Part shown: positions 1 to 64,000 of the stretch, piece after piece
Numbering within the stretch: position 1 is the stretch's first letter
Layout: the number at the start of each line of letters is the position of its first letter
Position numbers and translations under genes: made by a program
DNA from: Homalodisca vitripennis
Taxonomy: Eukaryota; Arthropoda; Insecta; Hemiptera; Cicadellidae
DNA: 64,000 bases
Reading direction: 5' to 3'
NCBI RefSeq assembly: GCF_021130785.1
Contig: NC_060211.1
Span: 123,019,001-123,083,000 of the forward strand
The notes under the pieces: model-generated
Seen by the model: only the letters and a program-made list of their open reading frames with translations
The model's database searches: none
Told to the model about the DNA's origin: nothing

Positions 1-707
1 TTAATATTAATCCCTGGAGTGACTTGTCACATCTGCTGACATTTACATTGGTACTCCAGGGAGTCTGTGTCATTGTCGGTATACTAAGAGCTGTCGACGT
101 ATCTGCACAGCCCCATAGCAACCCCTATTGGGTTAATCAATATTAATCAATACATATAATACAATTAATATTAATCCCTGGAGTGACTTGTCACATCTGC
201 TGACATTTACATTGGTACTCCAGGGAGTCTGTGTCATTGTCGGTATACTAAGAGCTGTCGACGTATCTGCACAGCCCATAGCAACCCCTATTGGGTTAAT
301 CAATATTAATCAATACATATAATACAATTAATATTAATCCCTGGAGTGACTTGTCACATCTGCTGACATTTACATTGGTACTCCAGGGAGTCTGTGTCAT
401 TGTCGGTATACTAAGAGCTGTCGACGTATCTGCACAGCCCCATAGCAACCCCTATTGGGTTAATCAATATTAATCAATACATATAATACAATTTAATCTG
501 GATGACCTTGTCACATCTGCTGACATATTCTGGAGTGACTTGTATCTGCACATCCCCATCTGCATGTCACATTTACATTGGTACTCCAGGGAGTCTGTGT
601 CATTGTCGGTAGACTAAGAGCTGTCGACGTATCTGCACAGCCCCATAGCAACCCCTATTGGGTTAATCAATATTAATCAATACATATAATACAATTAATA
701 TTAATTA
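1..707. repeat. 164-bp tandem repeat, four copies
   Basis: Copies begin at 1, 165 and 328 (periods 164 and 163) and a fourth, rearranged copy runs from about 492 to 707. Each unit holds a short inverted repeat (TCCCTGGAGT near the start and ACTCCAGGGA about 45 bases later) and an AT-rich joint of TTAATATTAATC type. The first three copies are nearly identical; the fourth has a local duplication and scrambling at about 495-560. The array may continue to the left of the window. It could be a satellite or tandemised copies of a small inverted-repeat element. A diverged single copy lies at about 18884-18990. Confidence 0.9.
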
Positions 708-2344
708 ATTCTATGTATTGATTGCATGGTCAATATGTACTGCATTGATTTGGTCAAGATTTGATAGAAATAGTATAGTTTGATTCTAGTTACTGGATGT
801 TTACGTCGAATGTAGTTTATTGGCCATCTGGCATCTGTATTAATTTAATTTAATTTAAACTGCCCTGCGAGAGAAATGTAGCATTACATAATTAAACTAA
901 GTATATTTATAGATTACACTATAGAAATGTTACTATAATGTGAAAATCTGCGATTCATTTGATGATTAAGAATAAGACAGAATCATTGTTTTTTAGGGAT
1001 GACTGAATAAAGTGTAGCCTACTTACAATTAGATTATCAATAATACTTGTAAATATCAGCTTTAAAAGTACCTATTTCAAAACATCTATTTGGGTAGCTG
1101 AAATTGCAGTGGCTTGTGCTAATAAAATACAAAATTGCTCCTTTACTTATACACACACGTATATGTCTGTATGTGAGTTTTTGCTCAAATCTCAGGTAAT
1201 TATAGTAAGTAGTAGTAGATGTGATAATTGGGCTGGAGGCCTCAGGCCAGAGACTTGGGACTAATTGAGTATCGGGTAACCATAGTAACCAGTTACAATA
1301 AGAGGAAATACTGTGGCTGCCATTACGTGCTTGACAACCAAATTGGCTTGAATTAGATTCCTGGCTTACTCGGTCAATACCTGTTAGTTGTGGTTGGAAC
1401 TGTTTTGTCTCTGACAACAATGCCAATTAACATGATTCGTGTAAGCTCTCTAATCATAATGATTGTGTTTTGGTTGGTTTTATGCTATTAGGTAAAGTTA
1501 TATTTGACAAATGAAATAAAATTTATGTTACTTAATAATTATACCTTGTATAGAAATACGTATCATTTGGTTTTGATTAGTATAGTTATTTTAATACCTT
1601 TTAGAATATAAATATTATTTTAATAACAGTGAGATAGTCAATAAGTTTAGTAGAGATCACTTCTATCTTTGACCGATTTGACAGTCCTCTCAGTTACTAA
1701 AGCATACTCACTAAACATATTTAAAATATTAAACGTTAACTTACATTTTTACTTCAATGGAAACAATGAAATATATATCAAATGTGGTATTTTCATACAG
1801 AAGCAAGTGTAAGCAAACGATAATGTTAATTAGTACTCGTAGATACATAATTTGAATAACTTAAGTAAGAAATAAAAATTCTGGAATACAATTTTCAAAA
1901 ACACATCATCTCTTGTTGTTCCAAATCTTGTTGTACTTATGTTTTTATCGTTTTACATGTTAAATTTAATTTATATTTTAAACAGTTAATGAATGATTTT
2001 GACGTTTTTTCATCAAAATTTGTATTGAAATCCGTTTTTACGTAATTGATGTTGTAAGCGAATGTAAGGTAAGGCTCAATCTAATTGAGTACAGTTTATA
2101 ATAAATTACTATCAACAGAAAAACTAATTTTCTTCCAGGATTAAATTGCACTACGGATTTTTACCAAAAAAAGATTTAACAAATTTGTTTTAAATCTCGG
2201 CAGCACAAAACTAGTTATTCCAGCGTTTCGTTATTTGACTTATTATTTAAAGTGTTGTATGTTATTGTGTTTGATATTTTCTTATTAATCTCTCCTAACA
2301 GACTTTTCATTAAAGTTAACTTTTGTTTTTTCAGATCAGATATT
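708..2344. other. Gene-free AT-rich stretch
   Basis: No recognisable gene. The only long open frame is on the minus strand at 1037-1426 (129 codons). It lies over a locally GC-richer patch at 1200-1426 and matches nothing I recognise. It lies on the same strand as the channel exons, so a distant 3' exon cannot be excluded, but no channel-like residues are present. Confidence 0.5.
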
Positions 2345-3000
2345 TATACAGGGTGTCCAAAAAGTCCCGGGTCGGTTAAATATTTTTCAAAATATTTAAA
2401 ATAGAGCTACAAAACCTTACACAAAGTTACTGGACACAAAAATCTATTTTATCACATATTCAGTGATCCGCTACTTCCTCAGGGGGGCGGCCCGCTAGGA
2501 GTCAGAAGAAAATCTTAAAACTTTAAACATGAACATTAAAAAATGGACATGAGGTATTTCTTGAGGTGTTTGAGAGTCATTTGAATGATTGATTCAATTG
2601 TAAACAGTTTTGGGTTAGTAAAATTAAAATCAAAAAGCTCCTCAGTGTATTTTGTTACATTACCTAAGTTGCAAACTCTAGCCATCTTTGAACGGCTGTC
2701 ATTTTTGACTCGGTTATCCGTTTGAGGTCGGGTTTGCGGCTCTGTACTCTACTAATATAGACCTTTAATTTGATATGCATATCAACCTATGCTTACATTT
2801 AAGATTTTCTTCTGACTCCTAGCAGGCCGCCCCCCTGAGGAAGTAGTGGATCACTGAATATGTGATAAAATAGATTTTTATGTCCAGTAACTTTGTGTAA
2901 GGTTTTGTAAATATTTAACTTTGTGTAAGGTTTTGTAAATCTATTTTAAATATTTTGAAAAATATTTAACCGACCCGGGACTTTTTGGACACCCTGTATA
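2345..3000. mobile_element. Non-autonomous DNA element with long terminal inverted repeats
   Basis: The ends are inverted copies starting TATACAGGGTGTCCAAAAAG on the left and ending in the complement at 3000. The inverted repeats are about 170-200 bp: 2345-2515 pairs with about 2802-3000. The right arm carries an extra duplication of about 30 bp around 2900-2945 (ATATTTAACTTTGTGTAAGG appears partly twice). The loop at 2516-2800 has no coding sequence. TA at both tips fits a mariner/Tc1-type TA target, but the family is not proven. Confidence 0.8.
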
Positions 3001-3533
3001 ACTGTTTGTATACTTTTAGGTAAAGCGGTCATTATACTTAGAAAGGATGTGCAAAACGTACTTCCATAGCCCACCAAGAGAAGTAGTCACTCAACAAGGA
3101 GCGACAGTAATGTATCACTAGCAAGCATGATAGCCACTGAACGGAGAAACGCAATGATATTAAAATGGCCGCGATATTTCCTACCCTAGAGGCTACAAAA
3201 TGAAAAATTGTGACATACCATGACGCGAAAAAGTTTTTGCTCTGTGCAAATAATACATCCATGGCCCACTACAAGAAGTATTCATTTAAAACTACTCTAA
3301 AAATATGTTTAATATGTTAGCAATTATTGAACAAAGTATACAAATGTATGCGGTTTGTGTTAAGACTGTGTATTCCCCAATTGAGATAAGGATACAAAAT
3401 GCAATGAATCTCAATGATTCACGAAAATACTAAAATGAGTGGAAGTTCTATAATTAAACCTTGATTTGAAATGTTCAACATAACTATATTGAGACAAAAA
3501 TTTGCAAACGATCTTAGAAACATATTTTGATTT
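3001..3533. other. Non-coding, with one spaced direct repeat
   Basis: No gene. About 37 bases near 3050-3086 (GTGCAAAACGTACTTCCATA onward) recur imperfectly at about 3244-3281, roughly 194 bp apart, so this is probably a fragment of a tandem or terminal-repeat element. Confidence 0.45.
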
Positions 3534-4338
3534 AAAAAAATTATGGTTGCCTGTAAAGTCGGTTTTACGGGCGAAGATTTTACGTGACAACGTCTTTTTC
3601 TCGGTAGAATATTTATTGATATGAATATTATTAAATTGCACAATAGGAACAAGGAATTGAATGAAAATAAGAATTGTACAAATTTTAACTATAGAAATAT
3701 ATTTTGTTTACTAAAACATTGTACATAATTTGAAATTAATTAAAATTTGTTATTGTAAATGGTAAAGTTGAATAAAACATTTACTAAAATTGGAATTTGA
3801 AATTCTTGCTAAACACAGTTAAATTATAACTCCGCGCGTGGTGATTGGTCGGTTTAGTTCGTTTGTTTGGTCGCACTGTTATGACAGGTTAGAGGTTATA
3901 ATTTGTTATTTTAAATGTTTGACTAGCAATACGCGCTGTTTCTTCTCAATCGACTGAATTACGATTGATTGCAGAGTGATTTAAACTAATAATTTACTTA
4001 ACACTATCAACATTTGTCAATAGTATGACATAACCTATAAACTCAGTTTCTCAACTTTTGTGTCAATCTAACAATTAATCAATCAATAATAGTTTACGAT
4101 AATGAAATATCAGTGTACAATTATTTACCTTTATTGTTGTAGTTGTTGTAAATGACGAATCTAAGCACTCCACATTTTCACGAATAAACATAGTTATCTG
4201 CTTTATCCCGTGCGGCGGACCCACAGTTATCTGCTTTATCCCGTGCGGCGGACCCACTGGACGGGCATCGTAACGTTACCGGGCGCTACACTTTTTCATG
4301 AATGACTCCGAGCCGCAACCTAATTTAAGACGTTGTCA
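3534..4338 (+). repeat. Dispersed repeat, copy A (inverted partner at 29856-30631)
   Basis: About 800 bp that matches the reverse complement of 29856-30631 along nearly its whole length, from the TTATGGTTGCCTGTAAAGTC end to the AGACGTTGTCA end. Near its ends it carries short inverted motifs (ACGTGACAACGTC at about 3582 and GACGTTGTCA at about 4329). This copy has a 34-bp block doubled at about 4190-4257 (TTATCTGCTTTATCCCGTGC and on). There is no convincing protein. The class is unknown to me: a non-autonomous DNA element is the best guess. Confidence 0.85.

Positions 4339-9738
<5,400 letters not shown>

Positions 9739-9802
<64 letters not shown>
9739..9802. repeat. (AT)n microsatellite
   Basis: About 64 bp of alternating AT. 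It gives rise to spurious Ile-Tyr open frames on both strands. Confidence 0.95.
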
Positions 9803-9803
<1 letters not shown>

Positions 9804-10402
9804 ATCCAAATTGGTGCAACCGTACTCAAGATCAGACCTTATCAACATATTTAGCGACTTATCTTTATTTAACAGATGAATTAATCTGTAACATAAGTCA
9901 AATTAACAAAACACATTACTTTTGAAGTAAATAAATCAAAGAATAGGCTACAGGCTATATTTCAATTTTAGTGATTTCGTACTTGAAAAATTGATTGTTT
10001 GTTAACAATACAAAATAAATTATACATATAAAGTCGATCCCCGATCTTTATTCATAAAACAGTTAACATTTGATACGTTAAATACAAGTGGGGAAATAAA
10101 AAAACATTTTTTTTCAGTATTTAAATATGCACTTTTTGGTATAGAGTAAAAATGCATGTCTTGACATATAAAAACAGAAAAACACACATTTAATTGATAT
10201 TTATTTTGTGTGGTATATACCACAATCTTTTAATATTAAAAGATTTAACTTTATCACTTGTACTTTACTTTAATTTAACAGGAATAAAAAATTTATGTTT
10301 CAAGTCAACATGATGACAAGATAGACAAAATCAAAAGCTTAACAAAGTTTCATTATGCCAGGCGCTCGTTATTATAGGCTCTGGTGTTGTCGCATTCTGC
10401 TT

Positions 10403-10780
10403 GGCCCAATTACCAGACATATTCCTAATGCAACGCGATGAGAGAACCTGAGGGAATGAATCATTCTTACAGCAGGACCAGTCCTTTGTAACTTGAAATG
10501 TATTTCAGCTGGCTGAAGGTAGTGAAATTCATAACCTCTTATCGTCACTGCTTCTCCGTATTGATAGCATACTACAGGCTCCAATGACGTTCACATAAAC
10601 TTAGACCCAATTATCAGACATATTCCTAATGAATCGCTTAGTAAGAACCCGAGGAAATGAATAATTCTAACAGCATGACCAGTTCTTTGTACCTGCGTCA
10701 ACTTAAAATGTATTCCAGCCAGCAGATGGCAGAGAATACACATCTTATCGTCACTGCTTTTCTGTATTCATAACATACTT
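10403..10780. repeat. Diverged tandem duplication, about 200-bp unit
   Basis: The block at 10403-10575 (CCCAATTACCAGACATATTC onward, ending near TTATCGTCACTGCTTCTCCG) recurs at about 10600-10780 with many substitutions and small indels. No protein is evident. The flanks 9803-10402 and 10781-11764 hold nothing I can identify. Confidence 0.7.
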
Positions 10781-11764
10781 AAAATATTTGAAATTATTAA
10801 ATTTAAAATTAAATTATAAATTTCTTTGTTCCTATATATCGTTAAAAAAAATTAATGTGTTTAATAATTTATATTTCTTCGAGTAATTAGTATTTTCTGA
10901 TTAGTACCCTTAATATTACGTATATAAACTATTTTCTCTCCATTCCTTTTTGATTTTCACCGTAGGCTTATGAATAAGGCTTGCGTCTCTTAATCCCAAA
11001 ACCTTTTGGTTACATTTCCTGGAGTGGTAAATAGATTAAAAAGTGGGCAATAAATAACAATATTTATTAGCTGAACATTAGCAGCTTTATCGGATTGCCT
11101 ATCCCACAAGGCACCTAAAAATTATCATTTTTATCTATACGTCTGTATGTTTGCATGACATCTTACGAAAAAACTGACTATTAAACTTGAAGCTTCATTT
11201 CTATACAAGGAATATAGAATTCTATGATACCATCTACCGGATTTGTCTAAGCAATTATTTTTATATAGGTCTTAAAAGTAGGTAATATAGTTGTTATCAT
11301 TCAAAGTATATTAATGGATACTACAGAAATCTGTACGATTACAATAAAAATATATAAACTATGTTTGTTAAATTCGATTATCAATTTTTGATTTAATAAA
11401 TATGAATGTATATAATAATTATTTATATTTCATTATTTGAAAAATATAGATGCTAAGAATTAAAGTTTATTATTTTACAAAAGCAAGCATATAGAGCTAT
11501 TAAGATTTTTCTACCAGAGTGAAAGTGGAGAAATATTCTTAGTTTTTAGGCTTGGTTCCAGAAAGGCCCTGTTTTAAGTGGAGGACATGGCTTCAAGGCT
11601 ATAAATGCCACCGTTTATTATTTTTTGACATGATTTGTATGCTCTTTGAGAGTCTTTATGGCTGCAATCTCTTATTAAATTATTTATTGCACATTTAAAA
11701 ATATAGTACCTCATTATATAGTATTCTGATTATGAAAGAAAAGTTTGAAATACCTCTGAATATG

Positions 11765-11788
11765 TATATATATATATATATATATATA
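11765..11788. repeat. (AT)n at the left edge of an inverted-repeat element
   Basis: A short AT microsatellite abutting the element at 11785-12318; a second (AT)n at 12315-12341 abuts its other end. Confidence 0.85.
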
Positions 11789-12309
11789 AAAATCTTGAGT
11801 CACGATATATGTTGCCAATAAACTCCAAAACGACTGAACCAATTTCAATCAAATTTCACATGTATCCGTAATTTAGTCTAACTTAGAAGATAGGATAGTT
11901 ATTATCTGAATTATTCGCTTATGTCGTGAGTATAAACGAATAAAATGAAGAAAAGTTTTCAAAGCGCCTGCACATTATAACCTGCAATTACGAGATAGAT
12001 ACGTATATTAAACAGTGAAACACTATTTGAAGGCGCTAAGTTATGATGTATAATTGTCTAAATAAATTTTTGGTTGAAATAGAAAGGTTGAGTGGTAGAC
12101 CACTTTGTAATAAAATACATTATGCATGTACAATTACATTTTTGAATATTTTCTTCATTTTATCGTTTACATCAAGGTAAAATCTACATCAGAGGGTTGG
12201 AAATATCCTATTTCTAAGTTAGACTAAATTGCTTATACATGCGGGCAAAAACTTACGAAAAGCGTGCGAAGCCGCGGAGTATTATTGGCAACATATATAT
12301 GACTCATAG

Positions 12310-12318
<9 letters not shown>
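11785..12318. mobile_element. Small non-autonomous element with about 40-bp inverted ends
   Basis: The left end (AAAAATCTTGAGTCACGATA, then TATGTTGCCAATAAACTCC) is mirrored at the right end, 12277-12318, as the complement of AAAAATCTATGAGTCATATA and so on. Further in, TTAGTCTAACTTAGAA near 11874-11889 and TTCTAAGTTAGACTAA near 12215 also pair. (AT)n lies on both sides, so the target duplication cannot be read. Its size and structure fit a MITE. Confidence 0.7.
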
Positions 12319-12340
<22 letters not shown>

Positions 12341-12379
12341 AATTCATTAAATTTGTATAAGTGGCAATAGCCTTATTTA

Positions 12380-12497
12380 ATTTCAATAAACATTGAATTG
12401 CTGTGGTGTAATGGTAGCACATTCACCCGGCAAGTGAGAGATCCGGATTCGAGTCCCGGTGGAGCAAGTACTTTTTGCGATTCAATGTTTTTGAAAT
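12380..12497. repeat. Inverted repeat enclosing the tRNA-like sequence
   Basis: ATTTCAATAAACATTGAATT at 12380 pairs with the segment at 12477-12497 (GCGATTCAATGTTTTTGAAA), giving about 21-bp arms outside the tRNA-like fold. AT repeats lie on both sides (12315-12341 and 12501-12538). Confidence 0.7.
12398..12467 (+). tRNA. tRNA-like sequence (pseudo-tRNA or SINE head)
   Basis: The 70 nt fold roughly as a tRNA. There is an imperfect acceptor (TTGCT pairs with AGCAA), a D arm GTGT/GCAC with an AATGGTA loop, and an anticodon arm TTCAC/GTGAG with loop CCGGCAA (anticodon GGC if real). The T arm is CCGGA/CCCGG with loop TTCGAGT. Against a functional tRNA: position 33 is C instead of U, the acceptor has mismatches, and the spacing before the D arm is short. 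Intact A- and B-box-like sequences suggest a tRNA-derived SINE head or tRNA pseudogene. Confidence 0.5.
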
Positions 12498-12498
12498 A

Positions 12499-12500
<2 letters not shown>

Positions 12501-12538
<38 letters not shown>
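12501..12538. repeat. Interrupted (AT)n microsatellite
   Basis: AT dinucleotides interrupted by AAAT. Confidence 0.85.
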
Positions 12539-12546
<8 letters not shown>

Positions 12547-15500
12547 TTAACTCCAATGTATTATTTGAAGTAACCAAATGTGCATACTTTTATTCAAATA
12601 CTAGATTTCTTAATTTAATCACTAATGCAGGCCCTAGTGCTATTATAAATCATAACAAATAGAAATACTTAGAGACATGTAATGGTAACTAACAAACAAA
12701 TTTAGAGAATTTTCAAAATATAGATGTAACTATTAAAAACTAGTATTGAATAACTTAAAACTAGTATATTAGGGAAACGAGAAATGTTATCTATTATATT
12801 TTTTTAACTATGCAAAAGTAAATTATAGTTAAAGATTAATTATTTTTTAGTAGAAAATTCGATTCCTCGTTTTAAATTGTTGTATATCAATCGTAATGGT
12901 AAATCTTTATCTCAAGACAAAGTATTCGATTGCAGAACTTGGAATCAGGTTACCTATGTAGCCATTATATGAGTATTAAGGTAATTTTACGACTTTTTTG
13001 GAACTGGACCAACATTTATATACTGACAGGTTAATTTGTCTAATGTGCAAGTGGTAACATTATGTTTGTAATACTAGGATCCGTTTGGGATTAGCAAATG
13101 GGTTATGTCCTAACGGACCAACTACGTAGTGGTTGGCACCCAACCAACATCTAGTTTACTACGGAATAAACCTTATTCCATTTCAATTCAATTTGGTGAT
13201 TAATTATTTTAATACAGTGCTCAAAATCGAAATTGATCTGAGAGTATCATAAAAATATAGATTGTGAAGATGTTTTATATTTTACCTTATATTATGTACT
13301 TAGTGATCTGTACGTTATAGTCATCTTAATGATGCCATATTCAATGTATTATGTATAAGATAAATTTGCTGTCTCACAAATTTATTTATTTATACCTATA
13401 TGTATAGAAATTCGGTAAACAACTATTTCAATTTACACATTATTTTGGGGTATATTATGTAGAGTAAAATAATATACTCACCGTTTATACCATTTAAAAA
13501 CAATTTTTTTGCTGAAACATTGCATTTAGTACCTTATATATGAAAAAAAGCGCGCAAAGATTTAATTCCCGTCTGCTACTGGTTGGAGATCACGCTATGT
13601 TCTGAAACGAATAGTTCGAACCTCTCTTGGGCTGTTTTTGAGTAAAATCCCTACAGTCGAACTGGCATTCTGTCTGAAACCTTCTCATTCCGAGTTTCGC
13701 AATGTATAGGATAGTCTATTCTAGAGGCGTGGCTTTTGTCCGTTTCGCTTTCACAGCGTTTACGTTTGCTTATAACACATCGTGCCCCAAATCTCCTTTT
13801 TCTATCGATTTGGCTGTTTTAATGAACAGTAACAGCTTATTTTTGTTTTTATTAATGGTTTCAGTTTTCAAAAAATCCATTACCTCCTTTCTACGCTGCT
13901 TGGTGACTATGTCGTGTGAACTTTGATTGTACTCCATATAATCGTAAGTGCCAAGACATCGAAGATCCTGCAACAACCCGTTTTATGGGAGATGGAAACA
14001 TAGAAACTGCTGTGGTAATAGGCAGTTTAAGGAAGTTAATACATAAATCTTTAACCTCTCTCTTGGTATAGTTTCCCATTTACTACTCACAACTTGTCTT
14101 TAACGTTGTCTTGTTTATTTGTCTGGCAGCTCGTAGTCGAGTCTTTCGGTTAAACCATATCTTAATTTACCTTTTCATGGTTCATTTGGTCCTTCAAAAT
14201 CGTAATTATTTTTATAGAACTGTAGTAATTTGTTACAGTCCATTTCGTTTGTATTTTCTATCATATCTTATTGATATTGTTGTGACAAATCCCCTTTTGT
14301 ATTAATTACGATAGTACAATGTTTACATCAGGTGAAGATTCGTAGTAGACTTGTAGTGGAATTTTACATGTGGAATTATCCGTGTTGCAGTGAGTCGGTA
14401 TGGCTTCTCCCTTAGAGACTCGACTGTATTTGTTTACGTACATCGTTTAAAAGATGAAAGTCAAGAGTTGTAGTTTAATCGAAGCACTGGAAGATATAAT
14501 AGAACGTACAATTTGTCAAATACATTACAACAATTAAGCATTACTTTTATCGTATTGAGCGATTGTAAAGAAGCTTAATTATGAACGATGCGGGCAGTAG
14601 ATGAGGTTCAAAACTTTATATCTGAACATATTAAAACGAAATAAAACGGTATTAAAACGAAAAAGTGACTACACTTTATATGAAAGAATAAGAAAACAGC
14701 GGGAAAATTAAATTTTTGAGGAAATACGTTCGAGTTTTTACATTACAATATTACTGGCAATGTTTTGCCGGTTCACATAATATTATCAGCTCCTATTCCT
14801 CTAACGTAATAATTATTTTTACCAATAAAACGGTTCACTGGATTCCTTGAAGAGTAAATGCTTAGCTCATGCTATTATGCTTGCAGTTGGTGTTGCTACA
14901 TGTTTATTAAAGAAGTTTAGGTCCAAACTTTTTCTTAATCTCTTGAACAACTTGGGATTTTCAGCTATTCATGATGAGGTATGCCTGAAGCACAGAAAAG
15001 CCATATTGACAGTTTAGAAAGTCTTTTATCTCTATTTTTTCTATATTTTTCATTTACATCGATTTCAAAGTTACCCCTTTGGATACGGACTGTCTCAACC
15101 TGTGAGAGGTATAATATCTCCCTAAGAAACGCATCACATTACGACATAAAATTTAAAAAGCTGGCATCATTGAAATTAACTAGTATACACAACCACAAAA
15201 TGAAGGATTAAGAACTGTGCTACTGATTGAAATCAATATTTACTGGTATTGAAGGATGAGAGTGGTGACGGTGTGTAAAAAAATTAATATTTCGAAAATA
15301 TTAGGCTAACATTTATGAAATGTAAATACAAGTTGTTACCATTACTTTACAATTTCAATACGGTTCTAATTTCAAATACATAAATAATAAGAAAACTTTG
15401 TAAGTTGTATTAAGGATAGTGTGAAAATGAAAAAGAGGTCAGACAAACAATTAGAACATTGCTTCTGGTCAGTGGATTCAATTTACTCTCGACATAAATT

Positions 15501-18276
15501 TGGTGCTGTAATATTACGTATTTACTACTATTATGACCTGTATAATCTATTTCACTAAGTAACCTTCCTAAGTAATGGTGAATAGAGTAGCAAGGGGTCG
15601 GGACTGGATGACAGATATGTAAAAAAATCAGTAGTTAAGGGGCCATAAACATGCATTTTTAGTGAATTTTTGCATTTTTAGAAAAGCTGGGTTTAGAGGG
15701 CTGTACCTGGGTACCTAATAGACCGATAACTTTATTTTGACAAGTTAATTAAGGATTACTTTTAATGCTCTTTATCTTTGTACAACAATATTTTTGCATA
15801 GGAAGCGTAGTTTGCAGGTTATACGCAACAAAGAATGGTTATAAAAATTCAAAATGATAGGATATTTTGGTATTATGTACTCATGGGCAGTATTCCATTT
15901 GAAATTAATTCACTATATCATTTTCATTTAATTACTTTTAACAAATGATTTGCTATTTAATAATCGTGCGCTTAACCAGTTTATTGACTCTCACTTTTCC
16001 GCACGAAAACAGCTTCTAAAGCAACTAATAATAATTTATTATCAGAATATGTTTATAGATATTTTATTAAATATACTGATTACCTGGAAAAATCAATCTG
16101 GGAAAAAATTCAATCTTATAGTTAGGTTTATAATCCCATTATACAATAGAACTCTGAAAATTCAAGAACAAACAAAATAATGGACCCTTAAAATGTTTTG
16201 TCGATCCTCCTTAATGTTTTATTCACGCTCGAGACTTTATTGATGAATTATTTTACATTTATAAATTTTTATCTTCATTTATTCACTTTTTCTGATGTAT
16301 CTATAGTATCCGTATTTTTATATAATAACATGTGAACTGTAAACACATATGTTATTTTCTGTGTAGCACTTGATCTCAAAAATATTTGTCTTTTTACCCT
16401 TCTTACTGATGACCTGATTTACGTAGAATCAGTAAGTGTGTAAAAGACAATGCAAATAATATAGTAATTGTTATTTTCTCTCGAGAACCTAGAACATTTA
16501 TTTACTGTCTGTGTATCTGTCTACACAATATCTCTTAAATAAAATGGCCTATAGACTAAATTTTGCATGAAACTTAGTTTACATACAAGCACCATAAAAT
16601 TTGATTTAGTGGATTGCCATGAGGTTTAGCTGAATGCAAATGAAATTTTTTTACATTGGAATTATGGTTAATCATTATAGTAATTATGTAATCTTAAAAC
16701 TAAGACTAATACATTTACAAACAAACTGTGTAAGATCATATGAAGTTTTAACATGTGACATACAAACACATAATTGTAGACTTGAAATCTTTTATGTAAC
16801 GACAGCGAAGCTTGTTAAGAGACATGTGGTGTGTCTTACACCAAATATTACATTGTAATATGTAATAATTGGCATAAGAGAGTCAGAAAAACATTATCTC
16901 GGCCATTTCAACCACTAAAATCTTATAATTATTAAAATTTACATTAAGTTCTTATTTGTTAAACCTTATTTATTTATACAATAATTTATTTTTGCAACGA
17001 CAATGTTACCACCATTTTTCAACCTTAAATAATAAGATACACTTCAAATAAACTTAAAATAATTGTTATTGCATAAAAATCCCCACAAAGTATTGGGTGT
17101 GTAGTATAATATAATGAATTAATTTAATATTTCAAATCAAAGTTATTTAGATAAATATCGCGACAAAAGATTGTGGAGTTAGGATTCCTTTTGTACATTA
17201 TATCTTTCATCTTAAATTATTAGTTAAGTTAAGGAAAAACAAATTGAAAACCCCAAAAATTTGCATTTGCAAGGTATGTTGATTATTTAAATACTATATT
17301 TCTTTAATTATAGTGTAAATATAGGTGAGCAATAAAGGAGTTACACCCAAAAAAGAATTATAATACATATTGTTTTTTATAATTAATTATGTCCATATTT
17401 GATTATCAGAGGTTAGGAAAGTTAAATAAATATATTTAAGTTTATAAATGTTAGTTGTGTATATTCTAAAGCGTTTATGAGTATCAGATATTAAAAATAA
17501 CTGCGAATAGGGACAGTATGTTAATGATAAGGTACATATCTACTGGGTGTTCCAGGCAGATGAGACATGACGTTCACTTGATTTAGGACTGAACAGAGTG
17601 ACATAACTAAGAGAAGTTTTATTGGCTGAGATTTGGCAAAATCCGTTACTTATGAAGCTGGAAATATTGCATTTCTATATGTATGTCTGCCCGGTATCTC
17701 GAGAACTGACGTATCGATATGAAAGTTTGCACCAAACTTCATTATTATATAAAGAACACTAAGTTCGATTTTGGTGTAAGTCTCCCCATTGAATTTGACT
17801 GACTGTTAGCGGACATTTCTAATCTATACTTATGGATAACCCTGATGGCAACGAGAAAACAGCAGAATAAATAAATTAGTAAATGAATTGAGCACAAGTG
17901 TATGACATTTCAAAGTGTAAAATTTGTATTAACAGAGTAAACGGAAAAAAGTTAAGGTGGAAAATCAATGTTAAAAGTCAATCACAGAGTTCGATTTACA
18001 GGACACTCTTACGTTGTAGAAAGCTCCCTAGTACAATTAAACGTTGACTATTTTCTATTACTATTCTTTTAACAGTAACCTAATATACAAAAATGTGCAT
18101 TTATCATATGGCAAAATATGTTGAAAAACATTTAATCTATACATGTTACATTTTAATTCATTTGTTTTTTAAACATTGATAAGAATTACTTCTATGATGG
18201 TGAATGTCCAACAAAGGAATTTTAAATTTTTCAACCGATCTTAGTGAAGCTTGTTACGCGGCAACTGTTAAGGCGT
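12539..18276. other. Long gene-free AT-rich stretch
   Basis: No supported gene. At 13680-14080 the minus strand has two overlapping frames (13770-13976 and 13891-14079) over a less AT-rich patch that reads like decayed protein-coding DNA, with lysine-rich helical stretches. I cannot name a family. 17660-17830 has the style of insect repeat tails (TATCTCGAGAACTGACGTAT), probably a fragment of a mobile element. Confidence 0.4.
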
Positions 18277-18278
18277 AG

Positions 18279-18299
18279 TATATATATATATATATATAC
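18279..18299. repeat. Short (AT)n microsatellite
   Basis: About 20 bp of alternating TA. Confidence 0.85.
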
Positions 18300-18883
18300 A
18301 AGAATACTTAGCTTGTCATGTAAAACTTGCCAGTTTCACAGTCATCAGAAAATATTTTTTGATAGATAATTGTTGTACGGAAAGACAGAGAAATAAGCGT
18401 ATTGCTTAATATTCTGTGGTGTCTTTAGTTCCAAAAAAAGTTTATCCATAAAAAAAAATAAAGACCGTATTTTTGCACTACTGAATACTTTTGATGGCAT
18501 GTTAAAATTAGTAGAAAAGTATTAAACATGTTTAGTATGTAATGTGATTGTTACTGAAAATTGTGTGTGTGTGTGTAACACATACATTAGCTAGGCGTAT
18601 AATTGTCCTGAAAATTCCATATATTGTTCTGGTTTTATTGAAATTATTATTAACAAACTTAACAGTCACAAAACTGTTACAGTTTCTTCGTCTTTTAACA
18701 CTTCGGATAGCACAATTGTTATTGTAATTTATTGTTTTGGAGGTAAATAAATTAAAAATTTTAGTATGCATATAAGAATCATTTGCTAGCATGTGATATA
18801 TTTAGGTGACGTGATGTACAATGTGTCAAAAGATGATTTTTAAAGATTTGTGTAAATTAAAAACGTCTCTCAATAAGTAACGT

Positions 18884-18990
18884 CTCTGGAGATAGTCTTG
18901 ACATCTGCAGACGTTTTACATTGACTACTTCAGGGAGTCTGTGTCAGTGCCTACCGTTATCTGCTCGTGTAACGTAGCTTTACAGCCATA
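18884..18990 (+). repeat. Diverged single copy of the 1-707 repeat unit
   Basis: TCTGGAGATAGTCTTGACAT, then CATTGACTACTTCAGGGAGT and CTGTGTCAGTG, follows the same order and spacing as the array unit at the left edge. The inner inverted repeat is degraded. Confidence 0.65.
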
Positions 18991-20013
18991 CTGCACACTG
19001 CCTGAGAACTTAATCTACTTTTTTCGTGTTTATTCATTCCAAGTACATAATGCGACCGTAATTAATTTGCCGGACAATTGCTTATTGTACAATATAAAAT
19101 CAAACCTTTCAATTTTAAATATTATACCCCACTAAAAGAATTTAACAAAAAAACTAATTCGTGAATTCGTGAATGTTCATTACAATTGAATATTACATTC
19201 CAACGATGAATTTGGAAAGGGTAGGTGCAATGGTTAACAATTGTAGATAATAGTAACAGACGTTTTTGAAGCAGTAAGTAAGACCTCTCTATGCGTACTC
19301 AATTAAACTGCTGTTTCGACAGCTTCCTCTATGTTAAACTATGTTAATTGAAGGAACAACGTAATTTAATGCAATCCAGTGGTTACTATTGTCTTCAATT
19401 AGCAATGATGTTCCTGTATAATCTGGACAGCCTGGTGCATGAAACAATTTTGTTCCTTATCCAGAAACGGGTTTCAGTGGCTCATGGAGCGACTTTCCTT
19501 GAATTCGTTATAGTAGTTTTATATTGTTGGACAAAAAAAACCATATTATTTATTTTATATATATTTTGGTGTCCAATTGTGAGCCTAATTCGTATTTTGC
19601 AGTTATTCTTACATATCCTACAGAAAATACTATAATGATAGTAAAAGAAAACAATCTTCACATGACAACAGAAAAGATTCAATCTGGTATATAAATTAAT
19701 TCCCAATGTAACAAGTTCCTGAAACTTCCAATAAGGTCTAGTCCGTATAATGAGCGACAAGAAACTTTAAGATTTAACAAGTGCCCCTTGGGAGAAATTT
19801 TTATTTGTTTTCCACTGTCTTCTTCCTGATACTTCAACCTGATAGACTTCCACTCTAAGTTTTCATTGAGTTTTTGTGTATTAATTCCTTGTATTTGCAA
19901 ATTATAGGTGATTGGGTATTCATATAAATAAAGCAATTGGTATGACTACACTAGAAATAATATTCGTGCTCTGTAAAATACAAATAGTGCGTTTGTAATA
20001 TTCCAAGCCATAC
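18991..20013. other. Presumed channel intron downstream of the pore exon
   Basis: No further channel exon was recognised here. The carboxyl-terminal cytoplasmic part of the channel must lie in unrecognised short exons to the left or outside the window. Confidence 0.4.
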
Positions 20014-20223
20014 CTGTGTATGCGAATAGAACATGGAGAAGTTCGAGACGATTACAGGAACTGGGAGGGCGATGGTAAGTACTCCGGCCAGCGCACAAAG
20101 GGCGCCCACGAACATGCCTACGTACGTCTTAGGCGCCATGTCTCCATAACCCACGGTTGTCATAGTGACGATCGCCCACCACAATCCCTCGGGGATACTC
20201 TTGAAGTCGTTGTGTGGGTTTGC
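20014..20223 (-). CDS. Shaw: Shaw-type (Kv3) potassium channel, pore-S6 exon
   Basis: A 210-bp internal exon (70 codons, both boundaries phase 0). It encodes the turret after S5, the pore helix, the selectivity filter TVGYGD (codons 24-29) and S6 with the gating motif PVPVIV. It ends at the conserved YSHTQ. On the minus strand the acceptor is TTATTACAG and the donor is CACAG|GTATGG. The order [10 protein letters not shown] then [20 protein letters not shown] is diagnostic of the Shaw subfamily of voltage-gated channels, which carry potassium out of excitable cells as tetramers in the plasma membrane. The next exon upstream is at 21232-21543, leaving an intron of about 1 kb. Confidence 0.93.
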
Positions 20224-21000
20224 CTGTAATAATGCTTTAAGTATTAAATTGTGAGGTAAAATATTCAGCATTCTCAATAGCCTCTGTGTACAAGGAAACA
20301 CAAGGAACACTCTTACAAGGAAACATTCCTTGTCAGTGTATTTGTATAATATGTAAAATATAGTGTTTGTATATATGATAATATAATACTATTTATATAA
20401 TTTTTACTATTAGTAAGCTAAAATGGCTTATAATATGGTTTATTCCAGTATAACACAAAGAATGGAAACGAAAAGGTTAAGCAATATCCAACATATTTGC
20501 AAAAACGGTATTGCTGTTCTTAAAAAAATCTCTAATAAATAAGGGAATTAAGTAATAATATTAGTCAACCATGTTATTATATTAAGAGATTCAAAGCTGT
20601 ATATAAAGTTATAGAGTTTTAATGGCATTACGCAGTTTTACGTGTTTAATATGGCAAAAATATTTCACAACGAAAGAACATTGTCATACAAAATCTATAG
20701 CGCATATAGATAAATTGGTATAAAGAAATGAATTCCATTAGCACATATATTTTATCGTTACTAAATGTTCAAATATGAGTTTGAGAGAGACAGGTTAGAG
20801 TCTTGCCTGCATTTTGTAACAATAATATTGACCTTGTGCTGTATTGATTCTCTTCTTTATTTTGTTTGATAAGATCCTCACATAGTCATCTGGCCTATGA
20901 AAACGAGCAAACCACCAAAAATGAGATAGGTTTCTCCTTTATTTTTGAAACATAGTAAGAAAAATAAACATTATAGATGCCTTTTTATGTCTAAACTTAG

Positions 21001-21076
<76 letters not shown>

Positions 21077-21231
21077 AAATATATTTTAATCTATTACAGT
21101 TACAAATTTATAAACAAAAACAATGATTCAATTAAAGGATGTAAAGATTTTACAACAAATAAACTGATTTACATTTTATTTTGACAAAAGCCTGGCTTGA
21201 AATATTAAATTCATATTTATAACAGCTATAC
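20224..21231 (-). other. Channel intron with (AT)n
   Basis: GT-AG intron between the two channel exons. It contains an (AT)n microsatellite at about 21004-21072 and nothing else recognisable. Confidence 0.85.
21004..21072. repeat. (AT)n microsatellite in the channel intron
   Basis: About 69 bp of alternating TA. Confidence 0.95.
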
Positions 21232-21543
21232 CTGTAGTTTCTCGGCGTAGTAAACTAGTGAGGCAAACACTACGATGCCAAGTACTAGGAAGAAAACAAG
21301 CAATGTCAGCTCCTTAGCGGACGCTTTGAAGGTGTGAATGAGGATCTTGAGTCCGGGTGAGTGTCTGGTGAGCTTGAACAGCCTGAGGATGCGGATGATG
21401 GAGAAGAACTCGAGGATATCAGACTTGTCGATGTGATGTGCTACGCTGTTCTGCAGCAGTATGTCAGTGTAAAAGCTCAAAGTGGCCACAAAATCAATCA
21501 CGTTGACTGGAGACTTGATAAACTGTACGAGGTTAGGGCTCAC
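21232..21543 (-). CDS. Shaw: Shaw-type potassium channel, S3-S5 exon
   Basis: A 312-bp internal exon (104 codons, phase 0 at both ends). The acceptor is GTTACAG|GTGAGC and the donor is CTACAG|GTATAG on the minus strand. It encodes S3 ([18 protein letters not shown]), the S4 voltage sensor with arginines or lysines every third residue ([11 protein letters not shown]), the S4-S5 linker and S5 ([20 protein letters not shown]). It joins in frame to the pore exon as [11 protein letters not shown]. The T1 tetramerisation domain and S1-S2 exons would lie to the right. They were not found in this window, so the upstream intron may exceed 42 kb. Confidence 0.92.
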
Positions 21544-23266
21544 CTGTAACACAATAATTATACATTATATAGTTATTATTTTAGACAAGTTAAACGTAAT
21601 ACAGTTTAGAGACTCTTAAAAATTAAACTTTTCACTGCAGTTCAAAGATTGTATATTTTGAATACAAAAAGCAAACTGACTTTTGATGGTTTATATTGCA
21701 TCATTAGACACACAAGCTCGTAATCTCCACTAGAGTTCGGGATTGAATTTGCGCTTTTCCTAGATGTTTGGATGTCTTCCGTCACCTTTACATGTACATA
21801 TTATCCATTGACAGCAATATTGACATAAAATCCTAGTAAATCACCAAAGAAGGAAGTGTCAAATTACATAAACAGCTCTGTTAATTATAAATACTTTTAA
21901 TCGGAAAAAAATCTTCCGCAAGTGTGTAACGAATGGAATGCTTACCGAAGAAAGAGTTTTTATGGCTAGTTTAAAACTTCCACTTGCACATAAAATTAGG
22001 CGTACTCAAGTGTAAATATGTATACCGCCGGTTATGCAACAACCACCGGTTATATCTAAGTAACCAGATGGATTCCAAGGTGCGGCACAACAGTAATCGT
22101 AAATATTGAGGTGTTGGGTTGGAAGGGTGGGTAGATAGGTGCGGTTTACTGTAGAGGATTACTGTTGAGTGGGTGGAGCTCCCTTAGTGTTAGAGGCTGT
22201 GGCTAGTCTGTCTGTGGGGGTGGTAGCTGTGTCCCCTGCCTGTTCTATCGGGAGAGACTGGATTAAAATTGCCTCCCCTTCTTCTAAGGCGCCATAACAT
22301 ATATAGTATGTCTGCTAACCCTCCATGTGTCTAGAAATGAGGTGGCCCCTACAGCCAATCTACCAATCCTGAATATCCTGTCACTCCGGAACGTAATTTT
22401 AGATGAGAGGACCTCAGCGTCTTGTCATAAGGGAGGACAACTTATAAGGCCAGTAGAGGATGGATTAAGCATTATAATCTGTGGAAAGGTTAGATGTACC
22501 CAATAATCCTTGTTTAATGTCTTTAATGGTTATTTGATGAATTCCTTACACTACAAGAAATCAAAATCTCATGGTTTCTGAGAATATTGAGATCGTGAAA
22601 TCTCTTATTGCAATCTGTTTCAGTCTTCAAGTACGCGTTTATGTTATTAATGGCCATTAGAAGAAATGGATACCTCCATACTCCATCTCCTACTACTGTA
22701 GTAGGCTTTTAAATATATATATATATATATATATATGTGGGATATTTTATATTTATATATACATGTATTTTTTATTTAGTTATTATTGATATTGATTTAA
22801 ATTATTTATTATATAAAGAATTACATTTTTTATTTCACACTTTATAGCTGTATTTGACTTTATCACGTACTTGTTGTTATAACTTATTACTGTGTTATTA
22901 TTAATTATCATATATTTATTATTCTTATTTATTAACTCCATTACTATATTTATGCTTTTTTGCCAACATTTCTTTGTACTGTTGTCACCTGTTTAATATT
23001 CTAATGTAACACAAAATGATTATGTTTACATTAATAAATATGTTTCTTTTTACTATTATTGTACATTGGGTTTACCGTTGGTAGTGAAATAACTAAATAA
23101 ACTATTATTGTTTAACTAATATTTAACACGATACCTCAATACTCTTAATTACGTTGTGAGTTGTACCCAACCTCTAAATTCAAGTGTTCTCCTCTCAATA
23201 GAACACCTTTTATTGCGTGATAAGGTGTATTATCAATACACAGGACCCAACAACCCTGTATAGTCC
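21544..23266. other. Presumed channel intron; GC-richer unknown patch
   Basis: 22080-22460 is clearly GC-richer than its surroundings and looks like a fragment of a mobile element, but no frame gives a family I recognise. A short (AT)n lies at 22712-22736. The rest is TAT-rich low-complexity sequence. Confidence 0.45.
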
Positions 23267-25110
23267 GGTAAAATAAGGATGCAACCTCGGAATGAAAGAT
23301 AATAAGCTAAAAATTTGCATACGTCTTTATTTTGATGGTATAAAACTTACTTCAAAAGTCTCATATAATCACGTGTACGCGTCTTTAGATATTTAAGGTC
23401 AAAGTTCACGAAAATCAGTTTTTTGAAAATATCTCGTTTCCCTTACGCTAAATGACTTTGGAGGTAGTTAGAGAAATTGTAGAACGGAAAAATTCTCTTC
23501 AATGTTTGTCTGAAGTCATTTTATGTACGTCCAACCCTTTTTGAGATACAGCGCAAAGAGTTGGGGACCGCTTACCTGTATATACGATAATGCGAGGTCA
23601 GTCAGTAGAATACAATAAATAAATGAGTTATATTGTTAATTATTCACTTACTATTATTATTATTACTTAATACTATTATTATTGTTAGCATTATTATCAT
23701 TATTATAAAATTGTTATTATTATTTATTATTATAATATACTATATTTATAGATATTAATTATAAATTATATATTCTCTAAATAATACTTATTTTATTTTT
23801 TACCAAACATACAATATTAAAAGAAATACTATTCTTCCATGTTACTATATTACTATGAATATTATATCTCGAAATACAAATCTCTTGTACGACGTTTGCT
23901 GTTTCTGCGAAGCTGTATCAGATACTGTAACAAAACAGGTTGCATCCTTATTTTGCCTTATTTTACTGAGTTAGTAGCAGATGGTTCCATTGTTGACCGG
24001 TTTTTTTGTTTATTGACTTTCTACACACCGTAAAGAGTGAGTTTGGAAGTGATATGTATAAGTACAGTAGTGGTGGTGAGATATTTACTTGATGATGGGA
24101 ATGGTAGGGTACCTATTTCTCTGTGTTATTATTTCTATACCGATCACAGAAGCACTTTCTGATATTAATTTATTACAAATAAAAAAAAACAATCAGCCAT
24201 TGCAATTAAAAGATACACTCAAAATCGTACGTCTGTTAATGCTAAGATGTCGTTTTCAACTAAGGGATAAATTAAATTTTTATCGGTATAGAAATACTAA
24301 CACAGAGAAATACACTACCATTCCCATCATCAAGACGTAAATATCTCACCACCACTACTGTACTTATACATAGAAATTCCAAACTCATTCGTGACGGTGT
24401 GTAGAAAGTCAACAAACAAAAAAACCGGTCAAAAATGGAACATCTGCTACAGCTTCGCAGAAACAGCAAACGTCGTACAAGAGATTTGTATTTCGAGATA
24501 TAATATTCATAGTAATATAGTAACATGGACGAATAGTATTTCTTTTAATATTGTATGTTTGGTAAAAATAAAATAAGTATTATTTAGAGAATATATGTTT
24601 TAAAATTAATATCTATAAATATGGTATATTAAATAATAATAAAAATTTAATAATAATGATAATAATGCTAACAATAATAATAGTATTAAGTAATGATAAT
24701 AATAATAGAAAGTGAATAATTAACAATATAACTAATTTATTTATTGTATTATACTGGATGACCTCGCATTATCGTATATACAGGTAAGCGATCCCCTACT
24801 CTTTGCGCTGTATCTCAAAAAAAGTAGGACGTACATAAAATTATTTCAGACAAAAGTTGAAGAGAATTTTCCGCTCTACAATTTCTCTAACCACCTTCAA
24901 AGTCATTTAGCGTGAGGAAAACGAGATATTTTCAAAAAACTGATTTTCGTGAACTTTGACCTTAAATATCTAAAAACGCGTAGATGTGATTATATGAGAC
25001 TTTTGAGGTAAATCTTATACCATCAAAATAAAGACGTATGCAAATTTTTAGCTTATGATCTTTCATTCCGAGGTTGCATCCTTATTTTGCCTTATTTTAC
25101 TGAGTTAGTA
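23267..25110. mobile_element. Large foldback (inverted-repeat) element
   Basis: Two arms of 815-880 bp (23267-24144 and 24282-25096) are near-complete inverted copies around a spacer of about 137 bp. The outer ends carry GGTTGCATCCTTATTTT. Mirrored open frames at 23839-24033 and 24272-24526 arise only from this symmetry. The left arm is longer because of a roughly 60-bp insert at about 23925-23985 that is a copy of the element's own tip (GGTTGCATCCTTATTTTGCC, then TTATTTTACTGAGTTAGTA, as at 25071-25110). No transposase is present, so this is a non-autonomous foldback or MITE-like element. Confidence 0.85.
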
Positions 25111-28100
25111 ATCCAACATGACTACAGCTTATTAAGATGTACTTAATTAAAGGGAATTAATTCTTGAACAATTAATTTATTTTAAAATTACCCTTTTAAC
25201 ATGGTTAAGTTATGCATGTAAACATGTAAAACACGTCATGTATAGATTTGTCACTTTATAAAATAGTGATCAATTCGAAAACCAATTGGGTTTATAGTAA
25301 ACCATACTCTTTCTTACGAAAGTACAAAATGTATTAGCTGGACATAGTATTTCAACAGCGTCATACGACTACAAATAAAATTATTCAAAACCTAACTATT
25401 CAGTTAATTCTTTGATAATGATCAAATACTTTGGGAAAGTGGAAAAAAATGTTAACATCTAAAGTCTTTTTCAGTCATTAACAATGTTTTCTCCTTAATT
25501 AAGAACCACTAGTTATCATAACATTAACAACAAAAAACAATTGTAGAACAATATTTTGAGGCATTATATTTATTACCTCTATGAATTACTGAAAGCGTGG
25601 ATTTATAGTGATATACATCATCAGTATATGGATTGGTTTATTAACAATATCAATTATTTAAAAAAAAATTAAAACTATTTTGTTAGTTTTTCAACAACAT
25701 GATGCACTTATTTTACTAACTCATCAAAACTGAACTAATGGATCGATGGATTTAAAGTAATATAGAAATAATCCTGGTACGTTAAATCAGTGCTTATATC
25801 AGGTACCTCCAGAATATCTTTGCTCAACCCCTTTGACAAGCGAACTTAATTGATCAGCGTCAGCATTGCTTTGTTAATATTTGCGCTTAATATGCCAATT
25901 TATATTGTTTGCTTTAAGGGCTATCGAAATTTCATCAACTCACGTTGAGCGTCTTTGGAGTTAAGCTCATCTACTCTGCTATTGCTAACTTAATTTATTA
26001 ACAAGTGGAGTTCGGGATTGTTTCAAGTATCACTGCGTAGTTATACGATAACAATTCCTAAGTTTTAGTAAGGGTTTAAACATTAGTCGTCACTGTTGTT
26101 TTATCGAATGTTTAACGTTGTCTTAATTCTCGTGCTTTGAGACGAAATTATTTTAGTTGAGATGGGTTTTAGTTACCTGAAAATTTTCACTGTTTTTTCT
26201 CCTTGGGTAGACGCCACCCAGTACTCATCTTCCATGTTATAATGCACCTCTTCACAGATATATTTTTGAATACTTTTCGTCACTAGGTAAGTAGTTTGAT
26301 AATATTTATTCTTTGCTCACACCCTCTTTCCTCCTTAGGATTGTGCAGTTGAAATTTGGTGTTGGCAACTCTAGTAAAATGATTTTTAAATCCATACAGT
26401 GTTTTATTTTGAAATTTTCATTATGTAATATATTAAAATAAGGAGAAAATAAAAATCTACTTATCTTAGAAGTTAAAAAAAATATATAAAGGTAGATACC
26501 ACTAGGTAATAGAGATGCTTTGCCGGTATTCGTGTTCGGTTTGACCTTTAGGTGACAAAATTAAATTAAATGTTTCTGTCTAACCAGAAATGCTCCCCTT
26601 CACCAGAAATAATATTTTGTCATTCTCAATTTATTCAGACACTATACGAGTAAACCATATACCGCTAGTCCGCTCGTCTGCTGAATGCTGTGCCCACGTC
26701 ATTCATGTGAGAGGAGCAATGACGACCGCTCAGTGCTTAGCCGACCGGCAGTATTGTTGACTGGCCCACTTGTAGCCATCCCCCTTCAATAACTGTACAA
26801 TACTGCCCCTTCCAGAATTGGGCCCAGAATTAGGCTTTCATAAGATCATTTACTAAATATTGATGATTTTCAATTAAATTTCATTTATAAGATCTTCAAA
26901 TCATATTAATCCGGCTGAAACATTTCATAACGATCCCAATTACATGTAGAACTGTAATAAAAATCATTTCAGATTCATTTAATGTATAAACCCCTCAAAA
27001 ATAAAGTACGGGTACGCCATACCTAGTGGCGCAAAACAGACTTCGCTTAGACTGCTTAAAAATTTATAATCAGTGAACGAATAGATTGAAAAATGTATAT
27101 GCAGCACAGGAATATATTTGAATCCCTTTCTTGGAAATGTATGGTGACATTTATCTTCTAATTTAAAAATACATTTTTATTACTAAAATAAATAAATATT
27201 AAACGTACCAACAGTTTTTTTAAAATAAACTCCGTAAAATCCCTTTTTAATTGTATATAATTATTTGGAAGGTTAAAAGGCCTAACCGACTTATAAAATC
27301 AAATTGAATATCATGGTTAATACAAATTCACCACGAAAAAAAAATTTTACACGTGAATTAAGAACTAGCTGTTTAGTAATGTATCTTCAAATCAGCATTA
27401 GATTTGGTTAAACTCAATAAATACCTGTCTATTGTTGGCTGTTGAGCAATAAAGCATGCATTAACCAAATAACCAGCTTCATCATATTAATAGTGTAACC
27501 GATTGTACTATCTTTAATGTATAAATTGTATTAATTCAAGCTAGGTTTCATCCAAACCGATTTGTCATAAAATACACAAATTTTCAATATGTTACAGTAA
27601 AAATTAAAAAAATGTTAATACAATTTTGATATTATCTGATAGCTTGTATACCTGACCTTCATGAATATCTGAAATTTGCAATCCAATAATATTCATCAAA
27701 GTGGATAACCATGTGTAAGTGGAGAATAGCTAGACTTATTATTGCTCACAAGGTAAAGGATATTTTTGTTATAGACCTACAAGAATCGCAACTGAAAATA
27801 TAATTTAACGATCAAATTCAGTGCATAGTTTTCATCTATATTACATAAAAGATAAGAGCTGTAAAGGCGAGAAAGTTGAGGTATAAAAGCCTTTCTCCCA
27901 AGAATGGGACTTAGCTTTATCCAAAACTCCACTCTACAATTGTTTACTTGAATATGTTTTAGAATTTTATACGTGCTACATTTGCTGTTCTTTTATTAAA
28001 TAAGATAGTAACTAATTAAGATCACCAAATTATTAACAATACTTCAATACTACTATACTATTACTGTATATGAAGGATTCATAATAGGAGAGTATAATTG

Positions 28101-28768
28101 GAATATGTACTGGTAAATATAACTCACTGTGAAGTGTGATTAAAGTGTAAAGTTTGTTGCTTTCGACTCTGATCTGGCGTGTATGTATCTTGTTTATCTT
28201 ATAAACACCTGCATTACTTACATCTAATGTATTTGCCTGTATCTGTACCACGTGCCAGACATTATCATATTTTATCACCACAAATCCAGTTCGCTGCTAA
28301 ATTTATTCGATTTACTTATAATTATTATTCACAATTATTGCATAAAACCTTATGAACCATTAAATGAGACTGAATTATCAAACTCCTTCTATGTTATTGT
28401 TGTATTTAGTATAATTGTGTAGCTACATAAAAGCTTATAATGTCACATAGTTGAACATTAGCTTTGTCTTTCATAGCCATAACTCGCTTCCATATCAGCA
28501 CTCTCTCACTCATTGTTATCGCGCTGGCAACGCATAATATTGTGTGTATTTACCACTGTTTTCCATATTATCAGATTAATACAAGCTCCAGCACCACAGT
28601 ATATTCATCAACATAATCATCTGCGTTTAAGGTATACTTAAATATATTCCTAAAACATATTTTTCCTATTATAGTATAACCTAAAATATTCATTATTTAC
28701 ATCAGATACTGAAGATAAATTTGAATGGAGATCCATTATAATAGTCCATTATGTGAAGCTACATCATG

Positions 28769-28769
<1 letters not shown>
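25111..28769. other. Gene-free AT-rich stretch
   Basis: No supported gene. 26650-26790 is GC-richer and may be a repeat fragment. On the minus strand 26170-26310 contains a 47-codon frame with a plausible GT donor after it, but no family match, so I do not call an exon. Confidence 0.4.

Positions 28770-28811
<42 letters not shown>
28770..28811. repeat. (AT)n microsatellite
   Basis: Slightly interrupted alternating AT. Confidence 0.9.
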
Positions 28812-28814
<3 letters not shown>

Positions 28815-28857
28815 GTTTATTCTGTTCTTATAGCCCTATTTATATTTTAGTAAAATT

Positions 28858-28890
28858 TCCTGAAGACGGCTTAAGCCGAAATATAGAAAC
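28858..28890 (+). other. Hammerhead-like motif, possible Penelope-element remnant
   Basis: CCTGAAGACGGCTTAAGCCG, followed by AAATATAG. It has a CTGANGA box, a 3-4 bp hairpin (GGC/GCC with a TTAA loop) and a GAAA box, the core layout of a hammerhead ribozyme, with one extra base before the stem. Penelope-like elements are known to carry such motifs in their terminal repeats. Stems I and III are not convincing here, so this is at best a degraded remnant. Confidence 0.25.
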
Positions 28891-28929
28891 TGTTTAATAC
28901 ATTTGAAGAATTCTTATTGGAGATTAATA

Positions 28930-28934
28930 AATAT

Positions 28935-29009
<75 letters not shown>
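28930..29009. repeat. (AT)n microsatellite
   Basis: Alternating AT with a few ACAT variants at its left end. Confidence 0.9.
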
Positions 29010-29011
<2 letters not shown>

Positions 29012-29107
29012 CTATAGGTTGTTCAAAAAAGGCTGTCATACATCTCTGAGGGTGATATTCATAATTTCAAACGAACAATGTTATATAAAAGTAGGTTGAG
29101 AAATGTT

Positions 29108-29424
29108 TCGTTTAGCCGTTAGTATTTTCTATAAAATAATTACTATCTCTAAAAATACTTAAGATAAAGCAACCAAATTTGCCAGATAGGTTTAAATGGA
29201 TAAGATAAAAATAATAATTATGTTATTTTCTTTAATATTAACAACGTGGTTTCTGTTGAACATGTTTAAAGACAAATAACAAAAATCCCAGTATAGTTAT
29301 AAAAGATTTATCTGCCACCAAATATTTGAAACATTTCATTAAAATTCTTACAGTACGTTTCCCACAGAATCCGGCAATGCATAAGTGACTACGACTACTT
29401 TTAATATACGCTTACAAGTGTCAG
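29108..29424 (+). repeat. Dispersed repeat, copy 1 (partner at 60658-60990)
   Basis: Collinear, diverged match in the same orientation. Shared landmarks in order are TTTAGCCG, AAACTAAATTTG or ACCAAATTTG, AGGTTTAAAT, TTTATTTTCTTTAA-type, CCAGTATA, AATGCATAAG and ATACGCTT. Both copies follow an (AT)n tract. No protein is seen. Confidence 0.65.
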
Positions 29425-29855
29425 TATTTTTCATTAGTACAAAATTTAAACACGAATATTTATTATTTTGTACGCTAAGGTTTGTAGAATATTAAATAAG
29501 TTAAAAACAAAATTAATATAATTAATCTATTATGCATAGTAAAGGAAAACATAAAGTGTATTAGAATTTAAAGATACGTATGTCATGTTAGATAATGTTT
29601 GCTTGTGACCTTACAAAATGTTGAGTAAGATGAACACTATAACTGCTACAATTCCAGCCAATAAAAAGTAAACTGTGTACAAGGACAGGAATTATACATT
29701 GCTCGAATAAGTTAGATAGCCAGTCTCAAAACAATAAGATGTTTCAATATGCCGGTCATTTGCATAGTTTGAAATAGTTATATTTCGTATTTTCCAGCAT
29801 AAAATAAACATTTATTTTTATAATATATACAGATAATTTCACATAATATTTATTG
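29425..29855. other. Non-coding AT-rich spacer
   Basis: Nothing recognised. Confidence 0.4.
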
Positions 29856-30631
29856 ACGTGACAATGTCTTAAATTAGGTTGCGGCTCGGAGTCACTCATG
29901 AAAAAGTGTAACGCCCGGTAACGTTACGATGCCCGTCCAGTGGGTCCGCCGCACGGGATAAAGCAGATAACTATGTTTATTCGTGAAAATGTGGAGTGCT
30001 TAGATTCGTCATTTACAACAGCTACAACAATAAAGGTAAATAATTGTACACTGATATTTCATTATCGTAAACTATGATTGATTGATTAATTGTTAAATTG
30101 ACACAAAAGTTGAGAAACTGAGTTTATAGGTTATGTCATACTATTGACAAATGTTGATAGTGTTAAGTAAATTATTAGTTTAAATCACTCTGCAATCAAT
30201 CGTAATTCAGTCGATTGAGAAGAAACAGCGCGTATTGCTAGTCAAACATTTAAAATAACAAATTATAACCTCTAACCTGTCATAACAGTGCGACCAAACA
30301 AACGAACTAAACCGACCAATCACCACGCGCGGAGTTAGAATTTAACTGTGTTTAGCAAGAATTTAAAATTCCAATTTTAGTAAATGTTTTATTCAACTTT
30401 ACCATTTACAATAACAAATTTTAATTAATTTCAAATTATGTACAATGTTTTAGTAAACAAAATATATTTCTATAGTTAAAATTTGTGCAATTCTTATTTT
30501 CATTCAATTCCTTGTTCCTATTGTGCAATTTAATAATATTCATATCAATAAAATATTCTACAGAGAAAAAGACGTTGTCACGTAAAATCTTCGCCCGTAA
30601 AACCGACTTTACAGGCAACCATAATTTTTTT
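29856..30631 (-). repeat. Dispersed repeat, copy B (inverted partner of 3534-4338)
   Basis: Reverse-complement match to copy A, running from GTGACAATGTCTTAAATTAG to the CAGGCAACCATAATTTTTTT end. It lacks the 34-bp doubling seen in copy A and has few differences otherwise. Confidence 0.85.
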
Positions 30632-33449
30632 TTATTAAAAACTTCTTTATAGCTCTTCAGATGGTAACCATTCAAATGGTTTAGAAATATGAAATGGAAC
30701 TTTTATAAGTGGATATTTTTACAAAGATAATATTGGAGAGAATTTTACTAAATTAAGTACATTTTAACAAAACAATTTGTATCTTTCAATGATTTTTGGT
30801 TTAAAGTTTATTTATTGATGGAGTTTCTAAATATTTATAAATATTACGGTGTAAGTTACAGTATGCTCTACAATAATTATAGTTTTCCAAATATCGGTCT
30901 TTTTTATTTATATTTAATATCTAATTTTTGTTTTTAATGTTTTTTGTCTAAGAAACCAGTTTGTAGAGTTTAAATTTAACCCTATCTCTTGTTGTGTTTT
31001 TTACTGTAGATAATGAAACATAATAATATCCTCTGATATACACAGTTTGCATTCCTCTATTATTTCCAAATCCATTCCAATCCGAATGAATGATGGGTTG
31101 ATGGGTTCTTTCTTAAACCAAAGAATATCAAACGGATTTTTAAAATTTAAAATTTATTTCCGTTGTTTACTGTCACCGATACATTCACACATACAAAAAT
31201 TAGTAATCACCTAAAAGTAATTTGTTGGTTTCTTATATAAACACATTTATTAAAAAAGGATAAGATAGATAGAAATAAAATCAAAAAGGGTACGATATAC
31301 CCTTTTATCATTTTTTTTATATTTGGTTATAATTTCAATAAAATCATAAAATCGTGATTTGGTACCACAATAATCACGATTTTCTCAATACATTCCTTAT
31401 TTGGCTTACATTTACTACTATTATAGTAGTACCGTGATTGTATTGCACGCTACAGAGACTATATTATTCATTGAATTGCATGAAAAAATAAATTATTACA
31501 TCGAAAAAGTGTAGGATAAAATTAAACATACAAATCTTACCTATTTAACACAAATAAAAATTTGCTTCTGTGACAATAACATGTTAATCAATACAGAATC
31601 CATGTCGTAAACTATTTTCTTATTCTAGTTTAAAATAAAACACTTCCTAAGTTTTCTAAAATATAAAGCTAAATCTAGGAAGACTTTAAAAACTTTTAAT
31701 ATATTTAAATAATATTATTACATGGAAATCCTGCCTCTGCATTGTAGCAGTATGAACGTACAATTCAGTATCCAAAATATTTAGATATAAAAGTAAACTA
31801 TTAACACCAGACTCATTATACGTAAAGAGGAACACGACCAATACAATTTCTACATGCCATTATGGGGAAGCAATTAGTCCCACCTGCAGCGGATGTTATT
31901 GGAATGACCTAGATAGTGTTCACGTGAGAATAACTTTAGGAGGAATTGTTTTTGTTATAAATCGTAGGTTTGTATCTACGTATGAGAATTAAAACTGTTT
32001 TAATTTTATAAATTCAAATATTAGCATATATAAATATTAAAAAAATAAAAAATAAACATATAGTGCCGTGATTTTTTTTATTTTTACTTTAACGATTCTT
32101 TAGTATTTTGGGAAATAAATAATAATAAAAATAAAAAAGTGCTTTTTGTCGTTGTTATTAATGAACGGTCTTTTGACAAATATAGTTTTGCAGTATATTA
32201 CTTGCTAGCTAGTAGTTCCTTGTTAGAGATATAGCTTTATTATTAGTCAAACAAAAGAAAAAGACAAGACAATATGGAAATTGCTAAGAGAGAAGAAAGA
32301 ATAGGACTATTTAATAACTGAAGAAAAGGAGCTTACGGGGAAATCCCTATGGAAGCGGTGGGGGATTCAGAGTCGGAGGTAGAGAGACGGAAGAGAACAA
32401 GATCGGAGAACAAAAATCCACCCCCTGAGATGAGTGAGCGAGACCGAGGATATCGTGGACATATTCCACAAGGTAAGAGACTAGAAAGGATACGCTTGAA
32501 ATATTTACACGCTGGCTTCACTTTCTAAGTGAACTAAACAGCTAACTGTTAGAAATGAACTATCAGAATCTCAGTTTGAATCTCTCCAGAAGCTAATGTA
32601 AAAATGAGGAAGTGAGTGATCAGAGCTATATAGCGAAGCACTAGTTAAAGGTAATTATAACACCTGATAGAGAGGAGTTAAGACTTGTACTCTTACAATT
32701 ATTTCTAAATGCATATTCGTTTTCCTGTATTTAATACTTTTAAAACAATTTAATATTGAAATGAAATAAAATAAAATAAAGCTAACTTTTTCAAAGTACT
32801 ACCCATTAAACATATTAAATTTCGGAATGTCCCTTCTATTGTGAAAGGATTTTGAAAACGACGTTCTGAAACAACAGTATTACTTGGTGTCTAGTTCAAC
32901 TCCGAGTTCACTCAACCTCTTGGGCTTACTGCGTCTGATAAACACTCCTTAAGCAGCCTATCAGTCACCCATCTCCTTGTCCTATGCCTTGGTCGGGCAC
33001 GTTAGAAGACCTTAGACTGGATCACACCTCTTTTTCCCAGCACTTTTATGATCGTATTGAGCGTCATATGTGCTGTAATTTTGTTCTGAACCACAGTCTT
33101 TGTGTTAAAGCGTTCATCCACAATACTAGAGTAGGATGTTCCAGAATTTTGAACTATATTAAATCTGTATCTATTCATTGTTCTAAGACTTAGGATGGGC
33201 GCTTTGAGCTATCTTAGATTGAGTCCTGAATTTTTATCCCAGCATCATTGATGGATGGATCCAACGCTTAGTTGGATGTCTTGTTGGGTTTCAAGTTCTA
33301 CTTCTGTTTCATATTTTTTAAAATTACCAAAGTTTGATTACTATAGTTATACTCCTGATTATACTTTATAGCTCATTAGAAGGCATTATCTCCATAATAA
33401 GGTTTGTTTGTTAGAATTCACCAGAACATCTTTACTGTAGGCTTATTAC
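30632..33449. other. Gene-free stretch with one possible orphan exon
   Basis: AT-rich and without recognisable repeats, except the candidate exon at 32349-32475 and a mildly GC-richer patch at 32880-33190 of unknown origin. Confidence 0.4.
32349..32475 (+). CDS. Possible orphan first exon
   Basis: From an ATG at 32349 the plus strand reads about 42 codons of charged sequence (VERRKRTRSENKNPPPEMSE in the middle), then meets an excellent donor, CACAAG|GTAAGAG. The patch is far richer in G and A than its surroundings. No partner exon or family was recognised. It could be a real start exon, a fragment of a mobile element, or chance. Confidence 0.2.
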
Positions 33450-34460
33450 GCTTCTCGAAGGTGTAAGAATGATATCGGTAATGAAGCTTCCAGGCAGAGT
33501 TAATAACTAAACGAATTCTTACGCAAAATATGAGACAAACAAGAGCGATAGTTCCACGAAGGTTAAAGAATGATATCGGTAACGAGGCTTCGAAGCAGTG
33601 TTAATAACTAAACGAATTCTTACGCAAAATATGAGACAAACAAGAGCGATAGTTCCACGAAGGTTAAAGAATGATATCGGTAACGAGGCTTCGAAGCAGT
33701 GTTAATAACTAAACGAATTCTGACGCAAAATATGAGACAAACAAGAGCGATAGTTCCACGAAGGTTAAAGAATGATATCGGTAACGAGGCTTCGAAGCAG
33801 TGTTAATAACTAAACGAATTCTTACGCAAAATATGAGACAAACAAGAGCGATAGTTCCACGAAGGTTAAAGAATGATATCGGTAACGAGGCTTCGAAGCA
33901 GTGTTAATAACTAAACGAATTCTTACGCAAAATATGAGACCAACAAGAGCGATAGTTCCACGAAGGTTAAAGAATGATATCGGTAATGAGGCTTCGAAGC
34001 AGTGTTAATAACTAAACGAATTCTTACGCAAAATATGAGACAAACAAGAGCGATAGTTCCACGAAGGTTAAAGAATGATATCGGTAACGAGGCTTCGAAG
34101 CAGTGTTAATAACTAAACGAATTCTTACGCAAAATATGAGACAAACAAGAGCGATAGTTCCACGAAGGTTAAAGAATGATATCGGTAACGAGGCTTCGAA
34201 GCAGTGTTAATAACTAAACGGATTATGACGCAAAATATGAGACCAACAAGAGCGATAGTTTCCACGAAGGTGTAAGAATGATATCGGTAATGAGGCTTCG
34301 AAGCAGTGTTAATAACTAAACGGATTATGACGCAAAATATGAGACCAACAAGAGCGATAGTTCCACGAAGGTGTAAGAATGATATCGGTAATGAGGTTTC
34401 GAAACATGGTTAATAACTAAACGGATTATGATGCAAAATATGAGGGCCAACAAAAGCGAT
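33450..34460. repeat. 101-bp satellite, about ten copies
   Basis: The mark TGATATCGGTAA recurs at 33470, 33571, 33672, 33773, 33874, 33975, 34076, 34177, 34279 and 34380, an almost perfect 101-bp period. Inner copies are nearly identical. The first and the last two or three are more diverged (GGTGTAAGAATG instead of GGTTAAAGAATG), the pattern expected from unequal exchange. Confidence 0.97.
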
Positions 34461-35660
34461 GTCCAGAACTACACTTTAACATCCTAACAACCGTAATGGT
34501 TGACTGATATCTTGGCAGTGTTTTCTTATTCAATGTCCTCATCGAGAAAGTCACGTATCAAAACATTTCACAGACAAATTTATTTTATAATTTAAAGTTC
34601 CTATGATATTACAGACTGTGATATTAAAAAAGCGTGTCTTCTCTTCTATACATTGGAAAACTATAAAATATTATTTCTGGTAAAATCTTCCTCAGAAATA
34701 TTGTTGCTACAGAATACTACCATAATCCGTCCTCAAATTATGATTCCGCATAAGTCACACGAGATGAAAACTCATGTATTCTCATGAATGAGGTACAGCC
34801 TCTGAATTCTTTTACCGCTGAGTGAATAACGTGGAATAATATTATAGCGGTTTCAAAGAGCGAATTGGGCCCAGGTACTTATTGAGAAACGTAAATAAGT
34901 AACCGAATTTCATATGGAGGAATATGCGCAGTTCACACATAACATACTGGATTTTTGTGTATGTTTTGTGCCATTTGTAGTGGATTATACTATTATTATG
35001 AACTATATATGAAAAACCAAACCTTTAATCTAGCTTGAGAATTAATTAACCATAAAAAAATCTATCTATCGAAATCAACGTTATAAAAACAAAAAGATCA
35101 GATATATTTATATAAATAAGTAACAATGTTACTTATTTTAACATGGTTGTAATTGCCTAATATTACATGTTAAAAATAACATGTTAAGTAAAATCATATT
35201 TTACTTGTAATAGAGAATATTACTCTTAGATACGACTAATCCTTGCAAAAATATTTGTTTTCCGTATTTTTATAGTAATATTTTAAGTACAAAACACGAA
35301 ATACCAATATTTTGGTTCAAATAAATTTAAAATATACAGCAGCTCGTGTTTAGACATTTGACGACGTATAGAATAAGCAGTTATTTGACCACATTTTACT
35401 TATTATGGTGTAAAGTAAAAAAAACGGACAAAAGCCTTTTATTGAAAACTGTCAATCACACGCGGCTTACCGCGTGATTTCCTAATTAATATAGATAATC
35501 ATTTTTAAATCAATGTAATAAACACAACTAAAAATAAGTATTGTTCAAAGGAAGATATTCCAGTCTCCTTTACAATAATGGAACTTTAATTTTAATGAGC
35601 AAGGTTTAGAAGTCCTAAAGTCAATCAGTGAAATTGTTTTTTCATGAGTTCCAGTAAAAA

Positions 35661-35663
<3 letters not shown>
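34461..35663. other. Gene-free AT-rich stretch
   Basis: Nothing recognised beyond the decayed last satellite unit at the left edge. Confidence 0.4.

Positions 35664-35691
<28 letters not shown>
35664..35691. repeat. Short (AT)n microsatellite
   Basis: Alternating TA followed by TTTA repeats. Confidence 0.9.
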
Positions 35692-35696
<5 letters not shown>

Positions 35697-36149
35697 TTAT
35701 TTATTTATTCAATGGCTCCAACGTTGTATGTAACAGTAGAAATATTTTAGAACATAGTGGAGAACACTGTCATAGTAAACACATTGAAAACGCTTATAAT
35801 GTAATGTGATAGATCCCTATAATAATTTTGAATATGTTAGACCTGTTTACGTTAGGCTTACGTATTATACAGTGTCCATTGTTAGTAGGTGCAAAAGTTA
35901 AAACAAAATCCCAATCGCTCTTATTTCAGTTCTTGCGTATGAACAAGCTTTTCTGGTTCAAATCTATTTTATTTCTTATGCCATCCACAATTTCAGAAGT
36001 ATTTACGTACGTACTCGATCTAAGAAGCCGAAAATTAATAAAAGTAAAAATTAGTATGATTTTGATCCTTGTAATCTTATCCAAGTCTAAGTGATTCCTA
36101 GGGCCCTAGTATCATTTGTGTTTCTCCTGATCAAGAAAATTACGTTCGT

Positions 36150-36800
36150 CTGAGAAGGCAATTTCAGTCTAAATGTGTTTAAATCTGAAAATTTTAAGCT
36201 TCTTCTGGTATTATGTAATTTCAGTGTCTTAATAGCGTTGTAATTGTTGCCTCGATAAAAAATACATACAAAGTTCCAAAAAGTCTTCTTCTGGTCAAAA
36301 CGTGTTCACTTCCGGCTATTGTAATATAATTCTGGTGCCATAGTAGTTAACTCTAGCATTGTTCCCCAAATGAGAAAATAAAAATAAACAATACGTTGGT
36401 CCGAAAAGTCTACTTAGGCCAAGGAGTGATTACGTTCGGCCATTGGTAAATTTGGAACGTGTATTTCTGTAATAACATTTATATTGTTACTGCAGCAGGA
36501 AAAAATATAAATACATAAATCTGAAATTGTATTGTTGGCCACAATAGTGAATACCATAGTAATTTAAACCCATTCTAAGGTATGTTTGGTGCCATAGTAG
36601 AGTTTGCATCGTTTTCCTCCTCAATAAAATACAGACATACACAGGTCTTGAAAGTATTCTTTAGCATCTACCTCAGATGCCGTAGTAGAGTTTCCATTTT
36701 TGTTCCTATTGAGAAAATATATAATGCGTTGGTCTAACACGTCTACTTTAGTAAAAGCGACAAAATCCGCCCATTGCGATCTACCGCTGGTCTAAAGCGT
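36150..36800. repeat. Degenerate long-period repeat (also 39900-40300)
   Basis: A loose motif recurs: GGTGCCATAGTAG then AGTTT or AACTCT, a CATTGTTCC-like box, ATGAGAAAATA or AATAAAATA, and TTGGTC then AAGTCTACTT. Examples begin near 36335, 36588 and 36676. Weaker relatives lie at about 39915, 40120 and 40245. Spacing is irregular (about 90-250 bp). It looks like an old tandem array that the Tc1-like element later interrupted. Confidence 0.45.
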
Positions 36801-38249
36801 TTTGGTTGCCAGTAGTCTGTTCAGGGCATAATACACATGTGTCAAGTTTAAAATTTCTAGTACAGTATCAGTAAGTTGTGAATCAAAATATACATCTTCT
36901 ACACCTATTTCACCTCCTATTCGTGGTTTAAATCACGAACTTTACTTTAAACGAAAAACTTTACTTTATCTGTTGAGAGTAGGACACGTTTATTTAAAAA
37001 CTGCATCGTTCTAGTTCTAGTCCAATTATTCTAGTTCTATATTTATATAGAATAGTGATTATATATATACTCACTATACTAATATAATATTTTTAGAGCT
37101 TGAAACTTTATTTTAGCCTCTATGAGAGCATGAGCCACGTATGTGGTAACATTTTATCTAAGTAAGACATCGTAAATTAAAACAAATTATACTGTAGTTC
37201 TTTTACGGTAGAACCAGTTTTTAAACGCGAATTTGAGGTAGATCTTCACGAACATGCTTTTCCTCACCTATTTACGAGATAAAAACGCGCGCGTACTTGT
37301 GTGTTTGGGTGTGTGACATTAGATATTCCTTCGACATCAGGGTTGAAAAACAAAAATATGGAGTTCCAAGGAATCTCAATTCTATTTCAATGTGATAGGT
37401 GTTCGACCTTTATATAGATGTTTTTTAATTTTTCTATGTTAATAATGACTTAGTGTACTAAGTTTTGTATTCCTAAGAAACTGGGAACTTTTGAAACAAA
37501 ACACATAGATCTCCAAACTCCATTTAATTCGTATGGATAGTTGAATTTTATGAAAATAATTTTACTCGTCTTTTGAGGCATAATACTTAAGAGTCAAACG
37601 ACTATGTCTCCACGACATAAAGAAATTGAAAACAATTGTTCTTATATGGGTACGTCCAATCCAACACATGTTTGATCTTTATGAAATACTTTTATATTTA
37701 TTTTTAATTCATTAAGTATATTTCTTCCAAATTTCAACTTTCTAGGATATCGGAAAGTTGGAGATTTAGTGATAAGTGAGTGAGTGGGAGCTTTCTCATA
37801 TTTAAAATTATATTTGTTTTAAAGCTTAGTTATATTTAAAACTGAGCTTAACTAAGGCCTAATGTTGTTATGAAGAAAATATTTTGATTTAAATCAAAGA
37901 TGCGGAGAAATTTAATAATGAATATCCAGCTCTACACTCCATATACAGATGTAATACACGATAGATAGCACCAGACAATGCTAAATAAAGAAAAAGTTAA
38001 AGTTTCATGAAAAATAAAAAAGCGAATATCAGTTATTTAAAATCAAGATTATTATATTTAATAGTTATAGTCTCTTTATAACCAAATAATAACGATTGGT
38101 AGACACAGTCTGTAGGTCAAGACTGATCCACCTAAACTTTGTTCCCAATTAAACTTCGGCTAAAGTTTGAGTACAACTTCAGTTAAACAGCTAGTATCCA
38201 AACCCTTCCGTTGATGGGCTGTTAATAGAGATGGTTTAATGATATTTTA
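36801..38249. other. Gene-free AT-rich stretch
   Basis: Nothing recognised. Confidence 0.4.
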
Positions 38250-39608
38250 CAGTACCGCTCAAATTAATTGGAACACCAGGTAAACGACTACGATTCTTAA
38301 AAGAAAGACAATTTATTGATCAAAAAAATTACAAACAGCTCCCTAATAATTAATATGTCCTCCTTTGTGTTTTATAACCTCTTCACAGCGTTTTGGCATT
38401 GATTCTATGAGTTTTTTGCATATATTTTTTGTTTCTTCATCGTGGAACCATATTTTGATTACAGCATTAATCATGGATGTTTTTGTAGTACAATATTCTT
38501 TGGCAATCCTTTTTTTTAGTAATAGCCCATAGATTTTCGATTAGGTTTAAATTGGGTGAATTGCCAGGCCATTCAAAAACCGTTATTTTGTTCTCAGAAA
38601 AAAAATTCTTGCATTTTTTTTAGATGTATAGCATGGAGCCGAGTCTTGTTGAAAAATTCCATTGCTTTCTGGAAACATTTGCAAAAGGAGTGGAACGACT
38701 CTTCTTTCTAATAAAGCAATGTATTTGTCTGAGTTCATCATACCTTCTATGGGAACTAATGGACCTGGACCATTATAGGACATACAGCCCCAAAACATTT
38801 TTTGGGTGGATGTTTTGGTTGTTGAAGGATGTGAGCTGATGTCTTAACTTCATTCACACTTCTGCGGACAAAGTTAACTTTATGTCCCTGAACCAAAAAA
38901 TGTGTTTCATCAGAGAAAAGGACATTTTTCCACTGTTCAACAGTGAACTGTTTGTAGGTTTTAGCCCACTGCAAGCGTTTCTTCTTCATTGCTACAGTAA
39001 GAAGCTGCTTTTTCTTAGGTCGGTAAGCTTTTCGCCCAACTTCAGACAGTCTTCTTTTAACAGTACTAACATGAATATTAACCCAATTTTTTGTTAATTT
39101 CTCGTGCCAAATCTACAGCTGACAACCTGGGGTTGATCTTACTAGTCCTAATTAATTGGTGGTCAGTTTGTGGTGTGGTTTTCCTTTTACGACCACAATT
39201 TCCTATTCTGTTAGCAGAAAAGGAGCCAGTCTCATTAAATTGCTTAACAATTCGGTTAACAGTAGCTAGGCCTACTTTACATTCTTCAGCTATCATCCTC
39301 TGAGATATATTTCCATACTGATGTAGTGTAATAATCTTGCTACGTTTTCTAGATGTGGTATACATCAGTTGAGTTATTGAAAAACTATAATAGTTTGTTA
39401 AACAAACACAAAAACGCGCAACAATAACACAATTCACACAATACTTTCACTTAAAATGTGTTCAACACAAAGAATCACATGTGCACTAACTGCTTTTGAG
39501 GTTAGGTTGTTAGTTTGTTCAATACAAGTGATGTAGCAGTGATGCCAACTGTCGCATGATAAAAAGAGTGAAATTCCCTGTGTGTTCCAATTAATTTGGG
39601 CGGTACTG
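38250..39608 (-). mobile_element. Tc1/mariner-type transposon, about 1.36 kb
   Basis: The terminal inverted repeats are about 28 bp, CAGTACCGCTCAAATTAATT on the left and the complement ending at 39608. A TA dinucleotide sits at both tips, as expected for TA target duplication. The single gene inside is on the minus strand and is broken. Confidence 0.95.
38343..39365 (-). pseudogene. Tc1-like transposase, frameshifted
   Basis: The start is taken at the ATG at 39365 (MYTTSRKRSK). An amino-terminal helix-turn-helix (ISQRMIAEECKVGLATVNRI) is followed by the DDE catalytic core. The first Asp is in FSDETH, the second in QQDSAPCY. The glutamate is in a NLNLIEN motif, where the usual SPDLNPIEN has Asn in place of Asp. 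The stop is at 38343. At least three frame changes break the gene (A-run at about 39078, near 38760, and near 38590). The enzyme would cut and paste the element at TA sites; this copy cannot. Confidence 0.92.
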
Positions 39609-39610
39609 TA

Positions 39611-41229
39611 TCTACTTTGATTTATATGTTAACTAACTGTTACCGTAGTAACTTTTAAAATCGAAATCTTTATAAAACTTAGTAAAAGCACAGATTGTTA
39701 TACTCGTATGATGGAGTCCTATATGTCATCCTTAGTCATCCTTAACTAGGCATATATCAGGTATTGTTCATTCTGAAGCGTACCAGATTTTTACCTGACT
39801 CATATCAAATTTTGCACGTGTAAAAAACAATATCTAGTTTGAATTATTAATAAATATTTAAGAAATAAAATAATACATAATGCAAAATATATTTCAAAAG
39901 CCACAGTAAATTCTGTCTTGGTGCCCCAATGAATAATGTAAACACAAAGGTTCTGGAAACCCACTTCGAAAAAAATATTTACTTCAAACTTCGTCCTATA
40001 CTCAGAAGCGAGTATATATTTCCAGTGCTATTAATGGAGTGTCATAATTAGTTATGAGAAGCCTACTTCGGTAAAAAGCTGCCTAATGTAATATCTACCG
40101 TATATATTCAAAAAAACAGTACCACAGTTGAGTTTGCCTTATTGCCCCGATAAAATTATTATACACGTTTGTAACTATCGAATAACTAGTTTGATCAAAT
40201 AGAGACCAGTTCCGATTCTAGAAATATATATTCATTATGAGGTGTTTCCAATGCTATGGTTGAGTTTTCCTTGTCCCAATAAAGAGAATTTACATAAATA
40301 AGTAAGGCTATTACGGTCAAGAGGGAAATATTATCTATTATGAGTGAAAATAATTGTTAAGGTAACGCAATTTCCATAAATAATCGTAATAAGATTTTAC
40401 GTTGTAAATTCTTTTGTTTCTCGTACTTTAGTTTTGGGACAAAACGAATCATTTAGGCATGTAATTGTTCATTTTTCTTCATGCCACTTTTAAAATGCCA
40501 CATCGAAATGTCAGGGAAGCCCACCAGTTTGGAATACTGTACATGAAAACATCCACATGTTGGATTATTCAGATTGATTTTATAACAGGGTTTAAATAGT
40601 GTTGCATGATGTTTTAAATTCATCACTTGTGCATTGTGGAGTAAAATTTACTTAGAAATTTCAAATATATGAGTTACAATACTGATAAATCAGTGTAAAA
40701 AATATTATTTTATGCAAATTTAAATGTAAAAAAATTTACCAGCCTACTCGTCAACTGTGTAAACAGTTGTTTTTTAGTATCAGTTAAATATGAAAGAAAA
40801 ATACAATGTTTTACAAAAGAGTATTTTACAAACGAATTAGCAGAATTAGTACACTAGTTCTTGAGATTAACTCTTAGCAACATATTTTGCGTTAAACCTT
40901 TCCGTATATCTTTCTCTTATATTTTTGTTTCAGATATCGTGAGTAAGGAGAAATATTTTTAGAGAAAATTGTCACATGTTAAGGTTATCCTCACAAGCAG
41001 CAGAATTTTAGCCACGTAGAACGTCATGACAAATGTTTAAACAATAATATAAACTATCCTGAAAATAGAGAATGATATCAACAATAAAATAAAACAAATT
41101 TGTTGGAAAATCTGTTGTTACTTATTTGTTTTAAAAATCAGACCCTTACTTTCAGAAAGATCCAAGTAATTTTTACAAAAATTTACAACTTACATAGGGA
41201 CATTTTCTTACTAATTATTATTTTTCACA
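39611..41229. other. Gene-free AT-rich stretch
   Basis: Contains weak relatives of the 36.2-36.8 kb degenerate repeat at 39900-40300. Otherwise nothing recognised. Confidence 0.4.
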
Positions 41230-43119
41230 ACGTTTGTTCAATGATTATATACATCTTTAATGAATTGTAACATTAAACGAACGAAGGGCTATTTCATCCT
41301 TAAAACAAAACAAAAGTATAGTAATTTTACCTGCCGACAAAGGAGATTCTGTTGTGATTTTAGATATTAATGATTATGTATAACGAAATTGAAAAACAAC
41401 TACAAGACTTAGAATTTTACAAACCAATTGATCAAGATCCAAAAGCTAAATTCAACGATGAAATAAGAGAATACTTGTTGCAAGAAGGTTCCAAAGAAGA
41501 CATCAATATGGAAACCCTTAATTTATTAGTCCCAAAAACACCTCGAACACCGGTATTTTACATATTACCCAAAATTCACAAACCTTCAAGACTACCTCCA
41601 GGAAGACCCATTGTTTCCGGCTACGGATCTCCAACCGAACGGATTTTAAGTTATGTGGATGAACTTTTACAACCCTTTGTCAAGAATTTGAACTCTTATG
41701 TGAAGAACACAGATCATTTTATCGAAAGGCTCAGTGAAATTAGACAACCACTCCCAAATGACATTTTGTTAGTGACTATTGATGTACAATCACTATATAC
41801 CAACATTCCACACAGTGAAGGTAAACAGTATGTAACTTCATTTTTAAACAATAGGCCAAGCAATTCGAAACCTAGCACAAATTTTATAGTTACTTTTAAT
41901 TAATATGATACTCACAATGAATAATTTTAAATTTAGAGATCAAAATTACCTACAAGTTAATGGTACAGAAATGGGAACTAGGATGGCACCTTCCTATGCA
42001 AACCTATTTATGGGTAAGCTCGAAGAAGATTTTCTGAAATCTCAGCCACACAAACCTCTCGTTTGGCTGAGATTTATAGATGATATTTTTGTGATCTGGG
42101 AACATGGTAAAACTTTATTGGAAACTTTTTTAAAACAACTCAATTTATTTTCATTTTTAAAATTTACTTGGAATTTTTCTTCTAAAACTGTAACATTTTT
42201 GGACTTAGACATTTTTATACAACACGGCTATCTAAAGACAAAAATTCATGTAAAGGAAACTAATACCATGCATTACCTACACTATAACAGTTGCCATCCT
42301 GTTCACATCAAAAAGTCCATACCAAAAAGCCTATCAATCCGAGCAAAAAATTTATGTTCAAACAACTCGGATTACCACCATTATATAGAAACATTATCTA
42401 AAGCTTTTACTGCTAGGAACTACCCTACCAAGATTATTAGAAATCAAATTAACAAATCGAAAATAAATAACAACAGCAGCATGAACAAGAAAAATTATAC
42501 AGATGATCCTAAATTTATTACGCAATATTTCCCGGGGCTACATAAAACTAACAATATATTAAAAACGGCCTACAACATTTTAGAATCATCCCCTTTGACA
42601 AATAGTTTGTTTTCAAAACCCCCGAGAATTATTTTTAGTAAAGTCCCTAATCTGAAGAACCTTCTGGTAAGACCTAAATTATTGCCTAACCAAATTCCAA
42701 ATTCAGATGCTGATCAAAAGTTTTTAGGTTGCCATTCTTGCGAAGACAAGCGTTGTGCTACATGCAAAATTCTAAATCCTTCTAAAACTTTTACAAGTAG
42801 CACAACTAATAAAACATACCAAATTTCAAATAACATTAACTGTAAATCGAAAAATGTAATCTATCAGTTGTCTTGCAAATTTTGTCCCAAGGACTATATT
42901 GGATTAACGACAAATCCCTTACATATTAGGATGAATAACCATCGGTCTTCCGGAATAACCAACAGACAAGACGACAAATTGGTTTCGCAACATGCATTGG
43001 CTCATAACGAAATATTTAATAATTGTTACACATTAAAAGGGATTTGTAAAGTACCAGAAGATTCTTCAAAAATTCAATTAGAAAATTTAGAACAAGCATA
43101 TCAATTAGTCACTAAGTAA
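41230..43119 (+). pseudogene. Penelope-like retroelement (reverse transcriptase plus GIY-YIG), 5'-truncated
   Basis: Three frame pieces. About 41250-41383 has the SIVILPADKGDSVVILD signature that precedes the reverse transcriptase in this class. 41370-41903 has YILPKIHKP and the motif A region DVQSLYTNIP. 41905-43119 has GTRMAPSYANLF, the catalytic FIDDIFVIW, a Cys-rich segment (CHSC...CATC) and a GIY-YIG-type endonuclease start VIYQLSCKFCPKDYIGLTT followed by the conserved Arg-His region. Frameshifts lie near 41365 and 41895-41905. The element copies itself by target-primed reverse transcription. The 5' part of the frame is missing, typical of truncated insertions. Confidence 0.9.
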
Positions 43120-43535
43120 AAATTACCTTTTGGATTAAATAAGAAATGATCTGTTAAAATAGTCTAAATTAATCTAGCAAATCTAAAACAATGTATTGTC
43201 TATATTTAAGTTTATTAATTTTATTAAAATTTTATTAATTTTTTATGAATGTACAACTACAAAACTACAAAATTGTTAATATTTAATTTAATTTTATGCT
43301 GTTAGAACGCCTTTTATGTTATTAATCTAAATTTTAATTTTAATATAAAGCCCTTTTTAGTATAATATACCAAGGAGTTTATAAATTACAGTATAAGTCA
43401 GAATAGAATATTTCAGCTGATTATAAAAATTCATATGTTTACTTTTAATTCTTACATTATATACACTTTTTGTACCTTTTTGAAAACGCCATAAACGTCA
43501 AAATATTAAAGGATTTATATGAAGTCTTTTTCTTC

Positions 43536-43538
<3 letters not shown>
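43120..43538. other. Non-coding tail of the Penelope-like element
   Basis: Very AT-rich and without features. It is probably the 3' untranslated region of the retroelement, running into the (AT)n that hosts the Polinton. Confidence 0.5.
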
Positions 43539-43605
<67 letters not shown>

Positions 43606-43617
43606 TATATATATATA
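43539..43617. repeat. (AT)n at the left flank of the Polinton
   Basis: Alternating AT with one AATA interruption. The last six bases before the element are TATATA. Confidence 0.95.
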
Positions 43618-43989
43618 AGTAGATAATAATATGGGGTTCCTGGCGCACTTTCGGAGCCAACCGAAAAGCAATGTAAAATACTGTTCAATGTACCATAAAG
43701 GAAGCTGAGAAATAACACAGCAAATCTCAATGAAAAATTAACCGAATCTACAGTCGTTCGTCTCCAAAAGCGATCGGTACATTACTATCTACTCTGTGGA
43801 ATGAAAAAATTAACCAAATCTACAGCTGTTTGCTTCTACTTTCTTAAGCTGTGCTTTGTAAAATGTTGTCAAATCTGCTACGAATAAAGGAAAAATCTTC
43901 GAAATCTTAATAAAATTTAATCAATTTAAAACATTTTTACTAAAAACATACTGTACTTTAATAAAAAACTTTTCTACTAAATAAACAAC

Positions 43990-44545
43990 ATGAACTCACC
44001 AAAGTCTCTACAATTTCTAGCATTAAAACAGTGCAACAAAGATGAATTCAGTGAATTGCCGGTTTATTTTCAACAACAGTTGATACCGTCTTCGATACTT
44101 TCCTTAAATGATACAGAATTCAAAGAACTTGTAAAGTCTTTTGCAGAAAAAACGTCTAATGGAGTGTTTTACTATCGGCAAAAAACTAAAAAAGTAAGGG
44201 ATTACATATTTAATATAATTACGAAAGATATTGAAAAGAAAGTAAAAAATAAACAAACAGAGAGTTTTCATCGTTTTTTATGACATTTTTTCCCATATTA
44301 TACGTCCTTTAAAGATAATCAAGACTTAATTGATGAATTTCTTAGGAATTTTTGTGAGTATCAAGATTTATCAACACAATTCATTAAAGAGCATTATAGA
44401 ATTTTTCTTATAGAATATAGCCACATTTTGTGTGAAACAAAACGTATTACTGTAGATAATATTCCATGTGATTCCTATGAAGAAAGACACCAACTATGGT
44501 TTATCAAAACAGTACTATGACGTGGGGAGGGACTGCAAGTTTTAG
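43990..44545 (+). pseudogene. Polinton terminal-repeat gene, left copy
   Basis: The first part, from ATG at 43990 (MNSPKSLQFLALKQCN), stops at 44283. The reading then continues in another frame from about 44282 (HFFPYYTSF) to 44545. The amino end has the SLQFLALKQC...LPVYFQQQLIP pattern of a SOCS-box or F-box-like helical segment, which would recruit a ubiquitin ligase; that is a weak resemblance. The rest is helical and unknown. A one-base excess in GGTTTATC near 44501 (GGTTATC in the right copy) gives this copy a different end. Its upstream box is TTTTCTACTAAATAAACAAC, a leadered variant of the element's start motif. Confidence 0.65.
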
Positions 44546-44555
44546 AGTGAAGACT

Positions 44556-44684
44556 TTATTCTACAAAGTTAATTGTTATAATTTCTTTATCTTTAATAGT
44601 CTTCTTTCCAGTAACAACCAAGTGTAATTTTTCATTTTTGTTTAATTCTTTAATCTTTTTCTCATCCAAAACAAGAAACTCCAT
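44556..44684 (-). CDS. OB-fold-like small protein, internally deleted left copy
   Basis: Reads 42 codons from the ATG at 44684, just after TTTTTTCTATTTAA. Compared with the intact right copy (59263-59568), codons 5 to about 63 are missing. The frame is kept: MEFL is joined to VLDEKKIKELNK and the same carboxyl end INFVE. An exact in-frame loss of 59 codons at the inner edge of the terminal repeat is notable. Whether the short product is made is unknown. Confidence 0.7.
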   Translation of the reverse strand: MEFLVLDEKKIKELNKNEKLHLVVTGKKTIKDKEIITINFVE

Positions 44685-44699
44685 TTAAATAGAAAAAAA
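44682..44699 (-). promoter_or_regulatory. Polinton start motif
   Basis: TTTTTTCTATTTAAATGG on the minus strand, identical to the box before the right-hand copy at 59263. Confidence 0.6.
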
Positions 44700-45335
44700 T
44701 TCAAAGTCAAAAAGTGCAAAACCATTTCTCGGTCGACCTTTTCTCCTCCCTCTGTCTCTTTCTCTCTCCCTCTCTTTTTATGCCTATGACACGATCACTT
44801 CTGCCGTTTATAGGCTAGGATCTATATTCAGGCTAGAGAGAGAGAATAGCGAGATACGGATAGAGAAATGGTTCCGGAATACGATCTGAATACTTCTGAA
44901 CTTGGTGTTTCTCCGCTATGGCCACTCGCATTGAAACAGTTCAGAAGTAAACTTCCTAACCGACCAAACCGAATTCGCGGACATATATACTGAGCAAGAA
45001 ACTACAACATCCAATCGAGAAGTAAAAATTTAACAAATTAATTTAAAATATAATTTGAAAATTACAAGTAACAAAATGTACGCATATTTAAAATAGGTAA
45101 AATTACCTTACATTTAAAAAAAGAAAATGTTATAATAGTTAACGGAAACACAATTTTTATTCTTTAAAGCAATCTGCATTACCGACATTTTAGTTCCGAA
45201 AGAATGCGCTATGCACGAGGTGTGCCACTACAGACCGACCATCACGATAATCGCTTTCGCCCGCGTCATATCCGTTAGTGATATCACGCCGTGAGAGGCA
45301 CAATCGTTGGTTTACAATCACCATTTAGATAAATA
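44700..45335. other. Polinton spacer without a gene
   Basis: A pyrimidine tract (TTTCTCTCTCCCTCTCTTTT) lies at about 44738-44778. It is followed by a GC-richer patch at 44800-45000 and another at 45180-45320 containing short inverted bits. Composition differs from the AT-rich Polinton genes, so this may be an insertion or the remains of genes deleted from the left end. Confidence 0.45.
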
Positions 45336-45353
45336 AATTTTTCTATATAAATG
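45336..45353 (+). promoter_or_regulatory. Polinton start motif before polymerase
   Basis: AATTTTTCTATATAAATGG; the ATG inside it opens the polymerase reading frame at 45351. Confidence 0.65.
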
Positions 45354-48300
45354 GAGCGCGATAAAATATCATGTCCGTTCTGCAAAATAGAAATTTTAAG
45401 AAAAAACTATGATCGCCATTATAATTCTAAAAGTCATGAAAAAAACAAGCAAATTTACAATAATGAACTAAATTATTTAAGACAGTGGGCTAGAGAAAAT
45501 CAAATTGCCGATCACGAAAACATGAATAATATAGAAAAATTGCGTGAATTAAAGAAAGACTTTAAGGAAGATAAAAAAGATCTCAATCTATTGATGATAA
45601 TGATGAAAAAATTCAATCAATCGCTGAAAAATTGTCCATTGAAACAAACGATAAAACTAAGTCTGAAATAATCGAAGAAATTGACAAAACTCTTAACGAA
45701 AAACCTGAAAATATCATAGATGTTGAAGTTTTATCCTCAATACACGGTCTTTTCAAGCAATACATTTTAACAAATTTAAACGATAATTCCATGTCAATTT
45801 ACAAATATCTATCAATTATGAGGCCAGAAATTTAAAGTTTAATAGAAAAATTTCAAGACACTGTGAAAAATAGTAAAGGATATCTCTCTTTGGAATGCGA
45901 ATACGAACGAACTTTAGTAAACGGTGAACCACAAACTTGCCCAATGTACTTTACTATAAAAGCAGATGAAATCTTTGACGTAAACGACTTTATTACTAAG
46001 CAATTTAATAAATTAACACATCGAGAACAAACGAATAATCCAAATAAAGGTTCCGGATGGACATTTAAAAGTTGTAAACAACTAGTTTTGAGCCTTAACA
46101 AACACGAAATGATGAATGCAGGATCATACATCGATTTACCAAAGAATATCAAAGATAAAAAAGCTTGTATAAATATAAAAAATAGAGATGATTTTTGCTT
46201 TATTTACTCAATAAGATGTGCTATTGAAAAACCAGAAAGAGACTGTGAACGTGTAAAGCAATACGAAAAATTTGTGAATGACGAAATATTTTCAGGTTTT
46301 GAGTATCCAATGTCTCTGAAAGATATACAAATATTTGAAAAACGAAGCTACAATTCCAAGTATAAGTATCCAACAATGTCTATCAATGTCTACAGTTTTG
46401 ATGAAAATATTAACATTGTTCCGTTACAAATTTCTGAAAAATATGACGCTGAAACAAACATTGATTTATTGTATGTTAAACAAGATGATAAATCTCATTA
46501 TGTTTTGATAACCGATTTAAATAAGCTTGTTTCTTCGCAGTTGTCTAAACATAAAGAAAGAAAATTTTTGTGTAGAAGATGTTTAAGCCATTTTTACAAA
46601 TCTGGAGATTTAACAGATCACTTAGAAATTTGTAAAAATCATGAAGTTTGTAAGCCAATTATGCCATTTCCAGGTCAAACAACTAAATTTACTAATTATC
46701 AAAAGAAATTTAACCATCCGTACGTAATTTATATGGACTTTGAGAGCATATTGGAAAAGATTCCGACATGTAAGAACAATCCAGAAAGATCAACTACAAC
46801 CAAGATTCAGAAGCATATTCCTTATGGTTTTACTCTATATTTAGTGTCGAATGTGACCAATCGCATGTACAAACCGATATGTTATCGTGCCAAAAATGAA
46901 GAAGATTTGAAAAACGTCCCGACAAAATTGTTTGAAGAACTCGATAAATTATCAAAGTACATAGCCAAAAAATATAATTCAAAGAATACGAAGCCTATGA
47001 AATTGACAGAAGAAGAAGAAATTTCATATCAAAATTCAAACGTTTGTCATATCTGTGAATGGTCTGCTTATGATATTGGGTCAGTTCAGTATGGTTTTAC
47101 TCCTGATAGTTGGAAAGATAAGAGTTATAATAAAGTAAGAGATCATTGTCATTTAACCGGCAAGTTTCGAGGCGCAGCTCATGCATGTTGCAATCTGAAT
47201 TTGAAATTTCCACAAAACATTCCAGTTTTCTGTCACAATATGAGTAACTATGACACACATTTGTACATAAAAGAATTAGCTAAGAAATATGGAAACGTTG
47301 ATTTGATCGCAAACTCAGAAGAAAAATATATAAATTATTCAGTAAATTCTGGATATGGCTATGAGTTCGACAATTATAAGCCAAGAAAGTTTGTAAAGTT
47401 TTCGTTTGTAGATACATTCAGATTTATGGCCTCATCTATTGAAAAATTAGCGAAAAATTTAAAGAAAGAAGACTTCAAACATACAAATCATTTTATACAG
47501 GATGGATTGAATGAAATTATAGAAAGACAGCCAAATGACGACGACGAGATTTTTAAAATATTGTCTGGAAAAGGAATATTTCCCTATGAATTTATCGATA
47601 ATATTGAAAAACTTGATTACAAAGAAGAGCTGAAAATTCAAGATTTCTATTCACTTTTGACAGACGAGAGCATATCTGAGAAAGATTATCAACACTACTT
47701 AAATGTATGGAACAAATTAAAAGAGAAAAATCTAGGGAATTACTCTGATTTGTACAACATTTAAGATGTTTTATTGCTTGCTGATATATTCGAAAATTTC
47801 AGAAACATTTGCCTTAATTGTTATAAACTCGATCCGGCACACTATCTAACAGCTCCCAGTCTCGCATGGGACGCAATGTTAAAATTAACGAAAATTGAGC
47901 TTCAGCTAATTAACGATTATAATATGTATTTGATGATTGAAAAAGGCATTCGCGGGGGCATTTCTCAGTGTATTAAGCGATATGTTAAAGCAAATAACAA
48001 ATATTTGAAAGATTTCGATAAGACAAAGCCCGAAAACTATTTGTTATACGTTGATGCTAATAACCTTTATGGGTATGGCCTAATGCAAAAACTGCCGTTT
48101 AGTGATATCAAGTGGATGGATCCAAAAACTTACACAACTGCAGAATGGAAAGAAACAATTTTGGAACTCACTGGCGACGAAGATTATGGCTATATTCTCG
48201 AAGTTGATCTTGGATATCCAACGAATTTACACGAACATCACAAGGATTTACCTCTTGCTCCAGAACATTTTAAAAACAAACTTTGCACAACTCTACTGGA

Positions 48301-49109
48301 TAAAACTGAATACGTTGTTCATTCGAGAAATTTGAAGTTCTATTTGGAACAAGGTATGATTTTGAAACATGTGACTAGAGTTATTGCATTCGATCAGAAG
48401 CCTTTTATGAAAGAGTACATTGATTTTAATACTAATATGAGGACCAAAGCTACAAGTGACTTTGAGAAGGATTTTTTATAAGCTGATGAACAACTCAGTT
48501 TTTGGAAAAAGTATGGAAAATGTGCGAAATAGATGCGATATTAGACTAGGAAATGAAGAATTTTCAATGAAACAGGCCAAGAAAACGAACTTCAAAATCT
48601 TCACTATCTTTGACGACAACTGTATAGCGAGTCACATGTACAAACAGAAAGTAAAATTTAACAAGCCGATTTACATAGGGTTTTCAGTACTTGATTTGTC
48701 AAAGTTGTTAATGTATAAATTTTATTATGAAAAATTAAAGAGTTTTGATCCAGATTTGAATCTGTGTTACATGGATACAGACAGTTATTTTCTAGAATTG
48801 AAACGTGATCCTTACAAAATTATTAAAGAAAATATAGATGACTTTGATACAAGCGATTTTCCAAAAGATCACGACTGTTTCGCTACTAAAAACAAGAAAG
48901 TTATTGGAAAATTTAAAGACGAGCTAAATGGCGAAATCTTAGAAGAATTTTGTGGATTGAGATCGAAAATGTACTCGTACAAATATCTAGACAAAAATCC
49001 AGTAAGATGCAAAGGGATTAAGAGAAGCGTTGTAAATAAAACAATAAATATCGAAAACTTGAAGAAATGTTTGTTCGAAGATAAAGAAGAATTTAGGGAG
49101 ATTGTATAG
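45351..49109 (+). pseudogene. Protein-primed family B DNA polymerase (Polinton PolB), broken
   Basis: This would replicate the element. An amino-terminal C2H2 finger (CPFCKIEI...H...H) opens the frame. Exonuclease motifs follow: YMDFESI (ExoI), HNMSNYDTH (ExoII) and a YSDLYNI end (ExoIII). Between them is a zinc/HNH-like insert, VRDHCHLTGKFRGAAHACCN, typical of Polinton polymerases. Polymerase motif A is YVDANNLYGYGL, B is KLMNNSVFGKSM, C is CYMDTDSYF, and the KxY region is GLRSKMYSYK. Breaks: a frameshift in the A-run near 45575, TAA at 45833-45835, TAA at 47762-47764, and a frameshift in the T-run near 48472. The carboxyl end appears deleted into the integrase (about 49100). Catalytic residues are all present. 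Confidence 0.95.
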
Positions 49110-50028
49110 AATTGCAGCAAAATGTTCAAAATGTAAGACAAATAAGAGTAAATTTATAAAGAATCCTTATGAAAAACAAGTAAAGAAAGAATTGAAGAAT
49201 AAAGAAGAAATCGAGATTGAAGCTAGAGAAATTCATGCACCAGTACGAAAAAAGTTTAAAAAGAGAAAAATTATAACTTTAGGAATTGACGATTTATGGG
49301 CAGCAGATTTAGTTATAATGTCTAACTATTCAGATCAAAATGATGGATTCAAGTATATTTTAAATGTTATTGATACTTTCTCAAAATATGCTTGGTCAAG
49401 AGCTATCAAAAGAAAAAACGGTAAAGATGTTTCAAAAGCCTTCGAAGATATAGTAAAAGACGCGATAAAGATCAATCACAAACCACCAAATCTACTTCAT
49501 ACAGATAAGGGTTTAGAGTTTAAAAATAAAGAATTTAACGAAGTTTTGAGAAAATACAACATTAAGATTTATCATACTGAAAACGAAGAGAAATCAAGTA
49601 TTGTAGAGAGATATAACAGAACTCAAAATGAAAGAATGAAGATTCTTTTTGAGATTAATAAAAACTTTAAATGGATCGATATTCTTCAAGAAATCGTAAA
49701 GAAATATAACGATACTGTTCATAGCACAATCAAAATGAAGCCTAAAGACGTAGATAAAGATGCATATAAAGAGTTATTAGAGTCGGTTTTTAAGTATGTT
49801 CCACCAGAAATTCACACGAAAACTAAATTTAAAGTCAATGATCATGTAAGAATTGTTAGTAAAAAACAAACATTTTCGAACAAATATAAGAACAATTGGT
49901 CAAGAGAAATCTTTGTAATTTATCAAATTAATAACACAGATCCTGTAACTTATAGTATAAAAGATTTAAATAATGAAGAAATAACCGGAAATTTCTATGA
50001 ATATGAATTGAGAAAGTCAAAGCTGTAA
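49102..50028 (+). CDS. Retrovirus-type integrase (rve), amino end missing
   Basis: A DDE integrase core: first Asp in DLWAADLV, second in LLHTDKGLEF, Glu in SSIVERYNRTQ, about 35 residues after the second Asp. An SH3-like tail follows (FKVNDHVRIVSKKQ...NWSREIFVI), as is usual for Polintons. It would insert the element and create the 6-bp duplication. The zinc-binding amino-terminal domain normally ahead of the core is absent. The frame instead begins in the last codons of the polymerase (overlap 49102-49109) with no start motif, which points to a deletion joining the two genes. The core reads without interruption. Confidence 0.93.
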   Translation: MYRIAAKCSKCKTNKSKFIKNPYEKQVKKELKNKEEIEIEAREIHAPVRKKFKKRKIITLGIDDLWAADLVIMSNYSDQNDGFKYILNVIDTFSKYAWSRAIKRKNGKDVSKAFEDIVKDAIKINHKPPNLLHTDKGLEFKNKEFNEVLRKYNIKIYHTENEEKSSIVERYNRTQNERMKILFEINKNFKWIDILQEIVKKYNDTVHSTIKMKPKDVDKDAYKELLESVFKYVPPEIHTKTKFKVNDHVRIVSKKQTFSNKYKNNWSREIFVIYQINNTDPVTYSIKDLNNEEITGNFYEYELRKSKL

Positions 50029-50045
50029 TTTTTTCTATATAAATG
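50027..50045 (+). promoter_or_regulatory. Polinton start motif
   Basis: TTTTTTCTATATAAATGG directly at the start of the zinc-finger gene; identical to the box at 50459-50477. Confidence 0.65.
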
Positions 50046-50438
50046 GAGTCTCAAAAGAAATGTACAAAGTGTCAAGAATTTAAAGATTTTGAAGCTTTTT
50101 ATAAAAATAAGAATAAAAAAGAAGGATTAGGGTCTATGTGTAAGGATTGTCGTAGTAAATATGAGAGAGAATTATACGAAAAAACAGAAAAATTAACTTT
50201 AGAAGAGAAAGAATGTTGTATTTGTAAAGAAATTAAGAATATTTCAGAATTTCACAACTGGCATTATAGTAAAGATAAAAAACAAGCTTTTTGTAAGGAT
50301 TGTGCTATAAGAATTTTCCGAGAAAGTCAAAATAAACCGACTCATTGCGAATGTGGAAGAGTTCTTCAATGGTTACCTAGTTATGCTAAACATTTACAAA
50401 CAAAATATCATAAGTCAAGAGTTTTTAATAAAATTTAG
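50043..50438 (+). CDS. Small zinc-finger protein
   Basis: 131 codons with three likely zinc sites. CTKC...CKDC is at residues 7-40, CCIC...CKDC at about 58-90, and a C2H2-like end (HCECG...KHLQTKYH) follows. Two of the sites share a spacing of about 20-25 residues, suggesting internal duplication. Proteins of this kind often bind nucleic acid; the role here is unknown. A partly decayed tandem copy follows at 50475. Confidence 0.75.
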   Translation: MESQKKCTKCQEFKDFEAFYKNKNKKEGLGSMCKDCRSKYERELYEKTEKLTLEEKECCICKEIKNISEFHNWHYSKDKKQAFCKDCAIRIFRESQNKPTHCECGRVLQWLPSYAKHLQTKYHKSRVFNKI

Positions 50439-50458
50439 TAACATTTTCATCGTGTAAT

Positions 50459-50477
50459 AATTTTTTCTATATAAATG
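50459..50477 (+). promoter_or_regulatory. Polinton start motif (duplicated)
   Basis: Same TTTTTTCTATATAAATGG as at 50027, copied with the gene. Confidence 0.65.
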
Positions 50478-50821
50478 GAGTCTCAAAAGAAATGTACAAA
50501 GTGTCAAGAATTTTATAAGGAAAAGAATAGAAAAGACTGTTATTGTAAGGAATTATATGATAAAATGAACAAATTAACTTTAGAAGAGAAAAAGTGTTAC
50601 TTTTGTAAAGAAATTAAAAATATTTCTGAATTTAATAACTGGCAGTATAGTAAAGATAGAAAAGATGCTTTTTGCAAAGATTGTGCTAAAAAAATTTTCA
50701 GCGAAAGTTATAAAAACGAAATGCCTTGTGAATATGAAAAAAAAAATTCTACGATGGTTACCTAGTTATGCTAAACATTTACAAACAAAATATAATAAAT
50801 CGAGAGTTTTTAGTAAAATTT
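50475..50821 (+). pseudogene. Second, decayed copy of the zinc-finger gene
   Basis: Starts with the same MESQKKCTKCQEF as its neighbour, then shows a deletion after residue 13, and loses frame in an A-run near 50740. The rest, to WLPSYAKHLQTKY and FSKI, is still readable in another frame up to 50821. Its last bases overlap the end of the BRO-like gene on the other strand. Confidence 0.8.
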
Positions 50822-51620
50822 AGAAACATTTTCATCGTGTAATTTAGATATTCTATAAATCAGTCGAGATTCTGCCATATTTGTAGTAAAATGATTTCCG
50901 TTGTATAAAATATTCAAAGATTCTTTCATTTGGTTGTAGAGATTTATACTATTTGGATCTCCTTGTCTTAATAAAATTTCCATTTCTGGGTAATCAATTT
51001 CAAGTTCTTTCAATCTTTTCGGTATTTCTCTCTTTTGAGCTCTGATAACGTAATAAGGATATTCCCACATGTGATTCTTCTTAATTAATACAAAAACATG
51101 GTGTTTTTTCTTAGCAAAATCTTTACAAACAAGGTCTGGTTTCATTAAGTCAATTTTTACACTTTGTTTTGCGATTATTTCCGTTTTTATTTCATCTTTA
51201 ATTTGCAAGTGTTTAACTTCGTCCTCTAAATATTTAATCTTGTTTTCAAGTTTGTACTCACCAAATTTACGAATACTTGGCAAAACTTCTTTTGTAACCC
51301 ACTTTTTAAACAATTTCGATTCTGGCTTATTAGATCTCAAAATTAAAGAATATAAACCAGATTCATTAACGAAAATAGTATGTTTTTTGAATATTTTCTC
51401 GGGGTCTATGGGATAGACTCCTGTAATTTATACATTCAAAAGTTGTTTTATCGTCATTATCGACATTATTTATGATAGCTTGCCTCGTGTTTTCATATTC
51501 TAAAATTTCTGCAACATCTTTTGCTTTGAACCAAATTTCGTTATTTTCGTCAACAATCGTAAAAATTTCTGTATTATTGAATTTGAGTTGATTATTTATT
51601 AGATCTACAACTGTCTCCAT
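50810..51620 (-). pseudogene. BRO-N domain protein, frameshifted
   Basis: From the ATG at 51620 the minus strand encodes the amino part of a BRO-N domain (FTIVDENNEIWFKAKDVAEI...NTRQAI). After a frame change at about 51370-51400 it gives the rest (VNESGLYSLILRSNKPESKL and WVTKEVLPSIRKFGEY), then a lysine-rich coiled coil and a globular tail ending at 50810. BRO-N proteins bind DNA and are common in baculoviruses, entomopoxviruses and phages. The gene is convergent with the zinc-finger pseudogene and overlaps its end. Confidence 0.88.
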
Positions 51621-51636
51621 TTAGATAGAAAAGAAA
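51618..51636 (-). promoter_or_regulatory. Polinton start motif
   Basis: TTTCTTTTCTATCTAAATGG on the minus strand; a TCTA core then TAAATGG. Confidence 0.6.
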
Positions 51637-51639
51637 TTT

Positions 51640-51720
51640 AACTAGTAATTTTTATTTTGAGTGTAAAGTCCAGATTCATTGATAAAAACAGTGTTTTTTT
51701 TTTTGAAAGTTTGAAGGTAA
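51640..51720 (-). pseudogene. Vestige of a second BRO-N gene
   Basis: On the minus strand a short reading after a long A-run gives TVFINESGLYTQ, the same motif as the neighbouring BRO-N gene (VNESGLYSL) but with different bases. It is a relic of an older tandem copy. Confidence 0.55.
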
Positions 51721-51747
51721 GAACGATTCGTTCCCCCCCTTGATTCA

Positions 51748-52483
51748 TCATTCTTTCGACAATCTTAAATATATTGTTGTTTTACTCTCATTATTTAATA
51801 AATTTCCCTCAGAGTCTTGTATAGTTAGAACGATTTTTTGAATTCTTTTAATATTTTTTCTAATTGGAATATAATCGATTTCATTCGGATTTTCACTGAT
51901 TTTTGATCCATAAGCAACATTTGGGAAAAATGTGTACAAAATTTCAGATTCTTTGTGTAAATGTTCGGTATGATTTTCAAAACTAGGTTCAACGAGATTA
52001 CAATGTACTTCAATTACATCAAACGGTCTAAATTTTTGCGTTTTATTTCCTAAATATACCTGATTTGGCTCAATAGTTTCTTGAACAAACCCTAATAAAT
52101 CTACAATAATTGCTGAAAACATTATTCTTACTGGTGATTTTATTTGAATTTTATTAGAGAGATAATTTTTTTTGCATTTCAAACTTGTTTTCGTCAAAGT
52201 TTAAAGATTTATCTGATTGTTTGAATGTTTTCAGATAATTTTTAAGGGAATTTTTTATTTGATGGAAAGTATAATATCCTTTGTTTAAACCATAATATTT
52301 TGTTACGTTCTTCTCACTAAATCCTATACAATAAGGAGAACTTTCACTAATATTTATTACAAAATTGTCAGAATAAAAACCGCTTAAACCGATAAAATAA
52401 TTTGATTCTTCCTCTAAGTGTATAGGATGTTCCAAGTTTAAAAATAATTGAGAGCTTTCTGAAGTCAACTTGAACAGCTTCAT
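51748..52483 (-). pseudogene. Probable minor capsid (penton-like) protein, one frameshift
   Basis: Frame 1 runs from the ATG at 52483 (MKLFKLTSESSQLFLNLEHP). Frame 2 takes over near 52165-52175 in an A-run and ends at 51748 (TTIYLRLSKE). Landmarks match the conserved Polinton protein thought to be the single jelly-roll minor capsid protein: YFIGLSGFYS, GYYTFHQIKNSL, IEVHCNLVEPSF, LYTFFPNVAYGSKI and IQDSEGNLLNN. It would form capsid vertices. The assignment is from memory of the family, not a search. Confidence 0.75.
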
Positions 52484-52500
52484 TTTCGCTATTTAAATGG
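52481..52500. promoter_or_regulatory. Divergent start motif with palindromic TTTAAA
   Basis: The minus-strand ATG (52481-52483) and the plus-strand ATG (52497-52499) are separated by only 13 bases containing CTATTTAA. The box reads CTATTTAAATGG one way and CCATTTAAATAGCG the other, so the minor capsid and ATPase genes seem to share a single core. Confidence 0.6.
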
Positions 52501-53160
52501 AGAAATTTTTAAAGCAAAAAGATCAGATAAAACTTCAAACGTTTGAAGAAAATAAGAAAGATCAACCAATCAGATTGTTAATTGTTGGTTCAAGTGGATG
52601 TGGAAAAACAACTTTATTATTGAATTTTATCTACAATAGGTTGATTCCTTATTCCAATTTGTATGTTTTTAGTAAATCTTTAGAACAAGACGCCTATAAA
52701 AAATTACAAGAAAGATTTGAAAATATTGAGAAAAACTTAAAACAAAAAAATATCACATTTTTATAATGCTTCTGAGGACATAGTTCCATTAAGCGAATGT
52801 AAACCCAATTCGTTAATCGTTTTTGATGATTGTATGTTGGAAAATCAGGACGTTATTAAGGAATATTTCGTAATGTCTCGTCACAAAAACATATCTTGTA
52901 TCTATCTTTCCCAATGCTTTTCAAAGGTTGATAAACAAGTTATAAGAAATAACCTGAATATGTTGTGTATTTTTAAGCAAGATGATCACTATTCGAGAAA
53001 GATTTATAACAATTATGTGGGATCTGATATGAGTTTTAACCACTTTATTGAGTTATGTGATAAAATTTGGAAGGAAGACTACGGATTTTTAACTATTAAT
53101 CTAACTTTGAAGCCTAAAAATGGCAAATATTTGAATAAATTTTCCAATATAAACGTGTGA
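52497..53160 (+). pseudogene. Genome-packaging ATPase (FtsK/HerA superfamily), one frameshift
   Basis: Walker A is IVGSSGCGKTTLLLNF (codons 31-46) and Walker B is SLIVFDDCM. A sensor region IYLSQCFSKVDKQVIRNN follows, as in poxvirus A32 and adenovirus-like packaging motors. It would pump element DNA into a capsid. The frame shifts once in the T-run near 52760, so the plus frame ends at 52766 and resumes by about 52770. Length after correction is about 220 codons, normal for Polintons. Confidence 0.93.
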
Positions 53161-53167
53161 TAATCTA

Positions 53168-53328
53168 GTTGTTTTCATGTTTTTACGTTCACGTTTACGT
53201 TTCGTGTTCTCGTTTTTACGTTCCACGTTCACGTTTTACGTTTCACGTTCACGTTTTACGTTCCACGTTTCGTGTTCTCGTTTTCACGTTTCGTGTTCAC
53301 GTTTCCACGTTCCACGTTTACGTTTCAA
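53168..53328. repeat. CACGTT minisatellite
   Basis: About 160 bp built from hexamer-like variants of CACGTT, ACGTTT and TTCGTG, for example TTTACGTTCCACGTTCACG. It sits between the ATPase end and the next start motif. Unlike the AT-rich surroundings it carries many CG dinucleotides in a CACG or ACGT context. There is no coding potential. Confidence 0.85.
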
Positions 53329-53346
53329 AATTTTCCTAAATAAATG
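53329..53346 (+). promoter_or_regulatory. Polinton start motif
   Basis: AAAATTTTCCTAAATAAATGG; a CTAAA variant of the core, then TAAATGG. Confidence 0.6.
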
Positions 53347-54654
53347 GCGAACGTAACTTCAGAAGAAGCAAAAAAACTTGATCAAATAGAAAAGAAATTA
53401 ATCAAAGAATTTAAAGAACAGATTCGAATTGATGAAAAAGAACAAGAATTTATTCAAAAAATCAATCAACCTGTAACTTCTGCAATAAAAAACGTTGAGG
53501 GCAAAATTGAAAATGTTTTAAGTGATAATCAAAATTTGATGAATTTGGTTCCAGTTGTACGACAATTTGCCGATATTTCAATTCCAGAATCTGAAGAGTT
53601 TGAATTGCCAAAATTACCATCTTCAACACCATTTAGACCTCGAATCATTGAAGACTCTACCATAGTTGAACCAATAAGTCCTGGAACAACGGATATAATA
53701 ATTGGTGAAATTGGTAAAAAATTTCTTCCTAGAGCGAAGGATGATAAATTTGGTTTGTATTGGGACAGAAAAAAGAAAAGTTTTATGATTGGAAATTTGC
53801 CCGTGAATTTTGAGCATAATGATATCATTATTAATAAAAAAACATATGAAGGAACTCAAGGTTTATGGAGATTATTAACAGGCACTGATGTTCCAAAAGA
53901 CGGTTTATATTCTGAAGAAGACTTGAAAAAGTATACTGAAATTTTATGGAAATCTGATTCAATTTACAAAAATAATGATCCATCAACTAAGAAACCAAAG
54001 TCAAGTAAAGGTAAAAAATATCTCAATTTGATTAAACCAATTTGGGAAAAAAGAATCGAAGGATCAGGTGTGAGAAAATACAGTGATAATAAGATTGAAT
54101 ACAGATATATCGACGATTTGACAAAACTCGATGGAATTATTAATTATATTTATGCTCAAGAAAAGGCTGGAAACAACAATTTTTTGAACGAAAAGAAAGC
54201 GATTAAAGATTTTATTTCGAACAAACTTGATGAGGTGATTGAAAAACCTGATGGAATTAAATATTTAAAACGAATTTTGCCGGCAATAAGTTCATCTATG
54301 ATTGAGGGTAGTGGACTTTTGAATGATTTTATCAACAATTTACCTTTTGAATTACACGTACCAACTTATCAGTATCTGGGCCTGGCACAAAACTCGAAAA
54401 AAGACTAAAAAGAGGAGATCCTGGTATAAATAAATTAGATCAAGCTGCTATGGAACACGATATTTTTTATGCAAAACATAGAGACACAAATTCCAGACAT
54501 ATAGCAGATAAAGTTTTTGCAAGATAAAGCAAAGGATAGATTTTTATCAAAAGATGCTAGTTTAGGTGAAAGATTTGTTGCGCTTCCAACAGCTGGAGCA
54601 ATGTTTTTGAAGAGAAAACTAGGAATGGGAATCGAAGAGAACTTGAAATTTTAA
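53344..54654 (+). pseudogene. Polinton PLA2-like (parvovirus VP1-type) protein, frameshifted
   Basis: The first 350 codons are a helical and low-complexity lead with a conserved FGLYWDRKKKSFMIGN and GLWRLLTG region, as in other Polinton proteins. After a lost G near 54382 the frame continues with a PLA2-like signature: a YLGPG-type loop, then KLDQAAMEHDIFYAKHRD, where HD is the catalytic-type pair and the loop binds calcium in active relatives. A second shift near 54517 leads to the SLGERFVALPTAGAMFLKRK tail, ending at 54654. In parvoviruses such a domain opens endosomal membranes; a similar virion role here is inferred. Confidence 0.8.
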
Positions 54655-54665
54655 CTATATAAATG
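54648..54665 (+). promoter_or_regulatory. Polinton start motif
   Basis: AATTTTAACTATATAAATGG at the start of the 54663 gene; it begins within the tail of the previous gene. Confidence 0.6.
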
Positions 54666-55124
54666 GAGGTGAATGTAAATTTCAGCAAAAATCAGAAAGA
54701 AAAAATAAAATCCGCTTTTAAGAAGAAAATACCCGTTAGTATTCAATTTAAAATAGATCAACTAAAAAATGGCGAAGATAAGATATTTTTAACAAATAGA
54801 CAATACAATAAACTCGAAAAACATAAGAAAAACAATAAAGGAACCAGAATAGAATTTCCTTATAATCAGTTGAAAGAACTTAAAAATGGTGGACTTTTGA
54901 AAGATTTATTAGATTTTGGAGAAAATATTCCAGTTGTTAAAAATGTTGTTCCTTATGTTCGTAAAGCTGCTCCAATCGTTAAAAAGGATGTGATTCCTAT
55001 TGTTCGAAACATTTTAAATTGGTTAGATAAAGAGTTGGAAGATGTTACAGGATCTGGATTAGATGAAAAAACTTTGAATTACGTGAAATCAAACATTAAA
55101 AAAAATTTGAAATCAAACCTTTAA
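54663..55124 (+). CDS. Conserved Polinton structural-type protein, 153 codons
   Basis: Amino half: a lysine-rich beta/alpha segment with ...KSAFKKKIPVSIQFKIDQLK and LTNRQYNKLEKHKKNNKGTR, matching a protein family repeatedly seen in Polintons. Carboxyl half: amphipathic, hydrophobic helices (GGLLKDLLDFGENIPVVKNV, PIVKKDVIPIVRNIL). The glycine-pair and hydrophobic helix resemble adenovirus minor core or membrane-active proteins (pVI or pX like), a resemblance only. It is intact and stands directly before the protease, whose reading starts in its last codons in another frame. Confidence 0.7.
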   Translation: MEVNVNFSKNQKEKIKSAFKKKIPVSIQFKIDQLKNGEDKIFLTNRQYNKLEKHKKNNKGTRIEFPYNQLKELKNGGLLKDLLDFGENIPVVKNVVPYVRKAAPIVKKDVIPIVRNILNWLDKELEDVTGSGLDEKTLNYVKSNIKKNLKSNL

Positions 55125-55135
55125 CATTCGGGGAA

Positions 55136-55564
55136 TTGGAAGAAATCTGCAAAAATATTAAACATTTTAGAGGAATCTTCATGAGAGATACATTACCTGA
55201 AAAAGTTAAGAAATTTGAATGTGGAATTGTGAATTTAGACCCGATTATGGGAAGTGGAACGCATTGGATTTGTTATTATAAAAATGATAAGAATGCATGT
55301 TATTTTGATTCGTATGGAAGAATTGAGGACAAACCACCTATAGAATTGATTAAATATTTGAAAAAATCAAGCGTCTACTACAATGATTCTCAGATTCAAG
55401 ACTATAAAGATCCCCCAATTTGTGGTCATTTATGTGTTTTTGTTTTGAATGAACTGAGTGATGGTAAAGATTTTAAAGAAGTTGTTAACAAATTATTACT
55501 TAATAAATATGGATTCACAAAATATTTTTTGACGTATTTGGAACACAAATTATTCAAAATGTAG
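55136..55564 (+). CDS. Adenain-like cysteine protease
   Basis: Catalytic residues are His in SGTHWICYY, Asp in CYFDSYG and Cys in ICGHLC, in the order of adenovirus protease and Ulp1-type enzymes (family C5/C48). The protein would mature capsid proteins. About 142 codons, near the usual length of Polinton proteases. No ATG or start motif precedes the conserved beginning (FGELEEICKN, FRGIFMRD). In this frame the reading runs on upstream through the end of the 54663 gene, so either a frameshift once joined the two genes or translation starts at the ATG of MRDTLPEK near 55181. Confidence 0.9.
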   Translation: MEEICKNIKHFRGIFMRDTLPEKVKKFECGIVNLDPIMGSGTHWICYYKNDKNACYFDSYGRIEDKPPIELIKYLKKSSVYYNDSQIQDYKDPPICGHLCVFVLNELSDGKDFKEVVNKLLLNKYGFTKYFLTYLEHKLFKM

Positions 55565-55572
55565 GTAATAGT

Positions 55573-56554
55573 TTGAATTTTGATAGTTTGAGAAATGAGT
55601 TTGATAACAAGTTAGAAAATTTATTACAAAACCTTCCAGATTCAGATATGTTTGCTGTCGAGATTGAAGATTTTAAAGCAGAATATGATAACAAACTTGC
55701 AAATTTCATGAGTTCAAATGAAGTTGCTGATAAAATAAAAACATTGGAAAAAGAAGTTGATGATGGTGTAAAAAAATTATTTACCAATTTAATGTCTCAT
55801 ATCGAAAAAGCTGATAAAATTACTGAAGCGATCAAAGTTGAAAAGAATTATGTTAGTTTGGCTAATAAGAAAAGAATTGTCGGTGTTCAACCTGGTATTG
55901 ACAAACATGATGTTGTTGTTAAAGAACAAATTTTAAAACCTCTAAAATTATCAGAAAACATCGATATTGTTGATTTACATGATCCGAATGTTTAAAAATG
56001 CCTTAGATTTTAAAGGAAAAAGAATTAGCAGTGTTAGTAAAGGAATTAATCCATTTGATGTTGTTGTAATGATTCAATTAGAAGATCCTATTAAAATGTT
56101 TAATGAACTAAAACAAAATTATGAGAATCATAAACAGCATGTTAAAGATTTTACAACAGAAGTCTATGAAAAACTTGATGAAAGAAGTAAAAGATCAGTA
56201 GACGATGTTGGTGAATTACTTGATAAAGTAAATAAACTAGAAGAAAACTTTAATACATATAAAAATAATGTTAATGAATTAGTTAGTGAAGTAGTTACAA
56301 AAATTCTGGAAAATTTTGATACACATTTCAATGAGAAAGTAAACTTTTTTGAAAATTTTGGTACACGTTTCAATGAGAAAGTAACACATAATAATGAATT
56401 ACTTAAAAGAATAGATGATCAATACTCTTTATATCTCGATAAAGTAAATAAACTAGAAGAAAACTTTAATAAATTTAAAGAAGATGTTAATAAATCTTTT
56501 GAAAACATTGATAACAGATTTAATAGATTAGGCGGTTATGATGATTCATTTTAA
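55573..56554 (+). pseudogene. Coiled-coil, fibre-like structural protein, one frameshift
   Basis: Two frame pieces (55573-55995 and 55967-56554) joined by a shift near 55985-55995. Two short repeated modules appear: LANKKRIVGVQPGIDKHDVV, then DFKGKRISSVSKGINPFDVV. They match the NKRI..V..P.D..DAV repeat of phage tail and fibre proteins. The rest is heptad-rich coiled coil with internal repeats (KVNKLEENFN twice; ENFDTHFNEKV and ENFGTRFNEKV). No start motif precedes 55573. A trimeric spike or fibre is the likely role, by inference. Confidence 0.6.
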
Positions 56555-56572
56555 ATTTTCCCTAAATAAATG
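56554..56572 (+). promoter_or_regulatory. Polinton start motif
   Basis: AAATTTTCCCTAAATAAATGG, nearly the same as the box at 53329. Confidence 0.6.
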
Positions 56573-56714
56573 GCGCTCATATATTGTGTGAGATGTAAAG
56601 AAAAAACTGCAACAAATGATATAAAATACTATGCAAACATCAATGGAGTTAAAAGAATTTCTGGAAAAATGTGCTGAATATAACGCAAAAAAGAGCCAAT
56701 TTATAAAAACTTGA
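56570..56714 (+). pseudogene. Tiny zinc-ribbon protein (DUF5679-like), frameshifted
   Basis: From the ATG at 56570: MALIYCVRCKEKTATNDIKY, then INGVKRISG. After an extra A near 56668 the frame closes at 56677, while the old frame goes on to a lysine-rich end at 56714. CVRC with a later KNGR-like and GKC motif matches a small zinc-ribbon family found in Polintons and large DNA viruses. The last cysteine of the second pair is replaced by Tyr. It is too short for most gene finders. Confidence 0.6.
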
Positions 56715-56722
56715 TTTTGAAA

Positions 56723-56745
56723 TTTTTTCTTAATAAATAGAGATG
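56723..56745 (+). promoter_or_regulatory. Polinton start motif, shifted
   Basis: TTTTTTCTTAATAAATAGAG then ATGG: the TAAAT is followed by AG, and the true ATG lies 5 bases further at 56743. Confidence 0.5.
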
Positions 56746-57141
56746 GCGGGACATTACAGTGCTTTCGATCTTTTTATAATGCAACACGAAAGAGATTTGA
56801 AAAAAGAACATTGGGATGATATTTCTCAAAAATATGAATTATCCGAAGATATGATGAGATTATACGTAAACAAATTGAATTGGTATAACATTGCTAAATA
56901 TCAAACTTTATCATCAGAGTTCATTCAAGAAAATATACATTATCAATTAAAAGATCATATGTCTGTTCTTTGCCTCTATCAACACTTGAGTATAAAGTTT
57001 TTGGATGAAAATAAAAATACAGTTGATTGGAACAATATTATAGATAGCGGTTACTATCCTGTGCAAATTTTATTGAAATATGTGACCGAGATCGCAAAAT
57101 TTAAGGAAGAGAATCCTGAATATGACGAAGTAGATCATTAA
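56743..57141 (+). CDS. Repeat protein of the W-x-I-x-x-Y/Q viral type
   Basis: 132 codons, intact. Degenerate repeats of about 20-25 residues: HWDDISQKYELSEDMMR, NWYNIAKYQTLSSEFIQENI, then LYQHLSIKFLDENKNTVDWN. This 'W..I..YQ.LS..FI' repeat is common in Polintons, mimiviruses and other large viruses; the function is unknown. Acidic and helical. Confidence 0.7.
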   Translation: MAGHYSAFDLFIMQHERDLKKEHWDDISQKYELSEDMMRLYVNKLNWYNIAKYQTLSSEFIQENIHYQLKDHMSVLCLYQHLSIKFLDENKNTVDWNNIIDSGYYPVQILLKYVTEIAKFKEENPEYDEVDH

Positions 57142-57255
57142 AAATGACTCTAATCTTTTTAATTATTTTACTAAAATTTATATCTTTTCTTATAAAAACG
57201 TACATTAGATCGATGAAAAAATGATATCTTTCTTATACATGATGTTTAAAATTTC

Positions 57256-57276
57256 TAAATTTTCTCTTATTAAATG
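57256..57276 (+). promoter_or_regulatory. Polinton start motif before the major capsid gene
   Basis: TAAATTTTCTCTTATTAAATGG; the ATG is 57274. Confidence 0.6.
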
Positions 57277-58470
57277 GCGGACTATAGAAAATATGCTAGT
57301 GATATTGAAAGGGCGGAGTTTAAAAATTTCTATCCAATTAGTAAACAACATTTGAATGAACCGAATAAAATAACTGAGTTTAATATTGATTTTGGAGATA
57401 ATTTTTGCTCGTCTAACTTCCAGTTTTATATTTCTGGAACTTTAACAAAACAAGATGGTCAAGCATATCTTGGAACTGATAATGTTAGATTAATCGATAA
57501 TTTTATACCGTTTTTATTTTCTAAGATTGAAGTAAGAAAACACAATAAATTGATAGAAGAAGTCGAAAAACTGTGGCCAATTAAGCACAATTAAAGGAAC
57601 TATTTCGTATTCAAAAAGTGATGTTATTTCTCAAACTTCTAATGGCTTTGAATCAGATTTTAAATTTGGTGTTTTTGAAGCAGCTGGAAATTTATCTCAT
57701 TTTGGATTAGGATTTTTTGAAAATGTTACTATTCCGATCTATAAAGGAGGATTTTATCTAAGTTTTATAAGAGCAGAAGACGATGATGTGATTCTGAAGA
57801 CTGCAACTGGAAATGTTATGCCTGTTGATGGAAAAATAACAATTACAGATTTTTTTTATTAGAGTTCCAATGATTGATTATAAAACCACGAGTAAAATTA
57901 GGTTGATTGATGAAATTACAAAAAGTCAAAACATTATGTTTAATTTTCTAGATTGGCAATGTATTGAACAAAAAGGTATTTCCGGAACAACTTATTCGTT
58001 CGATATCACAAATATTTATAGAAATATCTTCAATCCCAAGTTCGTTATCATAGGTTTTCAAACAGATAGACAGAATAATCAAGAAAAAAAATCCTTCAAA
58101 GTTTGATAGTTTGGATGTAAAAAATATCAGAGTAAAATTGAACGGTTCTTATTATCCAGATGAATTACAAAATTTAAACATTTCCGGAGGTCTTTTCAGA
58201 ATCATGTATCAGATGTATCAAGATTTTAAGAAATTTTACTGTAATAATAAGGAAATGTATTACAATCCTAAAGAATTTTTAGCGAATAGACCTATTTATG
58301 TCATTGATACAACAAAGAGTATGAGAAATATTTCTGGTTCAAAGAACGATATAATTATCAATATGGATTTTCAAAAAGCTGTTACAAACGCGATTTGTTA
58401 TGTTGTTGTGGTTTCTGAGAAATTTTTAGCCTATGATGTGATTAAGAACGATATTAGAGAAATTCAGTAG
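57274..58470 (+). pseudogene. Major capsid protein (double jelly-roll), three frameshifts
   Basis: Four frame pieces keep the order of Polinton capsid proteins. First comes FQFYISGTLTKQDG...FLFSKIEVR, then a TIKGTISYS segment, NLSHFGLGFF and IPIYKGGFYLSF. Next is PKFVIIGFQTDRQNN and last NIRVKLNGSYYPDELQNL to MYQMYQDFKKFY and the end at 58470. Shifts lie near 57565, in the T-run at about 57850 and in the A-run at about 58088. The protein would form the hexon-like capsid shell. At about 400 codons it is somewhat shorter than usual. Confidence 0.92.
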
Positions 58471-58708
58471 TTTAATGATGTTCATATTATTCTCTTTCAT
58501 TCCTTCTAAAACTTCAAAAATATACTCTTTCGCTGATGAAAAATCTCGATTTCTTCCGGAATAATCTTTGTAATCATAGACAAAATATCCTAAATAGTTG
58601 TACAATAGAATGAAATTATTTATATTTATCTCTGTTGTAGAAATGTAAACATAAACATTTGTGCTGAAAAAATTTATACCTCGGCACACTTAGTTCCATA
58701 ATCTCCAT
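58426..58708 (-). pseudogene. Small unknown minus-strand gene, one frameshift
   Basis: A start motif (TTTTTTTTATAAATGG) puts the ATG at 58708. That frame ends after about 30 codons, but a shift in the T-run near 58670 connects to a coding-like frame (FFSTNVYVYISTTEININNF, AKEYIFEVLEGMKENNMN) that runs to 58426 and overlaps the capsid gene end. No family recognised. The clear start motif is the best reason to believe it. Confidence 0.4.
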
Positions 58709-58736
58709 TTATAAAAAAAATCTTTTTGTTTAAATG
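58706..58736. promoter_or_regulatory. Back-to-back start motifs
   Basis: CCATTTATAAAAAAAA (minus gene, ATG at 58708) abuts TCTTTTTGTTTAAATGG (plus gene, ATG at 58734). The two genes diverge with only 25 bases between their ATGs. Confidence 0.55.
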
Positions 58737-59229
58737 GAAGAGTATAATGCCAACTGTTACAAGTGTTATAATAGAGGAGAAATTATTGATAAAAGATATT
58801 TAGTTTGTAGAGATTGTAATTTAATTTTGTATGAAAGACCTAAACCTAAGAAATTTCGAAATAAACTAACACATTTGAATAATCTGCTTACAAAATTGCA
58901 ATATGGAGGTAAAAAACAAACACAATTTGTTACAGAATTTAGAAAACAGAATAAAAAATTTTTACTTATCTCTTGGAACCGTTGAAAAAAATTATTTTCC
59001 TTTTCAAAGAATACATTAGGTTTGTAGGTATCGATACACACGTTTATTATGAAAAGATATTACCTGTATTTTTTTATTATCTAGATGTAGAATTTGTTTA
59101 TGATTTTGAACCAGAAATCCTCGATGATTTTATAGTACATTTGGAGAAATTAAACGAAGAACCTCGTGAAAAGAATGCGGTTTTACTCACATTCTCCCCG
59201 ACTTCTCGAGTGAAGGTTAGCGAATTTCA
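58734..59229 (+). pseudogene. Zinc-ribbon protein, possibly a late-transcription-factor relative
   Basis: The amino end has a CxxC...CxxC ribbon (CYKC at residues 8-11, CRDC at about 25-28) and a basic linker (ERPKPKKFRNK). A helix LTHLNNLLTKLQYGG follows. After one or two frame shifts near 58960-58990 comes a helical tail (EYIRFVGIDTHVYYEKILPV, then a stretch rich in acidic residues). The layout of ribbon, 'H...LL..Q' helix and 'YYE.I' helix recalls poxvirus VLTF3-type factors. The resemblance is weak, and a generic TFIIB-like ribbon is equally possible. The next gene's start motif follows at 59247. Confidence 0.45.
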
Positions 59230-59246
59230 TTTTTTTCCGTCTTTGA

Positions 59247-59265
59247 ATTTTTTTCTATTTAAATG
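59247..59265 (+). promoter_or_regulatory. Polinton start motif
   Basis: AATTTTTTTCTATTTAAATGG at the 59263 gene; also the inner border of the right terminal repeat. Confidence 0.65.
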
Positions 59266-59568
59266 GAGTTCTTGAAAGAGTTAAATGATATTGGTGAATG
59301 CAAGTTTAAAGAGTATAAGAAGTTGAATGAATTAGAAGAAAAAAAGAAGTACAAAATCATGAATTTGGAGAAAATGAAAGATAAATTCGGGTTTACAATA
59401 ATTGCCGAGTTGGAAGATTGTAAAGTACACTTACCGAACAGATTTTTGACTGTTTTGGATGAGAAAAAGATTAAAGAATTAAACAAAAATGAAAAATTAC
59501 ACTTGGTTGTTACTGGAAAGAAGACTATTAAAGATAAAGAAATTATAACAATTAACTTTGTAGAATAA
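59263..59568 (+). CDS. Small OB-fold-like protein, intact
   Basis: 101 codons. The arrangement LEEKKKYKIMNLEKMKDKFG then FTIIAELEDCKVHLPNRFLT followed by LHLVVTGKKT fits a small Polinton-conserved family that reads like an oligonucleotide-binding (OB) barrel. A single-strand DNA-binding role in replication would make sense but is inferred. It lies across the inner edge of the right terminal repeat. The left repeat carries an internally deleted version (44556-44684). Confidence 0.65.
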   Translation: MEFLKELNDIGECKFKEYKKLNELEEKKKYKIMNLEKMKDKFGFTIIAELEDCKVHLPNRFLTVLDEKKIKELNKNEKLHLVVTGKKTIKDKEIITINFVE

Positions 59569-59578
59569 AGTCTTAACT

Positions 59579-60134
59579 CTAAAACTTGCAGTCCCTCCCC
59601 ACGTCATAGTACTGTTTTGATAACCATAGTTGGTGTCTTTCTTCATAGGAATCACATGGAATATTATCTACAGTAATACGTTTTGTTTCACACAAAATGT
59701 GGCTATATTCTATAAGAAAAATTCTATAATGCTCTTTAATGAATTGTGTTGATAAATCTTGATACTCACAAAAATTCCTAAGAAATTCATCAATTAAGTC
59801 TTGATTATCTTGAAAGGACGTATAATATGGGAAAAATGTCATAAAAAAACGATGAAAACTCTCTGTTTGTTTATTTTTTTACTTTCTTTTCAATATCTTT
59901 CGTAATTATATTAAATATGTAATCCCTTACTTTTTTAGTTTTTTGCCGATAGTAAAACACTCCATTAGACGTTTTTTCTGCAAAAGACTTTACAAGTTCT
60001 TTGAATTCTGTATCATTTAAGGAAAGTATCGAAGACGGTATCAACTGTTGTTGAAAATAAACCGGCAATTCACTGAATTCATCTTTGTTGCACTGTTTTA
60101 ATGCTAGAAATTGTAGAGACTTTGGTGAGTTCAT
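59579..60134 (-). pseudogene. Polinton terminal-repeat gene, right copy
   Basis: From the ATG at 60134 the same MNSPKSLQFLALKQ start as the left copy runs to 59871, where an extra T in a T-run stops it. The second half (from MTFFPYYTSFQDNQ at 59842) is open to 59579. This copy keeps the GGTTATC reading that the left copy lost, so its carboxyl end (YYDVGRDCKF) is probably ancestral. The SOCS/F-box-like start is the only hint at function. Confidence 0.65.
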
Positions 60135-60503
60135 GTTGTTTATTTAGTAGAAAAGTTTTTTATTAAAGTACAGTATGTTTTTAGTAAAAATGTTTTAAAT
60201 TGATTAAATTTTATTAAGATTTCGAAGATTTTTCCTTTATTCGTAGCAGATTTGACAACATTTTACAAAGCACAGCTTAAGAAAGTAGAAGCAAACAGCT
60301 GTAGATTTGGTTAATTTTTCATTCCACAGAGTAGATAGTAATGTACCGATCGCTTTTGGAGACGAACGACTGTAGATTCGGTTAATTTTTCATTGAGATT
60401 TGCTGTGTTATTTCTCAGCTTCCTTTATGGTACATTGAACAGTATTTTACATTGCTTTTCGGTTGGCTCCGAAAGTGCGCCAGGAACCCCATATTATTAT
60501 CTA

Positions 60504-60505
<2 letters not shown>

Positions 60506-60562
<57 letters not shown>
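60506..60562. repeat. (AT)n at the right flank of the Polinton
   Basis: Alternating AT. Together with 43539-43617 it was presumably one microsatellite before the insertion. Confidence 0.95.
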
Positions 60563-60566
<4 letters not shown>

Positions 60567-60657
60567 AATTTATTATTTGTTTATTATAGTGTTACAGGCT
60601 TATGTGGCTGATAGTACTGATCATTAAAAATGTTAGTAGGAAGATAAATGTGTCTTG

Positions 60658-60990
60658 TTTAGCCGCTAGCCGCCATTTTCTTTTTTTATTTCAAAAATAT
60701 TATCTATAAAATTAGTTAAGGGAAAGAAACTAAATTTGGCATACAGGTTTAAATACATAATAAAAAATAAAATAAATAAAGTTTTATTTTCTTTAAATAT
60801 TACAAAATTGCGTCTGTTGTAAATTTGTTAAGGTCATTAACAAAAAAACCAGTATATATAAAAAGATTTTACTAGACATCAAGCTATTTGAAAATTGCAT
60901 TAAAAACTCCTGCGGTACTTTTTATAACGAAATTTGTCAATGCATAAGCGAGCACGACCACTTTAAAGATACGCTTGTGCAAGCCAGGAA
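60658..60990 (+). repeat. Dispersed repeat, copy 2 (partner at 29108-29424)
   Basis: Diverged collinear copy in the same orientation. Begins TTTAGCCGCTAGCCG and ends near ATACGCTTGTGCAAGCCAGG. Like copy 1 it follows an (AT)n tract. Confidence 0.65.
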
Positions 60991-63179
60991 TAACACACAA
61001 CTGACACCTCTCTTTGTGACATGTTAGGTGTTCCCGGTTTGTGCAATGCTTTTCTAAGTTTTCAAATATTAATAAATAATCGAAACAGTTTGAAAAGTTC
61101 ATGTGACTGTGTAGATGTCTACGTAGTTTTGCCTATACATTATCTGGAAAGCAGTGTGACGTGCACTAAAGGGATTTAGCACCATCGTAAGCCTATAGGA
61201 AGAGTATAGCAGAGCGGGAAGATAAGTTTTACATTTTACCCCTTTACCAAAAAATGGAATACAAGCGCAAAAGTAGACACTTCTTAACTGTAGTGGGCTT
61301 CTCAGTCCTAAGGTATGTACTGTGGAAAAACAAAGACTCCTTTAAGGGTAAAAATCATGCTTTTAATGTCGTTCACCAAAATATCACATTTTTACAGGTT
61401 TCGGTTCAACAGCTGAAAATAAAGGTGGCTCTCTATAGCGAGGCTGAAATATTTCATTTCAGTAAATATTTTTATTGTGTAATTTTAAACATGTTTTGGA
61501 TGATGTCTTAATGTATTTGAATTATGTTACTTTTAAATTGAATAATTTATAAGAAAATCAGCTGTATATTTATAATTATTTTTCTACGTAATACTCATTC
61601 ATAATTATAGTGTTTAAAAAGAGTGATAAAATTAAATTAAAAACAACTTTCCACCTTCATAACCATACTATTAAATCTGAGTGGATTGTTAAATATAATT
61701 ATGGACAGCAATGTGCTTATAATTTATAAAAGGTAACTAAAGAATGGGCCAGACAGGTGGAGGGCAGTTCCCGGAGATGTGCGAAGATTTATCACATCTG
61801 CCATCGTCAGCCAAGGCCACTCAATAATGAGTTTGTCACCTCTTGTGTAATGAAGCCACTGCTTTACACTATACTTTATTCACTGACACGTTTAGAGAGT
61901 AAGAACAGCTACTGGTAAGATTACACACGAGGAATCGGAGTAGGAACTTAATTTTCTTGGAGAAAATCGACGAATTTCAAAATGTAATCTTGTTAGAGCC
62001 ATTTAATAATAAATAGTACTTGTTCCTATTACTTATAAATCTGGGTAATTGAAGTCCAACTAAATTTTTATTTGAGTTTTTTTTTGCGATTCAAGAACAC
62101 TGCACACAATAGAAAAATTTTTAACTTTAACTTTTACGATTATTAAGAAATGATTTAATATTCATAGGTAGGCCTATAAAATAATTATGAAACACACACA
62201 GTGACTTGTGATTGCATGAGGCAAGAAAATGTGATTATTATTTCGCACCAGTTTCTATAAACATAAATCCATGTTTGTAGTAGCCACGAAACTGTAGCCG
62301 AAATATGTACGTAGCACTGACATGCGGCTTCGCCCGCAATTATATTCCATTGCATGGTATCTACCATTCCATGTGTTTATTTAATCGAACAGATCCTTTG
62401 ATTTAATTAATACCTGAAAAATTTTTATATCAATATGAAGAAACTCCATAGTCGCAATTCTCAGATTTCTTAGTGAGAGCTTTTATGATAAAATACTATG
62501 TAGTGCAATTTATACAAAACATCCTTCGACAATTTTATGTAATGAAAAGATTTTATTTATTGTTCAGGCATAAGGTTCAAATGAATCGTACTTCAGACTT
62601 TCGAATGATGAGTTTGTTTTTTTGTGTCGATCAAGTAAATTTCAATTGTATCAGTAAAAATCAAGTTCATATTTATGGCCATTATAATTTACTCCGGTTC
62701 TAGTACTTTTATTACGAGTACATCTTTCCTTCTCCCCTATTAACAAAATATATATTCATAAACAGATCTAAAAAATCCTACTTCTGTAAAAAGACAGATA
62801 CTATGGGTTTTACAACAAGCTTGAAGCTTATAGTGAAAGCTAGACAGTAACTTTGTTTTTTACATCTAATACTTAATAATTTCCATAAGATTTTAACAGT
62901 TAAAAGTGTATTTTAACCAAACTTTTAATTTTATTATCAGGATACTCTTTACTCAGTGCTCAAAAGGGATTGCAAAAGGTTGAGCTAAGAAGTTTTGTTA
63001 CTCTCAAGCATACTGTATGCTTTCACACTATAAATATTAACAAATTGAAAATAGTGGGTAAATTAACTAAACATATGGTTGTGCTGTCATAAAGTAATGT
63101 TTAAATATAATATTTAAATTACACGTTATAACCCTCTTTCAATTAATATTTTTCAAATTTAGAGGCAAAGATGGGATTT

Positions 63180-63365
63180 TTTCGCTATCAGACCAGTGGG
63201 GCGTAGTCCGGAGGGATTTGCGAAATGAGAATAGTCCTTTATTGATACCAAGAACCCATTTACATGCAATGTAAAAATTTTAAAACAATCGGTTGAATAA
63301 CTTACGCGGGAAAGCGTGACAAACGAACATTTTCACATTTGTAATATTATTAGGATTAGGATATA
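63180..63365 (+). mobile_element. Probable RTE-type LINE 3' tail
   Basis: AACAATCGGTTGAATAACTT, then ACGCGGGAAAGCGTGACAAA and TTGTAATATTATTAGGATTA. This order (CGGTTGA..., GCG.GAAAGCGT.ACAAAC, TAATATTA.TAGGAT) is a hallmark of RTE-like LINE ends in insects. No coding part remains. Confidence 0.5.
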
Positions 63366-64000
63366 TGGTACCTTATCTTGTCAATAGTTCCAAGATGTTT
63401 ATTTTTATAGAAATATCACTACATGTTTATAGATGAAAATCATTTTTCAGGTATATAAAAACGTAAAAATTAAGTTAAAGACGTAAAATAAATAAACCAA
63501 GATATTAATCACATTTAATAAATAGGACAGAGAAATGATATGTAATTTATTATACACGTAGATCGTAGCCCTACCGAAGCAACGACTATGACACCTGAAG
63601 GGTATGTCATTGCTCTTCTCCCACCTCCTATACTTCTATAAAAAATGTTTACGTGGAATGAAAACGTGACAGTTGTTGGAAATTAGAGGTAGCCGACAGT
63701 TATACAAGAGAAACTGAGCACATATGTCGTAGGTTTGGAACTGGAAGGTGGATACTGTTTCCTGCTACACCGTACAATCGCTAGTGTTATACCAGGGTAA
63801 TATTCCGCTTGTTAGCAGGTGACATTCACGACTATGATATCCAAAATAGAAATAATATGGTTATAGATTTAAATTTGTCATAATTTGAAATTCTATTGTA
63901 AAAAGCCAAAATATATGGGTGTAAAATTCTTTAATATACTAACAAATTACTTAAAATTAACGGAAGAGAATACAAATTTTCAAAGTAAATTGCGAAATCT

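Follow-up and report, generated by a model that had tools for sequence, protein, structure and literature searches.

Late promoters of vaccinia virus were described as TAAAT in which the following G makes a start codon, preceded by a T-run in which the tenth nucleotide upstream is a T (PMC11980589). In Mavirus and type 4 EMALEs, integrating relatives of Polintons, one promoter motif, common with CroV, is reported on most genes, including those for the capsid and the polymerase; in type 4 EMALEs this is TCTA flanked by AT-rich sequence (PMC8547959), and only type 4 EMALEs responded to CroV (PMC10945749). The host there is a flagellate, whereas the box described below lies in an animal genome. 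Insect adintovirus/Polinton elements resemble our element in gene set (rve integrase, capsid, ATPase and PolB), although the word promoter occurs 0 times in a paper on them (PMC8363768).

The window analysed here, a 64,000-nt stretch of the Homalodisca vitripennis genome, harbours a Polinton with long terminal inverted repeats at both ends and with genes for an rve-type integrase, a double jelly-roll major capsid protein and an A32-like ATPase (Table 1). The ends of the element sit in AT repeats. The DNA polymerase B gene, in which a Pfam scan of two pieces gave 0 matches, is presumably of the PolB family, perhaps protein-primed, as judged from characteristic motifs and from the match of its frames (32-46%) to the metagenomic contig L035/L037, itself found with one of these motifs. 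Likewise, the frame 55100-55564 (0 Pfam matches) is taken by us to encode an adenain-like protease. A phospholipase A2-like frame (54351-54527) that follows the 354-aa gene 53344 is perhaps a broken tail of that gene. Genes are tightly packed, with gaps of 14 and 15 nt: the ATG of the Cys-rich gene (50043) lies 14 nt past the integrase stop, and the divergent ATGs 52483- and 52497 are only 13 nt apart. The ORF 58708- has 30 codons in the window and 80 codons in copies L135, L136, L138 and L141.

Table 1. Features of the Polinton element and of its boxes (positions in the window; TIR, terminal inverted repeat)
Feature	Positions	Strand	Remarks
Left TIR	43599..44673		arms within this span 98-100% complementary to right end
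Right TIR	59451..60524		pairs with left arm
DNA polymerase B (PolB) gene	45351..49109	+	several broken reading frames
rve integrase gene	49063..50028	+	PF00665, E 7e-13; without box at an ATG
BRO gene	50810..51620	-	Bro-N + DUF3627; frame broken near 51370-51430
Packaging ATPase gene (Pox_A32)	52497..53160	+	two frames; PF04665 23.5 bits (cut-off 22.8), first piece
Major capsid gene, double jelly-roll	57274..58470	+	broken frames; PF21738
Box of ORF 44684-	44681..44701	-	TIR duplicate of 59263 box
Box at PolB start 45351	45335..45356	+	reads AAATTTTTCTATATAAATGGAG
Box of 131-aa Cys-rich gene 50043	50027..50048	+	
Box of 50475	50459..50480	+	gene is tandem duplicate of 50043
Box of BRO gene 51620-	51617..51637	-	
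Box of packaging ATPase 52497	52480..52502	+	
ATG-less box TAAATAGCG	52486..52512	-	9 nt before ATG 52483-; score 17.1; overlaps opposite-strand ATPase box
Box of 354-aa gene 53344	53328..53349	+	
Box of 153-aa gene 54663	54647..54668	+	upstream of protease-like frame
Box of small CxxC gene 56570	56554..56575	+	
ATG-less box TAAATAGAG	56720..56742	+	ATG at 56743; score 21.5; kept in 10/10 copies
Box of major capsid gene 57274	57257..57279	+	
Box of ORF 58708-	58705..58725	-	
Box of zinc-ribbon gene 58734	58717..58739	+	weak
Box of 101-aa gene 59263	59246..59268	+	

Our analysis supports a single shared initiation box in this element, which chance, translation context or an ordinary TATA box do not explain. 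All 13 TAAATGG starts listed in the original prediction were found at their positions and strands; 11 of them are independent, 44684- being the duplicate of 59263 and 50475 that of 50043. The box has a fixed order and spacing: an A-rich block, a T-run, CTA, two bases and TAAATGG. Between positions 44250 and 60520 (one TIR included) TAAATGG occurs 17 times, vs 3.47 on average and at most 9 in 500 dinucleotide shuffles, and 8 times in the remaining 47 kb of the window; four of the 17 (45321-, 48925, 49668 and 53629-) lie away from recognised gene starts. The fuller pattern, TTTT..CTA followed by 1-3 bases and TAAATGG, was present 10 times in the element (two being duplicates) and had a mean expectation of 0.01, so that a chance origin can be rejected. 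When a 25-position matrix built from the 11 starts was run over the whole window, the 15 best sites (scores 17.1-29.3), 11 of which were the training sites, all fell at starts of the element, and the best site outside it scored 14.2. The 11 starts share without exception T at -11, T at -7 and TAAATGG, the motif by which they were chosen. The claim that the box stands on nearly all genes holds for most of them; the integrase gene, the protease-like frame and a coiled-coil gene (about 55500-56554) are without a high-scoring box. TAAATGG of the 58734 box is not kept in the lineage of L135, L136 and L138.

Additional to the predicted sites, two boxes of the same type end in TAAATAG (56737 and 52492-), with an ATG 6-9 nt downstream, and they retain the RGMG tail. 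Other copies of the element carry arrays of 1-17 ATG-less boxes, mostly seen before PolB, and the array pattern had 298 exact matches genome-wide vs 0 for the control. The existence of boxes without an ATG argues for a transcription signal. Searched against Rfam, the array unit (L102 and L114) gave 0 matches, and z values of five folded units ranged from -0.09 to -4.49, giving no firm RNA structure.

In the 2.3-Gb host genome exact 22-base boxes number 10,692, vs 0 for the reversed pattern, and a pattern with altered spacing showed no excess (617 vs 622 in the control). With six exact boxes in the window element, this corresponds to some 1,800 element-equivalents. In comparisons of lineages the box is better preserved than the preceding DNA at PolB, 56570 and 59263, and weakly so at the capsid gene. 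In a gap-aware comparison with the window sequence, bases identical in the box (-17..-1) vs the preceding 28 nt were 99/119 vs 108/196 at PolB (7 loci), 83/85 vs 81/140 at 56570 (5 loci), 48/51 vs 49/84 at 59263 (3 loci) and, with a weak contrast, 145/153 vs 212/252 at the capsid gene (9 loci). Of 25 loci taken, 24 were counted; at 59263, L097 was without an anchor, and that of L100 was one base off. The capsid gene is the sole one compared whose box played no part in the choice of loci, the remaining loci having been picked via the box of the gene compared or of one next to it. By our estimate, an identity of about half may result from gapped alignment alone when unrelated AT-rich sequences are compared. 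Ungapped counts (151/170 vs 91/280; 10 comparisons selected by hand, with a single sequence for each lineage) exaggerated the contrast where indels had displaced the upstream DNA, as small ones did in the capsid count among them (49/51 vs 31/84); identity bins from an alignment with free end gaps are unreliable. The homology detected by BLAST had its 5' limit at the 5' edge of the box, at 45332-45335 in five of six PolB loci (45326 in L101) and at 59246 in four of five loci of the 59263 gene (L103 begins inside the gene); for the 56570 gene it lay at 56552-56554 in all of the loci (7 of 10) that hold at least 30 nt upstream.

The likeness to the poxvirus late promoter, as predicted, withstood inspection of the layout. 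TAAAT is followed by the G completing the start codon at the 11 starts, T at the tenth nucleotide upstream is found in 9/11 (T occupying -13 in 9/11, -12 in 10/11 and -11 in 11/11), and in both systems some boxes lack an overlapping ATG. On the other hand, our boxes differ in having a conserved CTA and an A-rich block before the T-run, and in the G after the ATG, which is followed by A or C; moreover, the Polinton that carries them has no recognised RNA polymerase. Our preferred explanation, to which we give slightly less than even weight, is that the box may be the core promoter of most genes in this Polinton lineage, with transcription beginning inside TAAAT. The mRNA would then begin at the A's of TAAAT, and translation would start at the 5' end or a few bases from it. 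Slippage of the polymerase at this site, as at poxvirus late promoters, would produce a non-templated poly(A) leader, standing in for the missing leader and placing an A at -3. Because the element has no recognisable RNA polymerase gene, a cytoplasmic DNA virus infecting the same cell, and having transcription of the poxvirus late type, would supply the enzyme. The box thus suggests that these elements may be, or have been, activated by a transcription apparatus belonging to another virus.

Two genes of the element deserve separate mention. The BRO gene, which stands under the same box, was counted for the poxvirus-type reading; genes combining Bro-N and DUF3627 are present in poxviruses of insects and in viruses related to them. 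The zinc-ribbon gene 58734 was considered as a VLTF-3-like factor, yet all its matches to the poxvirus late-factor ribbon are below threshold, leaving a lead only: among 11 copies or pieces, four matched PF08792 (A2L zinc ribbon; E 0.0052-0.48, all below the cut-off), three weakly matched other zinc families and four matched nothing. Comparison with solved structures gave nothing useful, and the single-sequence model (pLDDT 59.5) was too poor for a structure search.

The alternative that survives best, unlikely in our judgement though by no means negligible, is a short-leader promoter of host RNA polymerase II, similar to the TISU/YY1 element AAATGGCG or to an initiator, which would act in the nucleus without any helper. 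TISU likewise combines a promoter with the start codon, and the bases at our starts, ATGGCG in 3/11 and ATGGAG or ATGGAA in 8/11, resemble its consensus. Integrated Polintons, furthermore, reside in the nucleus, and the weaker contrast obtained in the gapped recount slightly lowered our confidence in the poxvirus-type promoter and slightly raised it in polymerase II. However, TISU lacks the T-run and CTA conserved here, the ATG-less boxes (TAAATAGAG, TAAATAGCG and TAAATAGAAG) are devoid of the ATGG core which a factor of this type would need, and TTTT..CTA..TAAATGG was found 0 times in the 47 kb of the window outside the element.

It is improbable that the box represents, instead of a poxvirus-like signal, a late promoter common to a mimivirus-like giant virus of the Mavirus/CroV type. 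A T-run plus CTA would fit such an origin, and the original prediction had seen in a usual TCTA core a link to Mavirus and its giant-virus host. This was too strong, as TCTA is present at only 4/11 starts and CTA at 8/11, so TCTA was rejected as the core; TCTA in AT-rich sequence does not precede most genes, while all the starts share the TAAATGG end. Hairpins, which according to one report serve as polyadenylation signals of giant viruses (PMC6723459), numbered 0 in the element at stems of at least 11, vs 18 in 42 kb of flank.

Very improbable is an ordinary TATA box, TATATAAA, directing initiation about 25-30 nt downstream, so that an ATG further on would serve for translation. Three of the 11 boxes do read TATATAAA, but the first ATG beyond +18 is in frame in one of 12 genes, while in the other 11 it opens 1-20 codons, and such translation would cost the PolB finger, the ATPase P-loop and Bro-N. 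For coding use this mechanism is largely refuted. That the box is a start-codon context shared by host genes, to which its contact with the ATG in most genes might point, was rejected as most unlikely, since T stands at -3 in 11/11 starts, the opposite of the Kozak preference for A or G, since boxes and arrays lacking an ATG exist, and since the rest of the window contains no full box.

A candidate helper did not emerge from the viral contig collection, in which the full box occurred 0 times; its loose form gave 29 single matches, with at most two TAAATGG starts of ORFs of at least 60 codons per locus. In prokaryote contigs 27 single matches of the box pattern were found and taken as chance. 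No relative was detected with PolB and capsid pieces among the viral contigs, or by PolB alignment among the prokaryote contigs. The PolB motif pattern found one distant Polinton-like contig, the above-mentioned L035/L037, again found by alignment; TAAATGG is present at 0/13 of its listed ORF starts, several of which carry a TATATATA-type sequence instead, and one (5964) reads TTTGTTTCTATATAGAATAAATG, box-like but with wider spacing. A literature search that lay mostly outside subscription journals and preprints turned up no account of a motif of this kind in animal Polintons.

If the poxvirus-type reading is right, the Polinton would be, or once have been, an animal satellite of the virophage kind. 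A more far-reaching version, which we regard as doubtful, is that of an animal virophage amplified to the above copy number in one genome, with genes on only during cytoplasmic infection by a poxvirus-like agent. The ATG-less arrays before PolB in some copies could then give rise to small non-coding RNAs or serve as decoys for late factors of the helper, forming an inducible antiviral system like that of Mavirus.

A constant box of the viral late type, shared by capsid, polymerase and packaging genes, bears on the expression of virion genes in animal Polintons and opens the satellite hypothesis to direct test. Were a helper indeed involved, virophage-style parasitism of large DNA viruses would reach beyond protists into animals, and the thousands of boxes in a genome would be a record of past helper infections.

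All 13 TAAATGG starts named in the original prediction were found in the window; two of them (44684- and 50475) duplicate other starts, leaving 11 independent ones. These align gap-free from -17 to +5, with A at -17, -16 and -15 (8, 9 and 9 starts), T at -12 and -11 (10/11 and 11/11), C at -8 (9/11), T at -7 (11/11) and A at -6 (8/11), followed by TAAATGG, which is present in all 11 by choice as the starts were selected by it, and then by A (8) or C (3). The pattern TTTT..CTA..TAAATGG occurs 10 times in the element and is absent from the remaining 47 kb (0.01 expected from 500 shuffles). When each start was left out in turn, it was still among the top 17 window positions on both strands.

The element carrying the box, on contig C5 of the 2.30 Gb host genome, is a Polinton: it encodes an rve integrase, a double jelly-roll capsid protein, a Pox_A32-type ATPase and a phospholipase A2-like domain, together with what we take, from characteristic motifs, to be PolB and a protease. 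It also bears a Bro-N/DUF3627 gene, of a kind known from insect poxviruses, ascoviruses and baculoviruses. Reading frames were taken as they stand, and because many are broken the window copy looks dead. Its terminal inverted repeats (TIRs) are still nearly identical despite this; the arms at 43805-44249 and 59875-60319 are fully complementary, while the inner genes are full of frameshifts. A copy that was broken beforehand may have inserted recently; gene conversion and sequencing errors are the other candidate readings.

Features of the element and its flanks (window coordinates)
Feature	Position	Strand	Remark
Element with TIRs	43599-60524		One TIR arm of 445 nt 100% complementary
Gene within the TIR itself	43990-44283 and 59871-60134	minus	Variant box CTTTTCTACTAAATAAACAAC upstream, shorter by one base, no ATG overlap
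Bro-N + DUF3627 gene	50810-51620	minus	Polinton gene sharing the box of the other genes
ACGTTT/CACGTT-type degenerate repeat	53160-53340		Immediately upstream of the 53344 box; varies among copies
CxxC..CxxC protein	58734-58985; copies L120, L121, L123, L127, L129		Sub-threshold matches to the poxvirus A2L (VLTF-3) zinc ribbon in some copies
Presumed Penelope-like reverse transcriptase	41364-43119		Adjoins the element on its left
Presumed Tc1/mariner remnant	38756-39446		Host flank
Presumed potassium-channel exons	19951-21564	minus	Host flank

Across the host genome the 22-base form AAWTTTNNCTAWWTAAATGGMG is matched exactly at 10,692 places and the reversed pattern at 0, and a pattern with wrong spacing has 617 against 622 in its control. 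Among the matches listed, all at the start of contig C1, many are clustered at the same intervals as in the element, and the fetched pieces are mostly ~81-100% identical to it over aligned parts. Since the window element holds 6 exact matches, the genome-wide count suggests, very roughly, ~1,800 element-equivalents.

In gapped comparisons between lineages, the box is better kept than the preceding 28 nt at PolB (99/119 against 108/196), the small CxxC gene at 56570 (83/85 against 81/140) and the 101-aa gene at 59263 (48/51 against 49/84), at loci that were selected through a box in that gene or in one next to it. A fairer test is the capsid gene, since its box falls outside the search pattern, and it shows a weak contrast (145/153 against 212/252); its upstream DNA differs mainly by indels, and an ungapped count had overstated the contrast. 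BLAST homology sets in at the box's 5' edge in 5/6 loci for PolB, in 4/5 for the 59263 gene, and in all 7 loci of the 56570 gene that extend 30 nt or more upstream. Exceptions are the zinc-ribbon gene at 58734, whose TAAATGG is lost in three copies (L135, L136, L138), and the ATPase, in which the T-run and CTA lie ~28 nt further apart in 11 of the 17 copies covering its start.

Two of the best matches, 56737 and 52492-, read TAAATAGAG and TAAATAGCG; they lack the ATG and keep the rest, including the trailing GMG, with the real ATG 6-9 nt downstream. This TAAATAG form is retained in 10/10 copies of the 56743 gene, and across the genome the ATG-less form is matched exactly 298 times, its reversed control 0 times. 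Other element copies have ATG-less boxes in tandem before PolB, with ~55 conserved nt after each box; this was seen in 7/8 loci picked for the PolB box (L077, L097-L102, with L103 lacking them) and in 6/6 (L114-L119) selected by the ATG-less pattern. Each of the 13 loci carries 1-17 boxes, all on one strand, with a spacing of 74-161 nt in L098, L102 and L114-L119. A TAAATGG box follows on the same strand in every one, 109-198 nt past the last array box, and opens with the PolB N-terminus in 12 (two frameshifted soon after); in L114 (array at 200-2200, minus strand) the fetched stretch is too short to show PolB. No such array precedes the window's own PolB. The arrays might encode small non-coding RNAs or serve as decoy promoters.

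On the leading reading, the box would be a self-contained core promoter overlapping the start codon, with transcription starting within TAAAT. Some genes are 14-15 nt apart, and the divergent ATGs 52483- and 52497 are separated by 13 nt, so that a leader could hardly fit without overlapping a neighbouring gene. Such a promoter could be served by host polymerase II with a short leader, an explanation that we rank second. An ordinary TATA box was rejected: were TATATAAA to set the start 25-30 nt downstream, the first mRNA ATG would be in frame in 1/12 genes only and in the other 11 would open just 1-20 codons, with loss of the PolB finger, the ATPase P-loop and Bro-N. A mere start-codon context is dismissed by the ATG-less boxes and by T at -3 in 11/11 starts, a base avoided there by eukaryotic start codons.

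The full box was not found in the viral collection, hence no helper candidate emerged there. The collection yielded one distant Polinton-like contig (L035/L037; L037 is IMGVR_UViG_3300028392_002905), with TAAATGG at 0/13 listed ORF starts; this shows that the box is not universal, and no more than that. Several of its starts carry TATATATA-type sequence touching or near the start codon, and that at 5964 resembles the window's box, with a T-run, TCTATATA and TAAATG spaced wider. L037 may use a promoter of a different type, much as EMALE types differ in theirs. Other copies have intact 58734-type ORFs of 169-183 codons, and the best match to the A2L ribbon (copy L130, E 0.0052; 16.9 bits, cut-off 22.9) makes kinship with VLTF-3 a weak, sub-threshold lead. 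A short Cys-containing ORF (MEDDLIHCHKC...), not among the window's TAAATGG starts, stands at a TAAATGG with a different upstream part in L144 (716 +) and L149 (1391 -). The available parts of the literature surveyed (including PMC10328495) gave no promoter motif for an animal Polinton; virophages and EMALEs have described motifs.

The nearest described likeness is the vaccinia late promoter where, according to PMC11980589, TAAAT is typically followed by a G overlapping the start codon, and a T at the 10th nucleotide upstream is conserved among less conserved T's. The predicted poxvirus-like late promoter holds in its layout (TAAATG, upstream T's), but not in its supposedly usual TCTA core, which occurs as such in only 4/11 starts. 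Poxvirus late mRNAs bear 5' poly(A) leaders (PMC6831550), and a signal of the same type is reported as TAAATG for an entomopoxvirus gene (PMC3061580). Mavirus and type 4 EMALEs offer a biological precedent for a promoter shared with a helper virus: one giant-virus late motif stands on the genes of an integrating Polinton relative, and only that EMALE type was reactivated by the virus owning the motif (PMC8547959, PMC10945749). Because of this precedent and the vaccinia-type layout, a helper virus with poxvirus-type late transcription ranks first, at a little short of an even chance, and may have served this Polinton.
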